This document shows positions 1 to 64,000 of a stretch of 64,000 bases of DNA, piece by piece. Source of the DNA: Parahoeflea halophila (GTDB lineage Bacteria; Pseudomonadota; Alphaproteobacteria; Rhizobiales; Rhizobiaceae); assembly GCF_900220985.1 (NCBI RefSeq), contig NZ_OCPC01000003.1, forward strand, positions 310,001 through 374,000. Reading direction: 5' to 3'. Both the position numbers and the translations under genes were made by a program. The notes beneath the pieces were generated by a model, which was not told the DNA's origin, ran no database searches, and worked only from the letters and a program-made list of their open reading frames with translations. The stretch's first letter is position 1, and every line of letters begins with the position of its first letter.

Positions 1-1
1 C

Positions 2-847
2 GGTTTGTCGCGTGGTGGCGCCAGCGCGGTCCTCAGTGAACTCGAAGCCTATCTCGGTGTCCAACTGATTGAACGCACAACCCGCAGACTGCGGTTGACG
101 GAAGACGGACGGCATTACCTGGAGCGGTCGCGATCGATCACCGAGGCGGTCCAGATCCTCGAAGACGAGATCGGTGCAGCGGAAAGGCAACCGCGCGGCC
201 GGCTCAGAGTGCAGATTCCGTCAGGGCTGACAGCTATGGCGCTGGCGCCGGCTGTAAACAGCTTCATGGAGACCTATCCGCATATCGAACTTGACATCCT
301 GTCGGGTGACGCAGTGCCGGATTTCATCGGCCAGCAGATTGATGCTGCAGTGATCATCGGCTCTGTACCGGAGGCCGACATTGTCGCCCGCCCGCTTGGC
401 AGGATTCCGTCCACAACCGCGGCGGCACCGCGATACATCGAGCGGCACGGCGTGCCCGCCACGGTTGCCGATCTGAGCCGCCACCGTTGCGTGGCTGCGA
501 TAATCCCGGGATCGGGCCAGCGGGCGCCCTGGCGCTTTCATATCGCTGGCAAGGATGCGCAGTTGCGCGTGGACGGCCGGCTGGCATTTGAATCCCCGAT
601 GGCTGCGGTCGCCGCTGCGGTTTGGGGAGCAGGGATCGTCCAATTCGCCAGCTATCTGCTCTATTCGGACATTCGTGCCGGCCGACTGGTGGAAGTGCTG
701 GAAGATGCACGTCCACGCGGTGTCGGACTGCATCTTGTGCATCCCCGCCACCGGCTCAAACCCAAGAAGCTCAAGATTTTCGAGCAATTCCTCCGCCAGC
801 TTGATGTTGAGACCCGGCAGAAATGGCGTATCAAGGCCGTCAGCTGA
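2..847 (+). CDS. LysR-type transcriptional regulator, 5' end cut by window edge
   Basis: The reading frame is open to the first bases of the window, so the true start lies upstream. What remains (about 281 residues) begins inside the helix-turn-helix: SAVLSELEAYLGVQLIERTT is the recognition-helix and wing region typical of LysR proteins. A linker helix and a substrate-binding effector domain follow (from about residue 65, GRLRVQIPSGL...). LysR proteins are homotetrameric cytoplasmic regulators that bind a small-molecule co-inducer; neither target nor ligand can be read here. It ends 30 bases before a methyltransferase gene remnant on the other strand, so the ancestral arrangement was probably convergent LysR / methyltransferase. 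Family assignment is firm, function unknown. Confidence 0.9.
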   Translation, partial: GLSRGGASAVLSELEAYLGVQLIERTTRRLRLTEDGRHYLERSRSITEAVQILEDEIGAAERQPRGRLRVQIPSGLTAMALAPAVNSFMETYPHIELDILSGDAVPDFIGQQIDAAVIIGSVPEADIVARPLGRIPSTTAAAPRYIERHGVPATVADLSRHRCVAAIIPGSGQRAPWRFHIAGKDAQLRVDGRLAFESPMAAVAAAVWGAGIVQFASYLLYSDIRAGRLVEVLEDARPRGVGLHLVHPRHRLKPKKLKIFEQFLRQLDVETRQKWRIKAVS

Positions 848-877
848 AGCGAAGAAAATGCCGTGGGTCGATTTGCT

Positions 878-955
878 TCAGGCAGGACTGACGGCCGGCC
901 GGATCATATGCCGCGCAGCGCGTTTCTTCGTGCTGACGCGGGTCGGGACCTAGGC
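878..955 (-). pseudogene. Degenerate 3'-end copy of the methyltransferase gene at 3037
   Basis: Read on the minus strand this stretch encodes the last residues of a methyltransferase, ending in a TGA at 878-880. Its STKKRAARHMI matches STKKRGARHMI at the C-terminus of the gene at 3037-3711, and 18 of the last 23 residues agree by hand alignment. About three quarters of the bases match over some 84 positions. An in-frame TAG lies just upstream in the remnant and the rest of the gene is absent. It has the same orientation as the intact gene, with alkB and the HD gene between the two copies. Confidence 0.8.
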
Positions 956-1070
956 GACCCCTAAGCCGGCCCGGCGCAGCTTGCCAATCAGCTTGCTCCC
1001 GTCCACCCTGCCGCCTACCATCAGGCAGGAGATGCTGCGCCAACTGCGTGGCCACCCAGGGAGCCGTTCG

Positions 1071-2267
1071 ATGATCTTCATCAGCACCACAAAGACCGGT
1101 GAACAGATCAAATACCGCGACAACAAGCGGTGGCTCTGGGTTCTCTCGGTGCTGTCTCCGTCGCTGCCCGGTCTGGCCGCGGTGACCTATCTTCTGACCG
1201 GAGATGCCTGGTGGGTGCTTGCGCCGGTGGTGTTTTATTACGGCATCTACATTGTCGGCGATCACCTGGTCGGCACCGATCCGAACAACCCGCCCGAGGA
1301 GGTGGTCGAGGCGATGGCTTCGGATCAATACTACCGGGTGCTGCTGTTTCTATCGGTGCCGGTTTTCTGGTTTTCCTTCCTCGCCTGCGCAATCGCGGCA
1401 GGCCAACCGGGCACGCCGCTCTGGGCCTGGATCGGCCTGGTGGTTGCTGCAGGCGTGAGTTCGGGCACAGCCATCACCGTCGGCCACGAGCTGGGCCACA
1501 AGCCCAACCGGCTCGACCAGTGGGGCGCCAAATTCGCTAATGCGGTGTCGGGCTACGGCCATTTCTGCATCGAGCACAATCGCGGCCATCACGTCCATGT
1601 CGCCACGCCCGGGGACCCCGCCTCCGCCCGGCTCGGGGAAAGCCTGTGGCGCTTCGCATGCCGGGAAATTCCGGGAACCGCGCGGCGCGGCTGGCAGATG
1701 GAGCGGGCACGGCTTGCGCGCAAGGGGTTGCCGTTCTACCACTGGCGCAACGACATCCTGCTGGGCTATGCGATCACGCTGGTGGCGGACCTGCTGCTGG
1801 TCGCCGCTTTCGGCTGGACCATGCTGGCCTTCGTGCTGGTCCACAATCTGATCGCCTGGTTTCACCTCACGACTGCCAATTACATCGAGCATTACGGGCT
1901 CAAACGGAAGCTCAATGCCGATGGACGCTATGCCCCGTGCGAGCCACGGCATTCCAGGAACACAAACCACATCATTTCCAACCTGATGCTGTTTCACCTG
2001 CAGCGGCACTCCGATCATCACGCCAATCCGCTCAGGCCCTATCAGGCGTTGCGCTCTTTTGACGACCTGCCGACCCTGCCGTCGGGCTATCCCGGCACCT
2101 TCCTGCTGGCGTCATTTCCACCTCTGTGGTTCCGGGTGATGGATCCGAAAGTACTCGACTGGGCCGGGGGCGATCTCGGCAAGACCAATCTTGATCCGGG
2201 ACGGGCCAGGGATTACCAGACGCGCTGGCCTGCCCCGGTTTCACTTGACCGTGAGGCCGCACAGTGA
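1071..2267 (+). CDS. alkB: Alkane 1-monooxygenase (AlkB family, membrane di-iron)
   Basis: Integral membrane non-haem di-iron hydroxylase that oxidises the terminal methyl of medium-chain n-alkanes to 1-alkanols, using electrons from rubredoxin. All diagnostic histidine boxes are present: HELGH (about residue 139), EHNRGHH followed by HVATPGDPAS (about 168), NYIEHYGL (about 270) and LQRHSDHHA (about 310). Several hydrophobic segments lie in the first 130 residues and around 225-265. The start at 1071 is chosen because AGGGAG lies 8 bases upstream and the 398-residue length fits the family; an earlier in-frame ATG at 981 would add an unlikely leader. The next gene overlaps its stop codon. No rubredoxin or rubredoxin reductase is visible in the window, and no rubredoxin is fused to the C-terminus, so the electron donor must be encoded elsewhere. 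Confidence 0.93.
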   Translation: MIFISTTKTGEQIKYRDNKRWLWVLSVLSPSLPGLAAVTYLLTGDAWWVLAPVVFYYGIYIVGDHLVGTDPNNPPEEVVEAMASDQYYRVLLFLSVPVFWFSFLACAIAAGQPGTPLWAWIGLVVAAGVSSGTAITVGHELGHKPNRLDQWGAKFANAVSGYGHFCIEHNRGHHVHVATPGDPASARLGESLWRFACREIPGTARRGWQMERARLARKGLPFYHWRNDILLGYAITLVADLLLVAAFGWTMLAFVLVHNLIAWFHLTTANYIEHYGLKRKLNADGRYAPCEPRHSRNTNHIISNLMLFHLQRHSDHHANPLRPYQALRSFDDLPTLPSGYPGTFLLASFPPLWFRVMDPKVLDWAGGDLGKTNLDPGRARDYQTRWPAPVSLDREAAQ

Positions 2268-2848
2268 CGGCGCTGCCCGAGCCAGCCCGAATCGCGGCAA
2301 TCCTGAGTTTTCTCGACGAGGCCAACCGGCTCAAGGACACGCTGCGCAGCGGCCGCACACCGAAAGGACGGCAGGAGAGCACGGCCGAACACAGCTGGCG
2401 GCTCTGCCTGCTTGCGATCCTGCTTGCCGACACGCTCGAAGGCATCGACCTGTTGCGGCTGATCAAGCTCTGCATCGTGCATGATCTTGGCGAGGCCCTT
2501 TCCGGGGATGTTCCGGCAACCGACCAGCAGGCCGGCGATAACCGTGCCGCCCGTGAACGGGCGGACCTTGACACGCTGTGCGCGCCCCTGCCCGGTGATC
2601 TGAAAAGTGAGATGATCGCGCTCTGGGACGAATATGCGGAAGCGCTGACGCCGGAAGCCGTCATGGCAAAGGGTCTCGACAAGATCGAAACCATGCTGAC
2701 CCATTCCACCGGCAGCAATCCGGCCGGTTTCGATTACGGCTTCAATCTGGGCTACGGGGTGGAGGCGACCAGCCGGCACCCGCTGCTGGCCAGCATACGG
2801 GAACAGATCGACGCCAGAACCCGCAGGCTCGCGTCAAGCCAAGGCTGA
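2264..2848 (+). CDS. HD-domain phosphohydrolase (YfbR/HDDC2-like)
   Basis: A 194-residue HD-superfamily protein with metal-binding residues H43 (AEHSWRL) and H73-D74 (VHDLGE). This pattern is seen in 5'-deoxynucleotidase YfbR and the eukaryotic HDDC2 group, which hydrolyse deoxynucleoside 5'-monophosphates. The GTG start overlaps the alkB stop codon, so the two are translationally coupled. Why a nucleotide phosphatase would be coupled to an alkane hydroxylase is unclear. The substrate is inferred from family only. It is part of the block enclosed by the two copies of the methyltransferase 3' end. Confidence 0.8.
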   Translation: MTALPEPARIAAILSFLDEANRLKDTLRSGRTPKGRQESTAEHSWRLCLLAILLADTLEGIDLLRLIKLCIVHDLGEALSGDVPATDQQAGDNRAARERADLDTLCAPLPGDLKSEMIALWDEYAEALTPEAVMAKGLDKIETMLTHSTGSNPAGFDYGFNLGYGVEATSRHPLLASIREQIDARTRRLASSQG

Positions 2849-3036
2849 AATCAATCCCGAAGGCAATTTCCCAGTTAAACGCCTGGGGTTCAACCGGGCC
2901 GGGTTGCCCGCAGAACGGTGTCTCAGGCAACCTTTGCGAGCCGCGTCGGCTTCTGTCACGGTGCAACCGGGTTGCGTGATTGGTCGCTTTTGCCAGATCT
3001 TCTTGCCACACCTCCCCAGGGCCAAAACCCCGGCAT

Positions 3037-3711
3037 TCAGGCAGGCTTGACGGCCAGCCAGATCATGTGGCGGGCACCGCGCTTTTTGGTGCTGGCCCGG
3101 GTCGGCACTTCGGTAACCTCGAAACCCGCCTGTTTCAGCCGCCGGGTGAAGGCCGCGTCGGGCGCGGACGACCACACGGAAAACACTCCGCCCGGCGCCA
3201 GGGCCCGGTTAGCAGCGCCAAGCCCGGCGGCGGAATAGAGCGCGTCATTGCCCTGCCGGGTCAGACCGTCGGGGCCGTTGTCGACATCGAGGAGAATGGC
3301 ATCCCAGTCATCCCGGGCATTACGGATCAAGTCGCCAACGTCTCCCTGGTGCAGGCGGACCCGGGGGTCGCCGAGACAGCCGTCAAAGACTTCCGCCATC
3401 GGGTCTTTCGCCCAGGCGATGACCTGCGGCACCAGTTCGGCGACCGTGATACTGGCATCCGCCGGCAACGCCTTGAGAGCGGCACGCAGGGTGAACCCCA
3501 TGCCGAGCCCGCCGATCAGCATTCTGAGTGCCGCCCTCCCGGCAAGCTTTTCAGCCGCAAGCCTGGCCAGGGCCTCCTCCGAGCCACTGAGCCGGCTGTT
3601 CATCAACTCGTTGGAGCCGAGCATGATGGAGTATTCAGTGCCGCGGCGCATCAGCTTGAGCTCGATGCCGTCTTCGAGTTGAACGGCGTCGAGCCGTTGC
3701 CAGGGAATCAT
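3037..3711 (-). CDS. Spermidine synthase-like SAM-dependent methyltransferase
   Basis: A class I Rossmann-fold protein. LMIGGLGMGFTLRAAL carries the glycine-rich motif I (position differs slightly by start), AELVPQVIAWA is the acidic motif-II region, and LLDVDNGPDGL is the LDxDNGPxxL signature of a spermidine-synthase-like family common in alphaproteobacteria. Cytoplasmic; the acceptor is unknown and true polyamine synthase activity is not implied. The start at 3711 (MIPWQRLDAV) matches how relatives usually begin; in-frame ATGs up to 3783 exist and none has a clear ribosome-binding site. The last 28 codons are duplicated in degenerate form at 878-955, so this may be a chimera whose 3' end came with the alkB-HD block. 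Confidence 0.8.
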   Translation of the reverse strand: MIPWQRLDAVQLEDGIELKLMRRGTEYSIMLGSNELMNSRLSGSEEALARLAAEKLAGRAALRMLIGGLGMGFTLRAALKALPADASITVAELVPQVIAWAKDPMAEVFDGCLGDPRVRLHQGDVGDLIRNARDDWDAILLDVDNGPDGLTRQGNDALYSAAGLGAANRALAPGGVFSVWSSAPDAAFTRRLKQAGFEVTEVPTRASTKKRGARHMIWLAVKPA

Positions 3712-3875
3712 GGGGCCATCCATCGCCGAGGTGAAAATGCTGTCCATCCCTACACGCGGGCGCAGCATTTTCACAGCCATCATGGCTTCAGGCTTCGGAC
3801 CCTGTCCGACCCTGCCCCGAACTCTGGACCGGCTGCGGCAGGCATTGGGCCCGCGCCACAGCCTTGCCGCAGCCG

Positions 3876-5198
3876 TCAGAACTTTGCGGACAGCCGGGCA
3901 TTGAAGCCGTGGCTCTTCGCATTGCTGGCAAACTGGCCCTGATAGCTTAAGTCGAGTTCGGCGCCGCTGTCGAATTTAACGGCAAGGCCGGCTTCAATAA
4001 GCGCCATGGCGCGAGCAAACGAGGCACCGTTGATCGTGAACGCACTGCCACCGGCAAAGCCGTGGGCGAAACTTGTGTTGCCGGCGCTGGCGTGCTGCAA
4101 AGCAGCACTCGCCTTCGCGGTCGCTTCGAGGCCCAGCAGCGACATTTCCGTCTCTGGCCGCAGACCGATCCAGGAGAAGGTAACGTTGTTGTGCTGACTT
4201 GCAGCCGCCAGCGCCGCAGAGCCGCCCTGTTCAGCGAAACCTGAGTTGCGCAGATGCACCTGAGCAAGACCGGCAAACGGCTCGAGCCTGGCCCCGTCGA
4301 CGATGAAGGCATAGCCCGTCTCGACAAAGGCCTGGGCACTGAGGATTTCCTGAACCGAGTTCAAAGACTGGGAGAAGGCACCGGAGACGGCTGCCGTACG
4401 AACGGTGTCAACCGTGTTGTAGGCAGCCAACAGGCCCGCCTTGTAGCTCCACCCGCCATGGACTCCGCCGAGATTTATGCCGGCCTGGAGCGTTTCCAAA
4501 TCGGCGTTGGAAGCCCGTTCGCTGACCGACATGCCGATCTGGGTGTAACCGCCCATAAGACCGATTGTAACGGCGTCTGAATAGGCGTGGTCCAAACCGT
4601 AGACAAATCCGCCGGTGGCGCTCGTGGCGGCGGCAGCATTTCCGTCGCCGGCAAAACTGTTCCAATTGCCGATGGCCTGCCCCCAGATCGGAGATCCGGC
4701 CTTGGCGGAGGCCAGATGCGAGAGCACCGCGCCACGCGACAGGCGGCTGTCATTGATCAGCACTGAACGAAGGCTTGCATTGATTTCGCTGGAGAGGCTG
4801 TTGTAGGCGGCCTGCGCCAGCGTATCGCTGGACACGGTCGCGACAACACCCTTGTAGATCGCGCTTGTGGCGCCGAGCGCTTCGATGGCCGAGGCGATCG
4901 AGGACTGGTTCCTTGTCCGGGCCGTGGAGGCAAAATCGATATCATTGCGCTCCAGTGTCAGGGCAAGATCATTGCCGGTGCCTGCTGCATAGTTCAATGA
5001 TGGATCGAGAAACAGCAGATTGTCCTTGACCGATGCGAAGATGAGAGGTTGGAGGCAATCAGCCTTTAACCAGCACGATTGTCGAAATCGCGGTGCGGTG
5101 CCTCGACGTAAGGCATCTTGCCAATCGTCCAGGCATGGAGCGCCCTGGATTGTGGCTGCAACGTGCGCACGAGCCGGGTCATTCCATATGACGGTCAA
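3876..5198 (-). CDS. Autotransporter beta-barrel domain protein, passenger and signal peptide missing
   Basis: From about residue 55 the protein reads as the end of an autotransporter passenger (LTLERNDIDFASTARTRNQ) followed by linker and beta-barrel: alternating Gly/aromatic strands (GFVYGLDHAYSDAVTIGLMGGY, GGWSYKAGLLAAYN) and a terminal ...HGFNARLSAKF ending in Phe, as outer-membrane barrels do. The barrel would insert in the outer membrane through BAM and export the passenger. The first ~50 residues resemble no passenger and there is no signal peptide; the next gene ends only about 40 bases upstream, so the passenger-coding part is gone. It is most likely a 5'-truncated, non-functional remnant, although the frame is still open over 440 codons. 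Confidence 0.75.
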   Translation of the reverse strand: MTVIWNDPARAHVAATIQGAPCLDDWQDALRRGTAPRFRQSCWLKADCLQPLIFASVKDNLLFLDPSLNYAAGTGNDLALTLERNDIDFASTARTRNQSSIASAIEALGATSAIYKGVVATVSSDTLAQAAYNSLSSEINASLRSVLINDSRLSRGAVLSHLASAKAGSPIWGQAIGNWNSFAGDGNAAAATSATGGFVYGLDHAYSDAVTIGLMGGYTQIGMSVSERASNADLETLQAGINLGGVHGGWSYKAGLLAAYNTVDTVRTAAVSGAFSQSLNSVQEILSAQAFVETGYAFIVDGARLEPFAGLAQVHLRNSGFAEQGGSAALAAASQHNNVTFSWIGLRPETEMSLLGLEATAKASAALQHASAGNTSFAHGFAGGSAFTINGASFARAMALIEAGLAVKFDSGAELDLSYQGQFASNAKSHGFNARLSAKF

Positions 5199-5238
5199 GT
5201 CGCCGGAACTCGAGGTTCCGGCGGCGCATTGCCTGAAA

Positions 5239-5997
5239 TCAAGCCGTGCGGTCGGCCCAGCCGGCGAAAATCCGTTCGAGTGCGACCACCACGTAGTAAA
5301 GCACGATGCCGAGGAAGGCCAAGGCGATCAGAACGGCGAACATCAGCGGGTAGTCCGAGTTGGTCTTGCCGCTGTCGAACAATGCGCCGAGCCCGCGGCC
5401 ATGGGGCGAGACGATTTCCATCAGGTTGGTGCCGATAAAGGCCAGCGTGACCGCCACCTTGAGTGCGCCGAAAAACTCCGGCAAGGTCTTGGGCAACGCG
5501 ATCTTCCAGAAGATCGTCGCCTGCGATGCACCGAGCGACCTCAGGATATCGCGGTATTCGGGCTCCAGCGTCGACAGCCCGATCGACACGGAAACCGCGA
5601 TCGGGAAGAAGCTGATCATGAAGGCGATCAGCACGGTGTTGAAATCATGCGCGCCGACGAACATCAGGGCGACGATCGGCACCACGGTGGCCTTCGGCAC
5701 GGCGTTGAAGCCGACCAGGAGCGGATAGAGCGCATCGCGCATCACCCTGGAAAATCCCATGATCATGCCAAGCGCGATGCCGAAGACGACGGCCAGCAAC
5801 AGGCCCACAACCGTGCGCCACAGGGTCTGCCAGCCCATCACAAGGAACAGCTCCCAGTATTTTTGATAGGCCGGGATCAGGTCGCTCGGCGAGGCCATCT
5901 TGTAGTTGGGCCAGCCCATGACCCAGACCAGCGCTTCCCACAGCGCCAGAAACACGATCACCGCGAGAACGGGCACGTAGACCTGACGCCCCGTCAT
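5239..5997 (-). CDS. ABC transporter permease, SsuC/TauC/ThiX type
   Basis: A 252-residue inner-membrane permease of the BPD_transp_1 family with about six transmembrane helices and the cytoplasmic EAA-type loop EYRDILRSLGASQATIFWKIALPKTLP (about residues 150-176) that docks onto the ATPase. It is the last gene of a three-gene operon: its start overlaps the stop of the ATPase by four bases. The family handles sulfonates, nitrate/taurine or thiamine pyrimidine precursors. The partner binding protein is of the NMT1/THI5 type, so a pyrimidine or another small aromatic is possible, but the substrate cannot be read from the sequence. Confidence 0.88.
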   Translation of the reverse strand: MTGRQVYVPVLAVIVFLALWEALVWVMGWPNYKMASPSDLIPAYQKYWELFLVMGWQTLWRTVVGLLLAVVFGIALGMIMGFSRVMRDALYPLLVGFNAVPKATVVPIVALMFVGAHDFNTVLIAFMISFFPIAVSVSIGLSTLEPEYRDILRSLGASQATIFWKIALPKTLPEFFGALKVAVTLAFIGTNLMEIVSPHGRGLGALFDSGKTNSDYPLMFAVLIALAFLGIVLYYVVVALERIFAGWADRTA

Positions 5998-6794
5998 GCG
6001 GCGGCTCCCGCCGGCACCCTGCCCTGGGCAATCTCGATCTGGTGGCGCAAGGTGTTGAGCATGGCCGCAGCCTCGGGCGTATAGAGATGGTCGAGGGTCC
6101 GGGGGCCGGTGTCGGGAACATCGAGCACGAATTGTGTCTTTGCGGGCCGTCCGGACAACACCACGACCTGGTCGGCCAGGAAGATCGACTCGCGCAGATC
6201 ATGGGTGATGAGAACGCCGGTGAACGGCTCTTCGGCTTTCACCCGGTGCATGATCTGCCAGAGATCCTCGCGGGTGAAGGCATCCAGCGCCCCGAATGGC
6301 TCATCAAGAATGAGAACTTCGGGCGAATGGATCAGCGCGCGGCACAGGGAAGCGCGCTGTTTCATGCCGCCGGAGAGTTCGGACGGACGCTTGTTTTCGA
6401 ATCCCTCGAGGCCGACAAGGGCCAGCAGCCTGCGGGCGCGCTCTTCGCCCTCGGCCTTGGAGAGCTTCGAGGGCACGATCTCCAGCGGCAGCAGCACATT
6501 CTGCAGGATGGTCCGCCATTCGAGTAGGACCGGGTTCTGGAACGCCATGCCGACATTCGAGCGCGGCGCGGTGATCCGGGTGCCGTGAACATAGACCTCG
6601 CCATGATCGGGGATCAAAAGCCCCGCGACCAGTCGGGTGAGTGTCGACTTGCCACAGCCCGACGGGCCGACGACAGCCACGAAACCGCCTTCGGGCACCG
6701 ACATCTCAAGACCGTCGAGCACCGGGAGCGGACCGGAAGCGGTGCGGTATGAATGCCGCACCGCCTTGATTTCAATCAGATTTTCCAAACTCAA
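5994..6794 (-). CDS. ABC transporter ATP-binding protein, SsuB/TauB type
   Basis: A 266-residue nucleotide-binding subunit. Walker A GPSGCGKST (about residue 43), Q-loop in MAFQNPVLLEW, signature LSGGMKQR (about 140), Walker B VLILDEPFGALD and the H-loop ITHDLRES are all intact. It powers uptake through the permease at 5239-5997. Four-base overlaps with the genes on both sides show a tightly coupled operon (binding protein, ATPase, permease). The C-terminal ~50 residues after the H-loop are a short extension usual for this subgroup. Substrate unknown. Confidence 0.9.
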   Translation of the reverse strand: MSLENLIEIKAVRHSYRTASGPLPVLDGLEMSVPEGGFVAVVGPSGCGKSTLTRLVAGLLIPDHGEVYVHGTRITAPRSNVGMAFQNPVLLEWRTILQNVLLPLEIVPSKLSKAEGEERARRLLALVGLEGFENKRPSELSGGMKQRASLCRALIHSPEVLILDEPFGALDAFTREDLWQIMHRVKAEEPFTGVLITHDLRESIFLADQVVVLSGRPAKTQFVLDVPDTGPRTLDHLYTPEAAAMLNTLRHQIEIAQGRVPAGAAA

Positions 6795-7792
6795 TCCGTC
6801 AGCTTGAAGCCGCCGGCCGGCAGATAGGCGTCGGTGAAGTACAGCGCCGCGTCCGGAGTCGTGGTGAAGCTGTAGGTGGTGGCAATCTGCTTGAGGGATT
6901 CAGCCATGCGGTCGCTGTCGATGACGCCGAATCCGTTCGCCTTGACCGCGTCGGTCAGCACATTCGCCTCGAGCGCCAGTTCCAGGCGGCGCTGCTCCAG
7001 CGCCGCATCGGCCGCCGGATTGCGCTCGATCAGCATCGGAATAACGGCTGCCGGATCGGCAGCGGCGGCTTTCCAGCCCTCGGCGGTCGCCGCCAGAAAG
7101 TCCTTGACGGCTTCGGGGTTCTTTTCGGCGAAGTCGGTGTTGACGATGATGACGTTGCCGTAGAGCTTCACGCCGTAATCGGCCATCAGCAGGGTGACCA
7201 GATCGTCCTCGGGAACGCCAAGACGCGCCGAGTTCAGATAGGAGGTGAAGGAAAAGCCGGTGATCGCGGCGACATTGCCTTCGGCCAGCATCGGCTCGCG
7301 GGTCGGAAAGCCGACCGGTTCAACCGTGATCTTGTCCATGTCGAGATCGTTCTCGGCGGCAAAGATCGGGAACTGGGCCCAGGCGCCATCCGGTGGCGGG
7401 GCACCGAGGACCTTGCCTTCGAGGCTTTTCGGATCCGTGATCCCGAGCGACTTTCTGCCGATCACCGCAAAAGGCGGCTTGTCGTAGAGCATCATGGCCG
7501 CAATCACCGGTGCATCCGGGTTCTGGTCGAGAAACTTGATCAGGCTGTTGATATCGGCAGAGCCAACCGGAAACGCTCCGGTCGCCACTTTCGGAATGGC
7601 ATCCAGCGATCCGTTGCCGGCCTCGACGGACACGTTCAGTCCCTTGTCGGCGTAATAGCCGTTGTCAATAGCGGCAAAAAAGGGAGCAGCCGGTCCCTCG
7701 AATTTCCAGTCAAGGGCGAATGGCATGTCGGTTTCTGCGTGGGCAGCAGTTGCGCCGAGCATCGCGACGGCCAGCATTGTGCGAAGGAACAT
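6791..7792 (-). CDS. ABC transporter periplasmic substrate-binding protein, NMT1/THI5-like
   Basis: A 333-residue secreted binding protein. The signal peptide is MFLRTMLAVAMLGATAAHA with cleavage expected after AHA (about residue 19). The mature protein begins with the NMT1-like pattern ALDWKFEGPAAPFFAAIDNGYYADKGL, and a GxGSxDAIPKVATGAFPVG segment suits a ligand-binding cleft. It is first in the operon with the ATPase and permease. About 230 bases of non-coding sequence precede it. On the minus strand that sequence has two GGTAC-TAT elements about 18 bases apart, which may be an operator; I see no match to the THI-box (TPP riboswitch) core. This argues weakly against thiamine regulation. The substrate remains open. 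Confidence 0.88.
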   Translation of the reverse strand: MFLRTMLAVAMLGATAAHAETDMPFALDWKFEGPAAPFFAAIDNGYYADKGLNVSVEAGNGSLDAIPKVATGAFPVGSADINSLIKFLDQNPDAPVIAAMMLYDKPPFAVIGRKSLGITDPKSLEGKVLGAPPPDGAWAQFPIFAAENDLDMDKITVEPVGFPTREPMLAEGNVAAITGFSFTSYLNSARLGVPEDDLVTLLMADYGVKLYGNVIIVNTDFAEKNPEAVKDFLAATAEGWKAAAADPAAVIPMLIERNPAADAALEQRRLELALEANVLTDAVKANGFGVIDSDRMAESLKQIATTYSFTTTPDAALYFTDAYLPAGGFKLTD

Positions 7793-8022
7793 GGGTGAAC
7801 TCCCGTCAGAATGAGGGTCAATGATAAGTACCGGAGTGAGAATAGGTACCGCCTCAAAGAGGAGTCAATAGACCGGAAGATGTCGTTAGCAAAAGTTTTG
7901 TGCAGTGCACATATTTAAGGCACCCAATCCAAATACCGTGCAGACCTGCGACAAGCGACAAGGCGGATCAGATATCCAGGTTCGGAGAAGCCGATCGCGG
8001 TCGGACAAGTTCTCGAAACGGT

Positions 8023-9150
8023 CTACCGGACGATCACCAACCGCTCGGCAGCGCGTGTGATCGCGGTGTAGAGCCAACGCTCGCGGGTTTCGCGGAAGGC
8101 GTAGCTTTCATCGAATAGGACGACGGAGTTCCACTGCGAGCCCTGCGCCTTGTGCACGGTGAGCGCATAACCATAGTCAAAATCGTCGTAGCGCTTCCTG
8201 GTCTGCCAGGGCACCTCGAGATCGGGATCGTCGAAGACGCTTTTGAGCAGCTTGATCTTGGCGGAGCCGCGATCCATGTCGTCGTCTTCGGGCCGGACCA
8301 GCAGGTTGATGCCGGGTTTGACGGTTTCCTTTGACGAGGTCATCACCTGCCAGAGCGATCCGTTAAGCAGCGCTTTCGAGGGATCGTTCCTGAGACACAC
8401 CAGCTTGTCACCGGCCTGCGGGAAGGCCTGGGTAAAGCCCTTGAGCTCGCGCAGGCGCTGGTTGTAGCGGCGGCGGGTGCGGTTGGTGCCGACCAGCACC
8501 TGATCGGCTTCCAGTACCATGTCACGATCGACCTGGTTCTTGCCGATCACCTGGGCGGTGCCGTAGTCGCCATGCATGATCTCGTTGCCTTCACGCACCC
8601 GCATGGCCAGATCAATGATCGGGTTGTCGCGGGCCTGGCGATGGATCTCGGTAAGCAGGATATCGGGTTCGTGCTCGGTGAAGAAGCCCCCCCCGGAAAT
8701 CGGCGGCAACTGGCCCGGATCACCCAGGACCAGGATCGGCGTGCCGAAGCTCATCAGGTCGCGGCCCAGCGCCTCGTCGACCATCGAGCATTCGTCGATG
8801 ATGATGAGGGCCGCCTGCGCCAGCGGGCTCTGCCGGTTGATCGAGAACAGCGGCGAGACCGTGGTCTTGCCGGTCTCCTCGTCTGACACCTCTTCCTCCC
8901 CTTTGGGCCGGTAGATCAGCGAGTGGATGGTGCGGGCATTGGTAGCGCCACGGGCGCGCAACACCTGCGCCGCCTTGCCGGTGAAGGCGGCAAACAGCAC
9001 CTCGCCATCGACATGCTCGGCGAAATACCTCGCCAGCGTGGTCTTGCCGGTGCCGGCATAGCCGAACAGCCGGAAGATCGGCGTGCGGCCGTCCTTGAGC
9101 CATCGCGAGACGGCCTTGAGCGCCTCATCCTGTTGCGGTGAAAACTTCAT
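8023..9150 (-). CDS. RecD-like superfamily 1 DNA helicase
   Basis: A 375-residue SF1B ATPase. Walker A is FGYAGTGKTT (about residue 30), Walker B is LIIIDECSMVD (about 120), motif III is LVLGDPGQLPP, and near the C-terminus YALTVHKAQGSQWNSVVLFDE plus WLYTAITRA form motifs V/VI of the UvrD_C_2 fold. It is shorter than RecD2 and lacks the N-terminal domain, as the stand-alone 'ATP-dependent RecD-like helicase' of alphaproteobacteria does. The role in DNA repair or replication is inferred. The start at 9150 (MKFSPQQDEALK) is preferred over upstream in-frame codons because GAGAGG precedes it closely and the extra 42 residues look non-protein-like. No operon partners. Confidence 0.87.
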   Translation of the reverse strand: MKFSPQQDEALKAVSRWLKDGRTPIFRLFGYAGTGKTTLARYFAEHVDGEVLFAAFTGKAAQVLRARGATNARTIHSLIYRPKGEEEVSDEETGKTTVSPLFSINRQSPLAQAALIIIDECSMVDEALGRDLMSFGTPILVLGDPGQLPPISGGGFFTEHEPDILLTEIHRQARDNPIIDLAMRVREGNEIMHGDYGTAQVIGKNQVDRDMVLEADQVLVGTNRTRRRYNQRLRELKGFTQAFPQAGDKLVCLRNDPSKALLNGSLWQVMTSSKETVKPGINLLVRPEDDDMDRGSAKIKLLKSVFDDPDLEVPWQTRKRYDDFDYGYALTVHKAQGSQWNSVVLFDESYAFRETRERWLYTAITRAAERLVIVR

Positions 9151-9270
9151 GGCCTCTCTTGGCAGATTCGCCGCGACGTGTCGCGCATGGGAATGGAGGC
9201 TGATTAATTCTTGCATGCAGCTTGGCCGAGTGCTGCTCCCCGACCCGGGCGCGCGACATTTTCTTCTTCC

Positions 9271-9296
9271 CGTCACCCCGGATCTGATTCGGAGTC
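9271..9296. repeat. Intergenic imperfect palindrome of the alphaproteobacterial CGTCA-type family
   Basis: CGTCACCCCGGATCTGATTC continues to GGAGTC, an imperfect hairpin with arms ACCCCGGAT / ATTCGGAGT. It resembles the short mobile-looking intergenic palindromes (CGTCATxCCxG...) common in Rhizobiales. A related copy lies at 44698-44726. It sits upstream of the RecD-like gene and has no T-run, so it is not a simple terminator. Confidence 0.5.
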
Positions 9297-9380
9297 ATGT
9301 CCGCCCATGTCATTTTATGGAATGATTTTTTGATCCGGCGGACACAAATCGGGAGCATCCACGGGCTTCGCGGCCTTCAA

Positions 9381-9773
9381 TCAGAGGATCGAGGCCAGGT
9401 TGTGCTTGCCGAGCGTTTGCAGGAAGGCCGATCTGGCCTGGCCGAGCACGCCCTTGAGCCCGCAGCCTGGAAGGAACACGCAATCGTCGCCGCCAAAACA
9501 GCCGGCGATGTTGAAATCGGGTTCCATATGTTCGGCCACCGCCCTGAGACCGATCTCACCCGGCGGCATGGCCAGCCGCAATCCGCCGTTGCGGCCACGC
9601 ACCGGGGTGACGAAGCCGCCGGCGGTGAGGTTCTGTGCAACCTTCATCAGGTGGTGTTTCGAGACGCCAAATTCGCGCGCCAGATCATCGACCGACTTGA
9701 CCTCGGCCGGCGCCCGGCCCAGCGCCATGAGAACGCGGAAAGCGTAGTCAGTGTGAAGCGTCAGGCGCATCAT
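9381..9773 (-). CDS. nsrR: Rrf2-family iron-sulfur regulator, NsrR-like
   Basis: A 130-residue winged-helix regulator. It opens MMRLTLHTDYAFRVLMAL with D9 at the place of the conserved NsrR ligand Asp8, has a helix-turn-helix at about residues 27-50 (VDDLAREFGVSKHHLMKVAQNL), and three cysteines C92, C98 and C104 spaced as the [2Fe-2S]/[4Fe-4S] ligands of NsrR. NsrR represses NO-detoxification genes and is released when NO attacks the cluster. It is divergent from a small membrane protein and a truncated haemoglobin, which fits an NO-response unit. The 83-base spacer carries repeated GTGGTA elements, probably its operator. Start 9773 or 9770 (adjacent ATGs). IscR is excluded by the context and short length. 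Confidence 0.8.
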   Translation of the reverse strand: MMRLTLHTDYAFRVLMALGRAPAEVKSVDDLAREFGVSKHHLMKVAQNLTAGGFVTPVRGRNGGLRLAMPPGEIGLRAVAEHMEPDFNIAGCFGGDDCVFLPGCGLKGVLGQARSAFLQTLGKHNLASIL

Positions 9774-9781
9774 CTACCTCG

Positions 9782-9842
9782 ATAGTGGTATTTCATATAT
9801 TGCTTTTAGTCGTGCGAGCGAATAGTGGTAATCAAAATACCA
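9782..9842. promoter_or_regulatory. Candidate NsrR-like operator between divergent genes
   Basis: The spacer holds ATAGTGGTA twice (9782-9790 and 9822-9830, 40 bases apart). The second copy is inside the inverted repeat TGGTAATCAAAATACCA (9826-9842), which has arms TGGTA/TACCA. Position between the regulator and the haemoglobin operon makes it the likely binding site for the Rrf2 protein; not proven. Confidence 0.55.
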
Positions 9843-9856
9843 GAAAAGAGGGTGCC

Positions 9857-10015
9857 ATGAAAACACTGCTTTGGCTTTTTCTGCTTCCGGGCGATCTGGT
9901 GCGCCGCCAGCTCGGCATCAGCGTCGAACAGGATGGCGGCCTGATCCGCTCCTTCATCAACATGTGCGTCTGGGGAGCGGTGACGCTGTTGATCGCCTTG
10001 AAATATTATGGCTGA
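9857..10015 (+). CDS. Small membrane protein upstream of the truncated haemoglobin
   Basis: A 52-residue protein with ribosome-binding site GAGGG 4-5 bases before the ATG. Two hydrophobic segments are visible (LLWLFLLPG at the N-terminus and SFINMCVWGAVTLLIALKYY at the C-terminus). Its last eight bases overlap the start of the haemoglobin gene, so the two are translated together. I do not recognise the family; the conserved position beside an NO-detoxifying globin suggests a membrane role in the same response. Confidence 0.7.
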   Translation: MKTLLWLFLLPGDLVRRQLGISVEQDGGLIRSFINMCVWGAVTLLIALKYYG

Positions 10016-10457
10016 CCGGCCCGATCCATTCGTCATCAACGCCCGGCCGGCGCCGCCGCGGGTTCCGGACGTCGCGATCACTCCGGACGAGATCGCGCTG
10101 CTGGTTGAGCGGTTTTACAGTGCGGTCCGCCAGCACCCACGGCTCGGCCCGCTGTTCGAGAACCGGCTCGCGGGCAAATGGCCCCCCCATCTTGAGCGGA
10201 TGAACCTGTTCTGGCGTTCGGTGCTGTTGCATTCGGGCGAGTATTCCGGCCAGCCGGTGGTCAAGCACAATGGTTTGCCGGACCTGCAGGAGGGTGATTT
10301 CCGGCTGTGGCTGGAATTGTTCGAACAGACCACGGCGGAGCTGTTCGAGACCGAAATAGCAGCCCCGATCCAGGTGATCGCCCGGCGCATCGCCCGCAGC
10401 CTGTGGCTCGCACGCTTCGGCACACCGTTCAACAAGGCGCCGGACTGGCTGGATTGA
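10008..10457 (+). CDS. Group III truncated haemoglobin
   Basis: A 149-residue 2-on-2 globin of group III (trHbP, Ctb-like). Markers are FYSAVRQHPRLGPLF in the A/B region, NRLAGKWPPHLERMNLFWRSVLL with the group-III aromatic run, and the proximal haem ligand H87 in VVKHNGLPDLQEGDFRLWLELF. Group III globins bind O2 and NO and are tied to nitrosative-stress tolerance. It is translationally coupled to the 52-residue membrane protein and lies behind an NsrR-like regulator with a shared operator region, so induction by NO is expected. Confidence 0.9.
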   Translation: MADRPDPFVINARPAPPRVPDVAITPDEIALLVERFYSAVRQHPRLGPLFENRLAGKWPPHLERMNLFWRSVLLHSGEYSGQPVVKHNGLPDLQEGDFRLWLELFEQTTAELFETEIAAPIQVIARRIARSLWLARFGTPFNKAPDWLD

Positions 10458-10468
10458 AAGTTCGGGCC

Positions 10469-10888
10469 TTACGCCCGCTCCGGGTCGTTTTCCAGAAGGA
10501 TCGGCTGGCCGTGCGGGGTGGCGTGGGCGGCGCGTTGCCAGGCGTGTGAGACCGCATCGATCATCTCGGAACCGGTCACACCCTTTTGCGACAGCAGCGC
10601 TTCGATTGCTGCGAGCCAGTGCTGGTAATAATCGCTGCCATCCTGTGCGGCATTCGGCCTGGCCACCTGGCGGGACAGTTCCGCCGCCCATTCGCTCCAG
10701 GTGAAGACACCGCGCTGATGCAGCGCCACGGCGAGCGCGAAGGCCTGGGCCTGCCAGGGTTCGGCGAAGACAGGCGCATCAGGTCCCGAACCGACAGGCA
10801 GGCGGAACGGCGTGTCGGCGGCGCCGGCATCTGGACCAGCCGCGGCGGATGGTTCAGGCCGGCTCAAGATAGCTCTCCCAAGCATCAA
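10469..10888 (-). CDS. Nitrile hydratase accessory (activator/metallochaperone-like) protein
   Basis: A 139-residue protein matching the accessory subunit that helps load metal into nitrile hydratase: VFAEPWQAQAFALAVALHQRGVFTWSEWAAELSRQV (about residues 40-75) is the region it shares with the beta-subunit N-terminus, and YYQHWLAAIEALL follows. It is last in the operon after the beta subunit, overlapping it by about 35 bases. The first ~30 residues are Pro/Ala-rich and poorly conserved, so a start further in is possible. Needed for maturation, not catalysis. Confidence 0.85.
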   Translation of the reverse strand: MMLGRAILSRPEPSAAAGPDAGAADTPFRLPVGSGPDAPVFAEPWQAQAFALAVALHQRGVFTWSEWAAELSRQVARPNAAQDGSDYYQHWLAAIEALLSQKGVTGSEMIDAVSHAWQRAAHATPHGQPILLENDPERA

Positions 10889-11513
10889 TCGACACGGTCA
10901 GCGCCGGATCAGCCCGCTGCCCCCAGAGTTCGCGTCCGTCGAAACAGACGGTATAGACATGTTCGGGGTTTTCGCCCTTGCCGTGCGCATTGCTGTCGGG
11001 GAAGACGAAGCCTTCGCGCACGGCCTCGATGGTGCCTGTCTTGTCGCGCGCATAGCGCGGCAGCCGCGTGTGGCCTTCGGGGTGTTCATTGATGGTGCGG
11101 ACCCGGTCGCCGGGCTTGAAACGGGGCTCAGTCGAAACGTCCCGGTTGCAGGGCCCGCCACGGGAAAGAACCGCGGCAACATCGTTTTCATGTAGCACCC
11201 GCTTTGGCGTGACGCCGGGCCAGATCTTGTGGCCCGCCAGCAGCTCGTCGGCCGCGACAAAGCCGTAACGTTCGAGCAGGGTTTCCAGCGCCCTGATCCA
11301 GATCTCGTAATAGCTGGAGGAATAATAGACTGCCGGGTGCAGGCTTTCGCGGGCATGGCGGCTTTCGTCAATGGTCCAGGCGCCGAACGCGCCGGTGGCC
11401 AGCGTCACGCCGAGCGCGCGCCTTTCCCAATCGGCATGAAACACCGGTTCGTTGGTTTCGGGCGCGACCGGGCCGAAGCCCATCTGTCCGCCAAGATCGT
11501 GCGGGCCGTTCAT
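10854..11513 (-). CDS. nthB: Nitrile hydratase beta subunit
   Basis: A 219-residue subunit of the alpha2beta2 or alphabeta enzyme that hydrates nitriles to amides. The start [16 protein letters not shown] is the family hallmark, with [29 protein letters not shown] next and the SH3-like C-terminal half ([34 protein letters not shown]) after. The ATG overlaps the alpha-subunit stop by four bases. A longer frame reaching 11849 exists but the upstream part is an artefact. No aliphatic amidase lies nearby to hydrolyse the amide product. Confidence 0.92.
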
Positions 11514-12184
11514 GATGCTGCCCCATTGCCGGCCTCCGGTGGCCACACAGCACCGGGTTCGCGCGACCCGGGCATGAGCGGCAGGCCGGTGCCGATCATG
11601 GCGTCGCGGGTGACCAGCCGGGCAAGCTCGTCTTCGCCGAGGCCTTCGGTTTCCACCGGGCGCGTCGGCACCACCATGTAGCGCAGCTCGGCGGTGGAAT
11701 CCCACACCCGGATGCGGGTGTCCTCGGGAAGAATGAGACCGAATTCGGCCAGCACGCCGCGCGGATTGATGACCGCCTGGCTGCGATAGGGCGGCGCCTT
11801 GTACCAGACCGGCGGCACGCCGAGCACGGTCCAGGGGTAGCAGGAACACAACGTGCAGACGACGAGATTGTGAGTGTCTTCGGTGTTGAAGACCGCCTGC
11901 ATGTGCTCGCCCTGGCGGCCCATGTAACCGAGCGAGGCGATGGCTGCGGTGGCGTCACGCTTGAGCCATTCCGCAAACTCCGGATCGGACCAGGCTTTCG
12001 CCACCACGCGGGCGCCGTTGCGCGGGCCGACCTTGTGCTCGTAGGTGTCGACGATGGCGTCGATGGCAGCGGGATCGATCAGGCCCTTTTCGACAAGGAT
12101 CGTCTCCAGCGCCTTGACCCGGGCGGCGAAGGGATCAAGCTCGTTGTCGTGGTGGTGATCGTGGTCAGGATGGTCGTGTGTCAT
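11510..12184 (-). CDS. nthA: Nitrile hydratase alpha subunit, cobalt type
   Basis: A 224-residue catalytic subunit. The metal site is [10 protein letters not shown] with C110, C113 and C115; threonine between the first two cysteines is typical of Co(III) enzymes, serine of Fe enzymes. The two later cysteines are oxidised to sulfinic/sulfenic acids in known enzymes. The following [20 protein letters not shown] is conserved. Odd feature: the N-terminus [19 protein letters not shown] has six histidines in the first twelve residues. It starts 26 bases after the LysE-family gene, so the transcription unit is probably LysE, alpha, beta, accessory. A frame fusing it to the LysE gene exists but the ATG at 12184 is the natural start. 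Confidence 0.93.
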
Positions 12185-12210
12185 GGCGTGAGCGTAGTCC
12201 TTGCGATCCG

Positions 12211-12804
12211 CTACCGCAACATCGGCCAGAGGCTGAGGATCAGTAACACGGCCATGGTGATGTTGAACCATTTGAGCCGCAGCGGATCGGCCAGCCAGGA
12301 CCTGAGCACGGAGCCGAACCCGGCCCAGGCTGCAACGCAGGGTATGGTGGCAAGCGCAAAGGCCAAAAAGATCAGCAGCACCGTGTCGGCGTAATGTGCA
12401 GGGTCGGTGTAAATTCCCATGGCGGTGACCAGCATCACCCAGGCCTTGGGGTTGACCCACTGGAACGCCGCCGCCTCGAGAAACGTCATCGGCCGCGCAC
12501 CAGCCTTCGCTTCGGGCAACGTGTTCGATATTGCAATGCGCCAGGCGATATAGACGAGATAGCCACCACCCACGATCTTGAGAACCAGATAAAGCGACGG
12601 AAAGGCCGTCAGCAAGGTGCCAAGCCCGAAGCCGACGCCCAAAAGCAGTGCCAGAAATCCGATGCCGATGCCCGCCATGTGCGGCACGGTGTTGCGGAAG
12701 CCGAAATTCACGCCGGATGTGAACAGCATCATGGTGTTCGGGCCCGGCGTGCCGGAGGCAACGAAGGCAAAAGCGATCAGGGTGAGGAAGGTTTCGAGTG
12801 CCAT
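12211..12804 (-). CDS. LysE/RhtB-family exporter at the head of the nitrile hydratase operon
   Basis: A 197-residue inner-membrane exporter with about six helices. [13 protein letters not shown] near residue 18 is the LysE-family signature, and [12 protein letters not shown] and [15 protein letters not shown] are the other conserved segments. The family exports amino acids and homoserine lactones. It lies 26 bases upstream of the nitrile hydratase alpha gene on the same strand, suggesting co-expression, perhaps to export a product or an amino-acid-like intermediate; that is inference. The start at 12804 ([12 protein letters not shown]) has GGGAAAG upstream and is better than the GTG at 12849. 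Confidence 0.88.
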
Positions 12805-12925
12805 GGTCTTTCCCGCCGGCCCGATGCCGGTCCCGATGTGATAAACCACCGTTGCCGCGAGACAAACAAATTGTCGTCATACCGGCATTCGAGAATGTGA
12901 TGGCAACCCAACAAAGGAGACCTAA

Positions 12926-13771
12926 ATGGGCCAAGCGCTACCAAAGGCGGCGTTCAGCGACGGACAGAGTGTTCCAGCGCTCGGACTCGGCACCTGGCAC
13001 ATGGGCGAACGCGGCGGCGAAAAGGCGGGCGAAGTGCGGGCGTTGCAGGCAGGCATCGCGTCCGGCATGACACTGATCGACACGGCGGAAATGTATGCCA
13101 ATGGCGGTGCGGAAGAGGTCACCGGCGAAGCCATCAAAGGCCGGCGTGACGAGGTCTTTCTCGTCTCCAAGGTGCTGCCCTCCAACGCCAGCCGTCACGG
13201 CACCATCGCGGCCTGCGAGGCGAGCCTGAAACGGCTCGGAACCGATCATATCGACCTCTACCTGCTGCACTGGCCCGGCCGACATCCGCTCGGCGGAACC
13301 GTCGAGGCTTTTGAGGAATTGCGCGCAGCCGGCAAGATCAAGCGCTGGGGCGTTTCCAATTTCGACACGCTCGCCATGCGGCAGCTCTCCGCCCTGCCGC
13401 ATGGCGACAATTGTGCCGCCAACCAGGTGCTCTACAACCTGTCGACCCGCGGCATCGAATTCGACCTCATGCCGTGGATGGCTGACAAGGCGATGCCTCT
13501 GATGGCCTATTCGCCGCTCGACGAAGGCCGGTTGCTCCGGCATCCGGGGCTGGGCAGAATGGCAAAACGGCTCGGGCTGCCGCCGGCGCAACTGGCGCTG
13601 GCGTTTCTGCTTCACCGCGATAACGTGATTGCGATCCCGAAATCATCGAGCCCGGAACGGGTGGCTGAAAACCGCGCCGCGGCCGACATTTCACTGACCG
13701 CGGATCAATTGGCGGAACTCGACAAGATCTTCCCACCGCCCCGCGCGCGCGAACCCCTGCAGATGATCTGA
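12926..13771 (+). CDS. Aldo/keto reductase
   Basis: A 281-residue NADPH-dependent (beta/alpha)8 reductase. The catalytic tetrad D52, Y57, K82 and H115 is complete ([24 protein letters not shown]). The C-terminal cofactor motif [16 protein letters not shown] is present. The ribosome-binding site AAAGGAGACCTAA before the ATG is near ideal. It is divergent from the LysE/nitrile hydratase operon, with 121 bases between. Probably cytoplasmic carbonyl detoxification; substrate unknown. Confidence 0.9.
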
Positions 13772-13957
13772 AAACGCCGCACGAAAAGAGGATCAAGACC
13801 CGGTCAGACACCCTACCTCGGACAGCACCGCGCCCAACCTGTTCGCCAACGAAGCCCCGGGAAAACGGCCGCGCACGGACAATCCCGGCTCTTCAAGAGA
13901 GCGGAAAACACCGGCTTCGTGTTGCGGAGATGGATGTACCTTGACCTTCAGCCAGGG

Positions 13958-14917
13958 TCAGTGCGCGACAACAACCCGGTTGCGTCCCGTGTTTTTGGCC
14001 TCATAGAGCGCCTCGTCTGCTCGCGCGACAATCTTTCCGAATTCCGTATCTTCAGGTGAACGGGTGGCCACGCCGACCGAGATCGAGAAGCGCAACGCAC
14101 CGTCATTCGTCGGTATTTCGATGCGCCCGATTGATTTGCGCAGTTTCTCGCCAACGGCCGCAGCGGCCGTTTCATTCAACCCGGGAAGAAGGACAAGGAA
14201 TTCCTCGCCACCGATACGCGCAAACACGCCTTTCTCCGGCCCGACGGCTTCGGCACCGCACCTGGCCAACGCGATGAGAGCCTGATCACCCAGCCCGTGG
14301 CCGTAGCTGTCATTGATTTTCTTGAAGTGATCCACATCCAGTAGTAGCACAGAGAGGTCCCGGTCAGACACGCTGGCATTCTCCATGCAATCGGCTGCGA
14401 TAGCGAAAACATGGCGCCTATTGAACGCCCCGGTCAATTCGTCGGTGGTCGAGAGCCGCTCAAGCGACTGCTCCTTGAGCTTCAGGTCAGAAACATCTTG
14501 AAACAGAACCTGAATGACCGGCGTTCCGGCCCAGGGCAGGCGTGCGCTTATCAGTTTGATGTTAATGGGCGGCCCGTCGCCCGCGCTCAGGAGGGTCTCC
14601 TTGTTGATAACCTCAGCACCCTCTGCAAAGGAACGTTGCAACTGGTTCATAACAGCATCGAATTCAGTAGGATCTACAAAATCCAAGACATGCTGACCGA
14701 CCAGCTCCTCTTTCCTGACGCCGAGCATTCGGCAGGCTTCTTGATTGCCAAACAGGATCCCTTGTTCAGTATGAATCAACAACCCCATTGGCATGATGTC
14801 GAGCATCATTCCCAGGCGTTGCTGAGTGTCAATCAAAGCCTGTTGGGTTGCCTCGGCTGCACCTATGGCATCATCATCAAGGTAAAACTCGCCGTTTTGG
14901 GCTTGTGCCGATCCCAT
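13958..14917 (-). CDS. PAS-GGDEF diguanylate cyclase
   Basis: A 319-residue cytoplasmic protein: a PAS domain at about 35-145 (MLDIMPMGLLIHTEQGILFGNQEACRMLG), a short coiled linker, and a GGDEF domain from about 155 (TDELTGAFNRRHVF, LLDVDHFKKINDSYGHGLGDQAL) with an intact active-site GGEEF (RIGGEEFLVLLPG). It makes c-di-GMP from two GTP, with the PAS domain sensing an unknown signal. The upstream I-site (RxxD) is not evident. AGGAGGTGCACT gives a very strong ribosome-binding site. Monocistronic. Confidence 0.92.
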   Translation of the reverse strand: MGSAQAQNGEFYLDDDAIGAAEATQQALIDTQQRLGMMLDIMPMGLLIHTEQGILFGNQEACRMLGVRKEELVGQHVLDFVDPTEFDAVMNQLQRSFAEGAEVINKETLLSAGDGPPINIKLISARLPWAGTPVIQVLFQDVSDLKLKEQSLERLSTTDELTGAFNRRHVFAIAADCMENASVSDRDLSVLLLDVDHFKKINDSYGHGLGDQALIALARCGAEAVGPEKGVFARIGGEEFLVLLPGLNETAAAAVGEKLRKSIGRIEIPTNDGALRFSISVGVATRSPEDTEFGKIVARADEALYEAKNTGRNRVVVAH

Positions 14918-15259
14918 AGTGCACCTCCTCGCAATATTTGAGATTTAGCACTCCCAATCTAAAGATTTGGTTTCGACACCGCCTCTCACCCTGCCGGCCG
15001 CAGCAGAAAATGATCACGTCAAGCAGAAAAAACTGTAACGCACTACTTCTCAGAAGCACTTTCAGCCGGATTTAATTATCATCTCAAATATTTTTTGCTC
15101 CCGGTCGAGCATTCGACCGGTATTTCACTAATACAAGGGCTTCTCTATCTGCAACTTCGCTAAATCTCGACTAGCGGAAAGAACAGAACCGTCCCCGCAC
15201 AATTTACGCAAATTCGCCCGGTACGGATCTCGAAGCACAAGAGCGACAGGCCGGCGGCC
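14918..15259. other. 342-base intergenic region between a diguanylate cyclase and ilvH
   Basis: AT-richer than its surroundings, with no supported coding frame. It holds a perfect 8-bp-stem hairpin at 15101-15120 (CCGGTCGA GCAT TCGACCGG). A T-run lies before it on the plus strand, so it is not a classical terminator for either neighbour. It could be part of an unrecognised small RNA or regulatory site. Confidence 0.4.
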
Positions 15260-15832
15260 CTACATGCCCTGAGGACCGCGATTCATGGCGGCGATGCCGG
15301 TGCGGCAGATCTCGACCAGGCCGAGGGGGCGCATGATCGAGATGAACTGTTCGATCTTGGAAACCCGGCCGGTGATCTCGAAGATGAAATGCTCGGTGTT
15401 GGCGTCGATCACCTGGGCGCGGAAGGCGTCAGCGAGCCTGAGCGCTTCGACCCGGTTGTCATTGGTGCCGGTGACCTTGACCAGGGCAAGCTCGCGTTCG
15501 AGCGGCTTGTCATGACCGAGTTCGGCCGAGCGCACGGTGAGATCGACCACCCGGTGCACCGGAACAATGCGCTCGAGCTGCGACTTGATCTGCTCGAGCA
15601 CCTGCGGCGTGGCCGTGGTGACGATGGTGATGCGAGACAGATGCGCCTCGTGTTCGGTCTCCGAGACCGTCAGGCTCTCGATGTTGTAACCGCGGCCGGA
15701 GAACAGGCCGATGACCCGGGCAAGGACACCCGGCTCGTTGTCGACAAGCACCGAGAGGGTGTGGGATTCAGGCCGGGCGGTTTCGGCGGTCATGAAATAG
15801 GCCGAACCGGTGGGCTGATGCTGTGCGTTCAT
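15260..15832 (-). CDS. ilvH: Acetolactate synthase, small regulatory subunit
   Basis: A 190-residue regulatory subunit of acetohydroxyacid synthase (valine, leucine and isoleucine synthesis). An N-terminal ACT domain starts at about residue 23 (HTLSVLVDNEPGVLARVIGLFSGRGYNIESLTV) and binds valine for feedback inhibition; the C-terminal domain (AFRAQVIDANTEHFIFEITG...) is typical. It lies 24 bases after ilvI in one operon under the leader-peptide attenuator upstream of ilvI. Four in-frame residues of ATG choice do not change the domains. Confidence 0.96.
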   Translation of the reverse strand: MNAQHQPTGSAYFMTAETARPESHTLSVLVDNEPGVLARVIGLFSGRGYNIESLTVSETEHEAHLSRITIVTTATPQVLEQIKSQLERIVPVHRVVDLTVRSAELGHDKPLERELALVKVTGTNDNRVEALRLADAFRAQVIDANTEHFIFEITGRVSKIEQFISIMRPLGLVEICRTGIAAMNRGPQGM

Positions 15833-15856
15833 GAGATTGTTCCTCTAACAGGCGCT

Positions 15857-17632
15857 CTAAACGAGCGCGCGGCCTTTCGCATCGATGGCGTTGGCGACGG
15901 CTTCGTCGGATGCCTCGTCAGGCAGCAGCATGTCGTTGTGGGCCTTGCCGGACGGGATCATCGGGAAGCAGTTGGCAAGGGCTGCGACCCGGCAATCGAA
16001 GATCACCGGCTGCGGCGTGTCGATCATCGTGCGGATCGCATCGTCGAGATCATCGGGCTTTTCGCAGCGGATGCCGACGCCACCATAGGCTTCGGCCAGC
16101 TTGACGAAATCAGGCATGGATTCGGTGTAGGAATGCGACAGCCGGTTGCCGTGCAGCAGCTGCTGCCACTGCCGAACCATGCCCATATACTGGTTGTTCA
16201 GGATGAAGATCTTGACCGGCAGGCCGTACTGGACCGCACAGGACATTTCCTGGATACACATCTGAATCGAGGCATCCCCGGCGATGTCGATGACCAGGCT
16301 GTCGCGGTGTGCAACCTGCACGCCGACTGCCGCCGGGAAGCCATAGCCCATGGTGCCCAGACCACCCGACGTCATCCAGCGGTTGGGTTCCTCGAAGCCG
16401 TAGAACTGCGCCGCCCACATCTGGTGCTGTCCGACTTCGGTGGTGATGTAGGTGTCGTGGTCCTTGGTCAGCTCATAAAGCCGCTGGATCGCGTATTGTG
16501 GCATGATGACGTCCTTGTTGGACGCATAGGCGAGCGAATTGCGGCCGCGCCACTTTTCGATCTGCGCCCACCAGTCGGCAAGCTGGCTCCTGTCGGTCTT
16601 CTTCGACGCGCGCCACAGCCGGACCATGTCTTCGAGAACATGACCGACGTCGCCGACGATCCCGACTTCGGTGCGGACGATCTTGTTGATCGAGGACGGA
16701 TCGATGTCGATGTGGATCTTCTTGGATTTCGGTGAAAACGCGTCCAGACGGCCGGTAATGCGGTCGTCGAAACGGGCGCCGATGCAGACCATGACATCGC
16801 AATCATGCATCGCCATGTTGGCTTCATAGGTGCCGTGCATGCCGAGCATGCCCATCCAGTTCTTGCCCGATGCCGGATAGGCGCCCAGGCCCATCAGGGT
16901 CGAGGTGATCGGGAAACCGGTGAGGTCAACCAGTTCGCGCAGCAACTGGCTGGCTTCGCGGCCCGAATTGACCACGCCGCCACCGGAATAGATGATGGGA
17001 CGCTTGGCGCCGGCCATCAGCTCGATGGCCGCGCGAATCTTGTCGAGGTCGCCCGAGACCTTCGGCTGATAGCTCTTCTGCTCGATCACCGGCGATGGCG
17101 GCGTGTAGATGCCGGTGGCAAACTGGACATCCTTGGGAATATCGACGACGACGGGTCCGGGACGGCCGGTGGTGGCGATACGGAAGGCTTCGTGAATGAT
17201 GCGGGAGAGCTGGTTGACGTCCTTGACCAGCCAGTTGTGCTTGGTGCAGGGCCGCGTGATGCCGACGGTGTCGCACTCCTGAAACGCGTCCGAGCCGATC
17301 AGCGAGGTCGGAACCTGGCCGGAGATACAGACCAGCGGGATCGAATCCATCAGCGCATCCTGCAACGCGGTGACCACGTTGGTCGCCCCCGGTCCGGAGG
17401 TGACGAGAACGACGCCGGGCTTGCCGGTGGAGCGGGCATAGCCTTCCGCCATGTGGCCGGCACCCTGCTCGTGGCGCACCAGAATGTGCTCGACATCATC
17501 CTGCTGGTGAAGTTCGTCGTAAATCGGCAGGACCGCGCCGCCGGGATATCCAAAGATATGTTCGACGCCATTGTCCTTCAGCGCCTGCAGAACCATTTCC
17601 GCGCCCGTCATTTCCATCTGCTTGCCGGCCAT
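15857..17632 (-). CDS. ilvI: Acetolactate synthase, large catalytic subunit
   Basis: A 591-residue ThDP/FAD enzyme that condenses two pyruvates to 2-acetolactate or pyruvate plus 2-ketobutyrate to 2-aceto-2-hydroxybutyrate. The catalytic glutamate sits in RHEQGAGHMAEGYARSTG (about residue 54), the ThDP/Mg2+ motif is in DIAGDASIQMCIQEM (GDA in place of the common GDG), and the NNQYMGMVRQWQQLLHGNRLS segment is conserved. First structural gene of ilvIH; its expression should depend on translation of the leader peptide at 17747-17803. Confidence 0.97.
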   Translation of the reverse strand: MAGKQMEMTGAEMVLQALKDNGVEHIFGYPGGAVLPIYDELHQQDDVEHILVRHEQGAGHMAEGYARSTGKPGVVLVTSGPGATNVVTALQDALMDSIPLVCISGQVPTSLIGSDAFQECDTVGITRPCTKHNWLVKDVNQLSRIIHEAFRIATTGRPGPVVVDIPKDVQFATGIYTPPSPVIEQKSYQPKVSGDLDKIRAAIELMAGAKRPIIYSGGGVVNSGREASQLLRELVDLTGFPITSTLMGLGAYPASGKNWMGMLGMHGTYEANMAMHDCDVMVCIGARFDDRITGRLDAFSPKSKKIHIDIDPSSINKIVRTEVGIVGDVGHVLEDMVRLWRASKKTDRSQLADWWAQIEKWRGRNSLAYASNKDVIMPQYAIQRLYELTKDHDTYITTEVGQHQMWAAQFYGFEEPNRWMTSGGLGTMGYGFPAAVGVQVAHRDSLVIDIAGDASIQMCIQEMSCAVQYGLPVKIFILNNQYMGMVRQWQQLLHGNRLSHSYTESMPDFVKLAEAYGGVGIRCEKPDDLDDAIRTMIDTPQPVIFDCRVAALANCFPMIPSGKAHNDMLLPDEASDEAVANAIDAKGRALV

Positions 17633-17690
17633 ATCGCCTGACCCCTTGTGTCCGTCTGTTTGTCGAGCTCAATAGCCCGGTTTAAGCCAT

Positions 17691-17768
17691 AAAAAAAGGC
17701 CCCCGAAGGAGCCTGTGTTTCGCGCATGGGAGCTTTCGCCGGGTGGCTACGCCACCCTGCCCATGCGC
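17691..17768 (-). terminator. Attenuator of the ilvIH operon: alternative stem plus intrinsic terminator
   Basis: Transcribed toward ilvI. The distal part is a hairpin GGCTCC TTCG GGGGCC followed by seven T's (17691-17713): a clear intrinsic terminator. Just before it, a longer structure (17722-17768) has outer arms GCGCATGGG/CCCATGCGC and an inner stem GGGTGGC GTA GCCACCC that overlaps the end of the leader peptide. Ribosome position on the leader codons would decide whether the terminator forms. Confidence 0.85.
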
Positions 17769-17803
17769 GGTCCTACCACGAGAATGTTCGCGATCTTGTT
17801 CAT
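17747..17803 (-). CDS. ilvIH leader peptide
   Basis: An 18-residue peptide, MNKIANILVVGPRMGRVA, rich in the regulated amino acids: Ile, Ile, Leu, Val, Val and a final Val. It ends inside the first stem of the attenuator, and a terminator follows 34 bases later, before ilvI. This is the standard design for transcription attenuation by charged branched-chain tRNAs. There is no ribosome-binding site before the ATG. With the candidate promoter at 17811-17839, transcription would start at or next to the A of ATG, giving a leaderless message, as is known for the trpL leader of Sinorhizobium meliloti. Confidence 0.85.
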   Translation of the reverse strand: MNKIANILVVGPRMGRVA

Positions 17804-17810
17804 GTCAGAA

Positions 17811-17839
17811 GTGGTACCGTCTAGGTGCCGCCGCGTCAA
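17811..17839 (-). promoter_or_regulatory. Candidate sigma-70 promoter of the ilvIH leader
   Basis: On the minus strand TTGACG (17834-17839) and a weak TACCAC (17811-17816) are 17 bases apart. The predicted start is close to 17804, directly at the leader ATG. The -35 box is good, the -10 poor. Confidence 0.4.
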
Positions 17840-17917
17840 CGGATTAATTGCACGAATATGCGCTTCAAAAAGCGCGTAGCGGTGATTTCTGCAACTCCCC
17901 ATTAACCTCGTGCTGCG

Positions 17918-19885
17918 ATGGTGAGCCGGATGGATAATGGGCAAATCAGCAACACCGGAATGACAGCGCCGTCTCCCGCAGAGGATGACGGTCGCGGGCG
18001 CCGTGGCATCTACCCCCCGGGCAACCGGATGATGGGGCGCGTGGTCGGTTGCTCAGGCTCGAAGGCGACGGTGAGCGCAATTGCCAGCAAGGACGGCGGC
18101 GGTCTGGCCGAATTGTGGTCGGTAGGCCGGCTGATATCGATCAGTGTCGGCGAAAACCGGGTGGCAGCCCTCGTCTGCTCGATGACGACTGCAACCTCGG
18201 CGTGGACCGAAGAAACAGAAAACGTCATGCATATCGAGGTCGAGCTGGTCGGCGAGATCCGCAACGGAATCAACGGGAAACCGGAATTCAGCGCCGGTAT
18301 CACCCAGTATCCCTATCTTGGCGCGGTAGCGCACCGGATGCGCACATCAGATCTTGCCGTCATTTACGATCCCGGCGTAGCCGATACGGCCATGATCGGC
18401 AAACTCACGCAAGACACGTCGCTGGGCGCGATGGTGCATGTGCCCTCGCTGCTGTCGCGGCACTTCGCCGTTGTCGGCACCACCGGAGTGGGCAAGACCA
18501 CGGCTGTGACGCTGCTTCTGCACAAGGCACTGAAAGCAGATCCTTCGCTCAGGGTGCTGATCCTGGATCCGCACAATGAATTCGCCGCTGCCTTTCCGGA
18601 AAAGTCGGTGGTCATCGATACCGACACGCTGGACCTGCCATTCTGGCTGTTCAAGCTCGAGGAGTTCACGGAAGTCCTGTTCCGCGGCCGGCCGCCCATC
18701 GTCGAAGAAATCGACGTCCTGCGCGACCTGATCCCGGAAGCCAAACGGATGTTCAAGGGCACCACCGACACGACCCTGATCCGGCGCGCCCCGGAAAAAT
18801 CCTCGCTTACGGCCGACACACCGGTGCCCTACCGCATCGCCGACCTGATGGCGCTCATCGACGAACGTATCGGCAAGCTCGAAGGACGCTCGGAGAAGCC
18901 GTATTTGCGGTCGCTGAAGGTCAGGGTGCAGGCCGCGATCAACGATCCGCGCTACGAATTCATGTTCTCGTCGAACACGATCCATGACACGATCCTGTCG
19001 ACAATCAGCCACATCTTCCGCATCCCGGGCGAAGGCAAGCCGGTCACCACATTCCAGCTGTCGGGCATCCCGTCCGAAGTGGTCAATTCGGTCGCCTCGA
19101 TCCTGTGCCGGATGGCCTTCGAGATCGCGCTGTGGAGCGCCGGCGGCGTGCGCATTCTGGTGGTCTGCGAGGAAGCCCACCGCTACGTGCCGGCGGACCC
19201 GAAACTCGGCTTCTTCCCAACCCGTCAGGCTATCTCCAGGATTGCCAAGGAGGGACGGAAATACGGCGTCAGCCTCGGTGTGATCACCCAGCGGCCCGGC
19301 GAGCTCGACCCGACGATCCTGTCTCAGTGCTCGACCGTGTTTGCCATGCGGCTGTCCAACGACCATGACCAAGATATCATCCGGTCGGCAATTCCGGATT
19401 CATCGGCTTCGACGATGAGCTTCCTGTCATCGATCGGCAACGGGGAAGCGATCGCCTTCGGCGAGGCCGTCGCAGTGCCGATGCGAATGGTTTTCGAACG
19501 GGTTTCCGAGGCCGTCCTGCCCCGCGCCAATTCGGGCCTGCAACCGGTCAACCGTGGCGACCCGAACAATGTCGACCTCGGCAAGATCGTGATGCGGATG
19601 CGCCATATCGACGAAACGCAGCGAGCGCCTGGCGCTGCACAGGCAGGCGAGGCCGTGAAACCGCAGCCGCCAACGATCACCCCGCAGGTGCCATCGATCG
19701 ACCCGGCACAGGAGTTCGACGTGGCCGCGGCGCACCGGCGCCTGACCGACGCACAGGCCGGGCGGCAGAGCGGCTACCCGCCCAGGGAAAGCGCCAGCCC
19801 GTCGGCAGCTGCACCGCGCAGCGAGATGAGTTCGTTGCGATCGAGCCTTCTGAATAAACCGCTGTCCTCGCTGATCAAGAACTGA
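17918..19885 (+). CDS. HerA/VirB4-like ATPase (DUF87 helicase)
   Basis: A 655-residue P-loop protein of the HerA/FtsK superfamily. An N-terminal beta-barrel HAS-like domain (about 35-150) precedes Walker A VVGTTGVGKTT (about 188), a conserved DPHNEF segment, Walker B RILVVCEEAHRY (about 415), and the sensor/arginine region GRKYGVSLGVITQRPGELD with SQCSTVFAMRL. Relatives pump or translocate DNA as hexameric rings, in archaea together with NurA; no NurA-like nuclease is encoded nearby. The C-terminal ~90 residues are low-complexity Pro/Ser/Ala-rich. It is divergent from the ilv leader. The cellular role in alphaproteobacteria is unknown. Confidence 0.85.
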   Translation: MVSRMDNGQISNTGMTAPSPAEDDGRGRRGIYPPGNRMMGRVVGCSGSKATVSAIASKDGGGLAELWSVGRLISISVGENRVAALVCSMTTATSAWTEETENVMHIEVELVGEIRNGINGKPEFSAGITQYPYLGAVAHRMRTSDLAVIYDPGVADTAMIGKLTQDTSLGAMVHVPSLLSRHFAVVGTTGVGKTTAVTLLLHKALKADPSLRVLILDPHNEFAAAFPEKSVVIDTDTLDLPFWLFKLEEFTEVLFRGRPPIVEEIDVLRDLIPEAKRMFKGTTDTTLIRRAPEKSSLTADTPVPYRIADLMALIDERIGKLEGRSEKPYLRSLKVRVQAAINDPRYEFMFSSNTIHDTILSTISHIFRIPGEGKPVTTFQLSGIPSEVVNSVASILCRMAFEIALWSAGGVRILVVCEEAHRYVPADPKLGFFPTRQAISRIAKEGRKYGVSLGVITQRPGELDPTILSQCSTVFAMRLSNDHDQDIIRSAIPDSSASTMSFLSSIGNGEAIAFGEAVAVPMRMVFERVSEAVLPRANSGLQPVNRGDPNNVDLGKIVMRMRHIDETQRAPGAAQAGEAVKPQPPTITPQVPSIDPAQEFDVAAAHRRLTDAQAGRQSGYPPRESASPSAAAPRSEMSSLRSSLLNKPLSSLIKN

Positions 19886-20043
19886 GGTTCCACTGCTCCC
19901 TCCAGTTGCTCCGCGTGAGCCAGGCACCGCCTTTACTTACCTTGGGTGCGGGCCCCTGCCCTTTTTTGGTGATGTCGTTGGAAGTTATGTTGCGCTGGAA
20001 CCGGGTAGGCTGCGCTCAGGGAATGGCGCTGCCGCAAGAACTC

Positions 20044-20817
20044 TCAGGCGGCGCAGACGCGGTTGCGGCCCTGGCGCTTGGCTTCGTAGAGCTGCTTGTC
20101 CGCCCGGCGATATAGCTCTTCGCCGGATTCGGTTCGATCCCAGATCGCCAGCCCGGCGCTGACCGTTACCTTGAGAGTGACATTGCCATTGACAATGCGC
20201 AACTCGGATACGGCCTGGCGAATGCGGTCAGAGAGATTGTAAAGCTGCCGCTCAGTGATGTTGGGTGAGAGAATGGCAAACTCCTCGCCACCCAGGCGGG
20301 CGAGTACATCATGATAGCGGGTAAAGACCTGCAGGCATTCCGCCACTTCGCGCAGAACCTTGTCACCCACGTCATGGCCATGGGTGTCGTTGACCTTCTT
20401 GAAGTGATCCAGATCGAGAATAACCATGCCGATCGGCTTGTCGATATGTCCGAACGCCTCGAGATACTCCGAAAGGGCGTCGTCGAAATAACGGCGGTTG
20501 TACATGCCGGTCAGGCTGTCGGTAACTGCCGCGTGTTCCAGATTGAGCGAGCGGACAGAGAGAGATTCGGTCATCTGCTGCAATTTGCCACGTTCCCGCA
20601 GGCTGGACGACATGGTCGGGTAAACCAGAAGCAAGCCGCAAACCACCGACAGGCCCGCCAGCACGGCCCCCATGAGGGCGAAGTCTGCTGAAGTCTCGAT
20701 GCCACCGACGACATGGCCACCGGTCGCGGCGGAGAAGGCCGCCAACGAGAAGACCCCGCCGGCAACTACAAGAATCATCAGCAGAAAAAAGAACAGTTCA
20801 GCCTTGTGAAAACGCAT
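20044..20817 (-). CDS. Membrane-anchored GGDEF diguanylate cyclase
   Basis: A 257-residue protein with two transmembrane helices (about 8-30 and 46-68) around a short periplasmic loop, a brief coiled linker, and a complete GGDEF domain (TDSLTGMYNRRYFDDAL; ILDLDHFKKVNDTHGHDVGDKVL; active site RLGGEEFAILSP). Makes c-di-GMP at the inner membrane. The small periplasmic loop leaves little room for a ligand domain. It ends QGRNRVCAA. Monocistronic, facing miaA on the same strand with about 100 bases between. Confidence 0.92.
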   Translation of the reverse strand: MRFHKAELFFFLLMILVVAGGVFSLAAFSAATGGHVVGGIETSADFALMGAVLAGLSVVCGLLLVYPTMSSSLRERGKLQQMTESLSVRSLNLEHAAVTDSLTGMYNRRYFDDALSEYLEAFGHIDKPIGMVILDLDHFKKVNDTHGHDVGDKVLREVAECLQVFTRYHDVLARLGGEEFAILSPNITERQLYNLSDRIRQAVSELRIVNGNVTLKVTVSAGLAIWDRTESGEELYRRADKQLYEAKRQGRNRVCAA

Positions 20818-20921
20818 CGTCCCAACTGAAATCCATCATCGTGTAACAAAATCTAATGCCAACCCCTTAGAGTTCGCTTAACGAAACAGCAAAACTGCAA
20901 CAAGTTGGAATACTTTTCGCC

Positions 20922-21821
20922 CTATGGCTGTATTCGCTGCCACTCTTCGCCCAATTGGTTCCTGAACCAGGTCATTTGCCGCTTGGCGTATTGGCGCGTT
21001 GCGGTGCTGGCCAGCTCGATGGCCTGCTCCCGCGACATACGCCCGGCCAGGTAGTCGGCGATCTGACGAACGCCAATGGCCTTCATCGCCGGGTGTTGCG
21101 GCGGAATATCGAATGCCAGCAACGCGCGGACCTCGTCGACGGCTCCATTTTCCATCATGTTGGCAAAACGCCCGTTGATCCTGGCGTGCAGCACTGGCCG
21201 CTCCGGTTCGAGCACCAGACAGCGCGCAGTCAGCGGATCGACAATCGTGGTGCCGCCGCGGCCCTGAAACCCCGCAATGGAGTGGCCGGTGGCGCGGACT
21301 ACTTCAAGCGCCCGCAGGATCCGCTGGCGATCCGCCGGGCGAAGCCGTTCGGCCATTTCCGGGTCCAGCACCGCCAGCTCGGCGTGCAGCACCTCGACAC
21401 CCTCCGACTCCAGCCGCGCGCGCAGCTCGGTACGGATGTCATCGGGGATGGGCGGCATGTCCGACAGGCCGCCGGTCAGAGCCCTGAAATAAAGCCCGGT
21501 GCCGCCGACCACCACCGGGATCGCGCCCCGCGCGCGGATACCGGCAATCACATGTGTCGCCTGTTCAAGCCAGATACCGGTGGAATAGATGTCGCTGGGT
21601 GCGACATGGCCGTAGAGATGATGCGGAACCGCCGCCAGATCGGCCGCATCCGGGCGGGCTGTCAGGCGGTCGAGCACGCTATAGACCTGCATCGAATCCG
21701 CGTTGACAATCTCTCCGCCCAGCTCGCGCGCGAGCCAGAGCGCCAGCGCGGACTTGCCGCTGGCGGTCGGCCCGGCTATCAGAAGCGCCGAGACATCCTG
21801 TTGCTGGAGTTTGTGTTCCAT
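20922..21821 (-). CDS. miaA: tRNA dimethylallyltransferase
   Basis: A 299-residue enzyme that transfers a dimethylallyl group from DMAPP to N6 of A37 in tRNAs reading UNN codons. The P-loop is LLIAGPTASGKSALA (about residue 12), then NADSMQVYSVLDRLTARP, VVVGGTGLYFRAL, and the swinging C-terminal helical domain with RQYAKRQMTWFRNQ. The start at 21821 is the natural one (GAGG just upstream); an in-frame TTG at 21848 would sit inside serB. Its start codon overlaps that of divergent serB within CCATGG, so the miaA promoter must lie inside serB. Confidence 0.95.
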   Translation of the reverse strand: MEHKLQQQDVSALLIAGPTASGKSALALWLARELGGEIVNADSMQVYSVLDRLTARPDAADLAAVPHHLYGHVAPSDIYSTGIWLEQATHVIAGIRARGAIPVVVGGTGLYFRALTGGLSDMPPIPDDIRTELRARLESEGVEVLHAELAVLDPEMAERLRPADRQRILRALEVVRATGHSIAGFQGRGGTTIVDPLTARCLVLEPERPVLHARINGRFANMMENGAVDEVRALLAFDIPPQHPAMKAIGVRQIADYLAGRMSREQAIELASTATRQYAKRQMTWFRNQLGEEWQRIQP

Positions 21822-22710
21822 GGCCCTCGTTGCCACGCTTATCGCCAATCCGTCAAACCCTGTTCTTGCGCCGAAGCTGGGCGAAGCTGCCTTTGCTGCT
21901 GTCGACGGGGCGGGGCTTTACTGGCTTGCCGACGGCATCGCCTGCGACATTGCGCTTAAAGAAGGGATCGACGGACAATCCGCACTGGATACGTTAAGAT
22001 CGGTGATTGGCACATTGCCTATCGACGTGGCCGTGCAGATGGCCGAGACACGACGCAAGAAGATCCTGATTGCCGACATGGACTCGACCATGATCCGCCA
22101 GGAATGCATCGACGAACTTGCAGCCGAGGTTGGTCTCAAGGACAAGGTCTCAGAGATAACCGCGCGCGCCATGAATGGCGAGATTGCGTTTGAACCGGCC
22201 TTGCGTGAACGCGTCGGCCTGCTCAAGGGGCTGCCGGTCGAGGTGATCGCGCAGGTGATTGATGCGCGCATCACACTGACCCCGGGCGGGCGTGAGCTGG
22301 TCGGCACCATGCGCGCCAACGGACATTACACCGCGCTGGTCTCGGGCGGATTTACTGCCTTTACATCGGTGGTCGCTGAGATGATCGGCTTTGATGAGAA
22401 CCGCGCCAATATCCTCGAAAGCGAAAACGGGGTCCTGACTGGCATCGTGCGCGAACCTATCCTCGGCAAGCAGGCCAAGGTCGATGCGCTCGAAGAGATT
22501 GCTGCCCGTCTCGATCTTGATCCCGCCGACGCGATTGCGGTGGGCGATGGGGCCAATGATCTCGGCATGCTCGGCCGCGCCGGCTCCGGCGTGGCGCTGC
22601 ATGCCAAGCCCTCCGTTGCGGCAGAAGCCGGTATCCGCATCGATCACGGTGACCTGACGGCGCTGTTGTATCTGCAGGGCTATCGCAAGACCGATTTCGT
22701 GACGCCGTGA
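21820..22710 (+). CDS. serB: Phosphoserine phosphatase
   Basis: A 296-residue HAD-family enzyme, last step of serine synthesis. The nucleophile motif is ILIADMDSTMI (DxDxT, about residue 87), motif II is in ALVSGGFTAF, and motif III GDGANDLGML is near 245. The N-terminal ~75 residues form the ACT-like region seen in alphaproteobacterial SerB. The start at 21820 (MALVATLIANPSNPVL) is the usual one, and overlaps the divergent miaA start by two bases; its promoter must lie inside miaA. The stop overlaps the following GNAT gene. Confidence 0.95.
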   Translation: MALVATLIANPSNPVLAPKLGEAAFAAVDGAGLYWLADGIACDIALKEGIDGQSALDTLRSVIGTLPIDVAVQMAETRRKKILIADMDSTMIRQECIDELAAEVGLKDKVSEITARAMNGEIAFEPALRERVGLLKGLPVEVIAQVIDARITLTPGGRELVGTMRANGHYTALVSGGFTAFTSVVAEMIGFDENRANILESENGVLTGIVREPILGKQAKVDALEEIAARLDLDPADAIAVGDGANDLGMLGRAGSGVALHAKPSVAAEAGIRIDHGDLTALLYLQGYRKTDFVTP

Positions 22711-23261
22711 ACCCGCTCTCCACCCAACGGCTGATCCTGCGCAACTGGCAGGACCAAGACGGGGACCTGTTCCACCTGATCAATTCCGATGACAAGGTGA
22801 TCGAATTCTTCCCGATGCGTCGCAGCCGGGCGGAGGCTGACGCGATGATGGACCGGATTGCGGCAGGCATTGCAAAGAACGGCTTCGGCCTTGCCGCCAT
22901 TGAGATTGCCGAATCCGGGGAAGTGGCAGGATTTTCAGGCTTGCACATCACCGATGGGCTTCCGGTGGCCGAAGACGGTGCCATCGAGATCGCCTGGCGG
23001 CTGGCGCCGCAATTCTGGGGCAAGGGCTATGCCAGCGAGGCCGCGCGGCGCTGGCTCGACTACGGTTTTGCGGAGCTGGGCCTCGAACGCATCATCAGTT
23101 TCGCGGTCTACAACAACCACCGTTCGACGGCGGTAATGCGCCGCATCGGAATGCGTGCCCGCCCTGACCTCACCTTTGACCATCCAAAGGTTCCCGATAC
23201 GCATCCGCAGCTGAAAAGACATGTGTTTTTCGAGATGCTGGCGGACGACTGGCAGGGTTGA
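22707..23261 (+). CDS. GNAT-family N-acetyltransferase, RimJ/RimL-like
   Basis: A 184-residue acetyltransferase with the N-terminal STQRLILRNWQDQD strand typical of RimL-like proteins and the acetyl-CoA loop QFWGKGYASEAARRWLDYGF (GxGYxxEA). The partner strand ERIISFAVYNNHRSTAVMRRIGM is conserved. The GTG start overlaps the serB stop (GTGA), implying co-translation. Substrate (amine of a protein or small molecule) unknown. Confidence 0.88.
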   Translation: MNPLSTQRLILRNWQDQDGDLFHLINSDDKVIEFFPMRRSRAEADAMMDRIAAGIAKNGFGLAAIEIAESGEVAGFSGLHITDGLPVAEDGAIEIAWRLAPQFWGKGYASEAARRWLDYGFAELGLERIISFAVYNNHRSTAVMRRIGMRARPDLTFDHPKVPDTHPQLKRHVFFEMLADDWQG

Positions 23262-23315
23262 GGCTCAACGACAGACGCGCGTTGCCTGATCATGACATGA
23301 CAACCAAGCTCAAGT

Positions 23316-25097
23316 TCAACCGGCCCTGGCGACAGCAGTCAGCCGGGCAACGTTCTTCAGATGAGCCACCGCCGAGGTTCCACCGGTGGTTTTCGTGAGC
23401 AGATCGAGCGTATCTTCCTCCTCATCATCGACAGGCGTCAGGGCCTGGTCGGTATAGTGCATCGCCCCGTCTTTGCGCGAAATCCGGGCCGCCACTATCG
23501 TGAGGTGAACGATCTTGCTGGCAAAGAGAATGTTCTTGCGCAGCGACTGCCACAGAAAACGTGGCCAGAACACAAAGGGATTCTCGCTTGGAAGACCCGG
23601 GCGACGTTCCGAGGGGTGCCTGAGCCGGAGAATCCCGGTTTGCAACGGATGCACGTTTTCCAAAGGCACTGCGGTGGCAAATGTCACCAAAAGCTTCACA
23701 ACGGAATGCATCGGAACGCCGGTCGCAACGGCGCGACGCAGCAGCGTGCGCATGTGTTCGGGCGTGTAGTACAGCGACCATGCCTCGCGATAGATGTTTT
23801 CCCATTCAGTCTTGGACATCGACGGATGCGGCATGCAGACATGTTCGACATCATAGATGTTCAGATCGGGATCCATCTCCCCGCCTGCCTTCCACAGCAC
23901 CTGGTGATCTTCCGATCCGGGAAGCGGTGTCAGGCAGAAGAACTCGACGATGTCGAGCGGCAGCTCCTTCTGGATGATGGCGATGTCGCGCCGGATCGTT
24001 TCCGCCGTGTCCGCCGGAAAGCCAAGAATGTATCCTGCAATGGTGATGATGCCCTGGGCCTTCCAGGCCAGCAACATACGCCTGTACTCGGTGATCTTGT
24101 TCTGGCGTTTCTTGGCTGCGGCAAGATTGTCCGGGTTGACGTTTTCAAGCCCGATAAAGACGCGCGTCACGCCAGCGCGCTTTGCCTTCTCGATGAAGTT
24201 ATCGATCTTGTGACAAAGTGTGTCGACCTGAATCATCAAGCCGAGTGGAATTCCTTCGTCTTCGCGCAATTCGATCAGGCGGTCGAAAATCGCTTCCCAG
24301 TCCCGGTTACGGGCGAAATTGTCATCGGTGATGAAGAATTTATGGATCCCCTGTGCCCAGTTCATCCGCACGAGTTTTTCCACGTCGTCGGCAGATCGGA
24401 ACCGCGATTTTCGACCCTGGACATTAATGATGGTGCAGAACGAGCATTGATAGGGACAGCCTCTGCCCGCGTCGAAACTGGTGCTCAAGCCAAGTGTATG
24501 CTCGACATAGTCCTTCGGCAGGAAAGGGACCGGCGTCCCCTCGATGCCGGGAAGATCATTGAGGAAATTGTAAAGCGGCCTGAGCGCTCCCGCCGCCGCG
24601 TCGCGCAGAACCGTATCAAGGCGGCCTTCGGCCTCACCGGCGAACATCGAGATCCCCAATTCCCGGCACTGGTCCAGTTCCACTGCCTTGCCATCCAGCA
24701 TGGCCAGACAGCCCGAGATGTGGAACCCGCCCATCATGACCGGCAACCCTGCCTGACGAAACGGACGCGCAATATCGAGCGCACGCGGATACTGGTTGGA
24801 CTGGACGCCGACCAGGGCAACGAGCCCAAAATTGCCATTGCGTTCGAGACGGCGAAGCAGCTTTGGGATCTTGATGCGGGTGTTTACCTCGTCGATCGCC
24901 ACAATGTCGATGGCGACCCCGGGGCCAAGCACTTCCCGCTCGGCACAATCGGCGGCTATGCCGTAGACAGCGGCCAGCGAATTCGACGGAATCATCGATC
25001 GCCACCAGCGAATGACATAGCCGTCATCGTCGTAATGTGACGGCTTGATGAGGATCAGCTGGAAACGTCTGCTCTCAGTGCTGCTCGGTTGGGTCAT
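23316..25097 (-). CDS. B12-binding-domain radical SAM protein
   Basis: A 593-residue protein. An N-terminal Rossmann-like B12-binding region (about 10-150: LILIKPSHYDDDGYVIRWW, VALVGVQSNQYPRALDIARPF) comes before a radical SAM barrel whose cluster motif CPYQCSFC (CxxxCxxC) is at about residue 213, with FITDDNFARNRDW and FIGLENVNPDNLAAAKKRQN following. After about 440 comes a helical C-terminal region ending near 590. Relatives without known substrate occur across alphaproteobacteria; some B12 radical SAM enzymes methylate, others remodel lipids or hopanoids. It stands alone, so context gives no clue. Confidence 0.87.
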   Translation of the reverse strand: MTQPSSTESRRFQLILIKPSHYDDDGYVIRWWRSMIPSNSLAAVYGIAADCAEREVLGPGVAIDIVAIDEVNTRIKIPKLLRRLERNGNFGLVALVGVQSNQYPRALDIARPFRQAGLPVMMGGFHISGCLAMLDGKAVELDQCRELGISMFAGEAEGRLDTVLRDAAAGALRPLYNFLNDLPGIEGTPVPFLPKDYVEHTLGLSTSFDAGRGCPYQCSFCTIINVQGRKSRFRSADDVEKLVRMNWAQGIHKFFITDDNFARNRDWEAIFDRLIELREDEGIPLGLMIQVDTLCHKIDNFIEKAKRAGVTRVFIGLENVNPDNLAAAKKRQNKITEYRRMLLAWKAQGIITIAGYILGFPADTAETIRRDIAIIQKELPLDIVEFFCLTPLPGSEDHQVLWKAGGEMDPDLNIYDVEHVCMPHPSMSKTEWENIYREAWSLYYTPEHMRTLLRRAVATGVPMHSVVKLLVTFATAVPLENVHPLQTGILRLRHPSERRPGLPSENPFVFWPRFLWQSLRKNILFASKIVHLTIVAARISRKDGAMHYTDQALTPVDDEEEDTLDLLTKTTGGTSAVAHLKNVARLTAVARAG

Positions 25098-25415
25098 GGC
25101 AGGGTCTTTGTTCGAGGTCCACCATCAAAACAGAAACGAACGTAGCATGAAACAAAACAGGGCGCCACGCACAGCGCGTGCAAGTATCAAACGCGACAAC
25201 AAGTACAACGAACCCAGGCACTTACACCTGACGCCGCTCGCAATTTCCGGACAGGAAGACGTCTCGCGCCTGAACGGCTGCATTTCTTGAGTTCGACAAC
25301 CTTGCCGCTCCCGCTTAACTTACCACCCCGCAAGAAACGATTTCGGCCCCAGGAAACCGCACACAGAAAAGGCGGCCCGCAAGCCGCCTTCAATTTGCGC
25401 GTTCCTGTGGCTCTG
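25098..25415. other. 318-base intergenic region between a radical SAM gene and degP
   Basis: No supported gene. The 5' part is the upstream region of the radical SAM gene; the 3' end holds the degP terminator (25365-25388). Sequence is mildly AT-rich near 25100-25200 with nothing else recognised. Confidence 0.5.
25365..25388 (-). terminator. Intrinsic terminator downstream of degP
   Basis: On the minus strand GGCGGC TTGCGG GCCGCC is followed by TTTTC, 27 bases past the degP stop codon. It closes the thyA-to-degP gene cluster. Confidence 0.75.
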
Positions 25416-26891
<1,476 letters not shown>

Positions 26892-26995
26892 CAAGATGGT
26901 CTCCTTCGGGAAGCTCTGACTATGCAGTTTGCAACAACTTACGGCGCAATTCCATCCGGTCCAGTCACGTGTTCGTCATGGCGCTAAAACTGCGG

Positions 26996-27184
26996 TCAGG
27001 AGAGCCGCGCCAGGTAGACCAGACCGACGCCGATCGCCAGCGCGACAACGCCGAACAGCCTCAATTGCTCGTCGCCGAGCTTGGGCAGTTCCTCCGCCAG
27101 ACGGCGGATAAAGGAAGGGGCCAGCGCATAGGCCAGCCCCTCCACTACAAGCACAAGGCCGACCGCCAGAAAGAACATGCCCAC
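26996..27184 (-). CDS. DUF2065 small inner-membrane protein
   Basis: A 62-residue protein with two transmembrane helices (FFLAVGLVLVVEGLAYALAP and FGVVALAIGVGLVYLA), matching DUF2065. It follows hflC by 14 bases. This position is conserved in many proteobacteria and suggests a part in the HflKC complex, but no function is known. GTG 27184 has AAAGGGG at a suitable distance; ATG 27178 is an alternative. Confidence 0.8.
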   Translation of the reverse strand: MGMFFLAVGLVLVVEGLAYALAPSFIRRLAEELPKLGDEQLRLFGVVALAIGVGLVYLARLS

Positions 27185-27198
27185 TGGCGACCCCTTTA

Positions 27199-28170
27199 TC
27201 AGTTTCCAGAGGCAGCAGGCGTCTGTGTCGACGATGCCTCTGGTGCTGCGGGGGACGCTGCTTCAGACGATGCCGCAGCCGCTGGCGCATTGCCGCCCGC
27301 CGCATTGTTGAAGTAGCGGAAGAACTCAGATGTCGGCGACAGCACCATGGTGGTGCCGCTGTCGGCGAGCGCATCGTTGTAAGCGTTCATCGAGCGATAG
27401 AACTCGAAGAATTCCGCATCCTTGGAAAAGGCTTCGGCGAAGATACGGTTGCGTTCACCATCGCCCTCGCCTCGGATGATTTCAGCATCACGGGCCGCTT
27501 CGGAGACGATCTCGACAACCTGACGGTCGGCGATGGCGCGGATACGCTGGGCAGCCTCGTTACCACGTGCGCGGATCAGTTCGGCTTCGGCAAGGCGCTC
27601 GGCCTTCATCCGCTCGAAGGTCTGCTGCGAAACTTCCTGCGTCAGGTCGGTACGGCGGATACGAACATCATCGATACGCAGGCCGAGCGATTCCGCTTCG
27701 GCACGAAGCTGGTCGCGGACTTCCCGCATCATCGATGTGCGTTCTTCGGACAACGCTGCCTCAAATCCGCGCAGACCGTAAACGGTACGCAGAGCCGAGT
27801 TCAGACGGGTACGGAGCCGGGATTCGGCTGCGACCAGATCGCCGGAGACGGTTTCGCGGAAGCGGCGAGCATCGGTGATCTTGTAGAGCACGAATGCATC
27901 GACTTCGTAGAACTTGCCGCCGGACACCTGAACGCGGATGTTTTCCAGATCGAAGCGCAGCACGCGGTCTTCGACATATTGCACCGTGTCGGCATCGATG
28001 AAGGCGAAAGGCAGCTTGAAGTAGAGACCGGGTTCGGTCTTCACATCCTGGATCTCACCGAAGCGGACAACGATGGCCTGCTGGCGCTCGTTGACGACGA
28101 AGATCGACGACCAGACGATGAAGGCGATAACGGCAAGGATAATGCCGATGATTGGAAGACGATTAGCCAT
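27199..28170 (-). CDS. hflC: HflC, SPFH-family modulator of FtsH
   Basis: A 323-residue type II membrane protein: one N-terminal helix (LPIIGIILAVIAFIVW), an SPFH/band 7 domain in the periplasm (about 25-190), and a long coiled coil (ERMKAERLAEAELIRARGNEAAQRIRAIADRQ). With HflK it forms a cage that controls the FtsH protease. The ~40-residue Ala/Ser/Pro-rich tail (AAASSEAASPAAPEASS) is longer than in E. coli. The start codon overlaps the hflK stop as TAATG. Confidence 0.95.
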   Translation of the reverse strand: MANRLPIIGIILAVIAFIVWSSIFVVNERQQAIVVRFGEIQDVKTEPGLYFKLPFAFIDADTVQYVEDRVLRFDLENIRVQVSGGKFYEVDAFVLYKITDARRFRETVSGDLVAAESRLRTRLNSALRTVYGLRGFEAALSEERTSMMREVRDQLRAEAESLGLRIDDVRIRRTDLTQEVSQQTFERMKAERLAEAELIRARGNEAAQRIRAIADRQVVEIVSEAARDAEIIRGEGDGERNRIFAEAFSKDAEFFEFYRSMNAYNDALADSGTTMVLSPTSEFFRYFNNAAGGNAPAAAASSEAASPAAPEASSTQTPAASGN

Positions 28171-29282
28171 TAATTGTTGCCTCCGGCATTCTTGCGGACT
28201 TCAGGCAGGGGCAGATAGGGCACCACGCCCGTACCAGCGCCGTCCTGGCTGATGATCACCTTTTCAGAACCGCCGAGAACCCTTTCGAGGGTCTCGAGGT
28301 AGAGACGCGAACGGGTGACTTCCGGAGCCTTGGCATATTCTTCGTAGACCGAGAGGAAGCGGCCTGCTTCACCGGTCGCCTCGTTGACGACCCGGTCCTT
28401 GTAGGCAGAAGCTTCTTCGCGGAGCTGGGCGCCTTCACCACGGGCCTGACCGAGCTTCTGGTTGGCATACTGGTTGGCTTCCTCGACGAAGCGGTCTTCG
28501 TCCTGCTCAGCGCGCTGCACCTCGTCAAAGGCGTCGGCCACTTCCCGCGGCGGTGCCGCATCCTCGATCGAAACCTGATTGACGACGATCCCCGACGGGA
28601 AGGTGTCCATCGTACTCTGCATAATGGACTGGACCTCAGCGGCGATGGCTTCACGATTGTCTCGGAAAATGTCCTGCGCCGGACGGCGTCCGACCACCTC
28701 GCGCATGGCGCTTTCGGCGACCTGGCGCAGCGTGTCTTCGGGACGGGCGATGTTGAACAGGAAGGCTTTCGGGTCCTGAACCGCGTAAAGCACCTTGAAC
28801 TCGACATCGACAATGTTCTGGTCGCCCGACAGCATCAGGCCGTCGCTGGAGCCGGTGCGGGACGAGCCGCCGGTGTCCATCTCGCGTTCAACGATGGTGG
28901 CCAGTTCGACTGTTTCGAAGGGCCAGAAGATCATGTGAAGACCCGGCTGGGAAATCTCGTCCTTGGGCTTGCCGAAACGCAGCTCGACGCCACGCTCATC
29001 CGGCTGCACCGTGTAGATCGACTGCATCAGCCAGAGGCCTGCGAGGCCAAGAACAACCAGCAGAACGATCATTTTCGAACTGCCGCCACCGCCGCCACCG
29101 CCGGGGATGGCCTGGCGCAGCTTGTCCTGGCCGCGCCGGATCAGTTCCTCGAGATCCGGCGGATTGCCGCCACCGCGTGGTGGCTGGGGACCCTTGCCCC
29201 ATGGCCCCTGATTGTTTCCTCCCCCATTGCCGCCGCCGCCCCAAGGGCCGCCGCCGCCTCCGTTTTGATTGCTCCAGGGCAT
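28170..29282 (-). CDS. hflK: HflK, SPFH-family modulator of FtsH
   Basis: A 370-residue partner of HflC. The cytoplasmic N-terminus is extremely Gly/Asn/Trp-rich (about residues 5-40), followed by one transmembrane helix (IVLLVVLGLAGLWLMQSIYTV, about 72-93) and the SPFH domain with coiled coil (ANQKLGQARGEGAQLREEASAYKDRVVNEATGEAGRFLSVYEEYAKAPEVTRSRLYLETLERV). The start MPWSNQNGGGGG is the family norm and has GAGGT upstream; a longer frame to 29378 is not used. Confidence 0.95.
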   Translation of the reverse strand: MPWSNQNGGGGGPWGGGGNGGGNNQGPWGKGPQPPRGGGNPPDLEELIRRGQDKLRQAIPGGGGGGGSSKMIVLLVVLGLAGLWLMQSIYTVQPDERGVELRFGKPKDEISQPGLHMIFWPFETVELATIVEREMDTGGSSRTGSSDGLMLSGDQNIVDVEFKVLYAVQDPKAFLFNIARPEDTLRQVAESAMREVVGRRPAQDIFRDNREAIAAEVQSIMQSTMDTFPSGIVVNQVSIEDAAPPREVADAFDEVQRAEQDEDRFVEEANQYANQKLGQARGEGAQLREEASAYKDRVVNEATGEAGRFLSVYEEYAKAPEVTRSRLYLETLERVLGGSEKVIISQDGAGTGVVPYLPLPEVRKNAGGNN

Positions 29283-29425
29283 CAATACCTCTTTCCAAAC
29301 CGTGTTATGGCACGCCCCGGATCCTTGCCGGAGTACGCACGTTGTCCTCGTTATAGGTATCGCTTGCAGCGCTTTCAACGCGGCAGTGCCACATACGGGG
29401 CGGATTGACGCTTATTCGTGCCGAA

Positions 29426-29953
29426 TTATCGGTCCCGCCGGCGCCAGACCGCAAAACGGACCGAATGGCTGTCCTTTTCGGTCTTCACCGGTTCCGAAAG
29501 GCTGATCCTTTTCCACAGGCTCGAATCAATATCAGGAAAGACGGTGTCGCCCTCAATCTCGGCATCGACCTCGGTTAGGTTGAGTTCGTCGGCGCGGCCG
29601 ATGGCCTGGGCATAGATCTGGCCGCCACCAATGACCGAGACCTGGCGGGAGCCTGACTGTTGCGCATGGCTGTGCGCAAGCCTCAGAGCTCCGTCGAGAC
29701 TGTCGACCGTCTCAATGCCGTCAGCCGTAAAGCCCGAGCGGGAGACAACAATGTTGGCCCGACCCGGCAGCGGCTTGCCGATAGAGTGGTAGGTCTTGCG
29801 GCCCATGATCACCGGTGTGCCCAGTGTGACCGCCTTGAAATGTTTGAGATCTGAGGGCAACCGCCACGGCATGTCCCCGTCCCTGCCAATCACGCCGTTT
29901 TTCGCATGGGCTGCGACCAGGACAATCTTTACGTCGGCGTCAGCGTCCGTCAT
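29426..29953 (-). CDS. folA: Dihydrofolate reductase
   Basis: A 175-residue type I DHFR that reduces dihydrofolate to tetrahydrofolate with NADPH. Seen: VLVAAHAKNGVIGRDGDMPWRLPSDLKHF (substrate pocket, about 11-40; the acidic active-site residue is D37 in PSDLKHF), VIMGRKTYHSIGKPLPGR and VIGGGQIYAQAI for NADPH. It lies eight bases after thyA, whose product it recycles, so the two are co-transcribed. Confidence 0.95.
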   Translation of the reverse strand: MTDADADVKIVLVAAHAKNGVIGRDGDMPWRLPSDLKHFKAVTLGTPVIMGRKTYHSIGKPLPGRANIVVSRSGFTADGIETVDSLDGALRLAHSHAQQSGSRQVSVIGGGQIYAQAIGRADELNLTEVDAEIEGDTVFPDIDSSLWKRISLSEPVKTEKDSHSVRFAVWRRRDR

Positions 29954-29961
29954 CTATCTGG

Positions 29962-30756
29962 TCACACCGCAATAGGGGCGGAAATCGCCGGGTGCGGATC
30001 GTAACCCTCGAGCTTGAAATCCTCATAGGTGAAGGCGAACAGGTCTGTGATGGCGGGATTGATCTGCATCACCGGCAAGGCGCGTGCGTCGCGCGACAGC
30101 TGCAGGCGGGCCTGGTCGAAATGGTTCTTGTAGAGATGCGCGTCGCCCAGCGTGTGGACAAAGGCGCCCGGCCTGAGACCGGTTACCTGGGCTACCATCA
30201 TGGTCAGAAGCGCGTAGGAGGCGATGTTGAACGGCACGCCAAGGAAGATGTCGGCGGAGCGCTGATAGAGCTGGCAGGAAAGCTTGCCGTCGGCGACGTA
30301 GAACTGGAACAGGCAGTGGCAGGGCGGCAGCGCCATGTTGTCGACCTCCGCCGGGTTCCAGGCGGTGACGATATGGCGGCGCGAGGCCGGATTGGCCTTT
30401 ATCTGGCGAACGACGCCTGCGATCTGGTCGATGGTGGTGCCATCGGGCGCCGGCCAGGAACGCCATTGTGCGCCATAGACGGGGCCGAGATCACCGTTCT
30501 CGTCGGCCCATTCATCCCAGATCGAAACGCCGTTTGCCTTGAGGTAGCCGATATTGGTGTCGCCCTTGAGAAACCACAGGAGCTCGTGAACGATCGAGCG
30601 CAAATGCAGTTTCTTGGTGGTCAGCACCGGGAAACCGGCCGAAAGATCGAACCGCATCTGGTGGCCGAAGATGCTGCGCGTGCCGGTGCCGGTGCGGTCG
30701 TCGCGGTCGGAGCCCTGGTCGAGAACAAGGCGCAAAAGGTCGTGATACTGCTGCAT
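29962..30756 (-). CDS. thyA: Thymidylate synthase
   Basis: A 264-residue homodimeric enzyme converting dUMP and methylene-THF to dTMP and DHF. The nucleophile is in [12 protein letters not shown] (about C146), phosphate-binding [10 protein letters not shown] is present, and [20 protein letters not shown] with [11 protein letters not shown] are conserved. The length equals the E. coli enzyme. Followed directly by folA; ahead of hflK-hflC. Confidence 0.97.
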
Positions 30757-30942
30757 GGCCGCCGCTTGATGATTCGAGGAAGTGCGATCCTAGCCGAGTT
30801 GGACGCTGGCTTAAACGCCGCAGGCCGGTTATCCCCTCTCCAGAGACGCGACCACTTGGCACTTTGAGTCCGGCCTTTTTCGCAAAGCTCTGTTTTACCA
30901 GATGTATCACCAGCTGCTGAAACAGGATCGGGCGGTTCGCGT

Positions 30943-32103
30943 CTAGCTGCGGTCGAGCACTTCCACGGCGAGAATGGTCGGCAGATGCCGGGCGATCTCG
31001 TTCCAGCTGTCGCCTTCATCCAGGCTGGCAAAGACGGAGCCCGAGTTGGTGCCGAAATAGATCCCGGCCGGATCGTGCGTGTCTCCCGCCATCGCCTGTC
31101 GCAGCACGGTGAAATAGCACGCTTGCTGCGGCAGGCCATCGCGCAGATCCTGCCAGCTCTGCCCGCCATCGCGCGAGCGCCAGACCGCGGCTGCGGCATC
31201 GGGCGGATAGCGGCCTTGGCTGTCGCCATTAAGTGGCAGCGTCCAGATGGTATGCGGATCGCGCGGATGCACCCGGATCGGAAAGCCGAAGCTGGACGGC
31301 AGCCCTTCGGTAATGTCGTCCCAGTTGCGTCCGCCATCCGCCGAACGCCAGACGCCGTGATGATTCTGCTGGTAGAGAAGATCCGCCACGCCCGGCGCAC
31401 GCATCATGTTGTGGACGCAATGGCCGATCTCGCCATCGCGCGGCCCCGCTGGATGATCATGCTTAGCGCAACCGTCGGCGTTGGAAAGCCGGTTGCGCCG
31501 CTCCCAGCTGACGCCGCCGTCCTCTGTGGCAAAGACGCCTGCCGCCGATATGCCGATCCAGAGCTTTGTCGAATCGGAGGGATCGGAGACGATGGTGTGA
31601 AGCACCAGCCCGGCGGCCCCGGGGTTCCAGTTTTCGGCCGACGGGTGGTTCGTCAGGCTTTCTATCCTGTGCCAGCTCTGGCCGCCATCCCGGCTTGCAA
31701 GCAGGCCCGCGGGCTTTGTGCCAGCATAAAGCGTGCCGTGCGCATATCCAAGTGACCACACCTGCGAGAAGGTGTCGGCGAAAGGCAGCGGCTCGGCGGT
31801 CCAGCCGATCATGGCGGCAAAATCCGCGTCATTTGCGGCCCAGTCATCCATGGAGCCGCGGCTCAGGCGCGTGAGCTGCCAGCTTTCACCGCCATCCCGA
31901 GACCTCCAAATGCCGGCGCCGTTCCAGTCGCCACCCCCGGCTGCCCAAAGGTTGCCGCTCACCGGGTCGCCGATGATGTGATTTATCGGCCAGCCATCGC
32001 AGAATGGTCCGTTGACAGCCCAGCCGTCATGATCATCGTTGCCAGAGACAAGGAAGGCGCCCTTGGTGGTGCCGACGAGGATTGTCACGCTGCGAGAAGA
32101 CAT
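30943..32103 (-). CDS. BNR-repeat (sialidase/VPS10-like) beta-propeller protein
   Basis: A 386-residue protein with six Asp-box repeats: SRDGGESWQ, SRDGGQSWH, TEDGGVSWE, SADGGRNWD, SRDGGQSWQ and a degenerate SLDEGDSWN, each ending a beta-hairpin blade. It starts VTILVGTTKGAFLV and has no signal peptide, so it is predicted cytoplasmic, unlike true sialidases. No catalytic sialidase arginine triad is recognisable. The family is widespread and annotated only as WD40/YVTN/BNR-like; function unknown. It stands alone between thyA and a DUF2853 gene. Confidence 0.8.
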   Translation of the reverse strand: MSSRSVTILVGTTKGAFLVSGNDDHDGWAVNGPFCDGWPINHIIGDPVSGNLWAAGGGDWNGAGIWRSRDGGESWQLTRLSRGSMDDWAANDADFAAMIGWTAEPLPFADTFSQVWSLGYAHGTLYAGTKPAGLLASRDGGQSWHRIESLTNHPSAENWNPGAAGLVLHTIVSDPSDSTKLWIGISAAGVFATEDGGVSWERRNRLSNADGCAKHDHPAGPRDGEIGHCVHNMMRAPGVADLLYQQNHHGVWRSADGGRNWDDITEGLPSSFGFPIRVHPRDPHTIWTLPLNGDSQGRYPPDAAAAVWRSRDGGQSWQDLRDGLPQQACYFTVLRQAMAGDTHDPAGIYFGTNSGSVFASLDEGDSWNEIARHLPTILAVEVLDRS

Positions 32104-32208
32104 CTAGGTGCGCTCCATCAAGCTTCGCGCAGGTTATCATCGCGCCGCCTTATTGCCTAGTAACGCTCGCAGGCACGGGAAGCGGCAGGGATCGTGTCAT
32201 GCATGCAG

Positions 32209-32248
32209 AAAAAGGCCCCGCCGCTGCAGCCTGCAGTGCGACGGGACC
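32209..32248 (-). terminator. Intrinsic terminator downstream of the DUF2853 gene
   Basis: On the minus strand GGTCCCGTCGC pairs (with G-U wobbles) with GCGGCGGGGCC across a short loop, followed by five T's. It lies about 20 bases past the DUF2853 stop codon. Confidence 0.75.
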
Positions 32249-32269
32249 TTGCAACACCCAGTCGACAGA

Positions 32270-32578
32270 TCAGAGATCGCCGAGCTTGCCGAGTTCCTTG
32301 GCGACCAGATAGTAGAAGGTAACGCGGGACTTGCTGTTGTCGGCCTGCATCATCTCGCAGACTTTGGCGACTGCATCGTCGGCAGCCTCACCGGTAACGC
32401 CGAGCTTCTTGCCGCACCATTTCTCCGAAACACGCGCGAGTTCCGAAGGATCAGAACAGGCAACCATTGAAGAGTCCCGGCTTCTGAGCGCAATGCCCAG
32501 GTGCTTGACGATCTTGTTGATGGTTTCGTCGGAAGCGCCGGCATCATATTTCTTCACATCGGCTGCGTAGTCGGTCAT
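32270..32578 (-). CDS. DUF2853 family protein
   Basis: A 102-residue soluble protein starting MTDYAADVKKYDAGASDETINKIVKHLGIALRSRDSSMVACSD, the DUF2853 pattern, with two cysteines (VACSD, KWCGKK) and a third (KVCEMM). Predicted mostly helical. Start 32578 has AAGGGGA upstream; a longer frame to 32674 lacks one. Its own terminator and no operon partner. Function unknown; a structure exists for the family but gives no activity. Confidence 0.8.
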   Translation of the reverse strand: MTDYAADVKKYDAGASDETINKIVKHLGIALRSRDSSMVACSDPSELARVSEKWCGKKLGVTGEAADDAVAKVCEMMQADNSKSRVTFYYLVAKELGKLGDL

Positions 32579-32732
32579 GGACAGTCCCCTTGTTGCTGGA
32601 AATAGGCCAACTCGAGCCGCATTCCGTTGGCAATTCAACGAGCGCATGTTTGGCATTGTAGCCGATGCTGTCAATAGCCATCCCTTTTCGATACCCCCTT
32701 TTCATCGGCTGACCGGCACCCTATATTAGGCA

Positions 32733-33090
32733 TGCTGCGAAAGCAGCTATGACAATAAACGAGCGCTGCAATAAACCATTCGGACCCGGGGGCGGTACCC
32801 GGCGCCTCCACCATGATCCGGCCTGTTGCCGGCAAGCGGCCCTAGCGGCCGGATGATGATGGGGGCGAAACAGGATCGACGAGGGTGTAAAGAGCGACTT
32901 TTTGTTCGGCATTGTACCACCGTTATCGGGCTAAACTTGTAGTTGCAAACGACAACTATGCGGAAGCTCGTCTCGCTGCCTAATGGCGGTGTGACACTTC
33001 AAATTAAGTCCTAGAGGGTCGCACTTCTAGGCGGGGTTCGGAGGTACCTGGCAACAGAAACCTCCACTTTCCCGACCTGCATGAAAGCCG
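32733..33090 (+). ncRNA. ssrA: tmRNA, circularly permuted two-piece form
   Basis: The gene is permuted: the acceptor piece comes first, the coding piece second. The acceptor piece ends at 32803-32813 with CGCCTCC, discriminator A and encoded CCA; its T-arm is CCGGG GGCGGTA CCCGG. The coding piece starts at 32861 with GGGGGCG, which pairs with CGCCTCC (one G-U) to rebuild the tRNA-like acceptor stem; 32814-32860 is the spacer removed during processing. The tag frame at 32945-32983 reads ANDNYAEARLAA then TAA. A TATATT at 32722-32727 is a likely -10. Ends are approximate (5' about 32733, 3' about 33085-33095). It rescues stalled ribosomes with SmpB (not encoded here) and marks products for ClpXP. 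Confidence 0.95.
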
Positions 33091-33315
33091 AGCGGACAGC
33101 CACTTTTCTCCTCTCACGCGGGATCAGCGGGTTGGCATCCCCTGAACGGTGCCATAATCGAACGATTATAGATGGTTTGGGGCATTATCCTGCAACATAG
33201 CTTTCATGGGCACCGGCTTTCCGGTAATAAAGCAGGATGAATCGGCGGCGAAAGACCGCGCACACAGATGAATTGCGGCCCACCGATCCGGGCCCAGACA
33301 GGAAAGAACGCGCAG

Positions 33316-33873
33316 ATGCCGCAGGACCACATTCGATACGACATTCTTGCCCAGGAAGCGCTGCGTGGCGTGATCCGCAAGGTGCTGTCCGAGGTTGCGG
33401 TGACCGGCTACCTGCCGGGCGACCATCATTTCTTCATCACCTTTCTCACCGACGCTTCGGGTGTGCGGATTTCGACAGCGCTCAAGGAGCGGTATCCGGA
33501 ACAGATGACCATCGTGGTGCAGCACCAGTTCTGGGATCTCAAGGTGACGGAATCGCTGTTCGAAATCGGCCTGTCTTTCTCCGACAAACCCGAAAAGCTG
33601 GTGGTGCCGTTCGCTGCGATACGCGGCTTTTACGACCCGTCGGTCAATTTCGAACTTGAGTTCGACACCGTGCTCGATGCCGCCGCCAATGACGGCGACG
33701 AAGACGACGAGCGTGGCGAACTGGCAGGCACGATCGAACGGCTGGTCGACCCGGCTTCGAAAGACGAGACAGCTGATTCCGCTGACGCGGGCGGCGATGA
33801 CACAAGCCCCGATGGCGAGAAAAAGCCCGGCGCAGATGTCGTCTCTCTCGATTCTTTCCGCAAGAAAAGCTGA
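33316..33873 (+). CDS. sspB: SspB, ClpXP adaptor for ssrA-tagged proteins (alpha type)
   Basis: A 185-residue adaptor. The folded substrate-binding domain spans about 1-125 (YDILAQEALRGVIRKVLSEV, GDHHFFITFLTDASGVRISTALKERYPEQMTIVVQHQFWDL, VPFAAIRGFYDPSVNF). A long acidic linker (NDGDEDDERGELAGTIE...) leads to a short C-terminal tail, KPGADVVSLDSFRKKS, the expected ClpX-docking end. It tethers tagged proteins to ClpX. It lies 230 bases downstream of the tmRNA gene whose tag it should recognise. Start MPQDHIRYD is the usual one; an upstream ATG at 33268 is unlikely. Confidence 0.93.
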   Translation: MPQDHIRYDILAQEALRGVIRKVLSEVAVTGYLPGDHHFFITFLTDASGVRISTALKERYPEQMTIVVQHQFWDLKVTESLFEIGLSFSDKPEKLVVPFAAIRGFYDPSVNFELEFDTVLDAAANDGDEDDERGELAGTIERLVDPASKDETADSADAGGDDTSPDGEKKPGADVVSLDSFRKKS

Positions 33874-33884
33874 CAGGCCGGCTG

Positions 33885-34079
33885 ATGAGCGGCGACGTGG
33901 TCAATTTGCGGATGGCGCGGAAGCGTCGCGACCGCACCGCTAAGGAAGCCGAAGCGGAACGCAACCGCTTTGAACACGGACGTTCAAAGGCCGAACGCGA
34001 CCTTGCCCGCGCACGCAACGAAAAAGCCGCGCGCGACCATGATGCGTCACGCCGCGAGCCCGGCGATGGCAGTTCCTGA
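33885..34079 (+). CDS. DUF4169 family small charged protein
   Basis: A 64-residue, highly charged helical protein: MSGDVVNLRMARKRRDRTAKEAEAERNRFEHGRSKAERDL..., with Arg/Glu/Ala heptad-like spacing through residue 50. The start VVNLRMARK is the DUF4169 signature. It begins 11 bases after sspB and is followed three bases later by a ribbon-helix-helix gene, a conserved Rhizobiales trio. Function unknown. Confidence 0.8.
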   Translation: MSGDVVNLRMARKRRDRTAKEAEAERNRFEHGRSKAERDLARARNEKAARDHDASRREPGDGSS

Positions 34080-34082
34080 GCC

Positions 34083-34343
34083 ATGGCCGGCGGTCAGATC
34101 CGCAAGCACTCGGTCAGCATCCGCGGACATCGCACCAGCATAACCCTCGAAGACGCCTTTATCGACGCTCTCAGGCAAATGGCCGAGGCGCGCGGCTTGG
34201 CGGTGGCAGCGCTGATTGCAGAAATAGACAGTTCACGTGCCTCGCAGGGTGCGGAGCCGGTCAACCTGTCGTCTGCAATCCGTGTTGCGGTGCTTGACTG
34301 GGCGCTCAGCAACGCTGGCGAGACATCCTCCACCACCACTTAA
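34083..34343 (+). CDS. Ribbon-helix-helix domain protein
   Basis: An 86-residue protein with RKHSVSIRGHRTSITLEDAFIDALRQMAEARGLAVAALIAEIDSSR: one beta strand followed by two helices, the RHH_4 (ribbon-helix-helix) pattern of small dimeric DNA-binding proteins. SAIRVAVLDWALS is the conserved C-terminal helix. Third in the sspB-DUF4169-RHH unit; target unknown, self-regulation is plausible. Confidence 0.8.
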   Translation: MAGGQIRKHSVSIRGHRTSITLEDAFIDALRQMAEARGLAVAALIAEIDSSRASQGAEPVNLSSAIRVAVLDWALSNAGETSSTTT

Positions 34344-34410
34344 GGCGAGACGGGAGCCTGGAGCTCGCAAAACCTCCAGTGGCGCGTCAAAGGCCAGATC
34401 GCCGCGCGGT

Positions 34411-37400
34411 TCAGCCGTCCGGCGTTATCAGCCGGCGGATCGGGTCGTCGACACCCGGAAGATCCTCGAACTGAAACTCGCGCATGTCGAAATCCGGTAG
34501 ATCGTCGGCTATGGCGGAGGGTGGGTCAGCCGGCGGTTGCGGCAAGGGCCGGCGTTCGACTGCGCCCGACCCTGCCGAACCTTGCTGCCGGGCCGCCTCT
34601 TCAGCCGCACGCTGGGCGGCAGCCCTTGCTTCCCGCTCGCGCTCAGCCTGTTCTTTCTCGAGCCGCCTTTGCTCCTCGGCGGCACGTCGAGCAGCCTCTT
34701 CTGCCTGGCGGTCGCGCTCAGCCTGTTCTTCGGCCAGGCGTCTTTGCTCCTCTGCCGCAATGCGTTCGGCCTCTTCTGCGGCCAGGCGCGCGGCCTCTTC
34801 AGCCGCGATACGGGCTGCTTCTGCGGCCTCGCGCTGCTCCGCGCGCTCTTTCAGCAGGGCGATTTCCCGCCGCAGCCGCTGTTTTTCGACGACCCCCGCC
34901 TGAAGCAGTTCCACGTTGCGGCGCTCACGCTCAAAGGCGCGCATCGACAGATAATTGGTCATCTGTGCGGCATCAATCGAAACTGTTGGATCAACGAGAA
35001 GTCCACCGAAGCTAAAGACCACCGAAGGATCGCCGCCGGCAACAGCCTCGACGCCGGGCTCGAAGCCCAGGCGCCAGTCTGCCTCAAGCCGCAGGCCGAC
35101 CAGATCGACGCGGGCATCACCCGACAGCTCGGCATCCTGATCGGTAAATCCGCTGTTGGTAAAGCGCATCACGCCCCCGGTGAGTGTAAAGGGAAGCTGC
35201 AGCGTTTCCGCCTTCATTTCACCGCCGGCCATCAGCCGGTCGACCATTCCGGCTACGGCACTGGTCTCGATTTCGAAGCCTTCACGGTCGGCCGAACCAA
35301 GAATGCGGCCAAAGCCGGCGGGATCCAGCCCATCGATGACAAGATCGGTCGCCGTCAGCTGGCCACCGCCGGCAAGCGAGGCGATGAGCTCGCGCATGGA
35401 TTTGCCGGTTCCCTCGATGCTCGCGCTCGCTCCGGCTGTCCCGGAAAAGATGGATCCACCGCGCAGCGTCTTTTCAAGCGCTGCGAGACCGGCTCCCTCC
35501 ACCTCGATTCTCGCGGACAGGAACACCGATCCATTGGCATTGCTCAGCGACAATCGCCCGCCCAGGCGGCCTCCGAACCAGTCGGCTTGTGCATTCTCCA
35601 GAGCCATCAGCCCGGTCGCGGTCGACAGGTCGGCCTTGAGGTTCTGCGCCACCCCACCGCGTCCAAGGTCAATCCGTCCGGCTTCGAGCGCGATCTGCAT
35701 TTCCGGCTGGCCGGGAGACGGCGGCAAAAATGGCTGATCGTTCCAGGCCGCGCCATCAGAGCTGAAAAGCTGTGGCCCTAGCGCCAGCTCACCCAACCAG
35801 TCGAGATCGGCATGGTCGATCAGCAGATTGCCTTCGGCGGACAGGACCGAGGCCGCGCGATCAAATTTCAGCTCGCCCGAAAAGGCATTGTCTTCGGCCT
35901 TGCCGGCGATGGAAGACAGCTCGGCTGTTGTCTCCTCGAGCGCAAGCTTCGCGCTCATAGAGAACGGCAAGCCCGCACCGGCCTGCGGGATGGTATGGCC
36001 GGACATGATGATCAGCGGCTCGATATCGGTGCTTTCGACTTCCAGATCGAAACGGCCGGTGACCGGTTCGGAGGCCGGGACAGCGGCGTTGCCCTCGAGC
36101 CGGATCCGGGTTCCCGCCGCGGTCAGCTGCAGCTCGATGCCGAGCTCGTCGTCATTGGCTCCGCCGGAGGCCCCCAGTTCGAGAGATGCCGGCCCCTCAC
36201 CTTCCAACGGCAATACGCTCAATCCCAACTGCTCAAGTATTTGATAGGCTTCCGGATTGTCAGCCTTCAGCGTCATCGTGCGCGGTCCGTCGCCGCCGGG
36301 CGTCAGGCCGGTTCCCAGTGCGGTGGCCGTGAAACTGGATCCACCCGTCACACCGCTGAGGCTCAGCGAGGGACCGGCATCGGGATCGAGCGTCAGTTGC
36401 AGGTCGGCGCTCAGATCGTCAAAGGCGGCACTGTTGGCGCCAAGCCGGCGGATGAGCTGGTGGCCGCCACTGAGCTGTTCGGCCAGGGCAAACAGGCCTG
36501 CAGCCGATTGCGCGGCGAAACCACCGCTGATTTGCCCCCTCGGAGCGGCGAACGAACCTGCCAGCGAGCCGGTAAACTCGCCCGATGCGCCACCGAAATC
36601 GGCAAATTTCAGGCGCTCGATGGTCAACTCTCGGTCACGCCAGAACATCGAGGTGTCCAACCCCTTCAGACTGTAATCCCCAAGGGTGAAGATGTCGGCG
36701 GTAATGCGGGTGGCAAGGTTGTATTCTTCGAGAGGCTGGAGCGAATTGCCCTGCCCCTGTGCAAGCAGCACCAATGCCTGGACGGCATCGACATCGAACC
36801 TGTCACCCGCCAGTTCAACCGATAGCGCTGGCGTTCCGGCCTCCGGTGTCTGACGTTCCAGACGTCCCCTGAGAATGGCCGGTCCGACCGCGACCTCGAG
36901 CGCCTCGAACCGCTGCAGGGCGGATGACAGGCTGACATCGGCGGAAAAGCCCGCTGCACCCAGGCGCCGGATCACAGGATCGACCTCACCGACCAGCCAG
37001 TTGGCCAGACCCGAGGGCTGGGTCGATGCCACAGTCAGGCGGCCGTCGAAGCTGGCGTCGCTGCCAGAGACCAGACGACCGCGGGCCTCCACCGTCGTGC
37101 GTCCCGGCAGGTTTGCCGAAAAGCTGTCGACCTGCCAGGCGTTGCCATCAGGCCGGGCCTCCAGCTTGATTTCCCGGAGCGTGGTGTCGCCAGCAACAAT
37201 GGCCGGCAGGTTGAGCGAGACGCGGCCGGGCAGCGGTGGCGGCGGCAGCCGGTCGATGATCTCGTTGACCATGGCCAGCCGCTCTCCAAGCGGCACGGCG
37301 GCAACAGCTTCTTCCGGAGCGCTTTCCTCGCCTGCAAGCCGGTCCATGTCGATCTGCTGACCATCGGCCAGAAGCAGGAAATCCGGATCGGGACCAGTGT

Positions 37401-38244
37401 CGATGGCAGCTTGCCCGGTGACGATGTAGGGGTCGGCGGAAAGGCCGATTTCGGCGCGCCATTCCTTGATCGACAGCCGCTCGTTGGTGGCGGCGAAATC
37501 GCCCTTGGCGACAACCAGCGGCTTTGCGTCTGCGGCAGCACCCGGTGCTGTATCGGAGAGTGCCGTGAAGGTGAAGAGGCCGTCATATAGCGGCTTGTTG
37601 TTCTCGATCCTGGCTTCGCCCTCGGTCTCCAGCAGCACCGGCCACTCATCCGGCACGATCCTGAGGCGCATGCGGATCGAACCATTGTCCTGGGCAATCC
37701 CGGTGGACAGCGACAGACCGCCCCGCTGACCCGCGATTTCTCCTTCGGCCTCGACAAGCCACGGGCCGGAGAGCGATTTGGCCGAGACGAGCGCATTGAT
37801 GTCCCTTGCACGATGGGTGCGGTCGTTCTGATCATCAATGATGGTGATGTCGGCATTGCTGATGGTCACGCGTTCAAGCACCACGAGATCGCCGGGCGGA
37901 GTCGGCTTGCGCTTGAGTGCCCAATCAAGCCGGCCGTCTTCAAGCACCCGCACCACGGCCTTGGGGGCCTCGACCCGCATGTCGAAGATCAGAACCTCAC
38001 CGGAGAGGAACGGTGCCAGTTCCGCATCCATCGAAAACCGGCTGATTGTCATGGAAGGCTGAGCCTCGTCGCCGACCACGACATCGGAAAAGCTCACCGA
38101 CGGAAACGGAACCAGCCGGGCATCGGCATCGCCGCGCACCTTGACCGGCTGGCGGATGATGCGGCTTGCCTCGGCTTCGAATGCTGTCCGGTAACTGCTC
38201 CAGTCGATGAAATAGGGAGCAATCAGCGCTGCAAACAGCGCCAT
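34411..38244 (-). CDS. Giant AsmA-family envelope protein
   Basis: A 1277-residue AsmA-like protein: inner-membrane anchor at the N-terminus (ALFAALIAPYFIDW), an AsmA domain (about 10-250, with WSSYRTAFEAEASRIIRQPVKVRG), a long repeat-poor beta-rich groove region typical of bridge-like lipid transfer proteins, and near 1070-1150 the AsmA_2 end (GGGQLTATDLVIDGLDPAGFGRIL). From about 1140 a strongly charged Ala/Glu/Arg coiled coil (about 100 residues) precedes a Pro-rich tail; this tail is uncommon. AsmA proteins are thought to carry phospholipids to the outer membrane. The ATG at 38244 would leave an 11-residue anchor; the frame continues upstream to a CTG at 38283 with GGAGGA seven bases before, which restores a full anchor and is my preferred start. 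Confidence 0.88.
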   Translation of the reverse strand: MALFAALIAPYFIDWSSYRTAFEAEASRIIRQPVKVRGDADARLVPFPSVSFSDVVVGDEAQPSMTISRFSMDAELAPFLSGEVLIFDMRVEAPKAVVRVLEDGRLDWALKRKPTPPGDLVVLERVTISNADITIIDDQNDRTHRARDINALVSAKSLSGPWLVEAEGEIAGQRGGLSLSTGIAQDNGSIRMRLRIVPDEWPVLLETEGEARIENNKPLYDGLFTFTALSDTAPGAAADAKPLVVAKGDFAATNERLSIKEWRAEIGLSADPYIVTGQAAIDTGPDPDFLLLADGQQIDMDRLAGEESAPEEAVAAVPLGERLAMVNEIIDRLPPPPLPGRVSLNLPAIVAGDTTLREIKLEARPDGNAWQVDSFSANLPGRTTVEARGRLVSGSDASFDGRLTVASTQPSGLANWLVGEVDPVIRRLGAAGFSADVSLSSALQRFEALEVAVGPAILRGRLERQTPEAGTPALSVELAGDRFDVDAVQALVLLAQGQGNSLQPLEEYNLATRITADIFTLGDYSLKGLDTSMFWRDRELTIERLKFADFGGASGEFTGSLAGSFAAPRGQISGGFAAQSAAGLFALAEQLSGGHQLIRRLGANSAAFDDLSADLQLTLDPDAGPSLSLSGVTGGSSFTATALGTGLTPGGDGPRTMTLKADNPEAYQILEQLGLSVLPLEGEGPASLELGASGGANDDELGIELQLTAAGTRIRLEGNAAVPASEPVTGRFDLEVESTDIEPLIIMSGHTIPQAGAGLPFSMSAKLALEETTAELSSIAGKAEDNAFSGELKFDRAASVLSAEGNLLIDHADLDWLGELALGPQLFSSDGAAWNDQPFLPPSPGQPEMQIALEAGRIDLGRGGVAQNLKADLSTATGLMALENAQADWFGGRLGGRLSLSNANGSVFLSARIEVEGAGLAALEKTLRGGSIFSGTAGASASIEGTGKSMRELIASLAGGGQLTATDLVIDGLDPAGFGRILGSADREGFEIETSAVAGMVDRLMAGGEMKAETLQLPFTLTGGVMRFTNSGFTDQDAELSGDARVDLVGLRLEADWRLGFEPGVEAVAGGDPSVVFSFGGLLVDPTVSIDAAQMTNYLSMRAFERERRNVELLQAGVVEKQRLRREIALLKERAEQREAAEAARIAAEEAARLAAEEAERIAAEEQRRLAEEQAERDRQAEEAARRAAEEQRRLEKEQAEREREARAAAQRAAEEAARQQGSAGSGAVERRPLPQPPADPPSAIADDLPDFDMREFQFEDLPGVDDPIRRLITPDG

Positions 38245-38327
38245 GACCAGCAGACCGCCAATGGCGACGAACAGACGAACCAGTTCTCAATCCTCCAGTG
38301 CGGCCGGGATTTGCGAGTGTGAATATG

Positions 38328-39743
38328 TCATGATTCGAACGAAAACAGTTTGCCCGGGTTCATGATGTTCATGGGATCAAGCGCCTGTTTGATCTGGCGC
38401 ATCATCGAAACGCCCTCGCCCATTTCGAGCGCAAGATAGGGCCGCTTGCCCTGACCTATACCATGTTCACCGGTGCAGGTTCCATCCATCGCCAACGCGC
38501 GGGCATTGAGCCGCTCGACGAAATCTTCCGCGGCGGCGACCTCAGCGGAAACATCGGGATCCAGCAGTATCAACACATGGAAATTGCCATCGCCGGCATG
38601 GCCAACGATCGGCGCGATCAACCCGTTCGCCGCGATGTCCTCCTGGGTTTGCACGACACACTCGGCCAGCCGCGAGATCGGCACACAGACGTCGGTGGAG
38701 ATTCCCTTGGCGCCGGGCCTGAGCTGCAGCGAGGCCCAGTAGGCGTTATGGCGCGCCTTCCACAGCTCGCTGCGCTGTTCGGGGTTGGTGGTCCAGAGAA
38801 ATTCGCCGCCGCCGCATTCGGTGGCGATCTCGGCAAACAGTGCCGCCTGTTCGGCCACGCCGGCCTCGGTTCCGTGGAACTCGAGAAACAGCGACGGGCT
38901 TTCGGGATTGTCGAGCTTCGAATAGGCGTTGCAGGCTTTCATCTGCAGCGCGTCGAGCAGTTCGATGCGGGCGACGGGAATGCCCATCTGGATGGTCATG
39001 ATCACCGCGTTGCACGCTGCCTCGACGCTCGGGAACGGGCAGACACCACCGGAAATGGCCTGGGGAATTCCCTGGAGCTTGAGGGTCACAGAGGTGATTA
39101 CCCCGAGCGTGCCCTCGGCACCGACGAACAGGCGCGTGAGATCGTAGCCGGCGGAGGATTTGCGGGCGCGGCGGGCTGTGCGGATTTCTTCGCCAGACGC
39201 AGTAACGGCGGTGACGGCGATTACGTTGTCGCGCATGGTGCCGTAGCGCACGGCATTGGTGCCGGAGGCACGGGTCGACGTCATGCCGCCGATCGAGGCA
39301 TTGGCGCCCGGGTCGATGGGAAAGAAAAGCCCGGTGTCGCGCAGATAGGTGTTGAGCTGCTCGCGGGTGACGCCAGGTTCAACGGTGCAGTCGAGATCCT
39401 CCGAGTTGACTTCGAGCACCTTGTCCATGCGCGACATGTCGATGGAAATGCCGCCACTGGGCGCGTTGACCTGACCTTCCAGCGAGGACCCCGTCCCGAA
39501 CGGGATGACGGGGACACGGTGATCGGCACAGGCCCGCACGATCAGCTTGACCTCGTCCGCCGAACCCGGGAAGACCACCGCATCGGGCAACTGGCCCGGG
39601 ATGTAGGTGGCCGTGTGGGCATGCTGCGCGCGAATCGCTTCACCGGTCTGCAATTTCTCGCCAAAACGCTGGCGCAGGACACCAATGACCGCGGCAATGC
39701 CGTCTTCATTGCGGATACCCGGTTCGATGTCACTCAGACCCAT
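38328..39743 (-). CDS. FAD-linked D-lactate dehydrogenase/glycolate oxidase family protein
   Basis: A 471-residue FAD oxidoreductase of the GlcD/LDHD type. The PCMH FAD domain carries VIPFGTGSSLEGQVNAPSGGISIDMSRMDKVLEVN (about 77-110) and IDPGANASIGGMTSTRASGTNAVRYGTMRDNV (about 140-170); the C-terminal cap ends with GTCTGEHGIGQGKRPYL and ALDPMNIMNPGKLF, the catalytic HG-containing motif. It oxidises a D-2-hydroxy acid, most likely D-lactate, passing electrons to cytochrome or quinone. The start at 39743 (MGLSDIEPGIRN) fits relatives; an open frame continues to 40388 but runs through the divergent thioesterase gene. Confidence 0.88.
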   Translation of the reverse strand: MGLSDIEPGIRNEDGIAAVIGVLRQRFGEKLQTGEAIRAQHAHTATYIPGQLPDAVVFPGSADEVKLIVRACADHRVPVIPFGTGSSLEGQVNAPSGGISIDMSRMDKVLEVNSEDLDCTVEPGVTREQLNTYLRDTGLFFPIDPGANASIGGMTSTRASGTNAVRYGTMRDNVIAVTAVTASGEEIRTARRARKSSAGYDLTRLFVGAEGTLGVITSVTLKLQGIPQAISGGVCPFPSVEAACNAVIMTIQMGIPVARIELLDALQMKACNAYSKLDNPESPSLFLEFHGTEAGVAEQAALFAEIATECGGGEFLWTTNPEQRSELWKARHNAYWASLQLRPGAKGISTDVCVPISRLAECVVQTQEDIAANGLIAPIVGHAGDGNFHVLILLDPDVSAEVAAAEDFVERLNARALAMDGTCTGEHGIGQGKRPYLALEMGEGVSMMRQIKQALDPMNIMNPGKLFSFES

Positions 39744-39863
39744 GCGATTTGCTCCGTTCGCTCGTATCCACGCCAAAAGTGTCACAAGCTTGCTGCAACG
39801 GCGTGATGAGGTAATGTGCAAACTGAAGCGCTCTTGTCCAGTGTGGGCAGCGCCGCAGAACAA

Positions 39864-39887
39864 CAATAGTGGCCAGCGACCACTGTT
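39864..39887. promoter_or_regulatory. Candidate operator between divergent oxidase and thioesterase genes
   Basis: AGTGGCCAGCGACCACT (39868-39884) is an inverted repeat with arms AGTGGyC/GrCCACT, extended by AACA...GTT flanks. It sits 15-35 bases before the thioesterase ATG in the divergent spacer. The cognate regulator is unknown. Confidence 0.4.
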
Positions 39888-39902
39888 AGTAAGGGAGAAG
39901 CC

Positions 39903-40400
39903 ATGTTGTTTGATGCTCCGGTGATCGCGCCCGCGCGCGGACTGGATCCGGCCTGGCTCGATTACAACGGCCATCTGAACATGGCCTATTACCATGTGCT
40001 GTTCGACAAGGCGGTCGATCAGGTGTTCGACCAATTGGGATGCGGACCGGGCTATCTCGCTGCGCGCAACATGAGCTTCTTCACCGCTGAAACCCATGTC
40101 TGCTATGTCCGAGAGCTCAAGCCCGACGCAATCGTCAGCGCGAGCACCCAGCTCATCGATTACGACAGCAAGCGGATCCAGCTGTTTCAGGAGCTCAGGC
40201 ATGCTGACGGATGGCTCTCGGCCACCTGCGAAAGCATGCTGCTGCATATCGACATGAACGGCCCAAGGGCCATACCCATGCCGGACGAGATCCTGGCCAC
40301 CGTTGCCCGCATGGCCGAGGCTCACAAGCACCTGCCCCGGCCCGAGCGCGCTGGGCGCTCGATCGGCATCCCGCGACGCCAAGCCCAAGGGCCAGACTGA
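39903..40400 (+). CDS. Hotdog-fold acyl-CoA thioesterase
   Basis: A 165-residue 4HBT-family enzyme with the active-site helix DYNGHLNMAYYHVLFDKAVDQVF (about residues 20-43). FFTAETHVCYVRELKPDAIV and CESMLLHIDMNGPRA are typical of thioesterases linked to carnitine/betaine-CoA metabolism, a relation I infer only from the sequence feel. Ribosome-binding site AAGGGAG. The ClC channel gene begins three bases after its stop codon, so they are co-transcribed. Confidence 0.85.
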   Translation: MLFDAPVIAPARGLDPAWLDYNGHLNMAYYHVLFDKAVDQVFDQLGCGPGYLAARNMSFFTAETHVCYVRELKPDAIVSASTQLIDYDSKRIQLFQELRHADGWLSATCESMLLHIDMNGPRAIPMPDEILATVARMAEAHKHLPRPERAGRSIGIPRRQAQGPD

Positions 40401-40403
40401 TCC

Positions 40404-42041
40404 ATGCTGCTTGATATTCTACGCGCGATGCCGGGACGTATCCGAAGCTGGGTGCTCCCCAACATCCGGGCCTTCATCGAGCACCGGCAGCCGGTCATCT
40501 GGCTGTTGTCGCTGATCATCGGGCTCTCGGTTGCCTGGGCGGCGATCGGGTTCCGGCAACTGATCGGCATTGTACAGCTCTACTGGCTCGGTGACACTTC
40601 GGAACAGGTGCTGACAGCGGCAAGCCGCGCACCCTGGTACATGATCATCGCCGGGCCGACCCTTGGCGGTGTCGTGGTCGGGATCCTGATTTCGCGCTTC
40701 ATTCCCTCGCGGCGGACGAGCGGCGTTGCCGATGTGATCGAGGCGCGGGCGCTGACCGGGCGCCGGCTCAGCCTGCGCGAGGGCATCATGAGCGCCGTGA
40801 CCACCGCAATCTCGCTCGGCGCCGGCGGCAGCGCTGGCCGTGAGGGGCCGGTGATCCATCTCGGCGCCACGCTGGCAAGTGCCGTGGGTGACCGGCTGAA
40901 CCTGCCGGACTATGCCCGCCGCACCCTGCTTGCGGCCGGTGTCGCCTCGGCGATCTCGGCAAGCTTCAATGCGCCGATCGCTGGCGTGCTGTTTGCCCAT
41001 GAAGTGATCCTGGGCCACTACGCCTCGCGCTCGTTCGTTCCGATCGTCATTTCGTCGGCGGCCGGCGCAATCGTGTCACGGCTCTGGTTTGGCGACGCGG
41101 CGGCCTTCATCGTGCCGGTCTACCAGATCACCTCCTACTGGGAGTTTCCTGCCTTTGCGCTGCTCGGCGTCGTCTGCGCCTTCGTGGCGGCTTCGTTCCA
41201 ATTTGCACTGCTGTCGGCGGAGTATCTGGCGCGGCGCACACCGATTCCCATCTGGGCGCTGCCGATCTGCGGCGGCTTCGCGGTCGGGCTGATGGCCATC
41301 GCCTTTCCGCATATTCTGGGCGTCGGCTACGAGGCTACCGACCTGGCGCTATGGGGCCAGTTGTCGCTGGGGCTGATGCTGACGCTGATCGTGGTGAAGA
41401 CACTGGCCACCGCCATCACCCTGTCGTCCCGGTTTGGCGGCGGGGTGTTTTCCCCCTCGCTCTATCTCGGCGCCATGACCGGCGGGGCTTTCGGCATCAT
41501 CGCCGCAGGCGTCTTCCCAGAACTGGCATCGAGCCAGGCACTCTACTCGATCCTTGGCATGGGGGCTGTGGCAGGCGCTGTGCTTGGCGCGCCGATTTCA
41601 ACCACGGTGATCGTGTTTGAACTGACGGGCGGCTACGCGCTGTCAATCGCGCTTCTCCTGACCGTCGCCATCGCCCATGGCGCCAACCTGGCGCTGCATG
41701 GACACTCTTATTTCCAGTGGCAGCTGGAGATGCGCGGACTGTTTCTCAAGGACGGGCCGCACCGCAGTGAATTGCGCAATGCACGAGTGATGGATTTCAT
41801 GACGTTGCCGGGCGATAACACAGAGGCGGAGTATTATGATCCGGAATCCGAGGTTCCCTCGCTTAAAGCCAGGGACACGCTGGAGACCGCGCTGCGGGTA
41901 TTCGACTCCAGCGGCCACAAGCGGTTGCCGGTGATTGCCGATGACGAAAAGAGGCGGATTGTCGGCTGGGCCGAGCAGGTCAAGGCGGTCAGTCATTTCA
42001 ACCGCCGCCTGATCGCCGCCAGCGAGGAAGAGCACCGGTAG
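40404..42041 (+). CDS. ClC-family chloride channel/transporter with C-terminal CBS region
   Basis: A 545-residue membrane protein. The gating-glutamate motif is GSAGREGPVIHLG (about 152), the second selectivity segment is RFGGGVFSPSLYLGAMTGGAFG (about 343) and the last is ISTTVIVFELTGGY. The first segment, GSGIP in CLC-ec1, reads TSGVADV here. After about 440 a cytoplasmic region carries a degenerate first CBS and a clearer second (LETALRVFDSSGHKRLPVIADDEKRRIVGW). Either a Cl- channel or a H+/Cl- (or fluoride-insensitive) antiporter. Coupled to the thioesterase upstream. Confidence 0.92.
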   Translation: MLLDILRAMPGRIRSWVLPNIRAFIEHRQPVIWLLSLIIGLSVAWAAIGFRQLIGIVQLYWLGDTSEQVLTAASRAPWYMIIAGPTLGGVVVGILISRFIPSRRTSGVADVIEARALTGRRLSLREGIMSAVTTAISLGAGGSAGREGPVIHLGATLASAVGDRLNLPDYARRTLLAAGVASAISASFNAPIAGVLFAHEVILGHYASRSFVPIVISSAAGAIVSRLWFGDAAAFIVPVYQITSYWEFPAFALLGVVCAFVAASFQFALLSAEYLARRTPIPIWALPICGGFAVGLMAIAFPHILGVGYEATDLALWGQLSLGLMLTLIVVKTLATAITLSSRFGGGVFSPSLYLGAMTGGAFGIIAAGVFPELASSQALYSILGMGAVAGAVLGAPISTTVIVFELTGGYALSIALLLTVAIAHGANLALHGHSYFQWQLEMRGLFLKDGPHRSELRNARVMDFMTLPGDNTEAEYYDPESEVPSLKARDTLETALRVFDSSGHKRLPVIADDEKRRIVGWAEQVKAVSHFNRRLIAASEEEHR

Positions 42042-42078
42042 ACGCCGCACACAAAACCCGACAGGACAAAGGTCTCAA

Positions 42079-42333
42079 ATGAATCCAATCAGCTTCACCC
42101 GCGAGGAAACCAAGGCCATGGCCAGCGAATTACAGGAGTATTTCCGTGAGGAACTGGATTTCGACATCGGCCTGCTGCCGGCCGAGATGCTGATGCGGTT
42201 CTTCGGCGAGAAGATGGGCGCCTATTTCTACAACCGCGGCCTGTATGACGCGCAGGAGCTGATCGCCAAGCGGATGGTCAGCCTGACCGACGAGGTTTTT
42301 GCGCTGGAGCAACCGACCGGTCACCTGCGCTGA
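42079..42333 (+). CDS. DUF2164 family protein
   Basis: An 84-residue protein, ISFTREETKAMASELQEYFREELDFDIGLLPAEMLMRFFGEKMGAYFYNRGLYDAQ, matching DUF2164 (YNRGLxDA). Soluble and acidic. Thirty-seven bases after the ClC gene, so possibly the same transcript, with its own ribosome-binding site. Function unknown. Confidence 0.8.
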   Translation: MNPISFTREETKAMASELQEYFREELDFDIGLLPAEMLMRFFGEKMGAYFYNRGLYDAQELIAKRMVSLTDEVFALEQPTGHLR

Positions 42334-42445
42334 CCGGCGAGACCTTCGGCAACGCAGCTCATTCTCATGCCTTGCCAAAGGCGGCATCGGCGTTCCACCA
42401 AGATCTGCCGGCCCCTTCGTTTTGGCCCCACGATGGAGACCTGAA

Positions 42446-42862
42446 ATGCAAAACCTGGCACCAGCGCTTTCGGCTGTCGGTATCTACGCGGCGCTCAACA
42501 TGGCCATATTGTTCTGGATCGCCACCGTAACCGGAGAACTACACCGCAAACACAGAGTTCTGGTAGGCGACGGCGGGGTCATGCATCTCATCCGCATCAA
42601 CCGCGGCCATGCCAATGCGATCGAGAACATGCCGTTGTTCTTCATCATGCTGCTCACCGCTACGCTGATCGGCATGCCGGTTATCGCCGCCCATGTGCTC
42701 GGTGCTGTCTTCACCATAGGCCGCGCGCTGCACGCCTGGCACTTCATCCAGGAAGACGCGCCTGGCTGGCAGCGCGGCGGCGGTTTCGGCCTGGCGTTCC
42801 TGGCGCAGGTGGTGCTGCTGGCAGGATTGCTTGGACACGGGCTGTGGACGCTGGCGGGCTGA
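42446..42862 (+). CDS. MAPEG-family membrane protein
   Basis: A 138-residue four-helix membrane protein. The MAPEG signature is RINRGHANAIENMPLFFIMLL (about residues 52-72), and RALHAWHFIQ is the conserved third loop. Microsomal glutathione-transferase relatives conjugate glutathione to lipid peroxides or electrophiles. The start at 42446 has TGGAGACC upstream; an in-frame ATG at 42299 lies inside the DUF2164 gene and is not used. Monocistronic or end of the ClC unit. Confidence 0.85.
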   Translation: MQNLAPALSAVGIYAALNMAILFWIATVTGELHRKHRVLVGDGGVMHLIRINRGHANAIENMPLFFIMLLTATLIGMPVIAAHVLGAVFTIGRALHAWHFIQEDAPGWQRGGGFGLAFLAQVVLLAGLLGHGLWTLAG

Positions 42863-43037
42863 CACCGGCCCCGCGCGCCTGGAAAATTAGGCGTTCCAAC
42901 GTCTCGGGCCACGCGTTCATCAGGAACACGCGGCCCTCTTCCCGATAATTTGAGCAAACCCACGTATCTTTCCCGAGGTCAGCATATCAGCTTTGCTGAT
43001 GCCGGTCAGGACCGGCTCGCTCAAAAGCGCTTGCGGG

Positions 43038-43322
43038 CTATGGTTGGTGTCCGTCAGCGTCACCGTCGACGCTGCCGATGGCCCGTGCCGGCGAGGCGGT
43101 ATCGAGGGCCACCAGACTTGTGCCCCCGGCGGTATTCGACCGGTCCGGCGCGGCACTGTCCAGCTTTTGCGACATGGAGGTGAATGTGGTGTCGAATGCT
43201 TTGCCGAGCGTCTCGACGCCGGTGAAAAGCAACACGGCAAAAATCGCCGCTGTGAGGGCATATTCGATAGCTGCTGCGCCGGAATCGCAATTCACGGCGC
43301 GGGTGCAGAGTACCTTCATCAT
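43038..43322 (-). CDS. Flp/Fap-type pilin subunit, orphan
   Basis: A 94-residue protein: a short N-terminus, then NCDSGAAAIEYALTAAIFAVLLFTGVETLG, the Flp pilin core (prepilin cleavage before the hydrophobic helix, with the E five residues in). Flp pilins form tad pili for adhesion. No tad genes (cpaABCEF, prepilin peptidase) are in the window. The ~45-residue C-terminal extension rich in Ser/Asp/Ala is longer than in standard Flp (usually 50-65 residues total). Two adjacent ATGs (43322, 43319). Confidence 0.78.
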   Translation of the reverse strand: MMKVLCTRAVNCDSGAAAIEYALTAAIFAVLLFTGVETLGKAFDTTFTSMSQKLDSAAPDRSNTAGGTSLVALDTASPARAIGSVDGDADGHQP

Positions 43323-43535
43323 GGAGGTCCCTTCAAAACATTGTGCACGCTTCCGGTCTCTCATTGACCGGATCAGGGCAATCATTGGCCTGACGCGTCA
43401 CGGTTGCACAGCTCCTCTTTCAAAGCCGTTGACGCGAGTGATTAACAATGTGCCAAAACGAAACATCAGCTTTATTCCGGATCAACGCGGCTCTGTCCGG
43501 CCGGGTTTGCACGGGACGGTTGCAAGCTGAAAGGA

Positions 43536-43667
43536 TCAGCTCGCCTTGCGGCCAAGGCCCTTCAGTCTTGATGCGAGGGTCCGGAACCAGCGTTTCTGCG
43601 CAGGGCCTGGAGCCGGTGTGGCGGTGCGAGTGGCCTCGAACATGGCATTGGCGATCAAAAGCAACAT
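43536..43667 (-). CDS. Small 43-residue ORF with strong ribosome-binding site
   Basis: MLLLIANAMFEATRTATPAP leads into a basic tail (KRWFRTLASRLKGLGRKAS). AGGAG lies nine bases before the ATG. A short amphipathic/hydrophobic N-terminus followed by a cationic C-terminus is common in small membrane-associated proteins. It faces the pilin gene on the same strand and the LysR gene divergently. No family recognised; coding status is plausible, not certain. Confidence 0.5.
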   Translation of the reverse strand: MLLLIANAMFEATRTATPAPGPAQKRWFRTLASRLKGLGRKAS

Positions 43668-43763
43668 GGTCCTATCTCCTGTGCGACCTGATACTAGCCC
43701 GGCGCCTTACATGTCCAAAACGAATTCAATTGATGTTTATGATGATAATTCCTAATAAGGGTT

Positions 43764-44627
43764 ATGCAACGTGATCTCGAAATCGACCTCCTGCGCTCCT
43801 TCGTGGCGATCGCCGCGCACCGCAGTTTCACCCGCGCGGCGGAAGCCATCGGACGCACGCAGTCCGCCGTCAGCCTGCAACTCAAGCGGCTGGAACAGAT
43901 TACCGGTGAACGGCTGTTCGAGCGCAGCCGCAATTCTGTCGAGATCACGCCGACCGGCGAAGCGCTGCTGGTGCATGCCAACCGGATTCTGATGGCCAAC
44001 GAGGCGGCGCTGGCGCATATCAGGCGGCCGGAAGCGGAAGGCCTGATCCGCTTCGGCGCACCGGATGACTATGCCAGCTACCTGCTGGCGCCGATCCTGG
44101 CGGGGTTTCGGGCCGAGTATCCGCTGGTGGAGTTCGAGCTCACCTGCGAAAGCTCGATCGACCTTGTGCCGATGCTCGAGCATGGCGAAATCGACATCAT
44201 GCTCGGCACCCACCAGTCAGACCAGGTCAATGGTCGGATTGCGCGCTATGAATCCCTGCACTGGGTGGCCGGCCCCGATTATGTCGACGATCCGGCCAAG
44301 GGGCTCTCGCTGGCGCTGTTTCCTCAAGGCTGCGCGGTGCGCCATGCCGGACTCGTGGCACTCGAACAGATCGAACGGCCCTGGCGCATCGTCTGCTCGA
44401 CCCGCAGCGTCGACCTGATCGAGAAAACCGTGCTCAACGGCGCCGGCGTCTCGGTGATGGAAGCCTCCATCATCCCCGGGACCCTGCGCGTACTCGATGG
44501 CCAGCCCGGCTTCCCGCCACTGCCCGAAATCGCCATGAGCGTGCACTACAACAAGGCAGCCTGCCCGCCACATGTGGGGATATTCGCGGATTACCTGGTG
44601 GGGGAACTGGGGAAGCGGCGCGTGTAG
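43764..44627 (+). CDS. LysR-type transcriptional regulator
   Basis: A 287-residue regulator: N-terminal winged helix (LEIDLLRSFVAIAAHRSFTRAAEAIGRTQSAVSLQLKRLEQITGERLFERS) and a LysR substrate domain from about 90 (GLIRFGAPDDYASYLLAPILAGFRAEYPLVEFEL). Resembles the group controlling small-molecule transport, but ligand and target are unknown. It ends about 170 bases before the uvrD 3'-end remnant, which is on the other strand, so the ancestral neighbour was probably uvrD. Confidence 0.9.
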   Translation: MQRDLEIDLLRSFVAIAAHRSFTRAAEAIGRTQSAVSLQLKRLEQITGERLFERSRNSVEITPTGEALLVHANRILMANEAALAHIRRPEAEGLIRFGAPDDYASYLLAPILAGFRAEYPLVEFELTCESSIDLVPMLEHGEIDIMLGTHQSDQVNGRIARYESLHWVAGPDYVDDPAKGLSLALFPQGCAVRHAGLVALEQIERPWRIVCSTRSVDLIEKTVLNGAGVSVMEASIIPGTLRVLDGQPGFPPLPEIAMSVHYNKAACPPHVGIFADYLVGELGKRRV

Positions 44628-44697
44628 TCCGGATGGCGCACTGGCACCCAGGCGCGTGGCAAATGCCACATGCAGCTATGGGCAATGATCTATCCAC

Positions 44698-44726
44698 CGT
44701 CATGCCGCACTTGATGCGGCATCCAG
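44698..44726. repeat. Intergenic palindrome, CGTCATGCCG type
   Basis: CGTCATGCCGCAC TTGA TGCGGCATCC: arms ATGCCGCA/TGCGGCAT around a five-base loop, perfect over eight pairs. Same style as the copy at 9271-9296 and as intergenic repeats scattered in many alphaproteobacterial genomes. It is between the LysR gene and the uvrD remnant, both pointing toward it. Confidence 0.6.
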
Positions 44727-44794
44727 CCAGTTTTAGTCCTTGTGCTGAACGTGTCTTACCCCCCGGCAGAAACCGGGTCAGGTTTGGCCTGAGA

Positions 44795-44935
44795 AACAGA
44801 CGGTCAGCTTTTTGGCGTCGAGTGCAACGATGTTGCAGTAGTCGAACTTGTAATGGTGGCCGATGGAACGTCCGGGATCTGTGCCGGTGGATCTGGCAAC
44901 CAGTTGGCCCGAGTCGGTGGCGCCACGCGGTTGAA
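44795..44935 (-). pseudogene. Degenerate 3'-end copy of uvrD
   Basis: On the minus strand it reads ...RGAT-DSGQLVARSTGTDPGRSIG...NIVALDAKKLTV, aligning with RGSTIEGELVARSTGTESAFSIG...NIAGIDGNKLTI in the C-terminal tudor-like region of UvrD (intact copy at 47929-48073 of this window). LVARSTGT is identical. Several small deletions and loss of the final ~16 codons mark it as dead. It has the orientation of uvrD and is separated from it by about 3 kb of accessory genes. Confidence 0.8.
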
Positions 44936-44969
44936 CCCGAGGAAGCCGGTTCTTCGCATCAAGCAACAA

Positions 44970-45002
44970 TTCACCCGGCCGGCAACGGGCCGCCCGGGTG
45001 AA
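44970..45002 (-). terminator. Hairpin terminator after the secreted-protein gene
   Basis: Arms TTCACCCGG/CCGGGTGAA pair perfectly around a GC-rich loop, followed on the minus strand by a T-rich TTGTTGCTT. It lies about 30 bases past the stop at 45032 and just before the uvrD remnant, so it marks the end of the inserted block. Confidence 0.6.
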
Positions 45003-45031
45003 CTGTCTTTGTGGAGCAGGCACTCTGACTT

Positions 45032-45478
45032 CTAACGCCAGATTGAGCCCTTGAACTGGCCGGTGGCGTCTCCCGGGGTTATGCCGGACAGGTCACAATG
45101 GTTGGGATTTCCCGGCACATCGGCCTCGATCAGCCGGGCGCTTTTGACCGGCGCGTTGATCACGCAATAGGCGTCGAAGCGGACCGGCAACCCCTGCAGC
45201 GTGTTTTCGCGATTGCCACCCGGACGGCAGTTGACGCTGGCGCCAAGCATGCGCCCGGTGATGTCAACCTCTTCGGTTCCGAAACTGCAGACTTCGCCGG
45301 TTTTCGTTCCGGGCGTTCCGCCGGGGCCACCGATGGTGACGCCGCGGATGACGACGCCGGTCGTCACCGGTGTGACGCCGGACATCAGACCGGCTTCTTC
45401 CGCGAGGGCATGGGAGGTGATCGTCGCGGCCAGGGCGAAGATCATCGAGGGCAAGGGATGCTTGTATGGCAAGTTCAT
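45032..45478 (-). CDS. Secreted small cysteine-containing protein
   Basis: A 148-residue protein with signal peptide (MNLPYKHPLPSMIFALAATITSHALA, cleavage about residue 26). The mature part has four cysteines (TGEVCSFG, VNCRPG, AYCVIN, HCDLSG), probably two disulfides, and a Gly-rich GVTIGGPGGTPGTKTG. Ribosome-binding site AAGGAGA. No family recognised. It is last of the cassette after the tail-collar and RhiA genes, and may be a secreted or surface partner of them. Confidence 0.65.
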   Translation of the reverse strand: MNLPYKHPLPSMIFALAATITSHALAEEAGLMSGVTPVTTGVVIRGVTIGGPGGTPGTKTGEVCSFGTEEVDITGRMLGASVNCRPGGNRENTLQGLPVRFDAYCVINAPVKSARLIEADVPGNPNHCDLSGITPGDATGQFKGSIWR

Positions 45479-45565
45479 CACGGGTCTCCTTTCAAGGTTT
45501 CGAGGCATTCTCCCACGCAGCTGCATGGCGTCGTGAAGCGGGGCTTTGGTTATCGGCTCCGGCGA

Positions 45566-46147
45566 TCAGCGGAACTTGATGATGTAATTGACGGCAATGT
45601 TCTTGGGGCGCGTTTCGGACGAGAACCGGGCCGGTGATGCGAGCCCTTCGGTCTGTTTCTTCGTCACATTTGTTCCCGCGGCCGGACCTGATTGCGAGAC
45701 GGCCGCCGGGCTGGTGATGTCATATTGGTGGGTGTGATCCTGCAAGGCATCGCACTGAAGCGAGCCGACAACATTGGCGGTGTTGTTGCCGGTCGGGTCC
45801 CACCGGGCCTTGGCATCAGGATCCATGCCGGCGCCGGCATCGAGCCCTCGCAGGAAAACCCCGCGATAGTCCGGAATGCGGAAGTCGGCGCCGGAGTTTT
45901 TCTCGCCGTAAAGAAAGCCGATCACCGCATGCAATTCGGGGTAGCTGGCAACGCTGAGATAGCGTCCGTCGCACAGCATCCAGCCCTGGCTTTCGATGTG
46001 ATTGAGCGGACTGGCGGCCTTGCCGCCCTCGACAGGCGTGATGGCTGCGCAGGCCGCATTTGACCAGATGGCATTCGGGGCGCCGGAGACAGGATCGACC
46101 TGCCCGGCGAAGGGGCTCACGGACCCGACGGGCATGGCGAAAGACAT
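45566..46147 (-). CDS. Tail-collar domain protein (phage tail fibre/MdpB-like)
   Basis: A 193-residue protein. MPVGSVSPFAGQV...GWMLCDGRYLSVASYPELHAVIGFLYG...DFRIPDYRGVFLRGLD is the Phage Tail Collar domain, used in tail fibres and in microcystin-dependent MdpB-like bacterial proteins. The C-terminus (RPKNIAVNYIIKFR) is the standard ending of the domain. Start 46147 has AAGGAAACC upstream. No other phage structural genes are nearby, so it is a domesticated or free-standing member. Grouped with RhiA. Confidence 0.85.
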   Translation of the reverse strand: MSFAMPVGSVSPFAGQVDPVSGAPNAIWSNAACAAITPVEGGKAASPLNHIESQGWMLCDGRYLSVASYPELHAVIGFLYGEKNSGADFRIPDYRGVFLRGLDAGAGMDPDAKARWDPTGNNTANVVGSLQCDALQDHTHQYDITSPAAVSQSGPAAGTNVTKKQTEGLASPARFSSETRPKNIAVNYIIKFR

Positions 46148-46310
46148 GACGGTTTCCTTACATGATCGGCACGATGGAGACCGGGAGCGGAGTGGCGCGC
46201 CCTGGCGGGCGGTGCTGTGGCGACGCGGTCTGATGGCAGTCGCCTGGGCGCAACTTTCTCCGCTCCCGGCCGGCTCTGCGAAGTCGCAAGCAGAGCCGGA
46301 GAACGGTTGT

Positions 46311-47006
46311 TCAGGCCGGGTTGATATCCCAGGTGTTGTCGCCACCGAGCACACAGTCGAGCGCGAACACGGCCGACTTGAACTTCGCCTCGGCAGTCTG
46401 CGTGATTGTGTTGATGTTCAACACCGTGCCAATCCTCGTGTTGGTTCCTGCTGCCACCCAGTAGCTCGGCGTCGGCGTGAACACGTGCTGGAGATTGGTG
46501 CCGGCCTGCACGGCATAGGAACCGGTGCCGGACATGCCGATGCCGACAGAGAACTTGTTGTTGGGGACATCTGCCGCATCATTGATGATCAGCGATCCGT
46601 CCGGCGGTCCCTTTACCGGATCGGAAAGCCCGGGACCAGGGGTGAGCGAGAACTCGGTCGTGTTCTTTCCGCTCGGGCTGCAGTCCTTGGGGCCGCCGGC
46701 ATCGAATGTCACGCCGGGGATCAGTTGGCCGGTATCGCTCCAGACGAAGTTATACTCGATCTCCCAGGTGAAGCGGATGTGGTCGCCAACACGGATCATG
46801 TAGGGTGAGCAGAACCAGGCTAGAGAGAACACGTCGGCCACCTGGGCGGGCATCTTCTGGTAGACGTAGAATGTCCAGGGCTGTGCAGACTGGTTGATGA
46901 GCTTGAGCGAATACTGGGTACCCTGCCCCATGGCCTCCGCGTGGGACTGCGACATGAGCGATTCGAACGGCATCGTCTGGTCGGCGTAACTGATATGAAT
47001 GGACAT
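46311..47006 (-). CDS. rhiA: RhiA family protein
   Basis: A 231-residue protein with the RhiA hallmarks: QYSLKLINQSAQPWTFYVYQKMP, VFSLAWFCSPYMIRVGDHIRFTWEIEYNFVWSDTGQLIPGVTF, NNKFSVGIGMSGTGSYAVQAGTNLQHVFTPTPSYWVAAG, and a final GGDNTWDI. RhiA was described as an abundant, quorum-sensing-controlled, rhizosphere-expressed protein of Rhizobium leguminosarum; function remains unknown. No rhiB, rhiC, rhiR or luxI-type gene is here. Downstream on the same strand is the tail-collar gene, 163 bases away. Confidence 0.8.
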   Translation of the reverse strand: MSIHISYADQTMPFESLMSQSHAEAMGQGTQYSLKLINQSAQPWTFYVYQKMPAQVADVFSLAWFCSPYMIRVGDHIRFTWEIEYNFVWSDTGQLIPGVTFDAGGPKDCSPSGKNTTEFSLTPGPGLSDPVKGPPDGSLIINDAADVPNNKFSVGIGMSGTGSYAVQAGTNLQHVFTPTPSYWVAAGTNTRIGTVLNINTITQTAEAKFKSAVFALDCVLGGDNTWDINPA

Positions 47007-47309
47007 CTGCTTATCCTCTGCTGTGAAGCCCTTTCAGGCCAATGGTGGAAGGACCCACACCGGATTGGTGGCGTGGCCGGACCCTTAGGAGACACCGCAC
47101 CCGGAACGAATTCCGATGATCTCTGACATCTTCGGTCACCTTGCCCGATTGCCACGTGTGCTCGGCGCAACTGTTTGAAACTGCAGAGCTACCGCAATTC
47201 CAGAGGGTGCATTCACAAACTTTAAACCATAACGTGTATATTTGGTATTCAATGCAATCAACCGGCAGTTAAATGCCAGCGATCGCTTCACCGCTGGTCA
47301 AATCCCCCG
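47007..47309. other. Intergenic region before rhiA with regulator-site candidate
   Basis: About 303 bases upstream of rhiA. The middle (47200-47260) is AT-rich and includes ATTTGGTATT at 47240-47249, the inverted counterpart of AATACCAAAT at 47756-47765 on the far side of the XRE gene. Otherwise nothing recognised. Confidence 0.45.
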
Positions 47310-47669
47310 TCAAAGCGGGGAATCCCGCTCGGGAATTTCAGCAAGTATCGCCAGGACTGGCTCCAGGATTCGTGGCGGTCGTTGCCTGAGCATTTCGAGC
47401 AGTTCCAGCTCCTCATCGGTCAGATGCTCCCTGCGTTGCCAGTCCGGCGCGTTTCGCCCCAGCGCGAGCCAGTCCAGAGAAACATCCAGGGACCGTGCCA
47501 GCAGGCAGGCATTGTCGAGCGTCATGGGGTGGCCGTGGATCCATTTGGACATGGCCGCAGGAGACACTCCGATTTCAACGGCAAGCGCCATGGCCTTGTT
47601 GTGACCACGCTGTTTCATCGCCCGGACGATGCGCTTGCCGCGTTGCGTGTCGATGGGTTGGTTTGGCAT
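47310..47669 (-). CDS. XRE-family helix-turn-helix regulator
   Basis: A 119-residue DNA-binding protein with a lambda-repressor-like HTH at about 12-65 (RIVRAMKQRGHNKAMALAVEIGVSPAAMSKWIHGHPMTLDNACLLARSLDVSLDWLALG). The C-terminal ~50 residues (REHLTDEELELLEMLRQRPPR) are a helical, prophage-regulator-like tail. Start 47669 has AAGGAT upstream. It is on the same strand as rhiA; matching ATTTGGTATT elements lie on both sides, making it the likely local regulator of the cassette. Confidence 0.85.
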   Translation of the reverse strand: MPNQPIDTQRGKRIVRAMKQRGHNKAMALAVEIGVSPAAMSKWIHGHPMTLDNACLLARSLDVSLDWLALGRNAPDWQRREHLTDEELELLEMLRQRPPRILEPVLAILAEIPERDSPL

Positions 47670-47755
47670 GCGACGATCCTTCACTTCGAGACGGCCGCCT
47701 GCCATTAAATGTATCTTAGGTTGTATTTGTTAATAATAAAGCAACTATAAGTTTC

Positions 47756-47765
47756 AATACCAAAT
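47756..47765. promoter_or_regulatory. Half of a paired operator candidate around the XRE gene
   Basis: AATACCAAAT here is the reverse complement of ATTTGGTATT at 47240-47249. One copy lies in the promoter region of the XRE gene and the other in that of rhiA, both in unusually AT-rich DNA. Confidence 0.45.
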
Positions 47766-47873
47766 AAATGCATCCGCAATGTCTGGCGAAACCTCCGGTC
47801 TGTCGGATTGAGCGTGAGCAGACTTCAATCGCTTATGTTGTCGTCCGTGAACATCAGCTGTGTGCAGGTGCTC

Positions 47874-50384
47874 TCATACCCGCTCGACAAAGCCTTCGAG
47901 CACTCGCTTCTGGCCGGCCTTGTCGAAATCGATGGTCAGCTTGTTGCCATCGATCCCGGCGATGTTGCCATTGCCGAATTTGAGGTGGAAGACGCGGTCG
48001 CCGATGGAAAAGGCCGATTCGGTGCCCGTTGAACGGGCCACCAGTTCGCCTTCGATGGTGGAACCGCGGGGACCGGACTCTCCGTAAGCGATGCGTTCGA
48101 CTGCGTGGCCGGAGCGAGTGCCCCAGTTGTCTCGGGCGGCGTCGGTCTTGTTGGCCTGGGCACGCTTCCAGCCGGGCGTGTTGTAATTGCCGGAAAACGG
48201 CTCGGCCCTGTCGAAACGCGAGGCACCGTAGGGGCCACCCGAATGTCCGGAACCGCCAAAGCGTCCACCACGGCCATAGCCGCCATACCCGGTGTCCATC
48301 TCGGCCACTTCGACATGGGCCTCGGGCAGTTCGTCAAGGAATCGCGAAGGCAGCGTCGATTGCCAGAGCCCGTGGATACGGCGGTTGGAGACGAACCAGA
48401 CGTGGCAGAAAAGTTTGGCGCGGGTCAGCCCGACATAGGCGAGGCGCCGCTCCTCCTCAAGGCCCGAGCGGCCGCCTTCATCAAGTGCGCGCTGATGCGG
48501 GAAAAGGCCTTCTTCCCAGCCGGGCAAGAACACGGTCTCGAATTCCAGCCCCTTGGCCGAGTGCAGCGTCATGATCGAGACGGCGTCAAGATCGGGGTTG
48601 TTGTCGGTGTCCATGACCAGCGCCACGTGCTCGAGGAAGGCACGCATGGATTCGAAACCGGAGATGGTCTCGACCAGTTCCTTCAGGTTTTCGAGCCGCG
48701 TCGGCGCGTCGGCGGAGCGGTCGTTCTGCCACATCTCGGTGTAGCCGGATTCCTCGAGGATTGTCTCGGCCAGCTCGTGGCCGGGGGTTGCTTCCATCAT
48801 CCCCTGCCAGCGGGTGAACATCTCGACCACATCAGTCAACGACTTGCGCGGCTTGGGCTTGAGCTCATCGGTGAGGATGAGTTCGCGGGCGGCCGCCAGC
48901 ATCGGGATACCGCGGGCGCGGGCAACATCGTGGATCTGGCGCACCGCAGCCTCGCCGAGGCCACGCTTGGGAACATTGACAATACGCTCAAAGGCGAGAT
49001 CGTCGGCTGGCTGGGAGACAACCCGGAAAAACGCCATCGCGTCGCGGATTTCCTGGCGTTCATAGAAGCGCGGGCCGCCGATGACACGATAATTCAGCCC
49101 CAGCGTGACGAAGCGCTCTTCGAACTCGCGCATCTGGAACGAGGCGCGGACCAGGATCGCCATGTCGTTGAGCGCCCGGCCCTTCCGCTGTGCCTGCTCG
49201 ATCTCCTCGCCAATGGCGCGGGCCTCCTCCTCAGAGTCCCAGGCGGCATGAACATGCACGCGCTCGTGATCGGGGTCGGACTGTTCGGTGAACAGGGTTT
49301 TGCCGAGCCGGCCCTCATTGTGCGAGATCAGGTGCCCGGCTGCGCCGAGAATATGCTCGGTCGAGCGGTAGTTGCGCTCGAGCCGGATGACCTTCGCACC
49401 GGGGAAATCCCTCTCGAAGCGCAGGATATTTTCGACCTCGGCGCCGCGCCAGCCATAGATCGACTGGTCGTCATCGCCGACACAGCAGATGTTGGGCCGC
49501 TCGCCCTCGGGGCGCTGGGCCAACAGTCTCAACCACATATACTGCGCGGTGTTGGTGTCCTGGTACTCGTCGACCAGGATGAAGCGGAATTTGCGCTGGT
49601 ACTCCTTGAGTACATCGGGATGGGCACGGAACATGCGGATCGGCAAACAGAGAAGATCGCCGAAATCGACAGCGTTCAAGGTTTGCAGCCGTTCCTGGTA
49701 GGCCTTGTAGAGCGCCCTGCCTTTCCCGTTGGCAAACCCGCGGCTGTCGCCTTCAGGGATGTCTTCGGGGCCATAGCCCTTGTTCTTCCAGCCATCGATC
49801 ATATTGGCGAATTGCCGCGCCGGCCAGCGCTTGTCGTCAATCCCCTCGGCCTGGATCAGCTGCTTGCAGAGCCGGATCACGTCATCGGTGTCGAGAATGG
49901 TGAAATCGGAGCGCAGATTTGCCAGTTCGGCGTGACGGCGCAGCAGCTTGACACCGATCGAGTGGAAGGTGCCGAGCCAGGGCATGCCCTCGACCGCGCC
50001 GCCGACCAGAACGCCGATGCGCTCCTTCATCTCCCGCGCCGCCTTGTTGGTGAAGGTGACGGAGAGGATCTGCGACGGGTAAGCCAGTCCGAGATTGAGG
50101 ATGTGGGCGATGCGGGTGGTCAGGACCCGGGTCTTGCCGGTCCCCGCCCCGGCCAGAACCAGCACCGGCCCCTCAATGGATTCGACGGCATCGGCCTGCT
50201 CGGGGTTGAGGCCGGAAAGGTAGTTCGGCGCGGGCCGCGCGGCGTTGCGCGCCTGCTGGTTCGCCGCGAGCGCACGGGCCGCGATCGAGCCGCCCGCACC
50301 GGACGGTGCCGGAGCGGCTGGCGGCGTACGCGGCGCCGGATCGTCGTCGCCGAAAAACGGAATGTCATCATCTGCTGAGCTCAT
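47874..50384 (-). CDS. uvrD: UvrD/PcrA-type DNA helicase
   Basis: An 836-residue SF1A helicase of nucleotide-excision and mismatch repair. Walker A LAGAGTGKTRVL (about 77), motif II ILVDEYQDTNTAQ, motif III GDDDQSIYGWRGA, motif IV region LERNYRSTEHIL, motif V MTLHSAKGLEFETVFLPG and motif VI YVGLTRAK are complete. The N-terminal ~50 residues are a Pro/Ala-rich extension; after about 660 a Gly-rich linker leads to the tudor-like domain (ELVARSTGTESAFSIGDRVFHLKFGNGNI). The last part is duplicated in decayed form at 44795-44935, so the 3' end may have been exchanged when the RhiA cassette arrived. Confidence 0.95.
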   Translation of the reverse strand: MSSADDDIPFFGDDDPAPRTPPAAPAPSGAGGSIAARALAANQQARNAARPAPNYLSGLNPEQADAVESIEGPVLVLAGAGTGKTRVLTTRIAHILNLGLAYPSQILSVTFTNKAAREMKERIGVLVGGAVEGMPWLGTFHSIGVKLLRRHAELANLRSDFTILDTDDVIRLCKQLIQAEGIDDKRWPARQFANMIDGWKNKGYGPEDIPEGDSRGFANGKGRALYKAYQERLQTLNAVDFGDLLCLPIRMFRAHPDVLKEYQRKFRFILVDEYQDTNTAQYMWLRLLAQRPEGERPNICCVGDDDQSIYGWRGAEVENILRFERDFPGAKVIRLERNYRSTEHILGAAGHLISHNEGRLGKTLFTEQSDPDHERVHVHAAWDSEEEARAIGEEIEQAQRKGRALNDMAILVRASFQMREFEERFVTLGLNYRVIGGPRFYERQEIRDAMAFFRVVSQPADDLAFERIVNVPKRGLGEAAVRQIHDVARARGIPMLAAARELILTDELKPKPRKSLTDVVEMFTRWQGMMEATPGHELAETILEESGYTEMWQNDRSADAPTRLENLKELVETISGFESMRAFLEHVALVMDTDNNPDLDAVSIMTLHSAKGLEFETVFLPGWEEGLFPHQRALDEGGRSGLEEERRLAYVGLTRAKLFCHVWFVSNRRIHGLWQSTLPSRFLDELPEAHVEVAEMDTGYGGYGRGGRFGGSGHSGGPYGASRFDRAEPFSGNYNTPGWKRAQANKTDAARDNWGTRSGHAVERIAYGESGPRGSTIEGELVARSTGTESAFSIGDRVFHLKFGNGNIAGIDGNKLTIDFDKAGQKRVLEGFVERV

Positions 50385-50666
50385 AGCGAGTGAATGTAGT
50401 GATTCGGCGCCGAAAGACCAGCGTTCGCGGTTTATTCCGGTCCCTCGGGCACCGGGTTCAACAGCAAATGCGCTCTACAGGCACCAGTTTTTGCCTTGTC
50501 TCGCGGCGGGATGTCGGAAATACTCGGCTCACGGCCAGCGCTGCCGGCAGTCCGCGCCTCCTTGAGGTCTGGCGAAAGCGCGTCTTGTTTTTCCGGTTCT
50601 CCTGATCGGCGAAAAAGTCAGCAATGCGGACACTGATCATCCCTTCGCCGCAGACAGGACGAAACG

Positions 50667-51224
50667 ATGCGAACCTATCTCGATGCAAAAGCGATGGCTT
50701 CGGTCATGCGCGAGCGGCTCGCCAACACCGGTATTTCCATCAACCACAGCCAGGCGCTGGAAATTGTCGCCCGGCAATTCGGCTTCGACACCTGGAACAT
50801 ATTGGCGGCCAAGATCGCCGAAGGTGCCCAAGGCCGGGATGATGGCGGTGTCGGACTGCAAGCGGCAACGCCGATCATCCGGATTTTCGACGAAACCAAG
50901 GCGCGCGAATTCTATCTCGAGTTTCTCGGCTGCAGCGTCGACTGGGAACATCGTTTTGAGCCCGATGCACCACTTTACATGCAGGTCTCGCGCGGGGCGA
51001 TGGTGCTGCATCTAAGCGAGCATTCGGGCGATGCGACACCGGGCGCCAATGCGGTGGTGTTTGCACGCGACGTGGAAAAACTGAATGGCGAACTCTCGGC
51101 CCGCAATTACCGCTACAACCGGCCCGGCCTACAGAAGCAGGACTGGGGGCTCGAGATGCAGGTAATCGACCCGTTCGGCAACCGGCCGCGATTTATCCAG
51201 CAGGATCAAGCGCAGGACGGCTGA
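50667..51224 (+). CDS. Glyoxalase/bleomycin-resistance superfamily protein with N-terminal extension
   Basis: A 185-residue protein. About 45 N-terminal residues (AMASVMRERLANTGISINHSQALEIVARQFGFDTWNILAAKI) form the helical 'glyoxalase-related' domain, joined to a vicinal-oxygen-chelate domain (IIRIFDETKAREFYLEFLGCSVDWEHRF...MQVSRGAMVLHLSEH...MQVIDPFGNRPRFI). It fits the bleomycin-resistance-like subgroup, but the metal ligands are not clearly those of glyoxalase I. Substrate unknown. Monocistronic. Confidence 0.85.
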   Translation: MRTYLDAKAMASVMRERLANTGISINHSQALEIVARQFGFDTWNILAAKIAEGAQGRDDGGVGLQAATPIIRIFDETKAREFYLEFLGCSVDWEHRFEPDAPLYMQVSRGAMVLHLSEHSGDATPGANAVVFARDVEKLNGELSARNYRYNRPGLQKQDWGLEMQVIDPFGNRPRFIQQDQAQDG

Positions 51225-51325
51225 CCGGCCGCTTGAGCAATGGGCCGCCTGCGTTCCCGATAGTGCAGCCGAACAGCCAGCCCGGTGCTGCCAGGGTGGT
51301 TCGCCGTCCCGGCCGGATTGCAGGA

Positions 51326-52213
51326 CTACATCTGACGGGAGTTTCCGCGAACTGTTCCGGCGGAAACCATCGCTTCTGGCATTCTTGAACGCCGGTACTG
51401 CAGAGCCACGACCTTGTAGCCGCCGGACCTGAGCTGCGACAGGAGCAAAGGCAGCATGGCGGCAGTGCGGTGATGGATGTCGTGCATCAGGATGACGCCT
51501 TTGCGCCTGTCGCGAAGCTGCGCCATGGTGCGCGCCGCAATGGTTTGCGGGCTCAACTTGAAATAATCCTTGGTGTCGATGTCGACATCAAGAATGACCA
51601 TGCCACGCGCGGCAACCGAGTTCCGCAGAGCGACCGTGTCGGCGAGATAGGGGAAACGGAAGAAGCCGATCGGGGCGCCGGTTGCCCTGGTCACTGCCGC
51701 ATTGCCGGTTGCTATATCAGCAAGAGCGCGGTTGGTGTCCGTACTTGCCAGATTGGCATGATTGTAGGTATGACCGCCGACGGAATGGCCGTGATTGACA
51801 ACTCTTGCCGCCACCGCGGGATAGCTGTTCGCCATCTGGCCGACCATAAAGAAGGTTGCCTTAACGCCGAATTGATCAAGGATCTCCAGCACCCGGTCGG
51901 TCTTGCCCGGCATCGGGCCGTCATCAAAAGTGAGGATGACCTCCTTGTCTGCCAGCCGGATCTCGGACAGTGACGAGACTTCCAGGGTCCGTCCGGCGAG
52001 CGATCCGAACTCCTTGCCGCCCGGCGCCCTGCCGAAACGGGCAAAGGCCTGATTGTCCGCCACAACAACCTTGTCGCGGCCGGGCCGCGCGTGCTGATCG
52101 CCGGCAGGCACATAGGCGGTTTGCGCGGCCCCGGAAGCAGAGGGCGGCTTCGAAGTGCACCCGGCCATGGCAAGGCAGAACAGCATACACAAAAGGGCAA
52201 GACGCGGAACCAT
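51326..52213 (-). CDS. Polysaccharide deacetylase lipoprotein (NodB homology)
   Basis: A 295-residue lipoprotein: signal MVPRLALLCMLFCLAMAGC with the acylated Cys at residue 19. The NodB domain has motif 1 ILTFDDGP (about 95), motif 2 GHTYNHANL (about 145), motif 3 FFRFPY and motif 5 GVILMHDIHHRT (about 245). It should remove acetyl groups from peptidoglycan or an exopolysaccharide in the periplasm or outer envelope. Monocistronic. Confidence 0.9.
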   Translation of the reverse strand: MVPRLALLCMLFCLAMAGCTSKPPSASGAAQTAYVPAGDQHARPGRDKVVVADNQAFARFGRAPGGKEFGSLAGRTLEVSSLSEIRLADKEVILTFDDGPMPGKTDRVLEILDQFGVKATFFMVGQMANSYPAVAARVVNHGHSVGGHTYNHANLASTDTNRALADIATGNAAVTRATGAPIGFFRFPYLADTVALRNSVAARGMVILDVDIDTKDYFKLSPQTIAARTMAQLRDRRKGVILMHDIHHRTAAMLPLLLSQLRSGGYKVVALQYRRSRMPEAMVSAGTVRGNSRQM

Positions 52214-52378
52214 GGCTCAATCAACTCTGAAAAGTGACGTTGCCGGATTTTTGCCGATCATGGTTAACCGAGCGTTGACATTCACTCCGCCCGCACGTTT
52301 GAGGCGAGGCAGGGCATCACCGGCTGATGCACGTGCGCGGATATCAACGGCTCCGCTTCAGCCCCGCTGGCCTCTCTC

Positions 52379-52852
52379 TCAGCCGCAGCATTTCTTGTAT
52401 TTCCTACCCGACCCGCAGGGGCACATGTCGTTGCGGCCGGCGCCGCTGCCACCCAGCGCAGCCGACTCGCGATACCGCTCCCAGTAGAACCAGCGGTCAT
52501 CGATGCGACGGAACAGCGAGGTCTCCCGGAGTTTACCCTCCGCGCCGTTCTGGCTGAAACGGGCGATGAAGCTGACCGTACCCTCGCCGTCGACTTCCCT
52601 GCCCTTTCGTGAGCGCAGGATTTCAAGTCCGAGCCAGCGCGTGCCGAGCTGGGAGCGCTGGGCTTGCAGCAGGTTGAATTCGGCAGCGGCGGGACCGGCA
52701 CAGGTGGCGGCGATATAGTCAAGCCTTGAAAGCGCGTAGGCTGCGTAACGTGCGCGCATGAGAGTCTCCGCCGTCGGCGCAGGTTCCCCCGCATGATACC
52801 GCCCGCAACAAACGTTAAGGTCGAGATTGGAGCCACAAGGGCATTGAGGCAT
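52379..52852 (-). CDS. ychJ: YchJ-family SEC-C motif protein
   Basis: A 157-residue protein with a zinc-binding SEC-C motif at each end: CPCGSNLDLNVCCGRYH at the N-terminus and DMCPCGSGRKYKKCCG at the C-terminus, as in SecA and YchJ. The central NTF2-like part begins ETLMRARYAAYALSRLDYIAATC. Relatives are often fused or adjacent to SecA; here it is alone. Function unknown. Confidence 0.88.
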   Translation of the reverse strand: MPQCPCGSNLDLNVCCGRYHAGEPAPTAETLMRARYAAYALSRLDYIAATCAGPAAAEFNLLQAQRSQLGTRWLGLEILRSRKGREVDGEGTVSFIARFSQNGAEGKLRETSLFRRIDDRWFYWERYRESAALGGSGAGRNDMCPCGSGRKYKKCCG

Positions 52853-53042
52853 GGGTCTGTCCTTGACCAGTTGCAGAGATGGCTTGGCAGCCGAAAAAGC
52901 GGAAAGACGGTATCAGGTGGAGATTGCCCGGGGCTGGTACTCCTTCAAACAAGCGCTTGCCTCGGGCCAGCGACGGGGCCACGCACCGAGCCGGCCTGGG
53001 TGATGCGTTGCCGACCGGCAGATCAATCCTTCGCAACCTCAA

Positions 53043-53477
53043 TCACGATCCCTCTGCTGCCGTCCGACGGACGGTCGCACTTGCATCAAAAGCATCATCG
53101 ACCGGGACCTGCAAGGCCGTGGCCAGCTGATTGGTCTTACCCGCCAGTCCGATGATCGCCAGCAACTCGCCATACTGCTCTTCGGTCATGCCCTTGGCGC
53201 GGGCGGCTGCCGTGTGGGAATGAACACAATAGCTACAATTGTTGGCGACCGAGACGGCGATGTAGATCATCTCCTTGGTCAGCGGATCGATCGAGGACGG
53301 CTTGCCGATCACCTCCTTGACTTCCGTCCAGGTGCGTTCGAGCAGGGCCGGATCGAAGGCCAGCCAGAGCCACATATTGTTGATGAAGTCTGTCTTGCGG
53401 GTCGAGCGAATGTCGTCAAACACCGCCTTGACGCGGGGATCGGATTCAAGGTTTTCGGTGGGGACCTGCGTGCTCAT
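53043..53477 (-). CDS. Carboxymuconolactone decarboxylase/AhpD-like protein
   Basis: A 144-residue AhpD-like protein: the redox centre is NCSYCVHSH with the CxxC pair and catalytic His (about residues 87-95), preceded by KEMIYIAVSVAN. AhpD-like proteins reduce peroxides as partners of peroxiredoxins. Start 53477 (MSTQVPTENLE) has AAAGGAAACC upstream, somewhat far; an open frame to 53609 is unlikely. No AhpC gene nearby. Confidence 0.85.
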   Translation of the reverse strand: MSTQVPTENLESDPRVKAVFDDIRSTRKTDFINNMWLWLAFDPALLERTWTEVKEVIGKPSSIDPLTKEMIYIAVSVANNCSYCVHSHTAAARAKGMTEEQYGELLAIIGLAGKTNQLATALQVPVDDAFDASATVRRTAAEGS

Positions 53478-53943
53478 GGCGTCATGGTTTCCTTTGTCGG
53501 GTCTGCTGCTGCGGCAGGACCAGAAGATCGAAGTGGTCCGGCGGTGATGTAGGCAATGGAAATCTGCAAACGTCATCGAAACTATCCATTTCGAACAGTC
53601 CTGGTGCAAGCTCTACTGGCCGGTCTGCTGTTTTTGAGGCGTATCCTGTAAAAACCTGCTCATCGCGGGTTCGTGTCACCAACGCGGGAACAACCGCTGA
53701 AACTTCGGCGATGAGACGAGAGCGGCCTGACGACTGTGAGCCAGCTCCCGTTTACACCCAGCCCGCAGGCTATTCGGGCAAGGCGCAGGGACCCTTGCAA
53801 ATGCCAGTCTGCAAGATCTGTCAAAACATATATTCTTCATGATGCCGGCAGAGGCGGATGAAACTGCCTTTTCTCTGGCCTTTCGCAAATACTGAATTAC
53901 AAATATTGCGTAAGACCCTGTAATCGGATTCGGGAGAACGACC
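53478..53943. other. 466-base intergenic region, divergent promoters
   Basis: Lies between an AhpD-like gene and a dienelactone hydrolase, reading away from each other. The half before the hydrolase (53800-53930) is AT-rich. I saw no strong promoter pair, gene, RNA or repeat. Confidence 0.4.
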
Positions 53944-54822
53944 ATGGCAGACAAACCTACTGTTACACAGGCCATGATCCAGGCTTATGACGAGTACACG
54001 CATCTGACACTGGACCGGCGCGGCTTCATGGACAAGCTCTCAAAACTGGCCGGATCCGGTGCAGCAGCGGCTGCCATTGCCCCATTGCTCGCCGCCAACA
54101 GCGCACAGGCAGCGATCGTGGCGGAGGACGACAAGAGAGTTGCGACATCTGAGGTGCGTTTCAGGGGTGCCACCGGCGTCATGACCGGCTATCTGGCGAT
54201 CCCGGCCTTTGCCGACAAGCCAGTCCCGGGCATTATCGTGGTGCATGAAAACCGTGGCCTCAACGATCACATCCGCGACATAGCACGACGCCTTGCGCTG
54301 GAAGGCTATGCTGCCCTGGCGGTGGATTTTCTCTCCCCGCTCGGCGGCACCCCGGCCGACGAGGACACCGCCCGAGAGATGGTCAGCGAATTGATCAGCT
54401 CCGATACGGTCGCCAATGCCGCGGCCGCACGAAGCTGGCTTTCCGGACACCCAAGAACCACCAAAAAGGTCGCGGCAATCGGATTTTGCTGGGGCGGTGG
54501 GCTGGTCAATGATCTGGCCGTGGCGGATCCGGAACTGCGCGCGGGCATTGTCTATTACGGACGTCAGCCGGACACAAAGGATGTCCCGGCGATCAAGGCT
54601 GCAATGCTGCTGCATTATGCCGGTCTCGATGAACGCATAAATGCCGGCCTTCAGGCCTACCGCTCGGCGCTTTTGTCCAACGGAAAGGTGTTTGGCCTGC
54701 ACGTCTACCCACGAGTCAACCACGCCTTCAACAATGACACCTCGGCAGCACGCTACAGCAAGGAGGCCGCGGACCTGGCGTGGGAGCGCACGCTGGCATT
54801 CCTCAAGGGAACAATGTTCTAA
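53944..54822 (+). CDS. Tat-exported dienelactone hydrolase family protein
   Basis: A 292-residue alpha/beta hydrolase. The N-terminal DRRGFMDKLSKLAGSGAAAAAIAPLLAA has the RR-x-FM twin-arginine signal with cleavage near ANSAQA (about 56), so it is exported folded. Catalytic triad of the family: nucleophile Cys in IGFCWGGG (about 180), Asp in AGLDERI and His in RVNHAFNND. It would hydrolyse lactones or esters in the periplasm. Alone on its strand, 151 bases before a DUF2267 gene. Confidence 0.9.
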   Translation: MADKPTVTQAMIQAYDEYTHLTLDRRGFMDKLSKLAGSGAAAAAIAPLLAANSAQAAIVAEDDKRVATSEVRFRGATGVMTGYLAIPAFADKPVPGIIVVHENRGLNDHIRDIARRLALEGYAALAVDFLSPLGGTPADEDTAREMVSELISSDTVANAAAARSWLSGHPRTTKKVAAIGFCWGGGLVNDLAVADPELRAGIVYYGRQPDTKDVPAIKAAMLLHYAGLDERINAGLQAYRSALLSNGKVFGLHVYPRVNHAFNNDTSAARYSKEAADLAWERTLAFLKGTMF

Positions 54823-54973
54823 CCTGCCGCCATCCGGTCATGTCCGGCTGCTATCGGGAGGGCAGCCGCGTGTTGTGGCGGATAACCTGCGAAAATCAGT
54901 CCGGCGCGGCTTGCAAAGGCGATTTTCGCCGTTTACGCTTACGTTAACGTCACTTAATCTCGGAGAATAGTCC

Positions 54974-55330
54974 ATGAACGATCTCGTTTCCCGCATCGCG
55001 ACCAATGTCGGCGTCGATCCGGACGTCGCAGCCAAGGCCGTCGGCGCCATTCTGGAATTCCTGCAGTCGGAAGGCCCGGCGGACAAGGTCCAGGAAATGA
55101 TGGCTGCCGTTCCCGGCGCCGCAGACCTGATTGCGCAGGCTCCAAGCGGCGGCATGATGTCGATGGGCGGCGTCATGGGCCTCGGCCAGAAACTGATGGG
55201 CATGGGCCTCGGTATGGGTGAAATCTCGAGCGTTGCCAAGGAAACCATGGCCTATGCCCGGGAAAACGGCGCCGGCGATTCGATCGATGAGATCGTGGCT
55301 TCGATCCCGGGCTTGTCTCAGTTCGTCTGA
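54974..55330 (+). CDS. DUF2267 family small protein
   Basis: A 118-residue protein: VGVDPDVAAKAVGAILEFLQSEGPADKVQEMMAAVPGA is the DUF2267 core, followed by a Met/Gly-rich MMSMGGVMGLGQKLMGMGLGMGEI segment. Predicted soluble helical. Function unknown in this group. Followed by a clear terminator. Confidence 0.78.
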   Translation: MNDLVSRIATNVGVDPDVAAKAVGAILEFLQSEGPADKVQEMMAAVPGAADLIAQAPSGGMMSMGGVMGLGQKLMGMGLGMGEISSVAKETMAYARENGAGDSIDEIVASIPGLSQFV

Positions 55331-55376
55331 GGCTCCACTGAGCCGGGCGCAAGCCACGGCAAAACACCAGAGTTTC

Positions 55377-55406
55377 AATCCGGCGATGCGAATCGCCGGA
55401 TTTTTT
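55377..55406 (+). terminator. Intrinsic terminator after the DUF2267 gene
   Basis: Perfect arms AATCCGGCGAT/ATCGCCGGATT with a GCGA loop and six T's (55401-55406), 46 bases after the stop codon. Confidence 0.9.
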
Positions 55407-55562
55407 GTGCTTAAGGCAAACTGCCAGATGCACTTTGAAAAATCAGCAGCGGAGCGGCCCACCTCCCGGGCCAGCCCCGCGCTCCTCCCCTCTTCGGCCT
55501 CCTTGCAACTCGTTCACCGGTCCCGGCCTGATGAAGGCGAGACGGATCCGTGCGAGCCGGTG

Positions 55563-55757
55563 TCAGGCCGGGCGGATGGATCTGTTCAGTTTCGCGGCGA
55601 TCAGCCAGGCAACCGGCAAGGCGGTCAATGCGCCAAGCACCGCCGCGACCGAGATGGAAACAGCCTCCATCCTGCCCAGGGTCAGCGTGGCGACAACAAA
55701 ACTGCCCGCGAACATGCTGCCGACCACGATGTAGATCATTGCTGCCAGTTTCAACAC
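55563..55757 (-). CDS. Small two-helix membrane protein
   Basis: A 64-residue protein with two transmembrane segments (IYIVVGSMFAGSFVVATLTLG and ISVAAVLGALTALPVAWLIAA) and a basic C-terminus. GTG start 55757 with GGGGGAA upstream. Homologues in Rhizobiales are often mislabelled CTP synthetase; there is no such domain. Function unknown. Confidence 0.65.
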   Translation of the reverse strand: MLKLAAMIYIVVGSMFAGSFVVATLTLGRMEAVSISVAAVLGALTALPVAWLIAAKLNRSIRPA

Positions 55758-56065
55758 GATTCCCCCTTCCCCAACTCATCAAAACTCCTGCGCATCCGCG
55801 GGAGATTCTCTGAGGCGCAGTTTACACCTTCGCAGGTAAGAGATTTTGATCTGGCTCAATGGTTCTGCGCTTTCTCAAGGCCGGATACGGCACCTGACCG
55901 GAGGCCATAGCTGCCGCCATCTCACCGCAACAGCAACCAAGTCGGCCGCGTGGCTGCTGCGGATTCGTGGGAAAACAAGGCCTGCACTGAATCAAAGGCT
56001 TGCGGTGATGTCCCCGCCGGGTTTCATTGGCATCAACCCCGGCCTTGCTGAAAGGATAGTCACGC
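55758..56065. other. 308-base intergenic region before the SH3-domain gene
   Basis: No gene or RNA recognised. The sequence near 55830-55870 is mildly AT-rich and could include the promoter of the SH3-domain gene. No repeat was found. Confidence 0.4.
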
Positions 56066-56665
56066 ATGTTCTTGCTACCCCGAACCGCCGGGCCGTTGCT
56101 TGCCGCCACCTGTTTCATGTTGATGGGTGGTCAGGCGCCTGCATCGGAAGCTCGCGGTTTCCAATGCGGGGGCGCCATCATCAGCATCAACCCGGAACCC
56201 GAAAACGGAACGGCGAGGATAGTCAGCCCGCGCGGCACGGAACAACTGCGCGCCGAAGCGGACGGGGTGTGGCGCGACGCGACCCAGGACCTGCAGTTTT
56301 ACGCTGACGAAAATCCCCCAACGATGTGGATGGGCTCGGAGCAATTTTCCTGCAAACAGATCTTCCCCGGCAGGGTGGAAGTCCGCGCCTACGGAACCGC
56401 TGACAGCACTGAAACGCCAGTCGATTCTGCGGGCAAGTCCCTGGGCGGGCGGCTTCGCACCGGGCCCGGGACCAACTTCGGCGTGGCGGGCAGCCTTGCC
56501 GAAGGAACGCCGGTCACGATTGTCACCAATACCGGGGTGCGGTTTGATGGCTATGACTGGTTTGAAATCCGCACCGGTAACGGTGTGAGCGCCTACCAGT
56601 GGGGCGGCATCATGTGCTCGGAAGCCCGGCAGATTGCCGGCATCTACGAGCAGTGCCAACCCTGA
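56066..56665 (+). CDS. Secreted bacterial SH3-domain protein
   Basis: A 199-residue protein with signal peptide (MFLLPRTAGPLLAATCFMLMGGQAPA), an N-terminal cysteine-bearing domain (GFQCGGAIISINPEPENGTARIVS..., C about 34 and 95), and a C-terminal bacterial SH3 domain (GGRLRTGPGTNFGVAGSLAEGTPVTIVTNTGVRFDGYDWFEIRTGNG, about 125-175). It may bind the cell wall. The following Tat-exported repeat protein is on the same strand, 63 bases on, suggesting a joint envelope role. Confidence 0.8.
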   Translation: MFLLPRTAGPLLAATCFMLMGGQAPASEARGFQCGGAIISINPEPENGTARIVSPRGTEQLRAEADGVWRDATQDLQFYADENPPTMWMGSEQFSCKQIFPGRVEVRAYGTADSTETPVDSAGKSLGGRLRTGPGTNFGVAGSLAEGTPVTIVTNTGVRFDGYDWFEIRTGNGVSAYQWGGIMCSEARQIAGIYEQCQP

Positions 56666-56728
56666 TACCTCCGACCTGTCCCATTCCGGGACACAAGGGT
56701 CTGGCACGGATCCTGCTCTGTCTTGTGC

Positions 56729-58129
56729 ATGAGCAAGAACCGTCACGTTCTGAGCCGCCGCGCGCTTCTGGGCAGCCTTGCCGGAATTGGTGCGGCAGGT
56801 CTTGTCACACCGCCGAGCGCCACTCGCGCCGCCGCCGGCAATCTGTTTACGCAGATCGATCTGCGCGGCGGACACGATGCCGATCTCGCCGGGCTGCTGC
56901 CGGACGCGGTGGATGACCAGAGCCGGCTGTTTCAGCGCGCCATAGACGAGGCAGCCGCTCTGGACCGGGTTCTCAGTCTTCCGCCCGGGCGTTTCGTGGT
57001 CTCCAACATTGACCTTCCCGACGGCGCCCGGATCGCAGGCGTGCCCGGCGCGACGCGGCTGATCTACGGCGGGCGCGGCCATTTCATGCTGGCGGAAGGT
57101 GCACGCCGCATCGAGCTGTCCGGGTTGGTGCTTGACGGTGTCAACCAGCGGCTTGGTGATCACGTCTCGTCGCTGGTGCATCTGCGCGGTGTCAGCGAGG
57201 CCATCGTCGACGATCTGGTCATCGCCGGTGCGGACGGGCATGGACTGACGCTGGAAGCCTGCGGCGGACGGATCAACCATTGCGAGATTTCCGGCGCACG
57301 GCTGGCCGGCATCTACGCTGTTGAAAGCCACGGACTTTCGATCACCCGCAATGTGGTGCGCGACTGTGCCAATGGCGGTATCCTGGTGCATCGCTGGTCG
57401 GTGGGCGAAGACGCGACGCTGATCGACGGCAATCGGGTGACGCGGATTGCGGCGCGAGCCGGCGGCACCGGACAGAACGGCAACGGCATCAACATCTTCC
57501 GCGCGGCCAATGTGATGGTGACCAACAACCATGTCTCCGACTGTGCGTTCTCTGCAATCCGCGCCAACCAGGCCAGCAACATCCAGATCGTCTCCAACCA
57601 AGCGATCCGCTCGGGCGAGACTGCGATCTATGCCGAGTTTTCTTTCCAGGGCGCGGTGATCGCCTCGAACCTGGTCGATGGCGGCACCGTGGGGATCTCG
57701 GTGGCCAATTTCAACGAGGGCGGGCGGCTGGCTTCCATTACCGGCAACATCCTCCGCAACCTTTCATCCAAGGGCCCTTACCCAGCTCAATATGCCGGTT
57801 TCGGAATCGGCATGGCAATCGAGGCGGACGCCGCGGTTTCGGGCAATGTCATCGAGGGCGCGCCGAAATGGGGCGTGCTGATGGGCTGGGGGCCATTCCT
57901 CAGGGCGGTCAATTTCTCCGGCAACACGATCCGCGATTGCGGTGCGGGCATCGCCGTTTCGGTGGTCGAAGGCGCCGGCACCGCACTGATCTCCGGCAAC
58001 TTGTTCGACGCCACGCCGGACGGTGCCATTATCGGTTGCCGCTGGAATGAAGTGGTGACAAAGGACCTGGCCCGGGTTGGCGCGGGCCGGTTCAAGCATC
58101 TGACGCTGGAGCGCAATGCGGTGGCATAA
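56729..58129 (+). CDS. Tat-exported parallel beta-helix protein (TIGR03808 type)
   Basis: A 466-residue protein. The RR signal is HVLSRRALLGSLAGIGAAGL with cleavage near TRAAAG (about 36). The rest is a right-handed beta-helix with repeated G-I-x-V/N-x-N coils (for example NGGILVHRWS, GNGINIFRAANVMVTNNHVSDCAFSAIRANQASNIQIVSNQ), typical of uncharacterised alphaproteobacterial Tat repeat proteins. No pectate-lyase catalytic triad can be identified. The last codons (GAGRFKHLTLERNAVA) are repeated in degenerate form at 59077-59155, beyond a PRC-barrel gene. The ATG at 56729 is preferred to an upstream TTG. Confidence 0.85.
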   Translation: MSKNRHVLSRRALLGSLAGIGAAGLVTPPSATRAAAGNLFTQIDLRGGHDADLAGLLPDAVDDQSRLFQRAIDEAAALDRVLSLPPGRFVVSNIDLPDGARIAGVPGATRLIYGGRGHFMLAEGARRIELSGLVLDGVNQRLGDHVSSLVHLRGVSEAIVDDLVIAGADGHGLTLEACGGRINHCEISGARLAGIYAVESHGLSITRNVVRDCANGGILVHRWSVGEDATLIDGNRVTRIAARAGGTGQNGNGINIFRAANVMVTNNHVSDCAFSAIRANQASNIQIVSNQAIRSGETAIYAEFSFQGAVIASNLVDGGTVGISVANFNEGGRLASITGNILRNLSSKGPYPAQYAGFGIGMAIEADAAVSGNVIEGAPKWGVLMGWGPFLRAVNFSGNTIRDCGAGIAVSVVEGAGTALISGNLFDATPDGAIIGCRWNEVVTKDLARVGAGRFKHLTLERNAVA

Positions 58130-58499
58130 GGACTGCTCGCGGAGATCTGCCCGAAGCGGATGAAGCGCCCGAAGGCAATCGTGTAAATGAAGTCGGGCAA
58201 AAAGAGATACAGGTTTATTGGCCGGTCGCCGCTCTGGACGATATCCAAGCTTCAGTGCTTGGTGATCCGTTTCCGTCGGACCACCGGCACGGGCGCTGGC
58301 TCCAACTGACCATGTTCCTGCCAGACAACACTGACGAAACAAAAGTGTTTTGAATACAGTAACTTACAGCCAACGGGGCCAGGTTTCCCAAAAAAATGCG
58401 GAACAATCTCCGATGTAGTGGAGTTGGGATAGCGAATGCGGTTGTCGAACGAACTGGTCACGCCGCATCGCAAAATTGAAATCCAACTTGGAGGAACCC
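58130..58499. other. 370-base region after the beta-helix gene
   Basis: No gene recognised. It begins the block between the beta-helix gene and its 3'-end remnant. The part before the PRC-barrel gene is AT-rich (58330-58430) and probably holds that gene's promoter. Confidence 0.45.
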
Positions 58500-58919
58500 A
58501 TGAAACGCCTTCTTCTTGCCACTGCTGGCGCACTTATGATCTCGGCACCCGTCGTGGCCCAGATGACGGACTATTCCGACCTCATCCGGACTCGCGACAT
58601 CACCGGCGGCACCATCTACACCATGAACGCGTCCTATGATGAAGGTTCCTGGGGCACGGACCCTTACTACACCAGTGCCGACACTGAGTGGAACGATATC
58701 GGGGAAATTGAAGACGTGATCCTCAACCGCGAGGGCAAGATGGTCGGCATCGTCGCCGAGATCGGTGGTTTTCTCGACATTGGCGATAAGCATGTAATGC
58801 TGCCAGTGGAAGACGTGAAGCTTGTCGCAGTTGACGACAAAAGCTATTCGTACGTCACGCGTCTTTCCGAGGAACAGTTGGAAGAGCTGGAGAGCGTTGA
58901 CGAAGCATGGTGGAACTAA
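58500..58919 (+). CDS. Secreted PRC-barrel domain protein
   Basis: A 139-residue protein with signal peptide (MKRLLLATAGALMISAPVVAQ) and a PRC-barrel domain (SADTEWNDIGEIEDVILNREGKMVGIVAEIGGFLDIGDKHVMLPVEDVKLV, about 60-115). PRC-barrels mediate protein-RNA or protein-protein contacts; exported forms are frequent in Rhizobiales, of unknown function. Ribosome-binding site GGAGGAA. It has its own terminator and is the only gene in the block bounded by the two copies of the beta-helix gene's 3' end. Confidence 0.85.
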   Translation: MKRLLLATAGALMISAPVVAQMTDYSDLIRTRDITGGTIYTMNASYDEGSWGTDPYYTSADTEWNDIGEIEDVILNREGKMVGIVAEIGGFLDIGDKHVMLPVEDVKLVAVDDKSYSYVTRLSEEQLEELESVDEAWWN

Positions 58920-58954
58920 CACCCTGAAGCGTCTTGAACAAGGTGAAGCTCTTG

Positions 58955-58986
58955 AACCCCGCCGGTGGACACCGGCGGGGTTTATC
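58955..58986 (+). terminator. Intrinsic terminator after the PRC-barrel gene
   Basis: Arms AACCCCGCCGGTG / CACCGGCGGGGTT pair perfectly over 13 bases around a two-base centre, then TTATCTTG. Confidence 0.88.
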
Positions 58987-59076
58987 TTGTCTGAAGCCAG
59001 GCTGGCGCTCCGTTTGGGTAGAAAAATTTCATCCTTGAATCTGTCGGGCGGAATGCAAGAGGCAGAGCCAACCTAG

Positions 59077-59155
59077 AATGACGGCGGTCATCGGGCTCCT
59101 CATGCGGCGCGGGCCGGTTCAGGCATCTGACGCTGGCGCGCAACGCGGTGGCTTG
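59077..59155 (+). pseudogene. Degenerate 3'-end copy of the beta-helix gene at 56729
   Basis: Bases 59106-59153 match 58079-58126 with four differences in 48 by hand count. Translated it gives GAGRFRHLTLARNAVAW against GAGRFKHLTLERNAVA-stop. Weaker similarity extends upstream to about 59077. The stop codon is lost and no other part of the gene is present. Same strand as the intact gene. Confidence 0.85.
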
Positions 59156-59320
59156 GCGGCGCCGTCCGGCCATCGCGAAATGTGGGATTATCTCCAAGGT
59201 CCAAGCAGTGCGGAAATAAACTTCGCCCGCCCTATTGCCGCCAATTGACACTTTTTCAGGCCGGGAGGATCCTTATTCTGTCCACCGGGATTGCCGGTGT
59301 GGTCAACAGAGGTCAATCAC

Positions 59321-59680
59321 ATGAAAAAGATGATTTGGGTTGGTCTTGTGGCTGCGCTCAGCCTCTCGACTGCAGGAAAGGCGCAAGTCGCCACCGGCAC
59401 TTACACAGTTGAAGGAACCAATCTCGACGGCAGCAGATATGACGGCACCGCGACCATTGAGCTCAGTTCGGAGACGACCTGCCATATTTACTGGAACACG
59501 GGCACAGAATCCGACGGCATCTGCATGCTATACGACAATGTGTTTGCCGCAGGCTACGTGTTCCGCAACGGGGGGGTCGGGCTCGTGGTCTATCAGGTAA
59601 TGGATGACGGCACGCTGGAAGGGGCATGGACCATTGACGGTGTCGACGGTTCCGGCACCGAAAGGCTGATACCGCAGTGA
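59321..59680 (+). CDS. Small secreted protein of unknown family
   Basis: A 119-residue protein with signal peptide (MKKMIWVGLVAALSLSTAGKAQ). The mature part is a compact beta-rich domain (TGTYTVEGTNLDGSRYDGTATIELSSETTCHIYWNTGT...) with two cysteines (TTCHIY and GICML) likely disulfide-bonded. AGAGG precedes the ATG at moderate distance. No family recognised. Confidence 0.7.
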   Translation: MKKMIWVGLVAALSLSTAGKAQVATGTYTVEGTNLDGSRYDGTATIELSSETTCHIYWNTGTESDGICMLYDNVFAAGYVFRNGGVGLVVYQVMDDGTLEGAWTIDGVDGSGTERLIPQ

Positions 59681-59744
59681 CCGGATGGAGCGACAGCCCG
59701 GTTAACGCCCCAGCCACGAATCCGGGACGGCTGCCTGCGGCTGA

Positions 59745-61781
59745 TCAGATATCCTTGACCAGGCGCAGCGCGTCGTAGATCGCGGCGTGGGTGTTGCGCG
59801 CGGCCACCGCGTCACCGATGCGGAACAGTCGAAACGTGCCCTTCGGGTTCGGCCTGAGTTGCTGGATGCCGCCGGTGGTGAGCGCCTCGTAATCAACCTC
59901 GCCAAGATTTGACGATTGCGGCTTGAGCTCGAAGTAGAGCTCATCGAGCGGCCTCGTGCCGTGGTTGACAATCACCTGATCGACCAGCCGTTCGCGGCGG
60001 ATGTCGCTGTAATCGCTGCCCAAAGTGGCGCGGAGCTGATTGCCTTCGCGTGCGACTGAGAGCACCCGCCAGGTGACGGTGAAGGTGGTGTCGCGCTTTT
60101 GCAGTTTGCGCATGTAGGGCACCAGGTTCATCGCCATCACCTCGGGTGCGAAACTGCGATCCGGAGTGACAATCTCCACCCGGCCGCCCCGGGCCGAAAT
60201 CAGGTCGGCGGCCTGAAGTGCAGCATGATCGCCCGCGTCGTCGAAGATCAGCACGTCAGACCCGGGTTTCACGTCGCCCGACAGGATATCCCAGGCGGAG
60301 TGCACCAGATCGTTGCCGGCGCGAAGCACCTTTGTATGTGGCAAGCCGCCGGTGGCAATGATGACCTCTTCGGGTTCTGTTTCAAGGACTTTTTCGGCAT
60401 CCGCAAAAGTGTTGAAACGGAACGTGACGCCGTGCTTTTCGCATTGCTGCATCCGCCAGGCGATGATTGAGATCATCTCGCGGCGACGCTCGTCCAGCGC
60501 GGTGAGACGTATCTGTCCGCCCGGCTGGTCCGCCGCCTCCAGCACCATGACCGCATGGCCGCGCTCGGCGGCAACTCGGGCAGCCTCCATGCCGGCGGGA
60601 CCGGCACCGACAATGGTGACGCGTTTGCGGACAGGAGCCGCCCCGATCGTCTGCGGCATGGTCTCTTCGCGCCCGGTGGCGGCATTGTGCAGGCAAAACG
60701 CCATACCGCCCTGATAGATCCGGTCGAGGCAGTAATTGGCACCGACGCAGGGGCGGATATCGTCTTCGCGGCGGTCGATGATCTTGCGCACCAGATGCGG
60801 GTCGGCGATGTGGGCGCGGGTCATGCCGACCATGTCGAGCTTGCCGGAGGCGATGGCATGGCGCGCAGTCGCGACATCGGGTATCTTGGCGGCGTGAAAC
60901 GTGGGAAAGCCGGTGGCTGCGCGAATTTCACCGGCGAAATCGAGATGCGGGGCGTTCTTCATGCCCTGGATCGGGATCAGGTCGGTGAGGCCCGGATCGG
61001 TGTCGATATGGCCTCTGACGACGTTGAGGAAATCGACCAGGCCACTGGCCTTGAGCTTGGTCGAGACTTCCAAGCCCTCAGCTTTGGTCATCCCACCCTC
61101 AAGCACCTGATCGCCGGTGTAGCGCAGGCCGACGATGAACTCGTCGCCGCAACGGGCGCGGATCGCGCGCAGCACGTCGAATGTGAATTGCAGCCGGTTG
61201 TCGAGGCTGCCGCCATAAGGCGCCTCAAGGTCATTGGTCAGCGGCGACCAGAACTGCTCGAGAAGATGGCCGTAGGCTTCAAGCTCGATACCGTCGACGC
61301 CGGCTGCCTTCATACGCTCGGCGGCATCGGCGAAATCACCGATGATCCGGGTCATGTCCCAGTCTTCCAGCCGCTTCGGAAAGGCCCGGTGCGCGGCCTC
61401 GCGCTCGTGGCTGGGGGCGACCACCGGTAGCCAGTCGGCCTTGTCCCAGCGCGTGCGGCGGCCGAGATGGGTGAGCTGTATCATCACCGCCGCGCCGTGG
61501 TCGTGGCACTCGTCGACAAGCTGCCTCATCCAGCCGACGACCTCGTCCTTCCAGGCCAGGATGTTGTTGAACACCGGCGGGCTGTCGCGCGCGACAGAGG
61601 CCGAACCAGCCGTCATCGTCAACGCGACACCAGCCTTCGCGCGCTCGACGTGATAGGCGCGGTAGCGGCCCTTGGGCATGCCGTCTTCGGGATAGGCCGG
61701 CTCGTGGCTGGTGATCATGATGCGGTTGCGCAGTGTCAGGTGCCTGAGCGTGTAGGGCTGCAGCAGCGGATCGTTTGACAT
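59745..61781 (-). CDS. NADH:flavin oxidoreductase with FMN barrel, Fe-S site and FAD/NAD domains (OYE/TMADH class)
   Basis: A 678-residue enzyme: an N-terminal FMN-binding TIM barrel (LRHLTLRNRIMITSHEPAYPEDG, IQLTHLGRR, GIELEAYGHLLEQFWSPLTNDL...DNRLQFTFDVLRAIR), an Fe-S region around residues 337-356, and an FAD/NAD(P) reductase module (RVTIVGAGPAGMEAARVAAERGH). Relatives include 2,4-dienoyl-CoA reductase, trimethylamine dehydrogenase and N-methylproline demethylase; the sequence most resembles N-methyl amino acid demethylases. The cluster region reads CVGANYCLDRIYQGGMAFC: the second cysteine of TMADH's CxxCxxC...C is Ala. Divergent from a TetR regulator. Confidence 0.85.
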   Translation of the reverse strand: MSNDPLLQPYTLRHLTLRNRIMITSHEPAYPEDGMPKGRYRAYHVERAKAGVALTMTAGSASVARDSPPVFNNILAWKDEVVGWMRQLVDECHDHGAAVMIQLTHLGRRTRWDKADWLPVVAPSHEREAAHRAFPKRLEDWDMTRIIGDFADAAERMKAAGVDGIELEAYGHLLEQFWSPLTNDLEAPYGGSLDNRLQFTFDVLRAIRARCGDEFIVGLRYTGDQVLEGGMTKAEGLEVSTKLKASGLVDFLNVVRGHIDTDPGLTDLIPIQGMKNAPHLDFAGEIRAATGFPTFHAAKIPDVATARHAIASGKLDMVGMTRAHIADPHLVRKIIDRREDDIRPCVGANYCLDRIYQGGMAFCLHNAATGREETMPQTIGAAPVRKRVTIVGAGPAGMEAARVAAERGHAVMVLEAADQPGGQIRLTALDERRREMISIIAWRMQQCEKHGVTFRFNTFADAEKVLETEPEEVIIATGGLPHTKVLRAGNDLVHSAWDILSGDVKPGSDVLIFDDAGDHAALQAADLISARGGRVEIVTPDRSFAPEVMAMNLVPYMRKLQKRDTTFTVTWRVLSVAREGNQLRATLGSDYSDIRRERLVDQVIVNHGTRPLDELYFELKPQSSNLGEVDYEALTTGGIQQLRPNPKGTFRLFRIGDAVAARNTHAAIYDALRLVKDI

Positions 61782-61896
61782 GAGGCGGCTCCCGTTGGCT
61801 GACGCAATTTCTGACGCGAAATGTACATAGGTGTCAATTATAAACTCAGTGGTGAACATTCTTGCGGTCCCGGGATGCATCTGCTTAGGCTGCAGC

Positions 61897-62544
61897 ATGG
61901 AAAAGGCACACGGGACAGAGACGGAAACAGGCTGGCGCGGATCGCGCGAAGGATGGCTGGAGGCCGCCTATGGCGCACTGATCAGCGAGGGGATCGATGC
62001 GGTCAAGATCAAGCCGCTGGCCGAAAGCCTGAAGCTGTCACGGACGAGCTTCTACTGGTTCTTCGACTCCCGTGCGTCTTTGCTGACAGCGCTTGCCGAC
62101 ATGTGGGAGGCGCGCACCACCTCGCCGCTGACCAAGGCCGCGCGCGACTATGCCGAGACCGAAGCCGAAGCCGAAGCCATGCTCAACGTCATCGGCTGTT
62201 TTCTCAAGCCTGAAACATTCGATGCCAAACTGGAATTTTCGATGCGCGGCTGGGGGCTGAAGGATCCGGCAATCATGGCTCGGATTGTCGAGGCCGACCG
62301 TGTCCGGCTCGAAGCCCTGTGCGGAATGCTGGAGCGCTGGGGACACCCGCCGCAGGATGCCGATGTACGGGCGCGCACGATCTATCTTGTGCAGATCGGC
62401 TACATCTCGATGCGGGTCGAAGAGAGCCTGGAAACCCGGGTGGCCCGGATTCCCAACTATGTCGAGGTTTATACCGGCCGCCCGCCCGAGCCCCGCGAGG
62501 TGGTACGGTTCCGGGCGCGGTTCGGGTTAGGCAGCGGCACCTGA
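61897..62544 (+). CDS. TetR-family regulator
   Basis: A 215-residue repressor with an N-terminal HTH (REGWLEAAYGALISEGIDAVKIKPLAESLKLSRTSFYWFFDSRASLLTAL, about 16-65) and a helical ligand-binding C-terminal domain. It is divergent from the flavin oxidoreductase with 115 bases between, which places it as its likely local regulator; the AATGT...ACATT pair near 61821-61861 could be the operator. ATG 61897 has a weak ribosome-binding site; a GTG at 61831 is possible. Confidence 0.85.
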   Translation: MEKAHGTETETGWRGSREGWLEAAYGALISEGIDAVKIKPLAESLKLSRTSFYWFFDSRASLLTALADMWEARTTSPLTKAARDYAETEAEAEAMLNVIGCFLKPETFDAKLEFSMRGWGLKDPAIMARIVEADRVRLEALCGMLERWGHPPQDADVRARTIYLVQIGYISMRVEESLETRVARIPNYVEVYTGRPPEPREVVRFRARFGLGSGT

Positions 62545-62785
62545 GATACTATGGCGCGATGCTGGATCTGATCCGATCGGCCGAGGACCGGCTCTTGGCG
62601 GCGGCACGTCAGGTCAATATTCCCGCCTGCACCGGACCTGGACGCAGAACCGGTGAAGTCCTGCTCCGCCGGTAAATCACGGCAGAAATGCCCTCGCCGA
62701 CAGAGTGCTTGTCGATCCGCGAGCAATTGACACGCACCGCCGGCTGCGGCCACTCTGCACGTGTTCGTCCCACCGGAGATCCCTC

Positions 62786-63409
62786 ATGAGCATCGAATTC
62801 CTTCTGACAACGCTGATTGTCGTGCTGCTGCCCGGTACCGGAGTGATCTACACACGGGCTGCCGGGCTGACGCAGGGCGCACGTGCCGCGCTGCTTGCGG
62901 CAACGGGATGTACGCTGGGGATCGTACCGCATGTGGCGGCGTCGATTGCAGGGCTGGCGGCGCTTTTGCATGCCAGCGCGCTGGCATTTCAGACGCTCAA
63001 ATATCTCGGAGTCATCTATCTGTTCTACATGGCGTGGCAGATGTGGCGAGATACCGGGGCGCTGAAGATTGATGGCGGCGACGGTCAAAGATGGCCGACG
63101 CAGTCCGGGCGCAAGATCATCAGCGCCGGGATCCTGCTCAATCTGCTCAATCCGAAACTGACGCTGTTCTTCCTCGCTTTCATGCCGCAATTCATCGACA
63201 GCGGCGCTGCAAATGCCAGCCTACAGGCACTCACTCTTGCCGGTGTGTTCATGGCAATGACCTTCATGGTGTTCGCACTCTACGGGCTGCTGGCGGCACA
63301 GGCGCGGGACCATGTGATTTCCCGCCCCAGGGTTCTGCGCATGGTAAAGCGGTCATTTGCTTCCCTGTTTGCCCTGATGGGGCTGCGTCTGGCGCTGGCG
63401 GGACGCTGA
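62786..63409 (+). CDS. LysE/RhtB-family exporter
   Basis: A 207-residue amino-acid exporter with about six helices: LLPGTGVIYTRAAGL replaces the more common TPGPN signature, and KYLGVIYLFYMAWQMWRDTG and NPKLTLFFLAFMPQF are the conserved segments. Start 62786 has GGAGAT upstream. Second such exporter in the window (the other at 12211-12804); substrate unknown. Confidence 0.88.
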   Translation: MSIEFLLTTLIVVLLPGTGVIYTRAAGLTQGARAALLAATGCTLGIVPHVAASIAGLAALLHASALAFQTLKYLGVIYLFYMAWQMWRDTGALKIDGGDGQRWPTQSGRKIISAGILLNLLNPKLTLFFLAFMPQFIDSGAANASLQALTLAGVFMAMTFMVFALYGLLAAQARDHVISRPRVLRMVKRSFASLFALMGLRLALAGR

Positions 63410-63501
63410 GCCAGCGCTGCAAGGGGCGCAGACACGCAAACGGCGGCGCCGAAGTGGCACCGCCGCACTCAATGGCGACTGTGAGGTCTTGATCAGACCG
63501 A

Positions 63502-63768
63502 TCAACCGGCCGGTTCTGCGTCAACTGTCGGGACGGTGACGGTTTCCTTTTCCATAACCACCTTGGGAACAAGAACTTCCTTTTCGGTGGTCCCGACTTC
63601 GACTTCGCCGGTCTGGACATCGAATTCCGGGGCCTGGCCGCCTTCGACGCTGACGTCGACATCGGGAAGGCGTGCCTCGCGGGTCTGATCAACATCAATG
63701 AAATAGAACGCGCCTGCGGCAATGACCACCGCTGCGAGGGAAAGTGCGACGACAGAACTGGTTTTCAT
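63502..63768 (-). CDS. Small membrane-anchored acidic protein
   Basis: An 88-residue protein: a single N-terminal transmembrane helix (SSVVALSLAAVVIAAGAFYFI) followed by a periplasmic-looking tail rich in Val, Glu, Asp and Thr (DVDQTREARLPDVDVSVEGGQAPEFDVQTGEVEVGTTEKEVLVPKV). Repeated EV/DV-pairs are seen in a Rhizobiales-only family without known function. AAGGAA precedes ATG 63768. Confidence 0.7.
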   Translation of the reverse strand: MKTSSVVALSLAAVVIAAGAFYFIDVDQTREARLPDVDVSVEGGQAPEFDVQTGEVEVGTTEKEVLVPKVVMEKETVTVPTVDAEPAG

Positions 63769-64000
63769 GTGTTTGTTCCTTCTGCTTGCTGCGTGTTGAC
63801 TTCTCAACAAAAGTCTCATGGCACCAACACCTGATCAGCAAAATGGTTCCCGTCTGACGTCAGGTGCGCACCTGCGGCACTGAGGTTTGCCGAACAGCCG
63901 CCGCGCTTGTGGCATGTCTTCCCAACGCGCCCCTGAAGCCGGATTCGGATGCGCGAACTGCCGGTCCAGAAGGCCGCTCGAAGGAACCTTTTTGACATGC
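63769..64000. other. 232-base region to the window edge
   Basis: No supported gene. A perfect 14-base palindrome, CAGGTGCGCACCTG, lies at 63861-63874 and could be an operator for a gene beyond the window. Confidence 0.35.

What the first reader, a model, noticed from the sequence alone, without database searches (positions are those of the whole stretch)
878..59155. Recurrent one-sided insertion: intact gene, cargo, leftover gene end
Three independent loci in 64 kb have the order intact gene 3' end, accessory cargo, degraded second 3' end in the same orientation, with no integrase, transposase or tRNA. This is what homology-facilitated illegitimate recombination would produce: incoming DNA anchors by homology in a shared gene, and its other end joins by short or no homology, leaving the host's own gene end outside. 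If the pattern is common genome-wide it would be a cryptic route of gene gain near gene 3' ends, possibly favoured by convergent neighbours.
Basis: inference. Interest (0 to 1): 0.8.

Follow-up and report, generated by a model that had tools for sequence, protein, structure and literature searches.

The report
Leftover gene ends beside inserted DNA
In this bacterium some accessory genes sit between an intact gene and a decayed second copy of that gene's last 50-150 letters, and comparison with relatives suggests that the end of a DNA-repair gene (uvrD) has taken up unrelated genes in this way several times, with no insertion enzyme found so far.

Summary
The three structures are real: 3'-terminal fragments 877-980 (of gene 3037-3783), 59106-59152 (of 56723-58129) and 44793-44930 (of uvrD, 47874-50384), same strand, 1-3 kb downstream. 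They are not a genome-wide habit: in 824 of 4186 kb (665 genes) they are the only noncoding 3' fragments, with no 5' counterpart upstream. The loci differ. At TIGR03808 (B) and uvrD (C) relatives show the empty order, so the segment is an insertion. At locus A the 'cargo' is the usual neighbourhood; the fragment with its far flank is the odd part. New: the uvrD 3' end is a repeat target in Hyphomicrobiales. Unrelated cargo followed by a uvrD 3' fragment also lies in G012, G014, G015, L244, G166 and G388. Fragment starts differ (-54 to -283), junctions share no motif, and the five mobile-element hits followed up hold the whole or most of uvrD. In G388 the fragment keeps the genus-type end while the intact gene has a new one. 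Best reading: capture at the gene end on one side, illegitimate joining on the other, akin to homology-facilitated illegitimate recombination but keeping the target end. Mechanism unproven.

The parts
47874..50384 (-). Locus C intact gene: UvrD/PcrA-type helicase, 836 aa
   Evidence: Pfam UvrD-helicase 1e-86, UvrD_C 7e-62; ortholog 97% in G002
44931..47873 (.). Locus C inserted segment (2943 nt); in G002, G010 and G013 uvrD is followed directly by the gene that here lies beyond the fragment
   Evidence: GC 59.7% against 63.2% for the last 1.2 kb of the gene
47310..47705 (-). Cargo gene: CI-repressor-like HTH protein
   Evidence: Pfam Phage_CI_repr 3e-7
46311..47006 (-). Cargo gene: no Pfam match
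45566..46147 (-). Cargo gene: phage tail collar domain protein
   Evidence: Pfam Collar 3e-14 on the longer frame 45566-46354; best other match in 18 genus genomes E 3e-7
45032..45445 (-). Cargo gene: small protein, no Pfam match (scanned as 45032-45526)
44793..44930 (-). uvrD 3' fragment (gene positions -197 to -51), decayed
   Evidence: 65% identity; nhmmer E 5e-16
43764..44627 (+). Old flank of uvrD (LysR-like gene; name recalled from sequence)
   Evidence: cluster c21, directly after uvrD in G002, G010, G013
56723..58129 (+). Locus B intact gene: TIGR03808 family TAT-translocated repetitive protein
   Evidence: NCBIfam TIGR03808 9e-126
58130..59105 (.). Locus B inserted segment (976 nt, GC 54% against 64%)
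58500..58919 (+). Cargo gene: PRC-barrel domain protein
   Evidence: Pfam PRC 8e-7 on the longer frame 58476-58919; other matches in 18 genus genomes 44% identity or less
59106..59152 (+). TIGR03808 3' fragment (gene positions -50 to -4)
   Evidence: 93.6% identity; nhmmer E 3e-9
59321..59680 (+). Far flank of locus B; in G005 the homologous gene follows TIGR03808 directly
3037..3783 (-). Locus A intact gene: spermine-synthase-like methyltransferase
   Evidence: Pfam Spermine_synth 1.5e-5
1071..2848 (+). Genes between at locus A (fatty acid desaturase, HD protein): usual neighbours, not foreign cargo
   Evidence: Pfam FA_desaturase, HD_3; clusters c8 and c7 each in 12 of 17 genomes
877..980 (-). 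Locus A 3' fragment, to the stop codon; one internal TAG; nearest to the G005 end (78%; its own 73%)
5..847 (+). LysR gene beyond the locus A fragment; with c31 and c10 it is placed differently from relatives

Best explanation
At uvrD (C) and TIGR03808 (B) foreign DNA was captured at the very end of the gene. One end of the incoming DNA joined by short homology in or near the last codons, so the gene keeps or gains a working end and a stop. The other end joined 51-283 nt upstream in the resident gene (possibly on a sister copy), so the resident 3' end stays outside as a decaying fragment next to its old flank. Shown: insertion against the empty order for B and C; 3' position; matches ending within 20 nt of the stop in nine of ten events (window C ends at -51); variable fragment start; no shared junction motif; a new terminus on the intact gene in G388. 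Inferred: that the incoming DNA carried a uvrD-like end; that joining was RecA- or microhomology-mediated; that the upstream join is illegitimate; that repeats longer than about 300 nt are missing because they loop out. Locus A is a separate rearrangement.
For: Empty order for B and C. Different cargo at uvrD elsewhere: G012 (GmrSD_N, FRG), G014 (SLFN_AlbA_2), G015 (8 kb; DUF6636/PG_binding_1, ankyrin repeats), L244 (one 258-aa frame), G166 (chemotaxis receptor, GC 41%), G388 (FecCD, periplasmic binding protein, ABC ATPase). Ends near the stop. G388: fragment ends as genus-type DKA*, intact gene ends ERAGN*, near-identical 91-nt block in both. Lineage-specific states mostly absent from fragments. 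No common motif, p 0.33-0.90. Counted fragments 3' only.
Against: In G000 the intact genes show no clear mosaic: G002 is the closest relative over most windows, though in the last 100 nt of uvrD G003, G010, G013 and G016 (-100 to -50) and G010 (-50 to 0) are slightly closer, and excess private states in the last 60 nt also occur in genomes without events. Young pairs lack donor-type synonymous differences. HFIR products normally carry deletions. No donor with gene-cargo order lacking the fragment was found; only three cargo proteins were searched, two in 18 genus genomes and one in 397 order genomes. The likeness of the G388 end to G324/G415 is by eye. Ku was not found in G015, G166 and G347, so Ku-type end joining is not general.
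Confidence: 0.48

Rival explanations
1. Target duplication: foreign DNA without any gene homology is trapped in a staggered break or by replication template switching, which leaves 47-287 nt of the resident gene end in two copies; only insertions at the gene end survive.
For: Young pairs (B, L244, G388) differ by 3 sites each without third-position excess. The 91-nt block in G388 carries the same states in both copies, apart from two sites and the site where the ends diverge. Codon-position totals 62:58:104 fit decay of a neutral copy plus synonymous change in the intact one.
Against: The match ends at or near the stop codon instead of running a random distance into the intergenic region. The intact G388 gene has a new terminus. 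In G015 the two fragments show none of the 17 minority states of the intact ends (11 in the weak B case, 6 in C).
Confidence: 0.27
2. Site-specific integration at gene 3' ends by a recombinase acting in trans or since lost; the element supplies a replacement gene end, as phage 21/e14 do in icd (recalled).
For: Same topology: intact gene with new end, cargo, displaced genus-type end (G388); repeated use of one gene end.
Against: Fragment starts differ at the same gene (-54 to -283), so there is no constant core; no shared motif at junctions; no recombinase family in the cargo proteins scanned (some short frames of the G015 insert were not scanned); the five phage, plasmid and IMG/VR hits followed up hold the whole or most of uvrD.
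Confidence: 0.13
3. Local tandem duplication of gene end plus neighbours, followed by loss of the rest.
For: Locus A: the genes between are usual neighbours and the surrounding order is rearranged.
Against: B and C cargo has no second copy in the window; the PRC and collar proteins have no close homolog in 18 genus genomes; cargo GC is 41-46% in G012, G014, L244, G166.
Confidence: 0.12

Closest known systems
Homology-facilitated illegitimate recombination (HFIR)
   Same: One side joined by homology, the other illegitimately; foreign DNA gained without recombinase (abstract and introduction of PMC3240628 read; passages of PMC2884548)
   Different: HFIR products generally lose about as much target DNA as they gain; here 47-287 nt of target are present twice, and a homologous donor stretch is not visible in the young cases
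T6SS effector-immunity displacement, and Rhs/CDI orphan tips
   Same: New module inserted at a gene's variable end, old 3' end shifted downstream (passages of PMC5361080; Rhs displacement seen only as cited there)
   Different: Here the anchor is a housekeeping helicase gene or a TAT-exported protein gene, the cargo is unrelated to it, and the leftover is a dead stub
Phage 21/e14 in icd and other 3'-end integrations (recalled; PMC11148124 seen as a listing only)
   Same: Replacement gene end brought by the insert, native end left outside
   Different: No recombinase found, no fixed core, small inserts (0.8-8 kb)
Linear DNA circularised by ligation and integrated by single crossover (PMC3240628)
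   Same: Would give gene, cargo, partial gene copy
   Different: Not shown here; its introduction says such events are inhibited 20-fold by UvrD in E. coli, a coincidence worth testing

Membership tests
HFIR | One junction by homologous recombination with a donor gene segment | tested here: inconclusive
   G388 new terminus and G015 fragments suggest a different allele; no clear mosaic in G000 intact genes; young duplicates nearly identical
HFIR | Other junction illegitimate, usually with 3-10 bp microhomology | not testable with these tools
   Fragment starts vary and share no motif, as expected of illegitimate joins, but microhomology cannot be judged without the donor sequence
HFIR | Deletion of target DNA at the illegitimate side | tested here: not met
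   In the events counted the target end is retained and partly duplicated; events with deletion leave no fragment and were not searched
HFIR | RecA dependence | not testable with these tools
   needs experiment
Integrase-borne island at gene 3' end | Recombinase gene in the element | tested here: not met
   No recombinase family in the proteins scanned from window B and C, G012, G014, L244, G015 (4 frames), G166 (1) and G388 (3); short frames in the low-GC part of the G015 insert not scanned
Integrase-borne island at gene 3' end | Constant core sequence at both ends | tested here: not met
   Fragment starts vary; shared k-mers at chance level
Tandem duplication | Cargo or flank present twice | tested here: not met
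   Self-comparison of the window shows no second copy of the B and C cargo

The most novel reading that the evidence does not exclude
The 3' end of uvrD is a recombinase-free landing site in Hyphomicrobiales: unrelated small cargos, two of them matching candidate anti-phage defence models, are repeatedly taken up there by capture at the last codons, sometimes with a substitute C-terminus, and the resident end is left behind as a datable scar. Because UvrD restrains single-crossover integration in E. coli (introduction of PMC3240628), tail replacement in uvrD might transiently lower that barrier and favour the very events that cause it.
Probability: 0.2. Interest if true: 0.75.

Novelty: new variant of a known kind. 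Interest (0 to 1): 0.47.

Why it matters
Leftover gene ends could serve as a sequence-only marker for gene gain that involved no recombinase, and their decay roughly dates the event. A gene whose end is hit repeatedly in separate genera would let the contribution of illegitimate capture to accessory gene content be measured, instead of being assumed small from its laboratory frequency.

Tried and rejected
A second, older fragment at 59683-59740 (a nested insertion) was suggested by an alignment to G002; shuffles gave p 0.33 against the G002 end and 0.16 to 0.95 against six others, so it was rejected. A first tblastn of all frames against the window gave mostly noise. The mosaic test of intact gene ends was not diagnostic. 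The relative-distance test has few sites per fragment; most single comparisons are not significant. Codon-position totals 62:58:104 do not separate two alleles from one decaying copy; locus A (4:7:15) is in between; G347 (1:1:11) looks like two alleles, but its second copy sits at a contig start, so it is counted as probable only and could be an assembly matter. G071 and G349 (second copy on another contig), G280 (contig break), G380 and G393 (one gene in two pieces, judged from coordinates) were not counted as events. TIGR03808 in G015 is weak (nhmmer E 0.02) but is one of the seven fragments in the site count. Ku was not found in 3 of 8 genomes. The genome-wide check covers 824 of 4186 kb.

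Dropped rows and limits of the controls: in the 80 named uvrD loci I counted only L244; rows at 57-62% identity in L247, L252 and L256, among them 5'-type upstream rows (L247, L256) and one 3'-type downstream row (L247), were judged background. In one search two 3'-type upstream rows, two 5'-type upstream rows and five 5'-type downstream rows, all in L260 and L288, were overlapping multi-hit repeat or paralog matches and were not counted. In one search the gene-head profiles of A and B gave nothing below E 0.01 outside the genes, but the fetched regions lie mostly downstream, so this is no upstream control; the C head profile held one sequence. The order-wide search used the tail only. One search stopped with an error after printing the block comparison; the tree was made. 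On re-checking I withdrew a statement that the right junctions lack microhomology, which cannot be judged without the donor; this required no change of odds.
Full report
WHAT WAS CHECKED. The finding gives only an overall range, so same-strand repeats less than 7 kb apart were listed. The genes are a spermine-synthase-like methyltransferase (A), a TIGR03808 protein (B) and the UvrD/PcrA-type helicase (C).

HOW COMMON. The window is G000:C6:310001-374000 of a 4.19-Mb genome. I scanned 824 kb of it, 665 genes of at least 300 nt by a simple caller of my own. Restricted to noncoding targets within 10 kb (blastn), six rows passed E<0.01: three 3'-type, all downstream, all the window loci; one 5'-type and two internal, also downstream. 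The 5'-type row and one internal row belong to neighbouring paralogs. No 5' fragment lay upstream of its gene. With gene-flank pairs shuffled (611 pairs) there were no 3'-type downstream same-strand hits at E<1e-5, and one upstream. The pattern is 3' only but rare, and in this sample confined to the window; since the window was chosen because a reader noticed it, the clustering itself is not tested.

EMPTY SITES. From relatives of the same genus (17 held) I fetched regions downstream of the three genes, 16 per gene (one of the C regions is from another genus), and clustered their genes. C: in G002, G010 and G013 uvrD is followed directly by the LysR-like gene that in the window lies beyond the fragment; the 2.9 kb between is unique among the regions compared. 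B: G005 has the gene at 59321-59680 directly after TIGR03808, and G002 has the oxidoreductase gene directly after it; the PRC-barrel segment is unique. The PRC and collar proteins have no close homolog in 18 genus genomes. A: the desaturase and HD genes lie downstream of gene A in most relatives (each cluster in 12 of 17 genomes), so they are not cargo. Beyond the fragment lie LysR, c31 and c10; in other species c31 precedes gene A (4 genomes in all hold c31) and c10 follows it. The fragment is nearest to the G005 end (78.1%, own 73.3%, not significant). A is a different event.

THE uvrD END IS A REPEAT TARGET. With a 17-sequence tail profile, uvrD 3' fragments were found in G012, G014 and G015 besides G000: 4 of 16 genus genomes examined, some with short downstream sequence. 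The inserts of G012, G014, G015 and G000 do not match each other's regions. The far side of the fragment is a gene that elsewhere follows uvrD: c25 in G012 as in G004, c54 in G014 as in G006, the LysR-like gene in G000 as in G002; in G015 it is c6, the next shared gene. Among 80 named uvrD loci there is one more: L244, a Phyllobacteriaceae MAG, 61 nt, 95%, ending at the stop, with a 797-nt insert holding one 258-aa frame. In 397 genomes of the order (387 with a uvrD tail) nine had extra tail matches including G000. Of the other eight, G166 (287 nt, 77.7%, 2.1 kb) and G388 (91 nt, 96.7%, 5.0 kb) are linked fragments, G347 is probable across a contig break, and five are not events. This search is insensitive: it missed G014 and G015. 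In 130 fetched loci with 1523 called genes, 3' fragments that I counted were 4 among 96 uvrD loci and 1 (32 nt) among the rest (Fisher p 7e-5; dropped rows are told under Tried and rejected). The loci were chosen around A, B or uvrD, so the rate for other genes rests on their neighbours. In the genus of G388 only G388 among 13 genomes examined has a fragment.

CARGO. GC is 43%, 44%, 46% and 41% in G012, G014, L244 and G166 against 53-66% for the gene; B is 54% against 64%; the window C insert (60 against 63) and G388 (67 against 68) are near host value; G015 is 56% with stretches of 31-40%. Domains: GmrSD_N and FRG (G012), SLFN_AlbA_2 with HATPase_c_4 (G014), CI-repressor HTH and tail collar (window); DUF6636 with PG_binding_1 and ankyrin repeats (G015), MCP signalling domain (G166), Peripla_BP_2, FecCD and ABC ATPase (G388). 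Against PADLOC-DB the G012 proteins match NsnA (1e-31) and PDC-S15 (3e-53) and the G014 protein part of a pAgo model (2e-42); L244 matches nothing. No recombinase family appeared; short frames in the G015 insert were not scanned.

JUNCTIONS. The match between the copies ends within 20 nt of the stop codon in nine of ten events: A, L244, G166 and G347 (0), B and C-G015 (-4), G014 (-8), G012 (-13), G388 (-20 to -16); window C ends at -51. Because gene sequence was the query, matches beyond the stop were judged by eye (G347); none was seen. Starts vary: -51, -54, -61, -86, -103, -107, -147, -198, -283. Shared 7- to 9-mers at left or right ends of nine events equal shuffled sequence (p 0.33-0.90). 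A 40-residue uvrD tail matched 3 phage and 14 plasmid records, and the tail alignment 1 IMG/VR contig; five of these 18 were followed up and all hold the whole or most of the gene, so they give no sign of an attP-like tail.

WHICH COPY IS NATIVE. At 78 sites where the intact end differs from the majority of relatives, the fragments have the intact copy's state at 14 and the majority state at 48 (seven fragments summed by hand, including the weak B case in G015). Intact end and fragment thus separated before most of the intact end's own changes, either because one is from another lineage or because the event is old. G388 is clearest; twelve genus relatives were compared. The fragment continues past the shared block into the genus-type end and its stop; the intact gene ends differently, by eye somewhat like G324 and G415, which are not its sister group in the uvrD tree. 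The shared block is the same allele in both copies apart from two sites plus the site where the ends diverge. In G347 the copies differ at codon positions 1:1:11, as two alleles would, but linkage is unproven. In the other young pairs (B, L244, G388) the few differences are not concentrated at third positions.

INTERPRETATION. The structure gene end, cargo, leftover end is seen for B and for uvrD in seven genomes (G000, G012, G014, G015, L244, G166, G388); an empty order was compared for all of these except L244 and G166, and only loosely for G015. The end at the stop codon argues that the incoming DNA had a gene-like end, as in HFIR; the identity of young duplicates argues for duplication of the resident gene. 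A join by short homology near the last codons, with the other end joined upstream, reconciles both. A ceiling near 300 nt may reflect loss of longer repeats by recombination; this is inference. An integrase is disfavoured but not excluded.

LITERATURE. HFIR and its deletions: introduction of PMC3240628 read. Displacement of T6SS effectors with a shifted 3' end, proposed as HFIR-like: passages of PMC5361080. Illegitimate recombination as a likely main source of small variable segments: passages of PMC2884548. Searches for uvrD with insertion hotspot (1 paper, listing), downstream of uvrD (1 paper, listing) and HFIR with gene remnants (2 papers, listing) showed no title or abstract start on this pattern at uvrD; only this open library was searched.

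Noticed in passing
32718-33074: tmRNA gene of the permuted type (flagged tmRNA* by ARAGORN) with tag ANDNYAEARLAA.
   Followed up: no
14277-14341 and 20354-20418: Short strong match between two paralogous genes 6 kb apart (proteins about 36% identical); the motif looks like a GGDEF domain (recalled).
   Followed up: no
34597-34746: Imperfect 75-nt tandem repeat (two copies, 71%) inside a 1277-aa frame.
   Followed up: no
G000:C6:286213-287037 (outside the window): The last 40-53 nt of this called gene recur at six dispersed noncoding places among the rows shown, all on the opposite strand: a dispersed repeat overlapping a gene end.
   Followed up: no
G000:C2:896987-897075 (L214): Noncoding 78% copy of an internal part of gene 900033-900512, 3 kb downstream, same strand.
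   Followed up: no
L199 7220-8347 and 8442-8473: A 32-nt copy of a gene's 3' end 95 nt after its stop in G005.
   Followed up: no
L361, L362 (G324, G415): Two species that are not sisters in the uvrD tree share an unusual uvrD C-terminus and, by eye, similar DNA after the stop, with no fragment found: possibly the same kind of event with deletion.
   Followed up: partly
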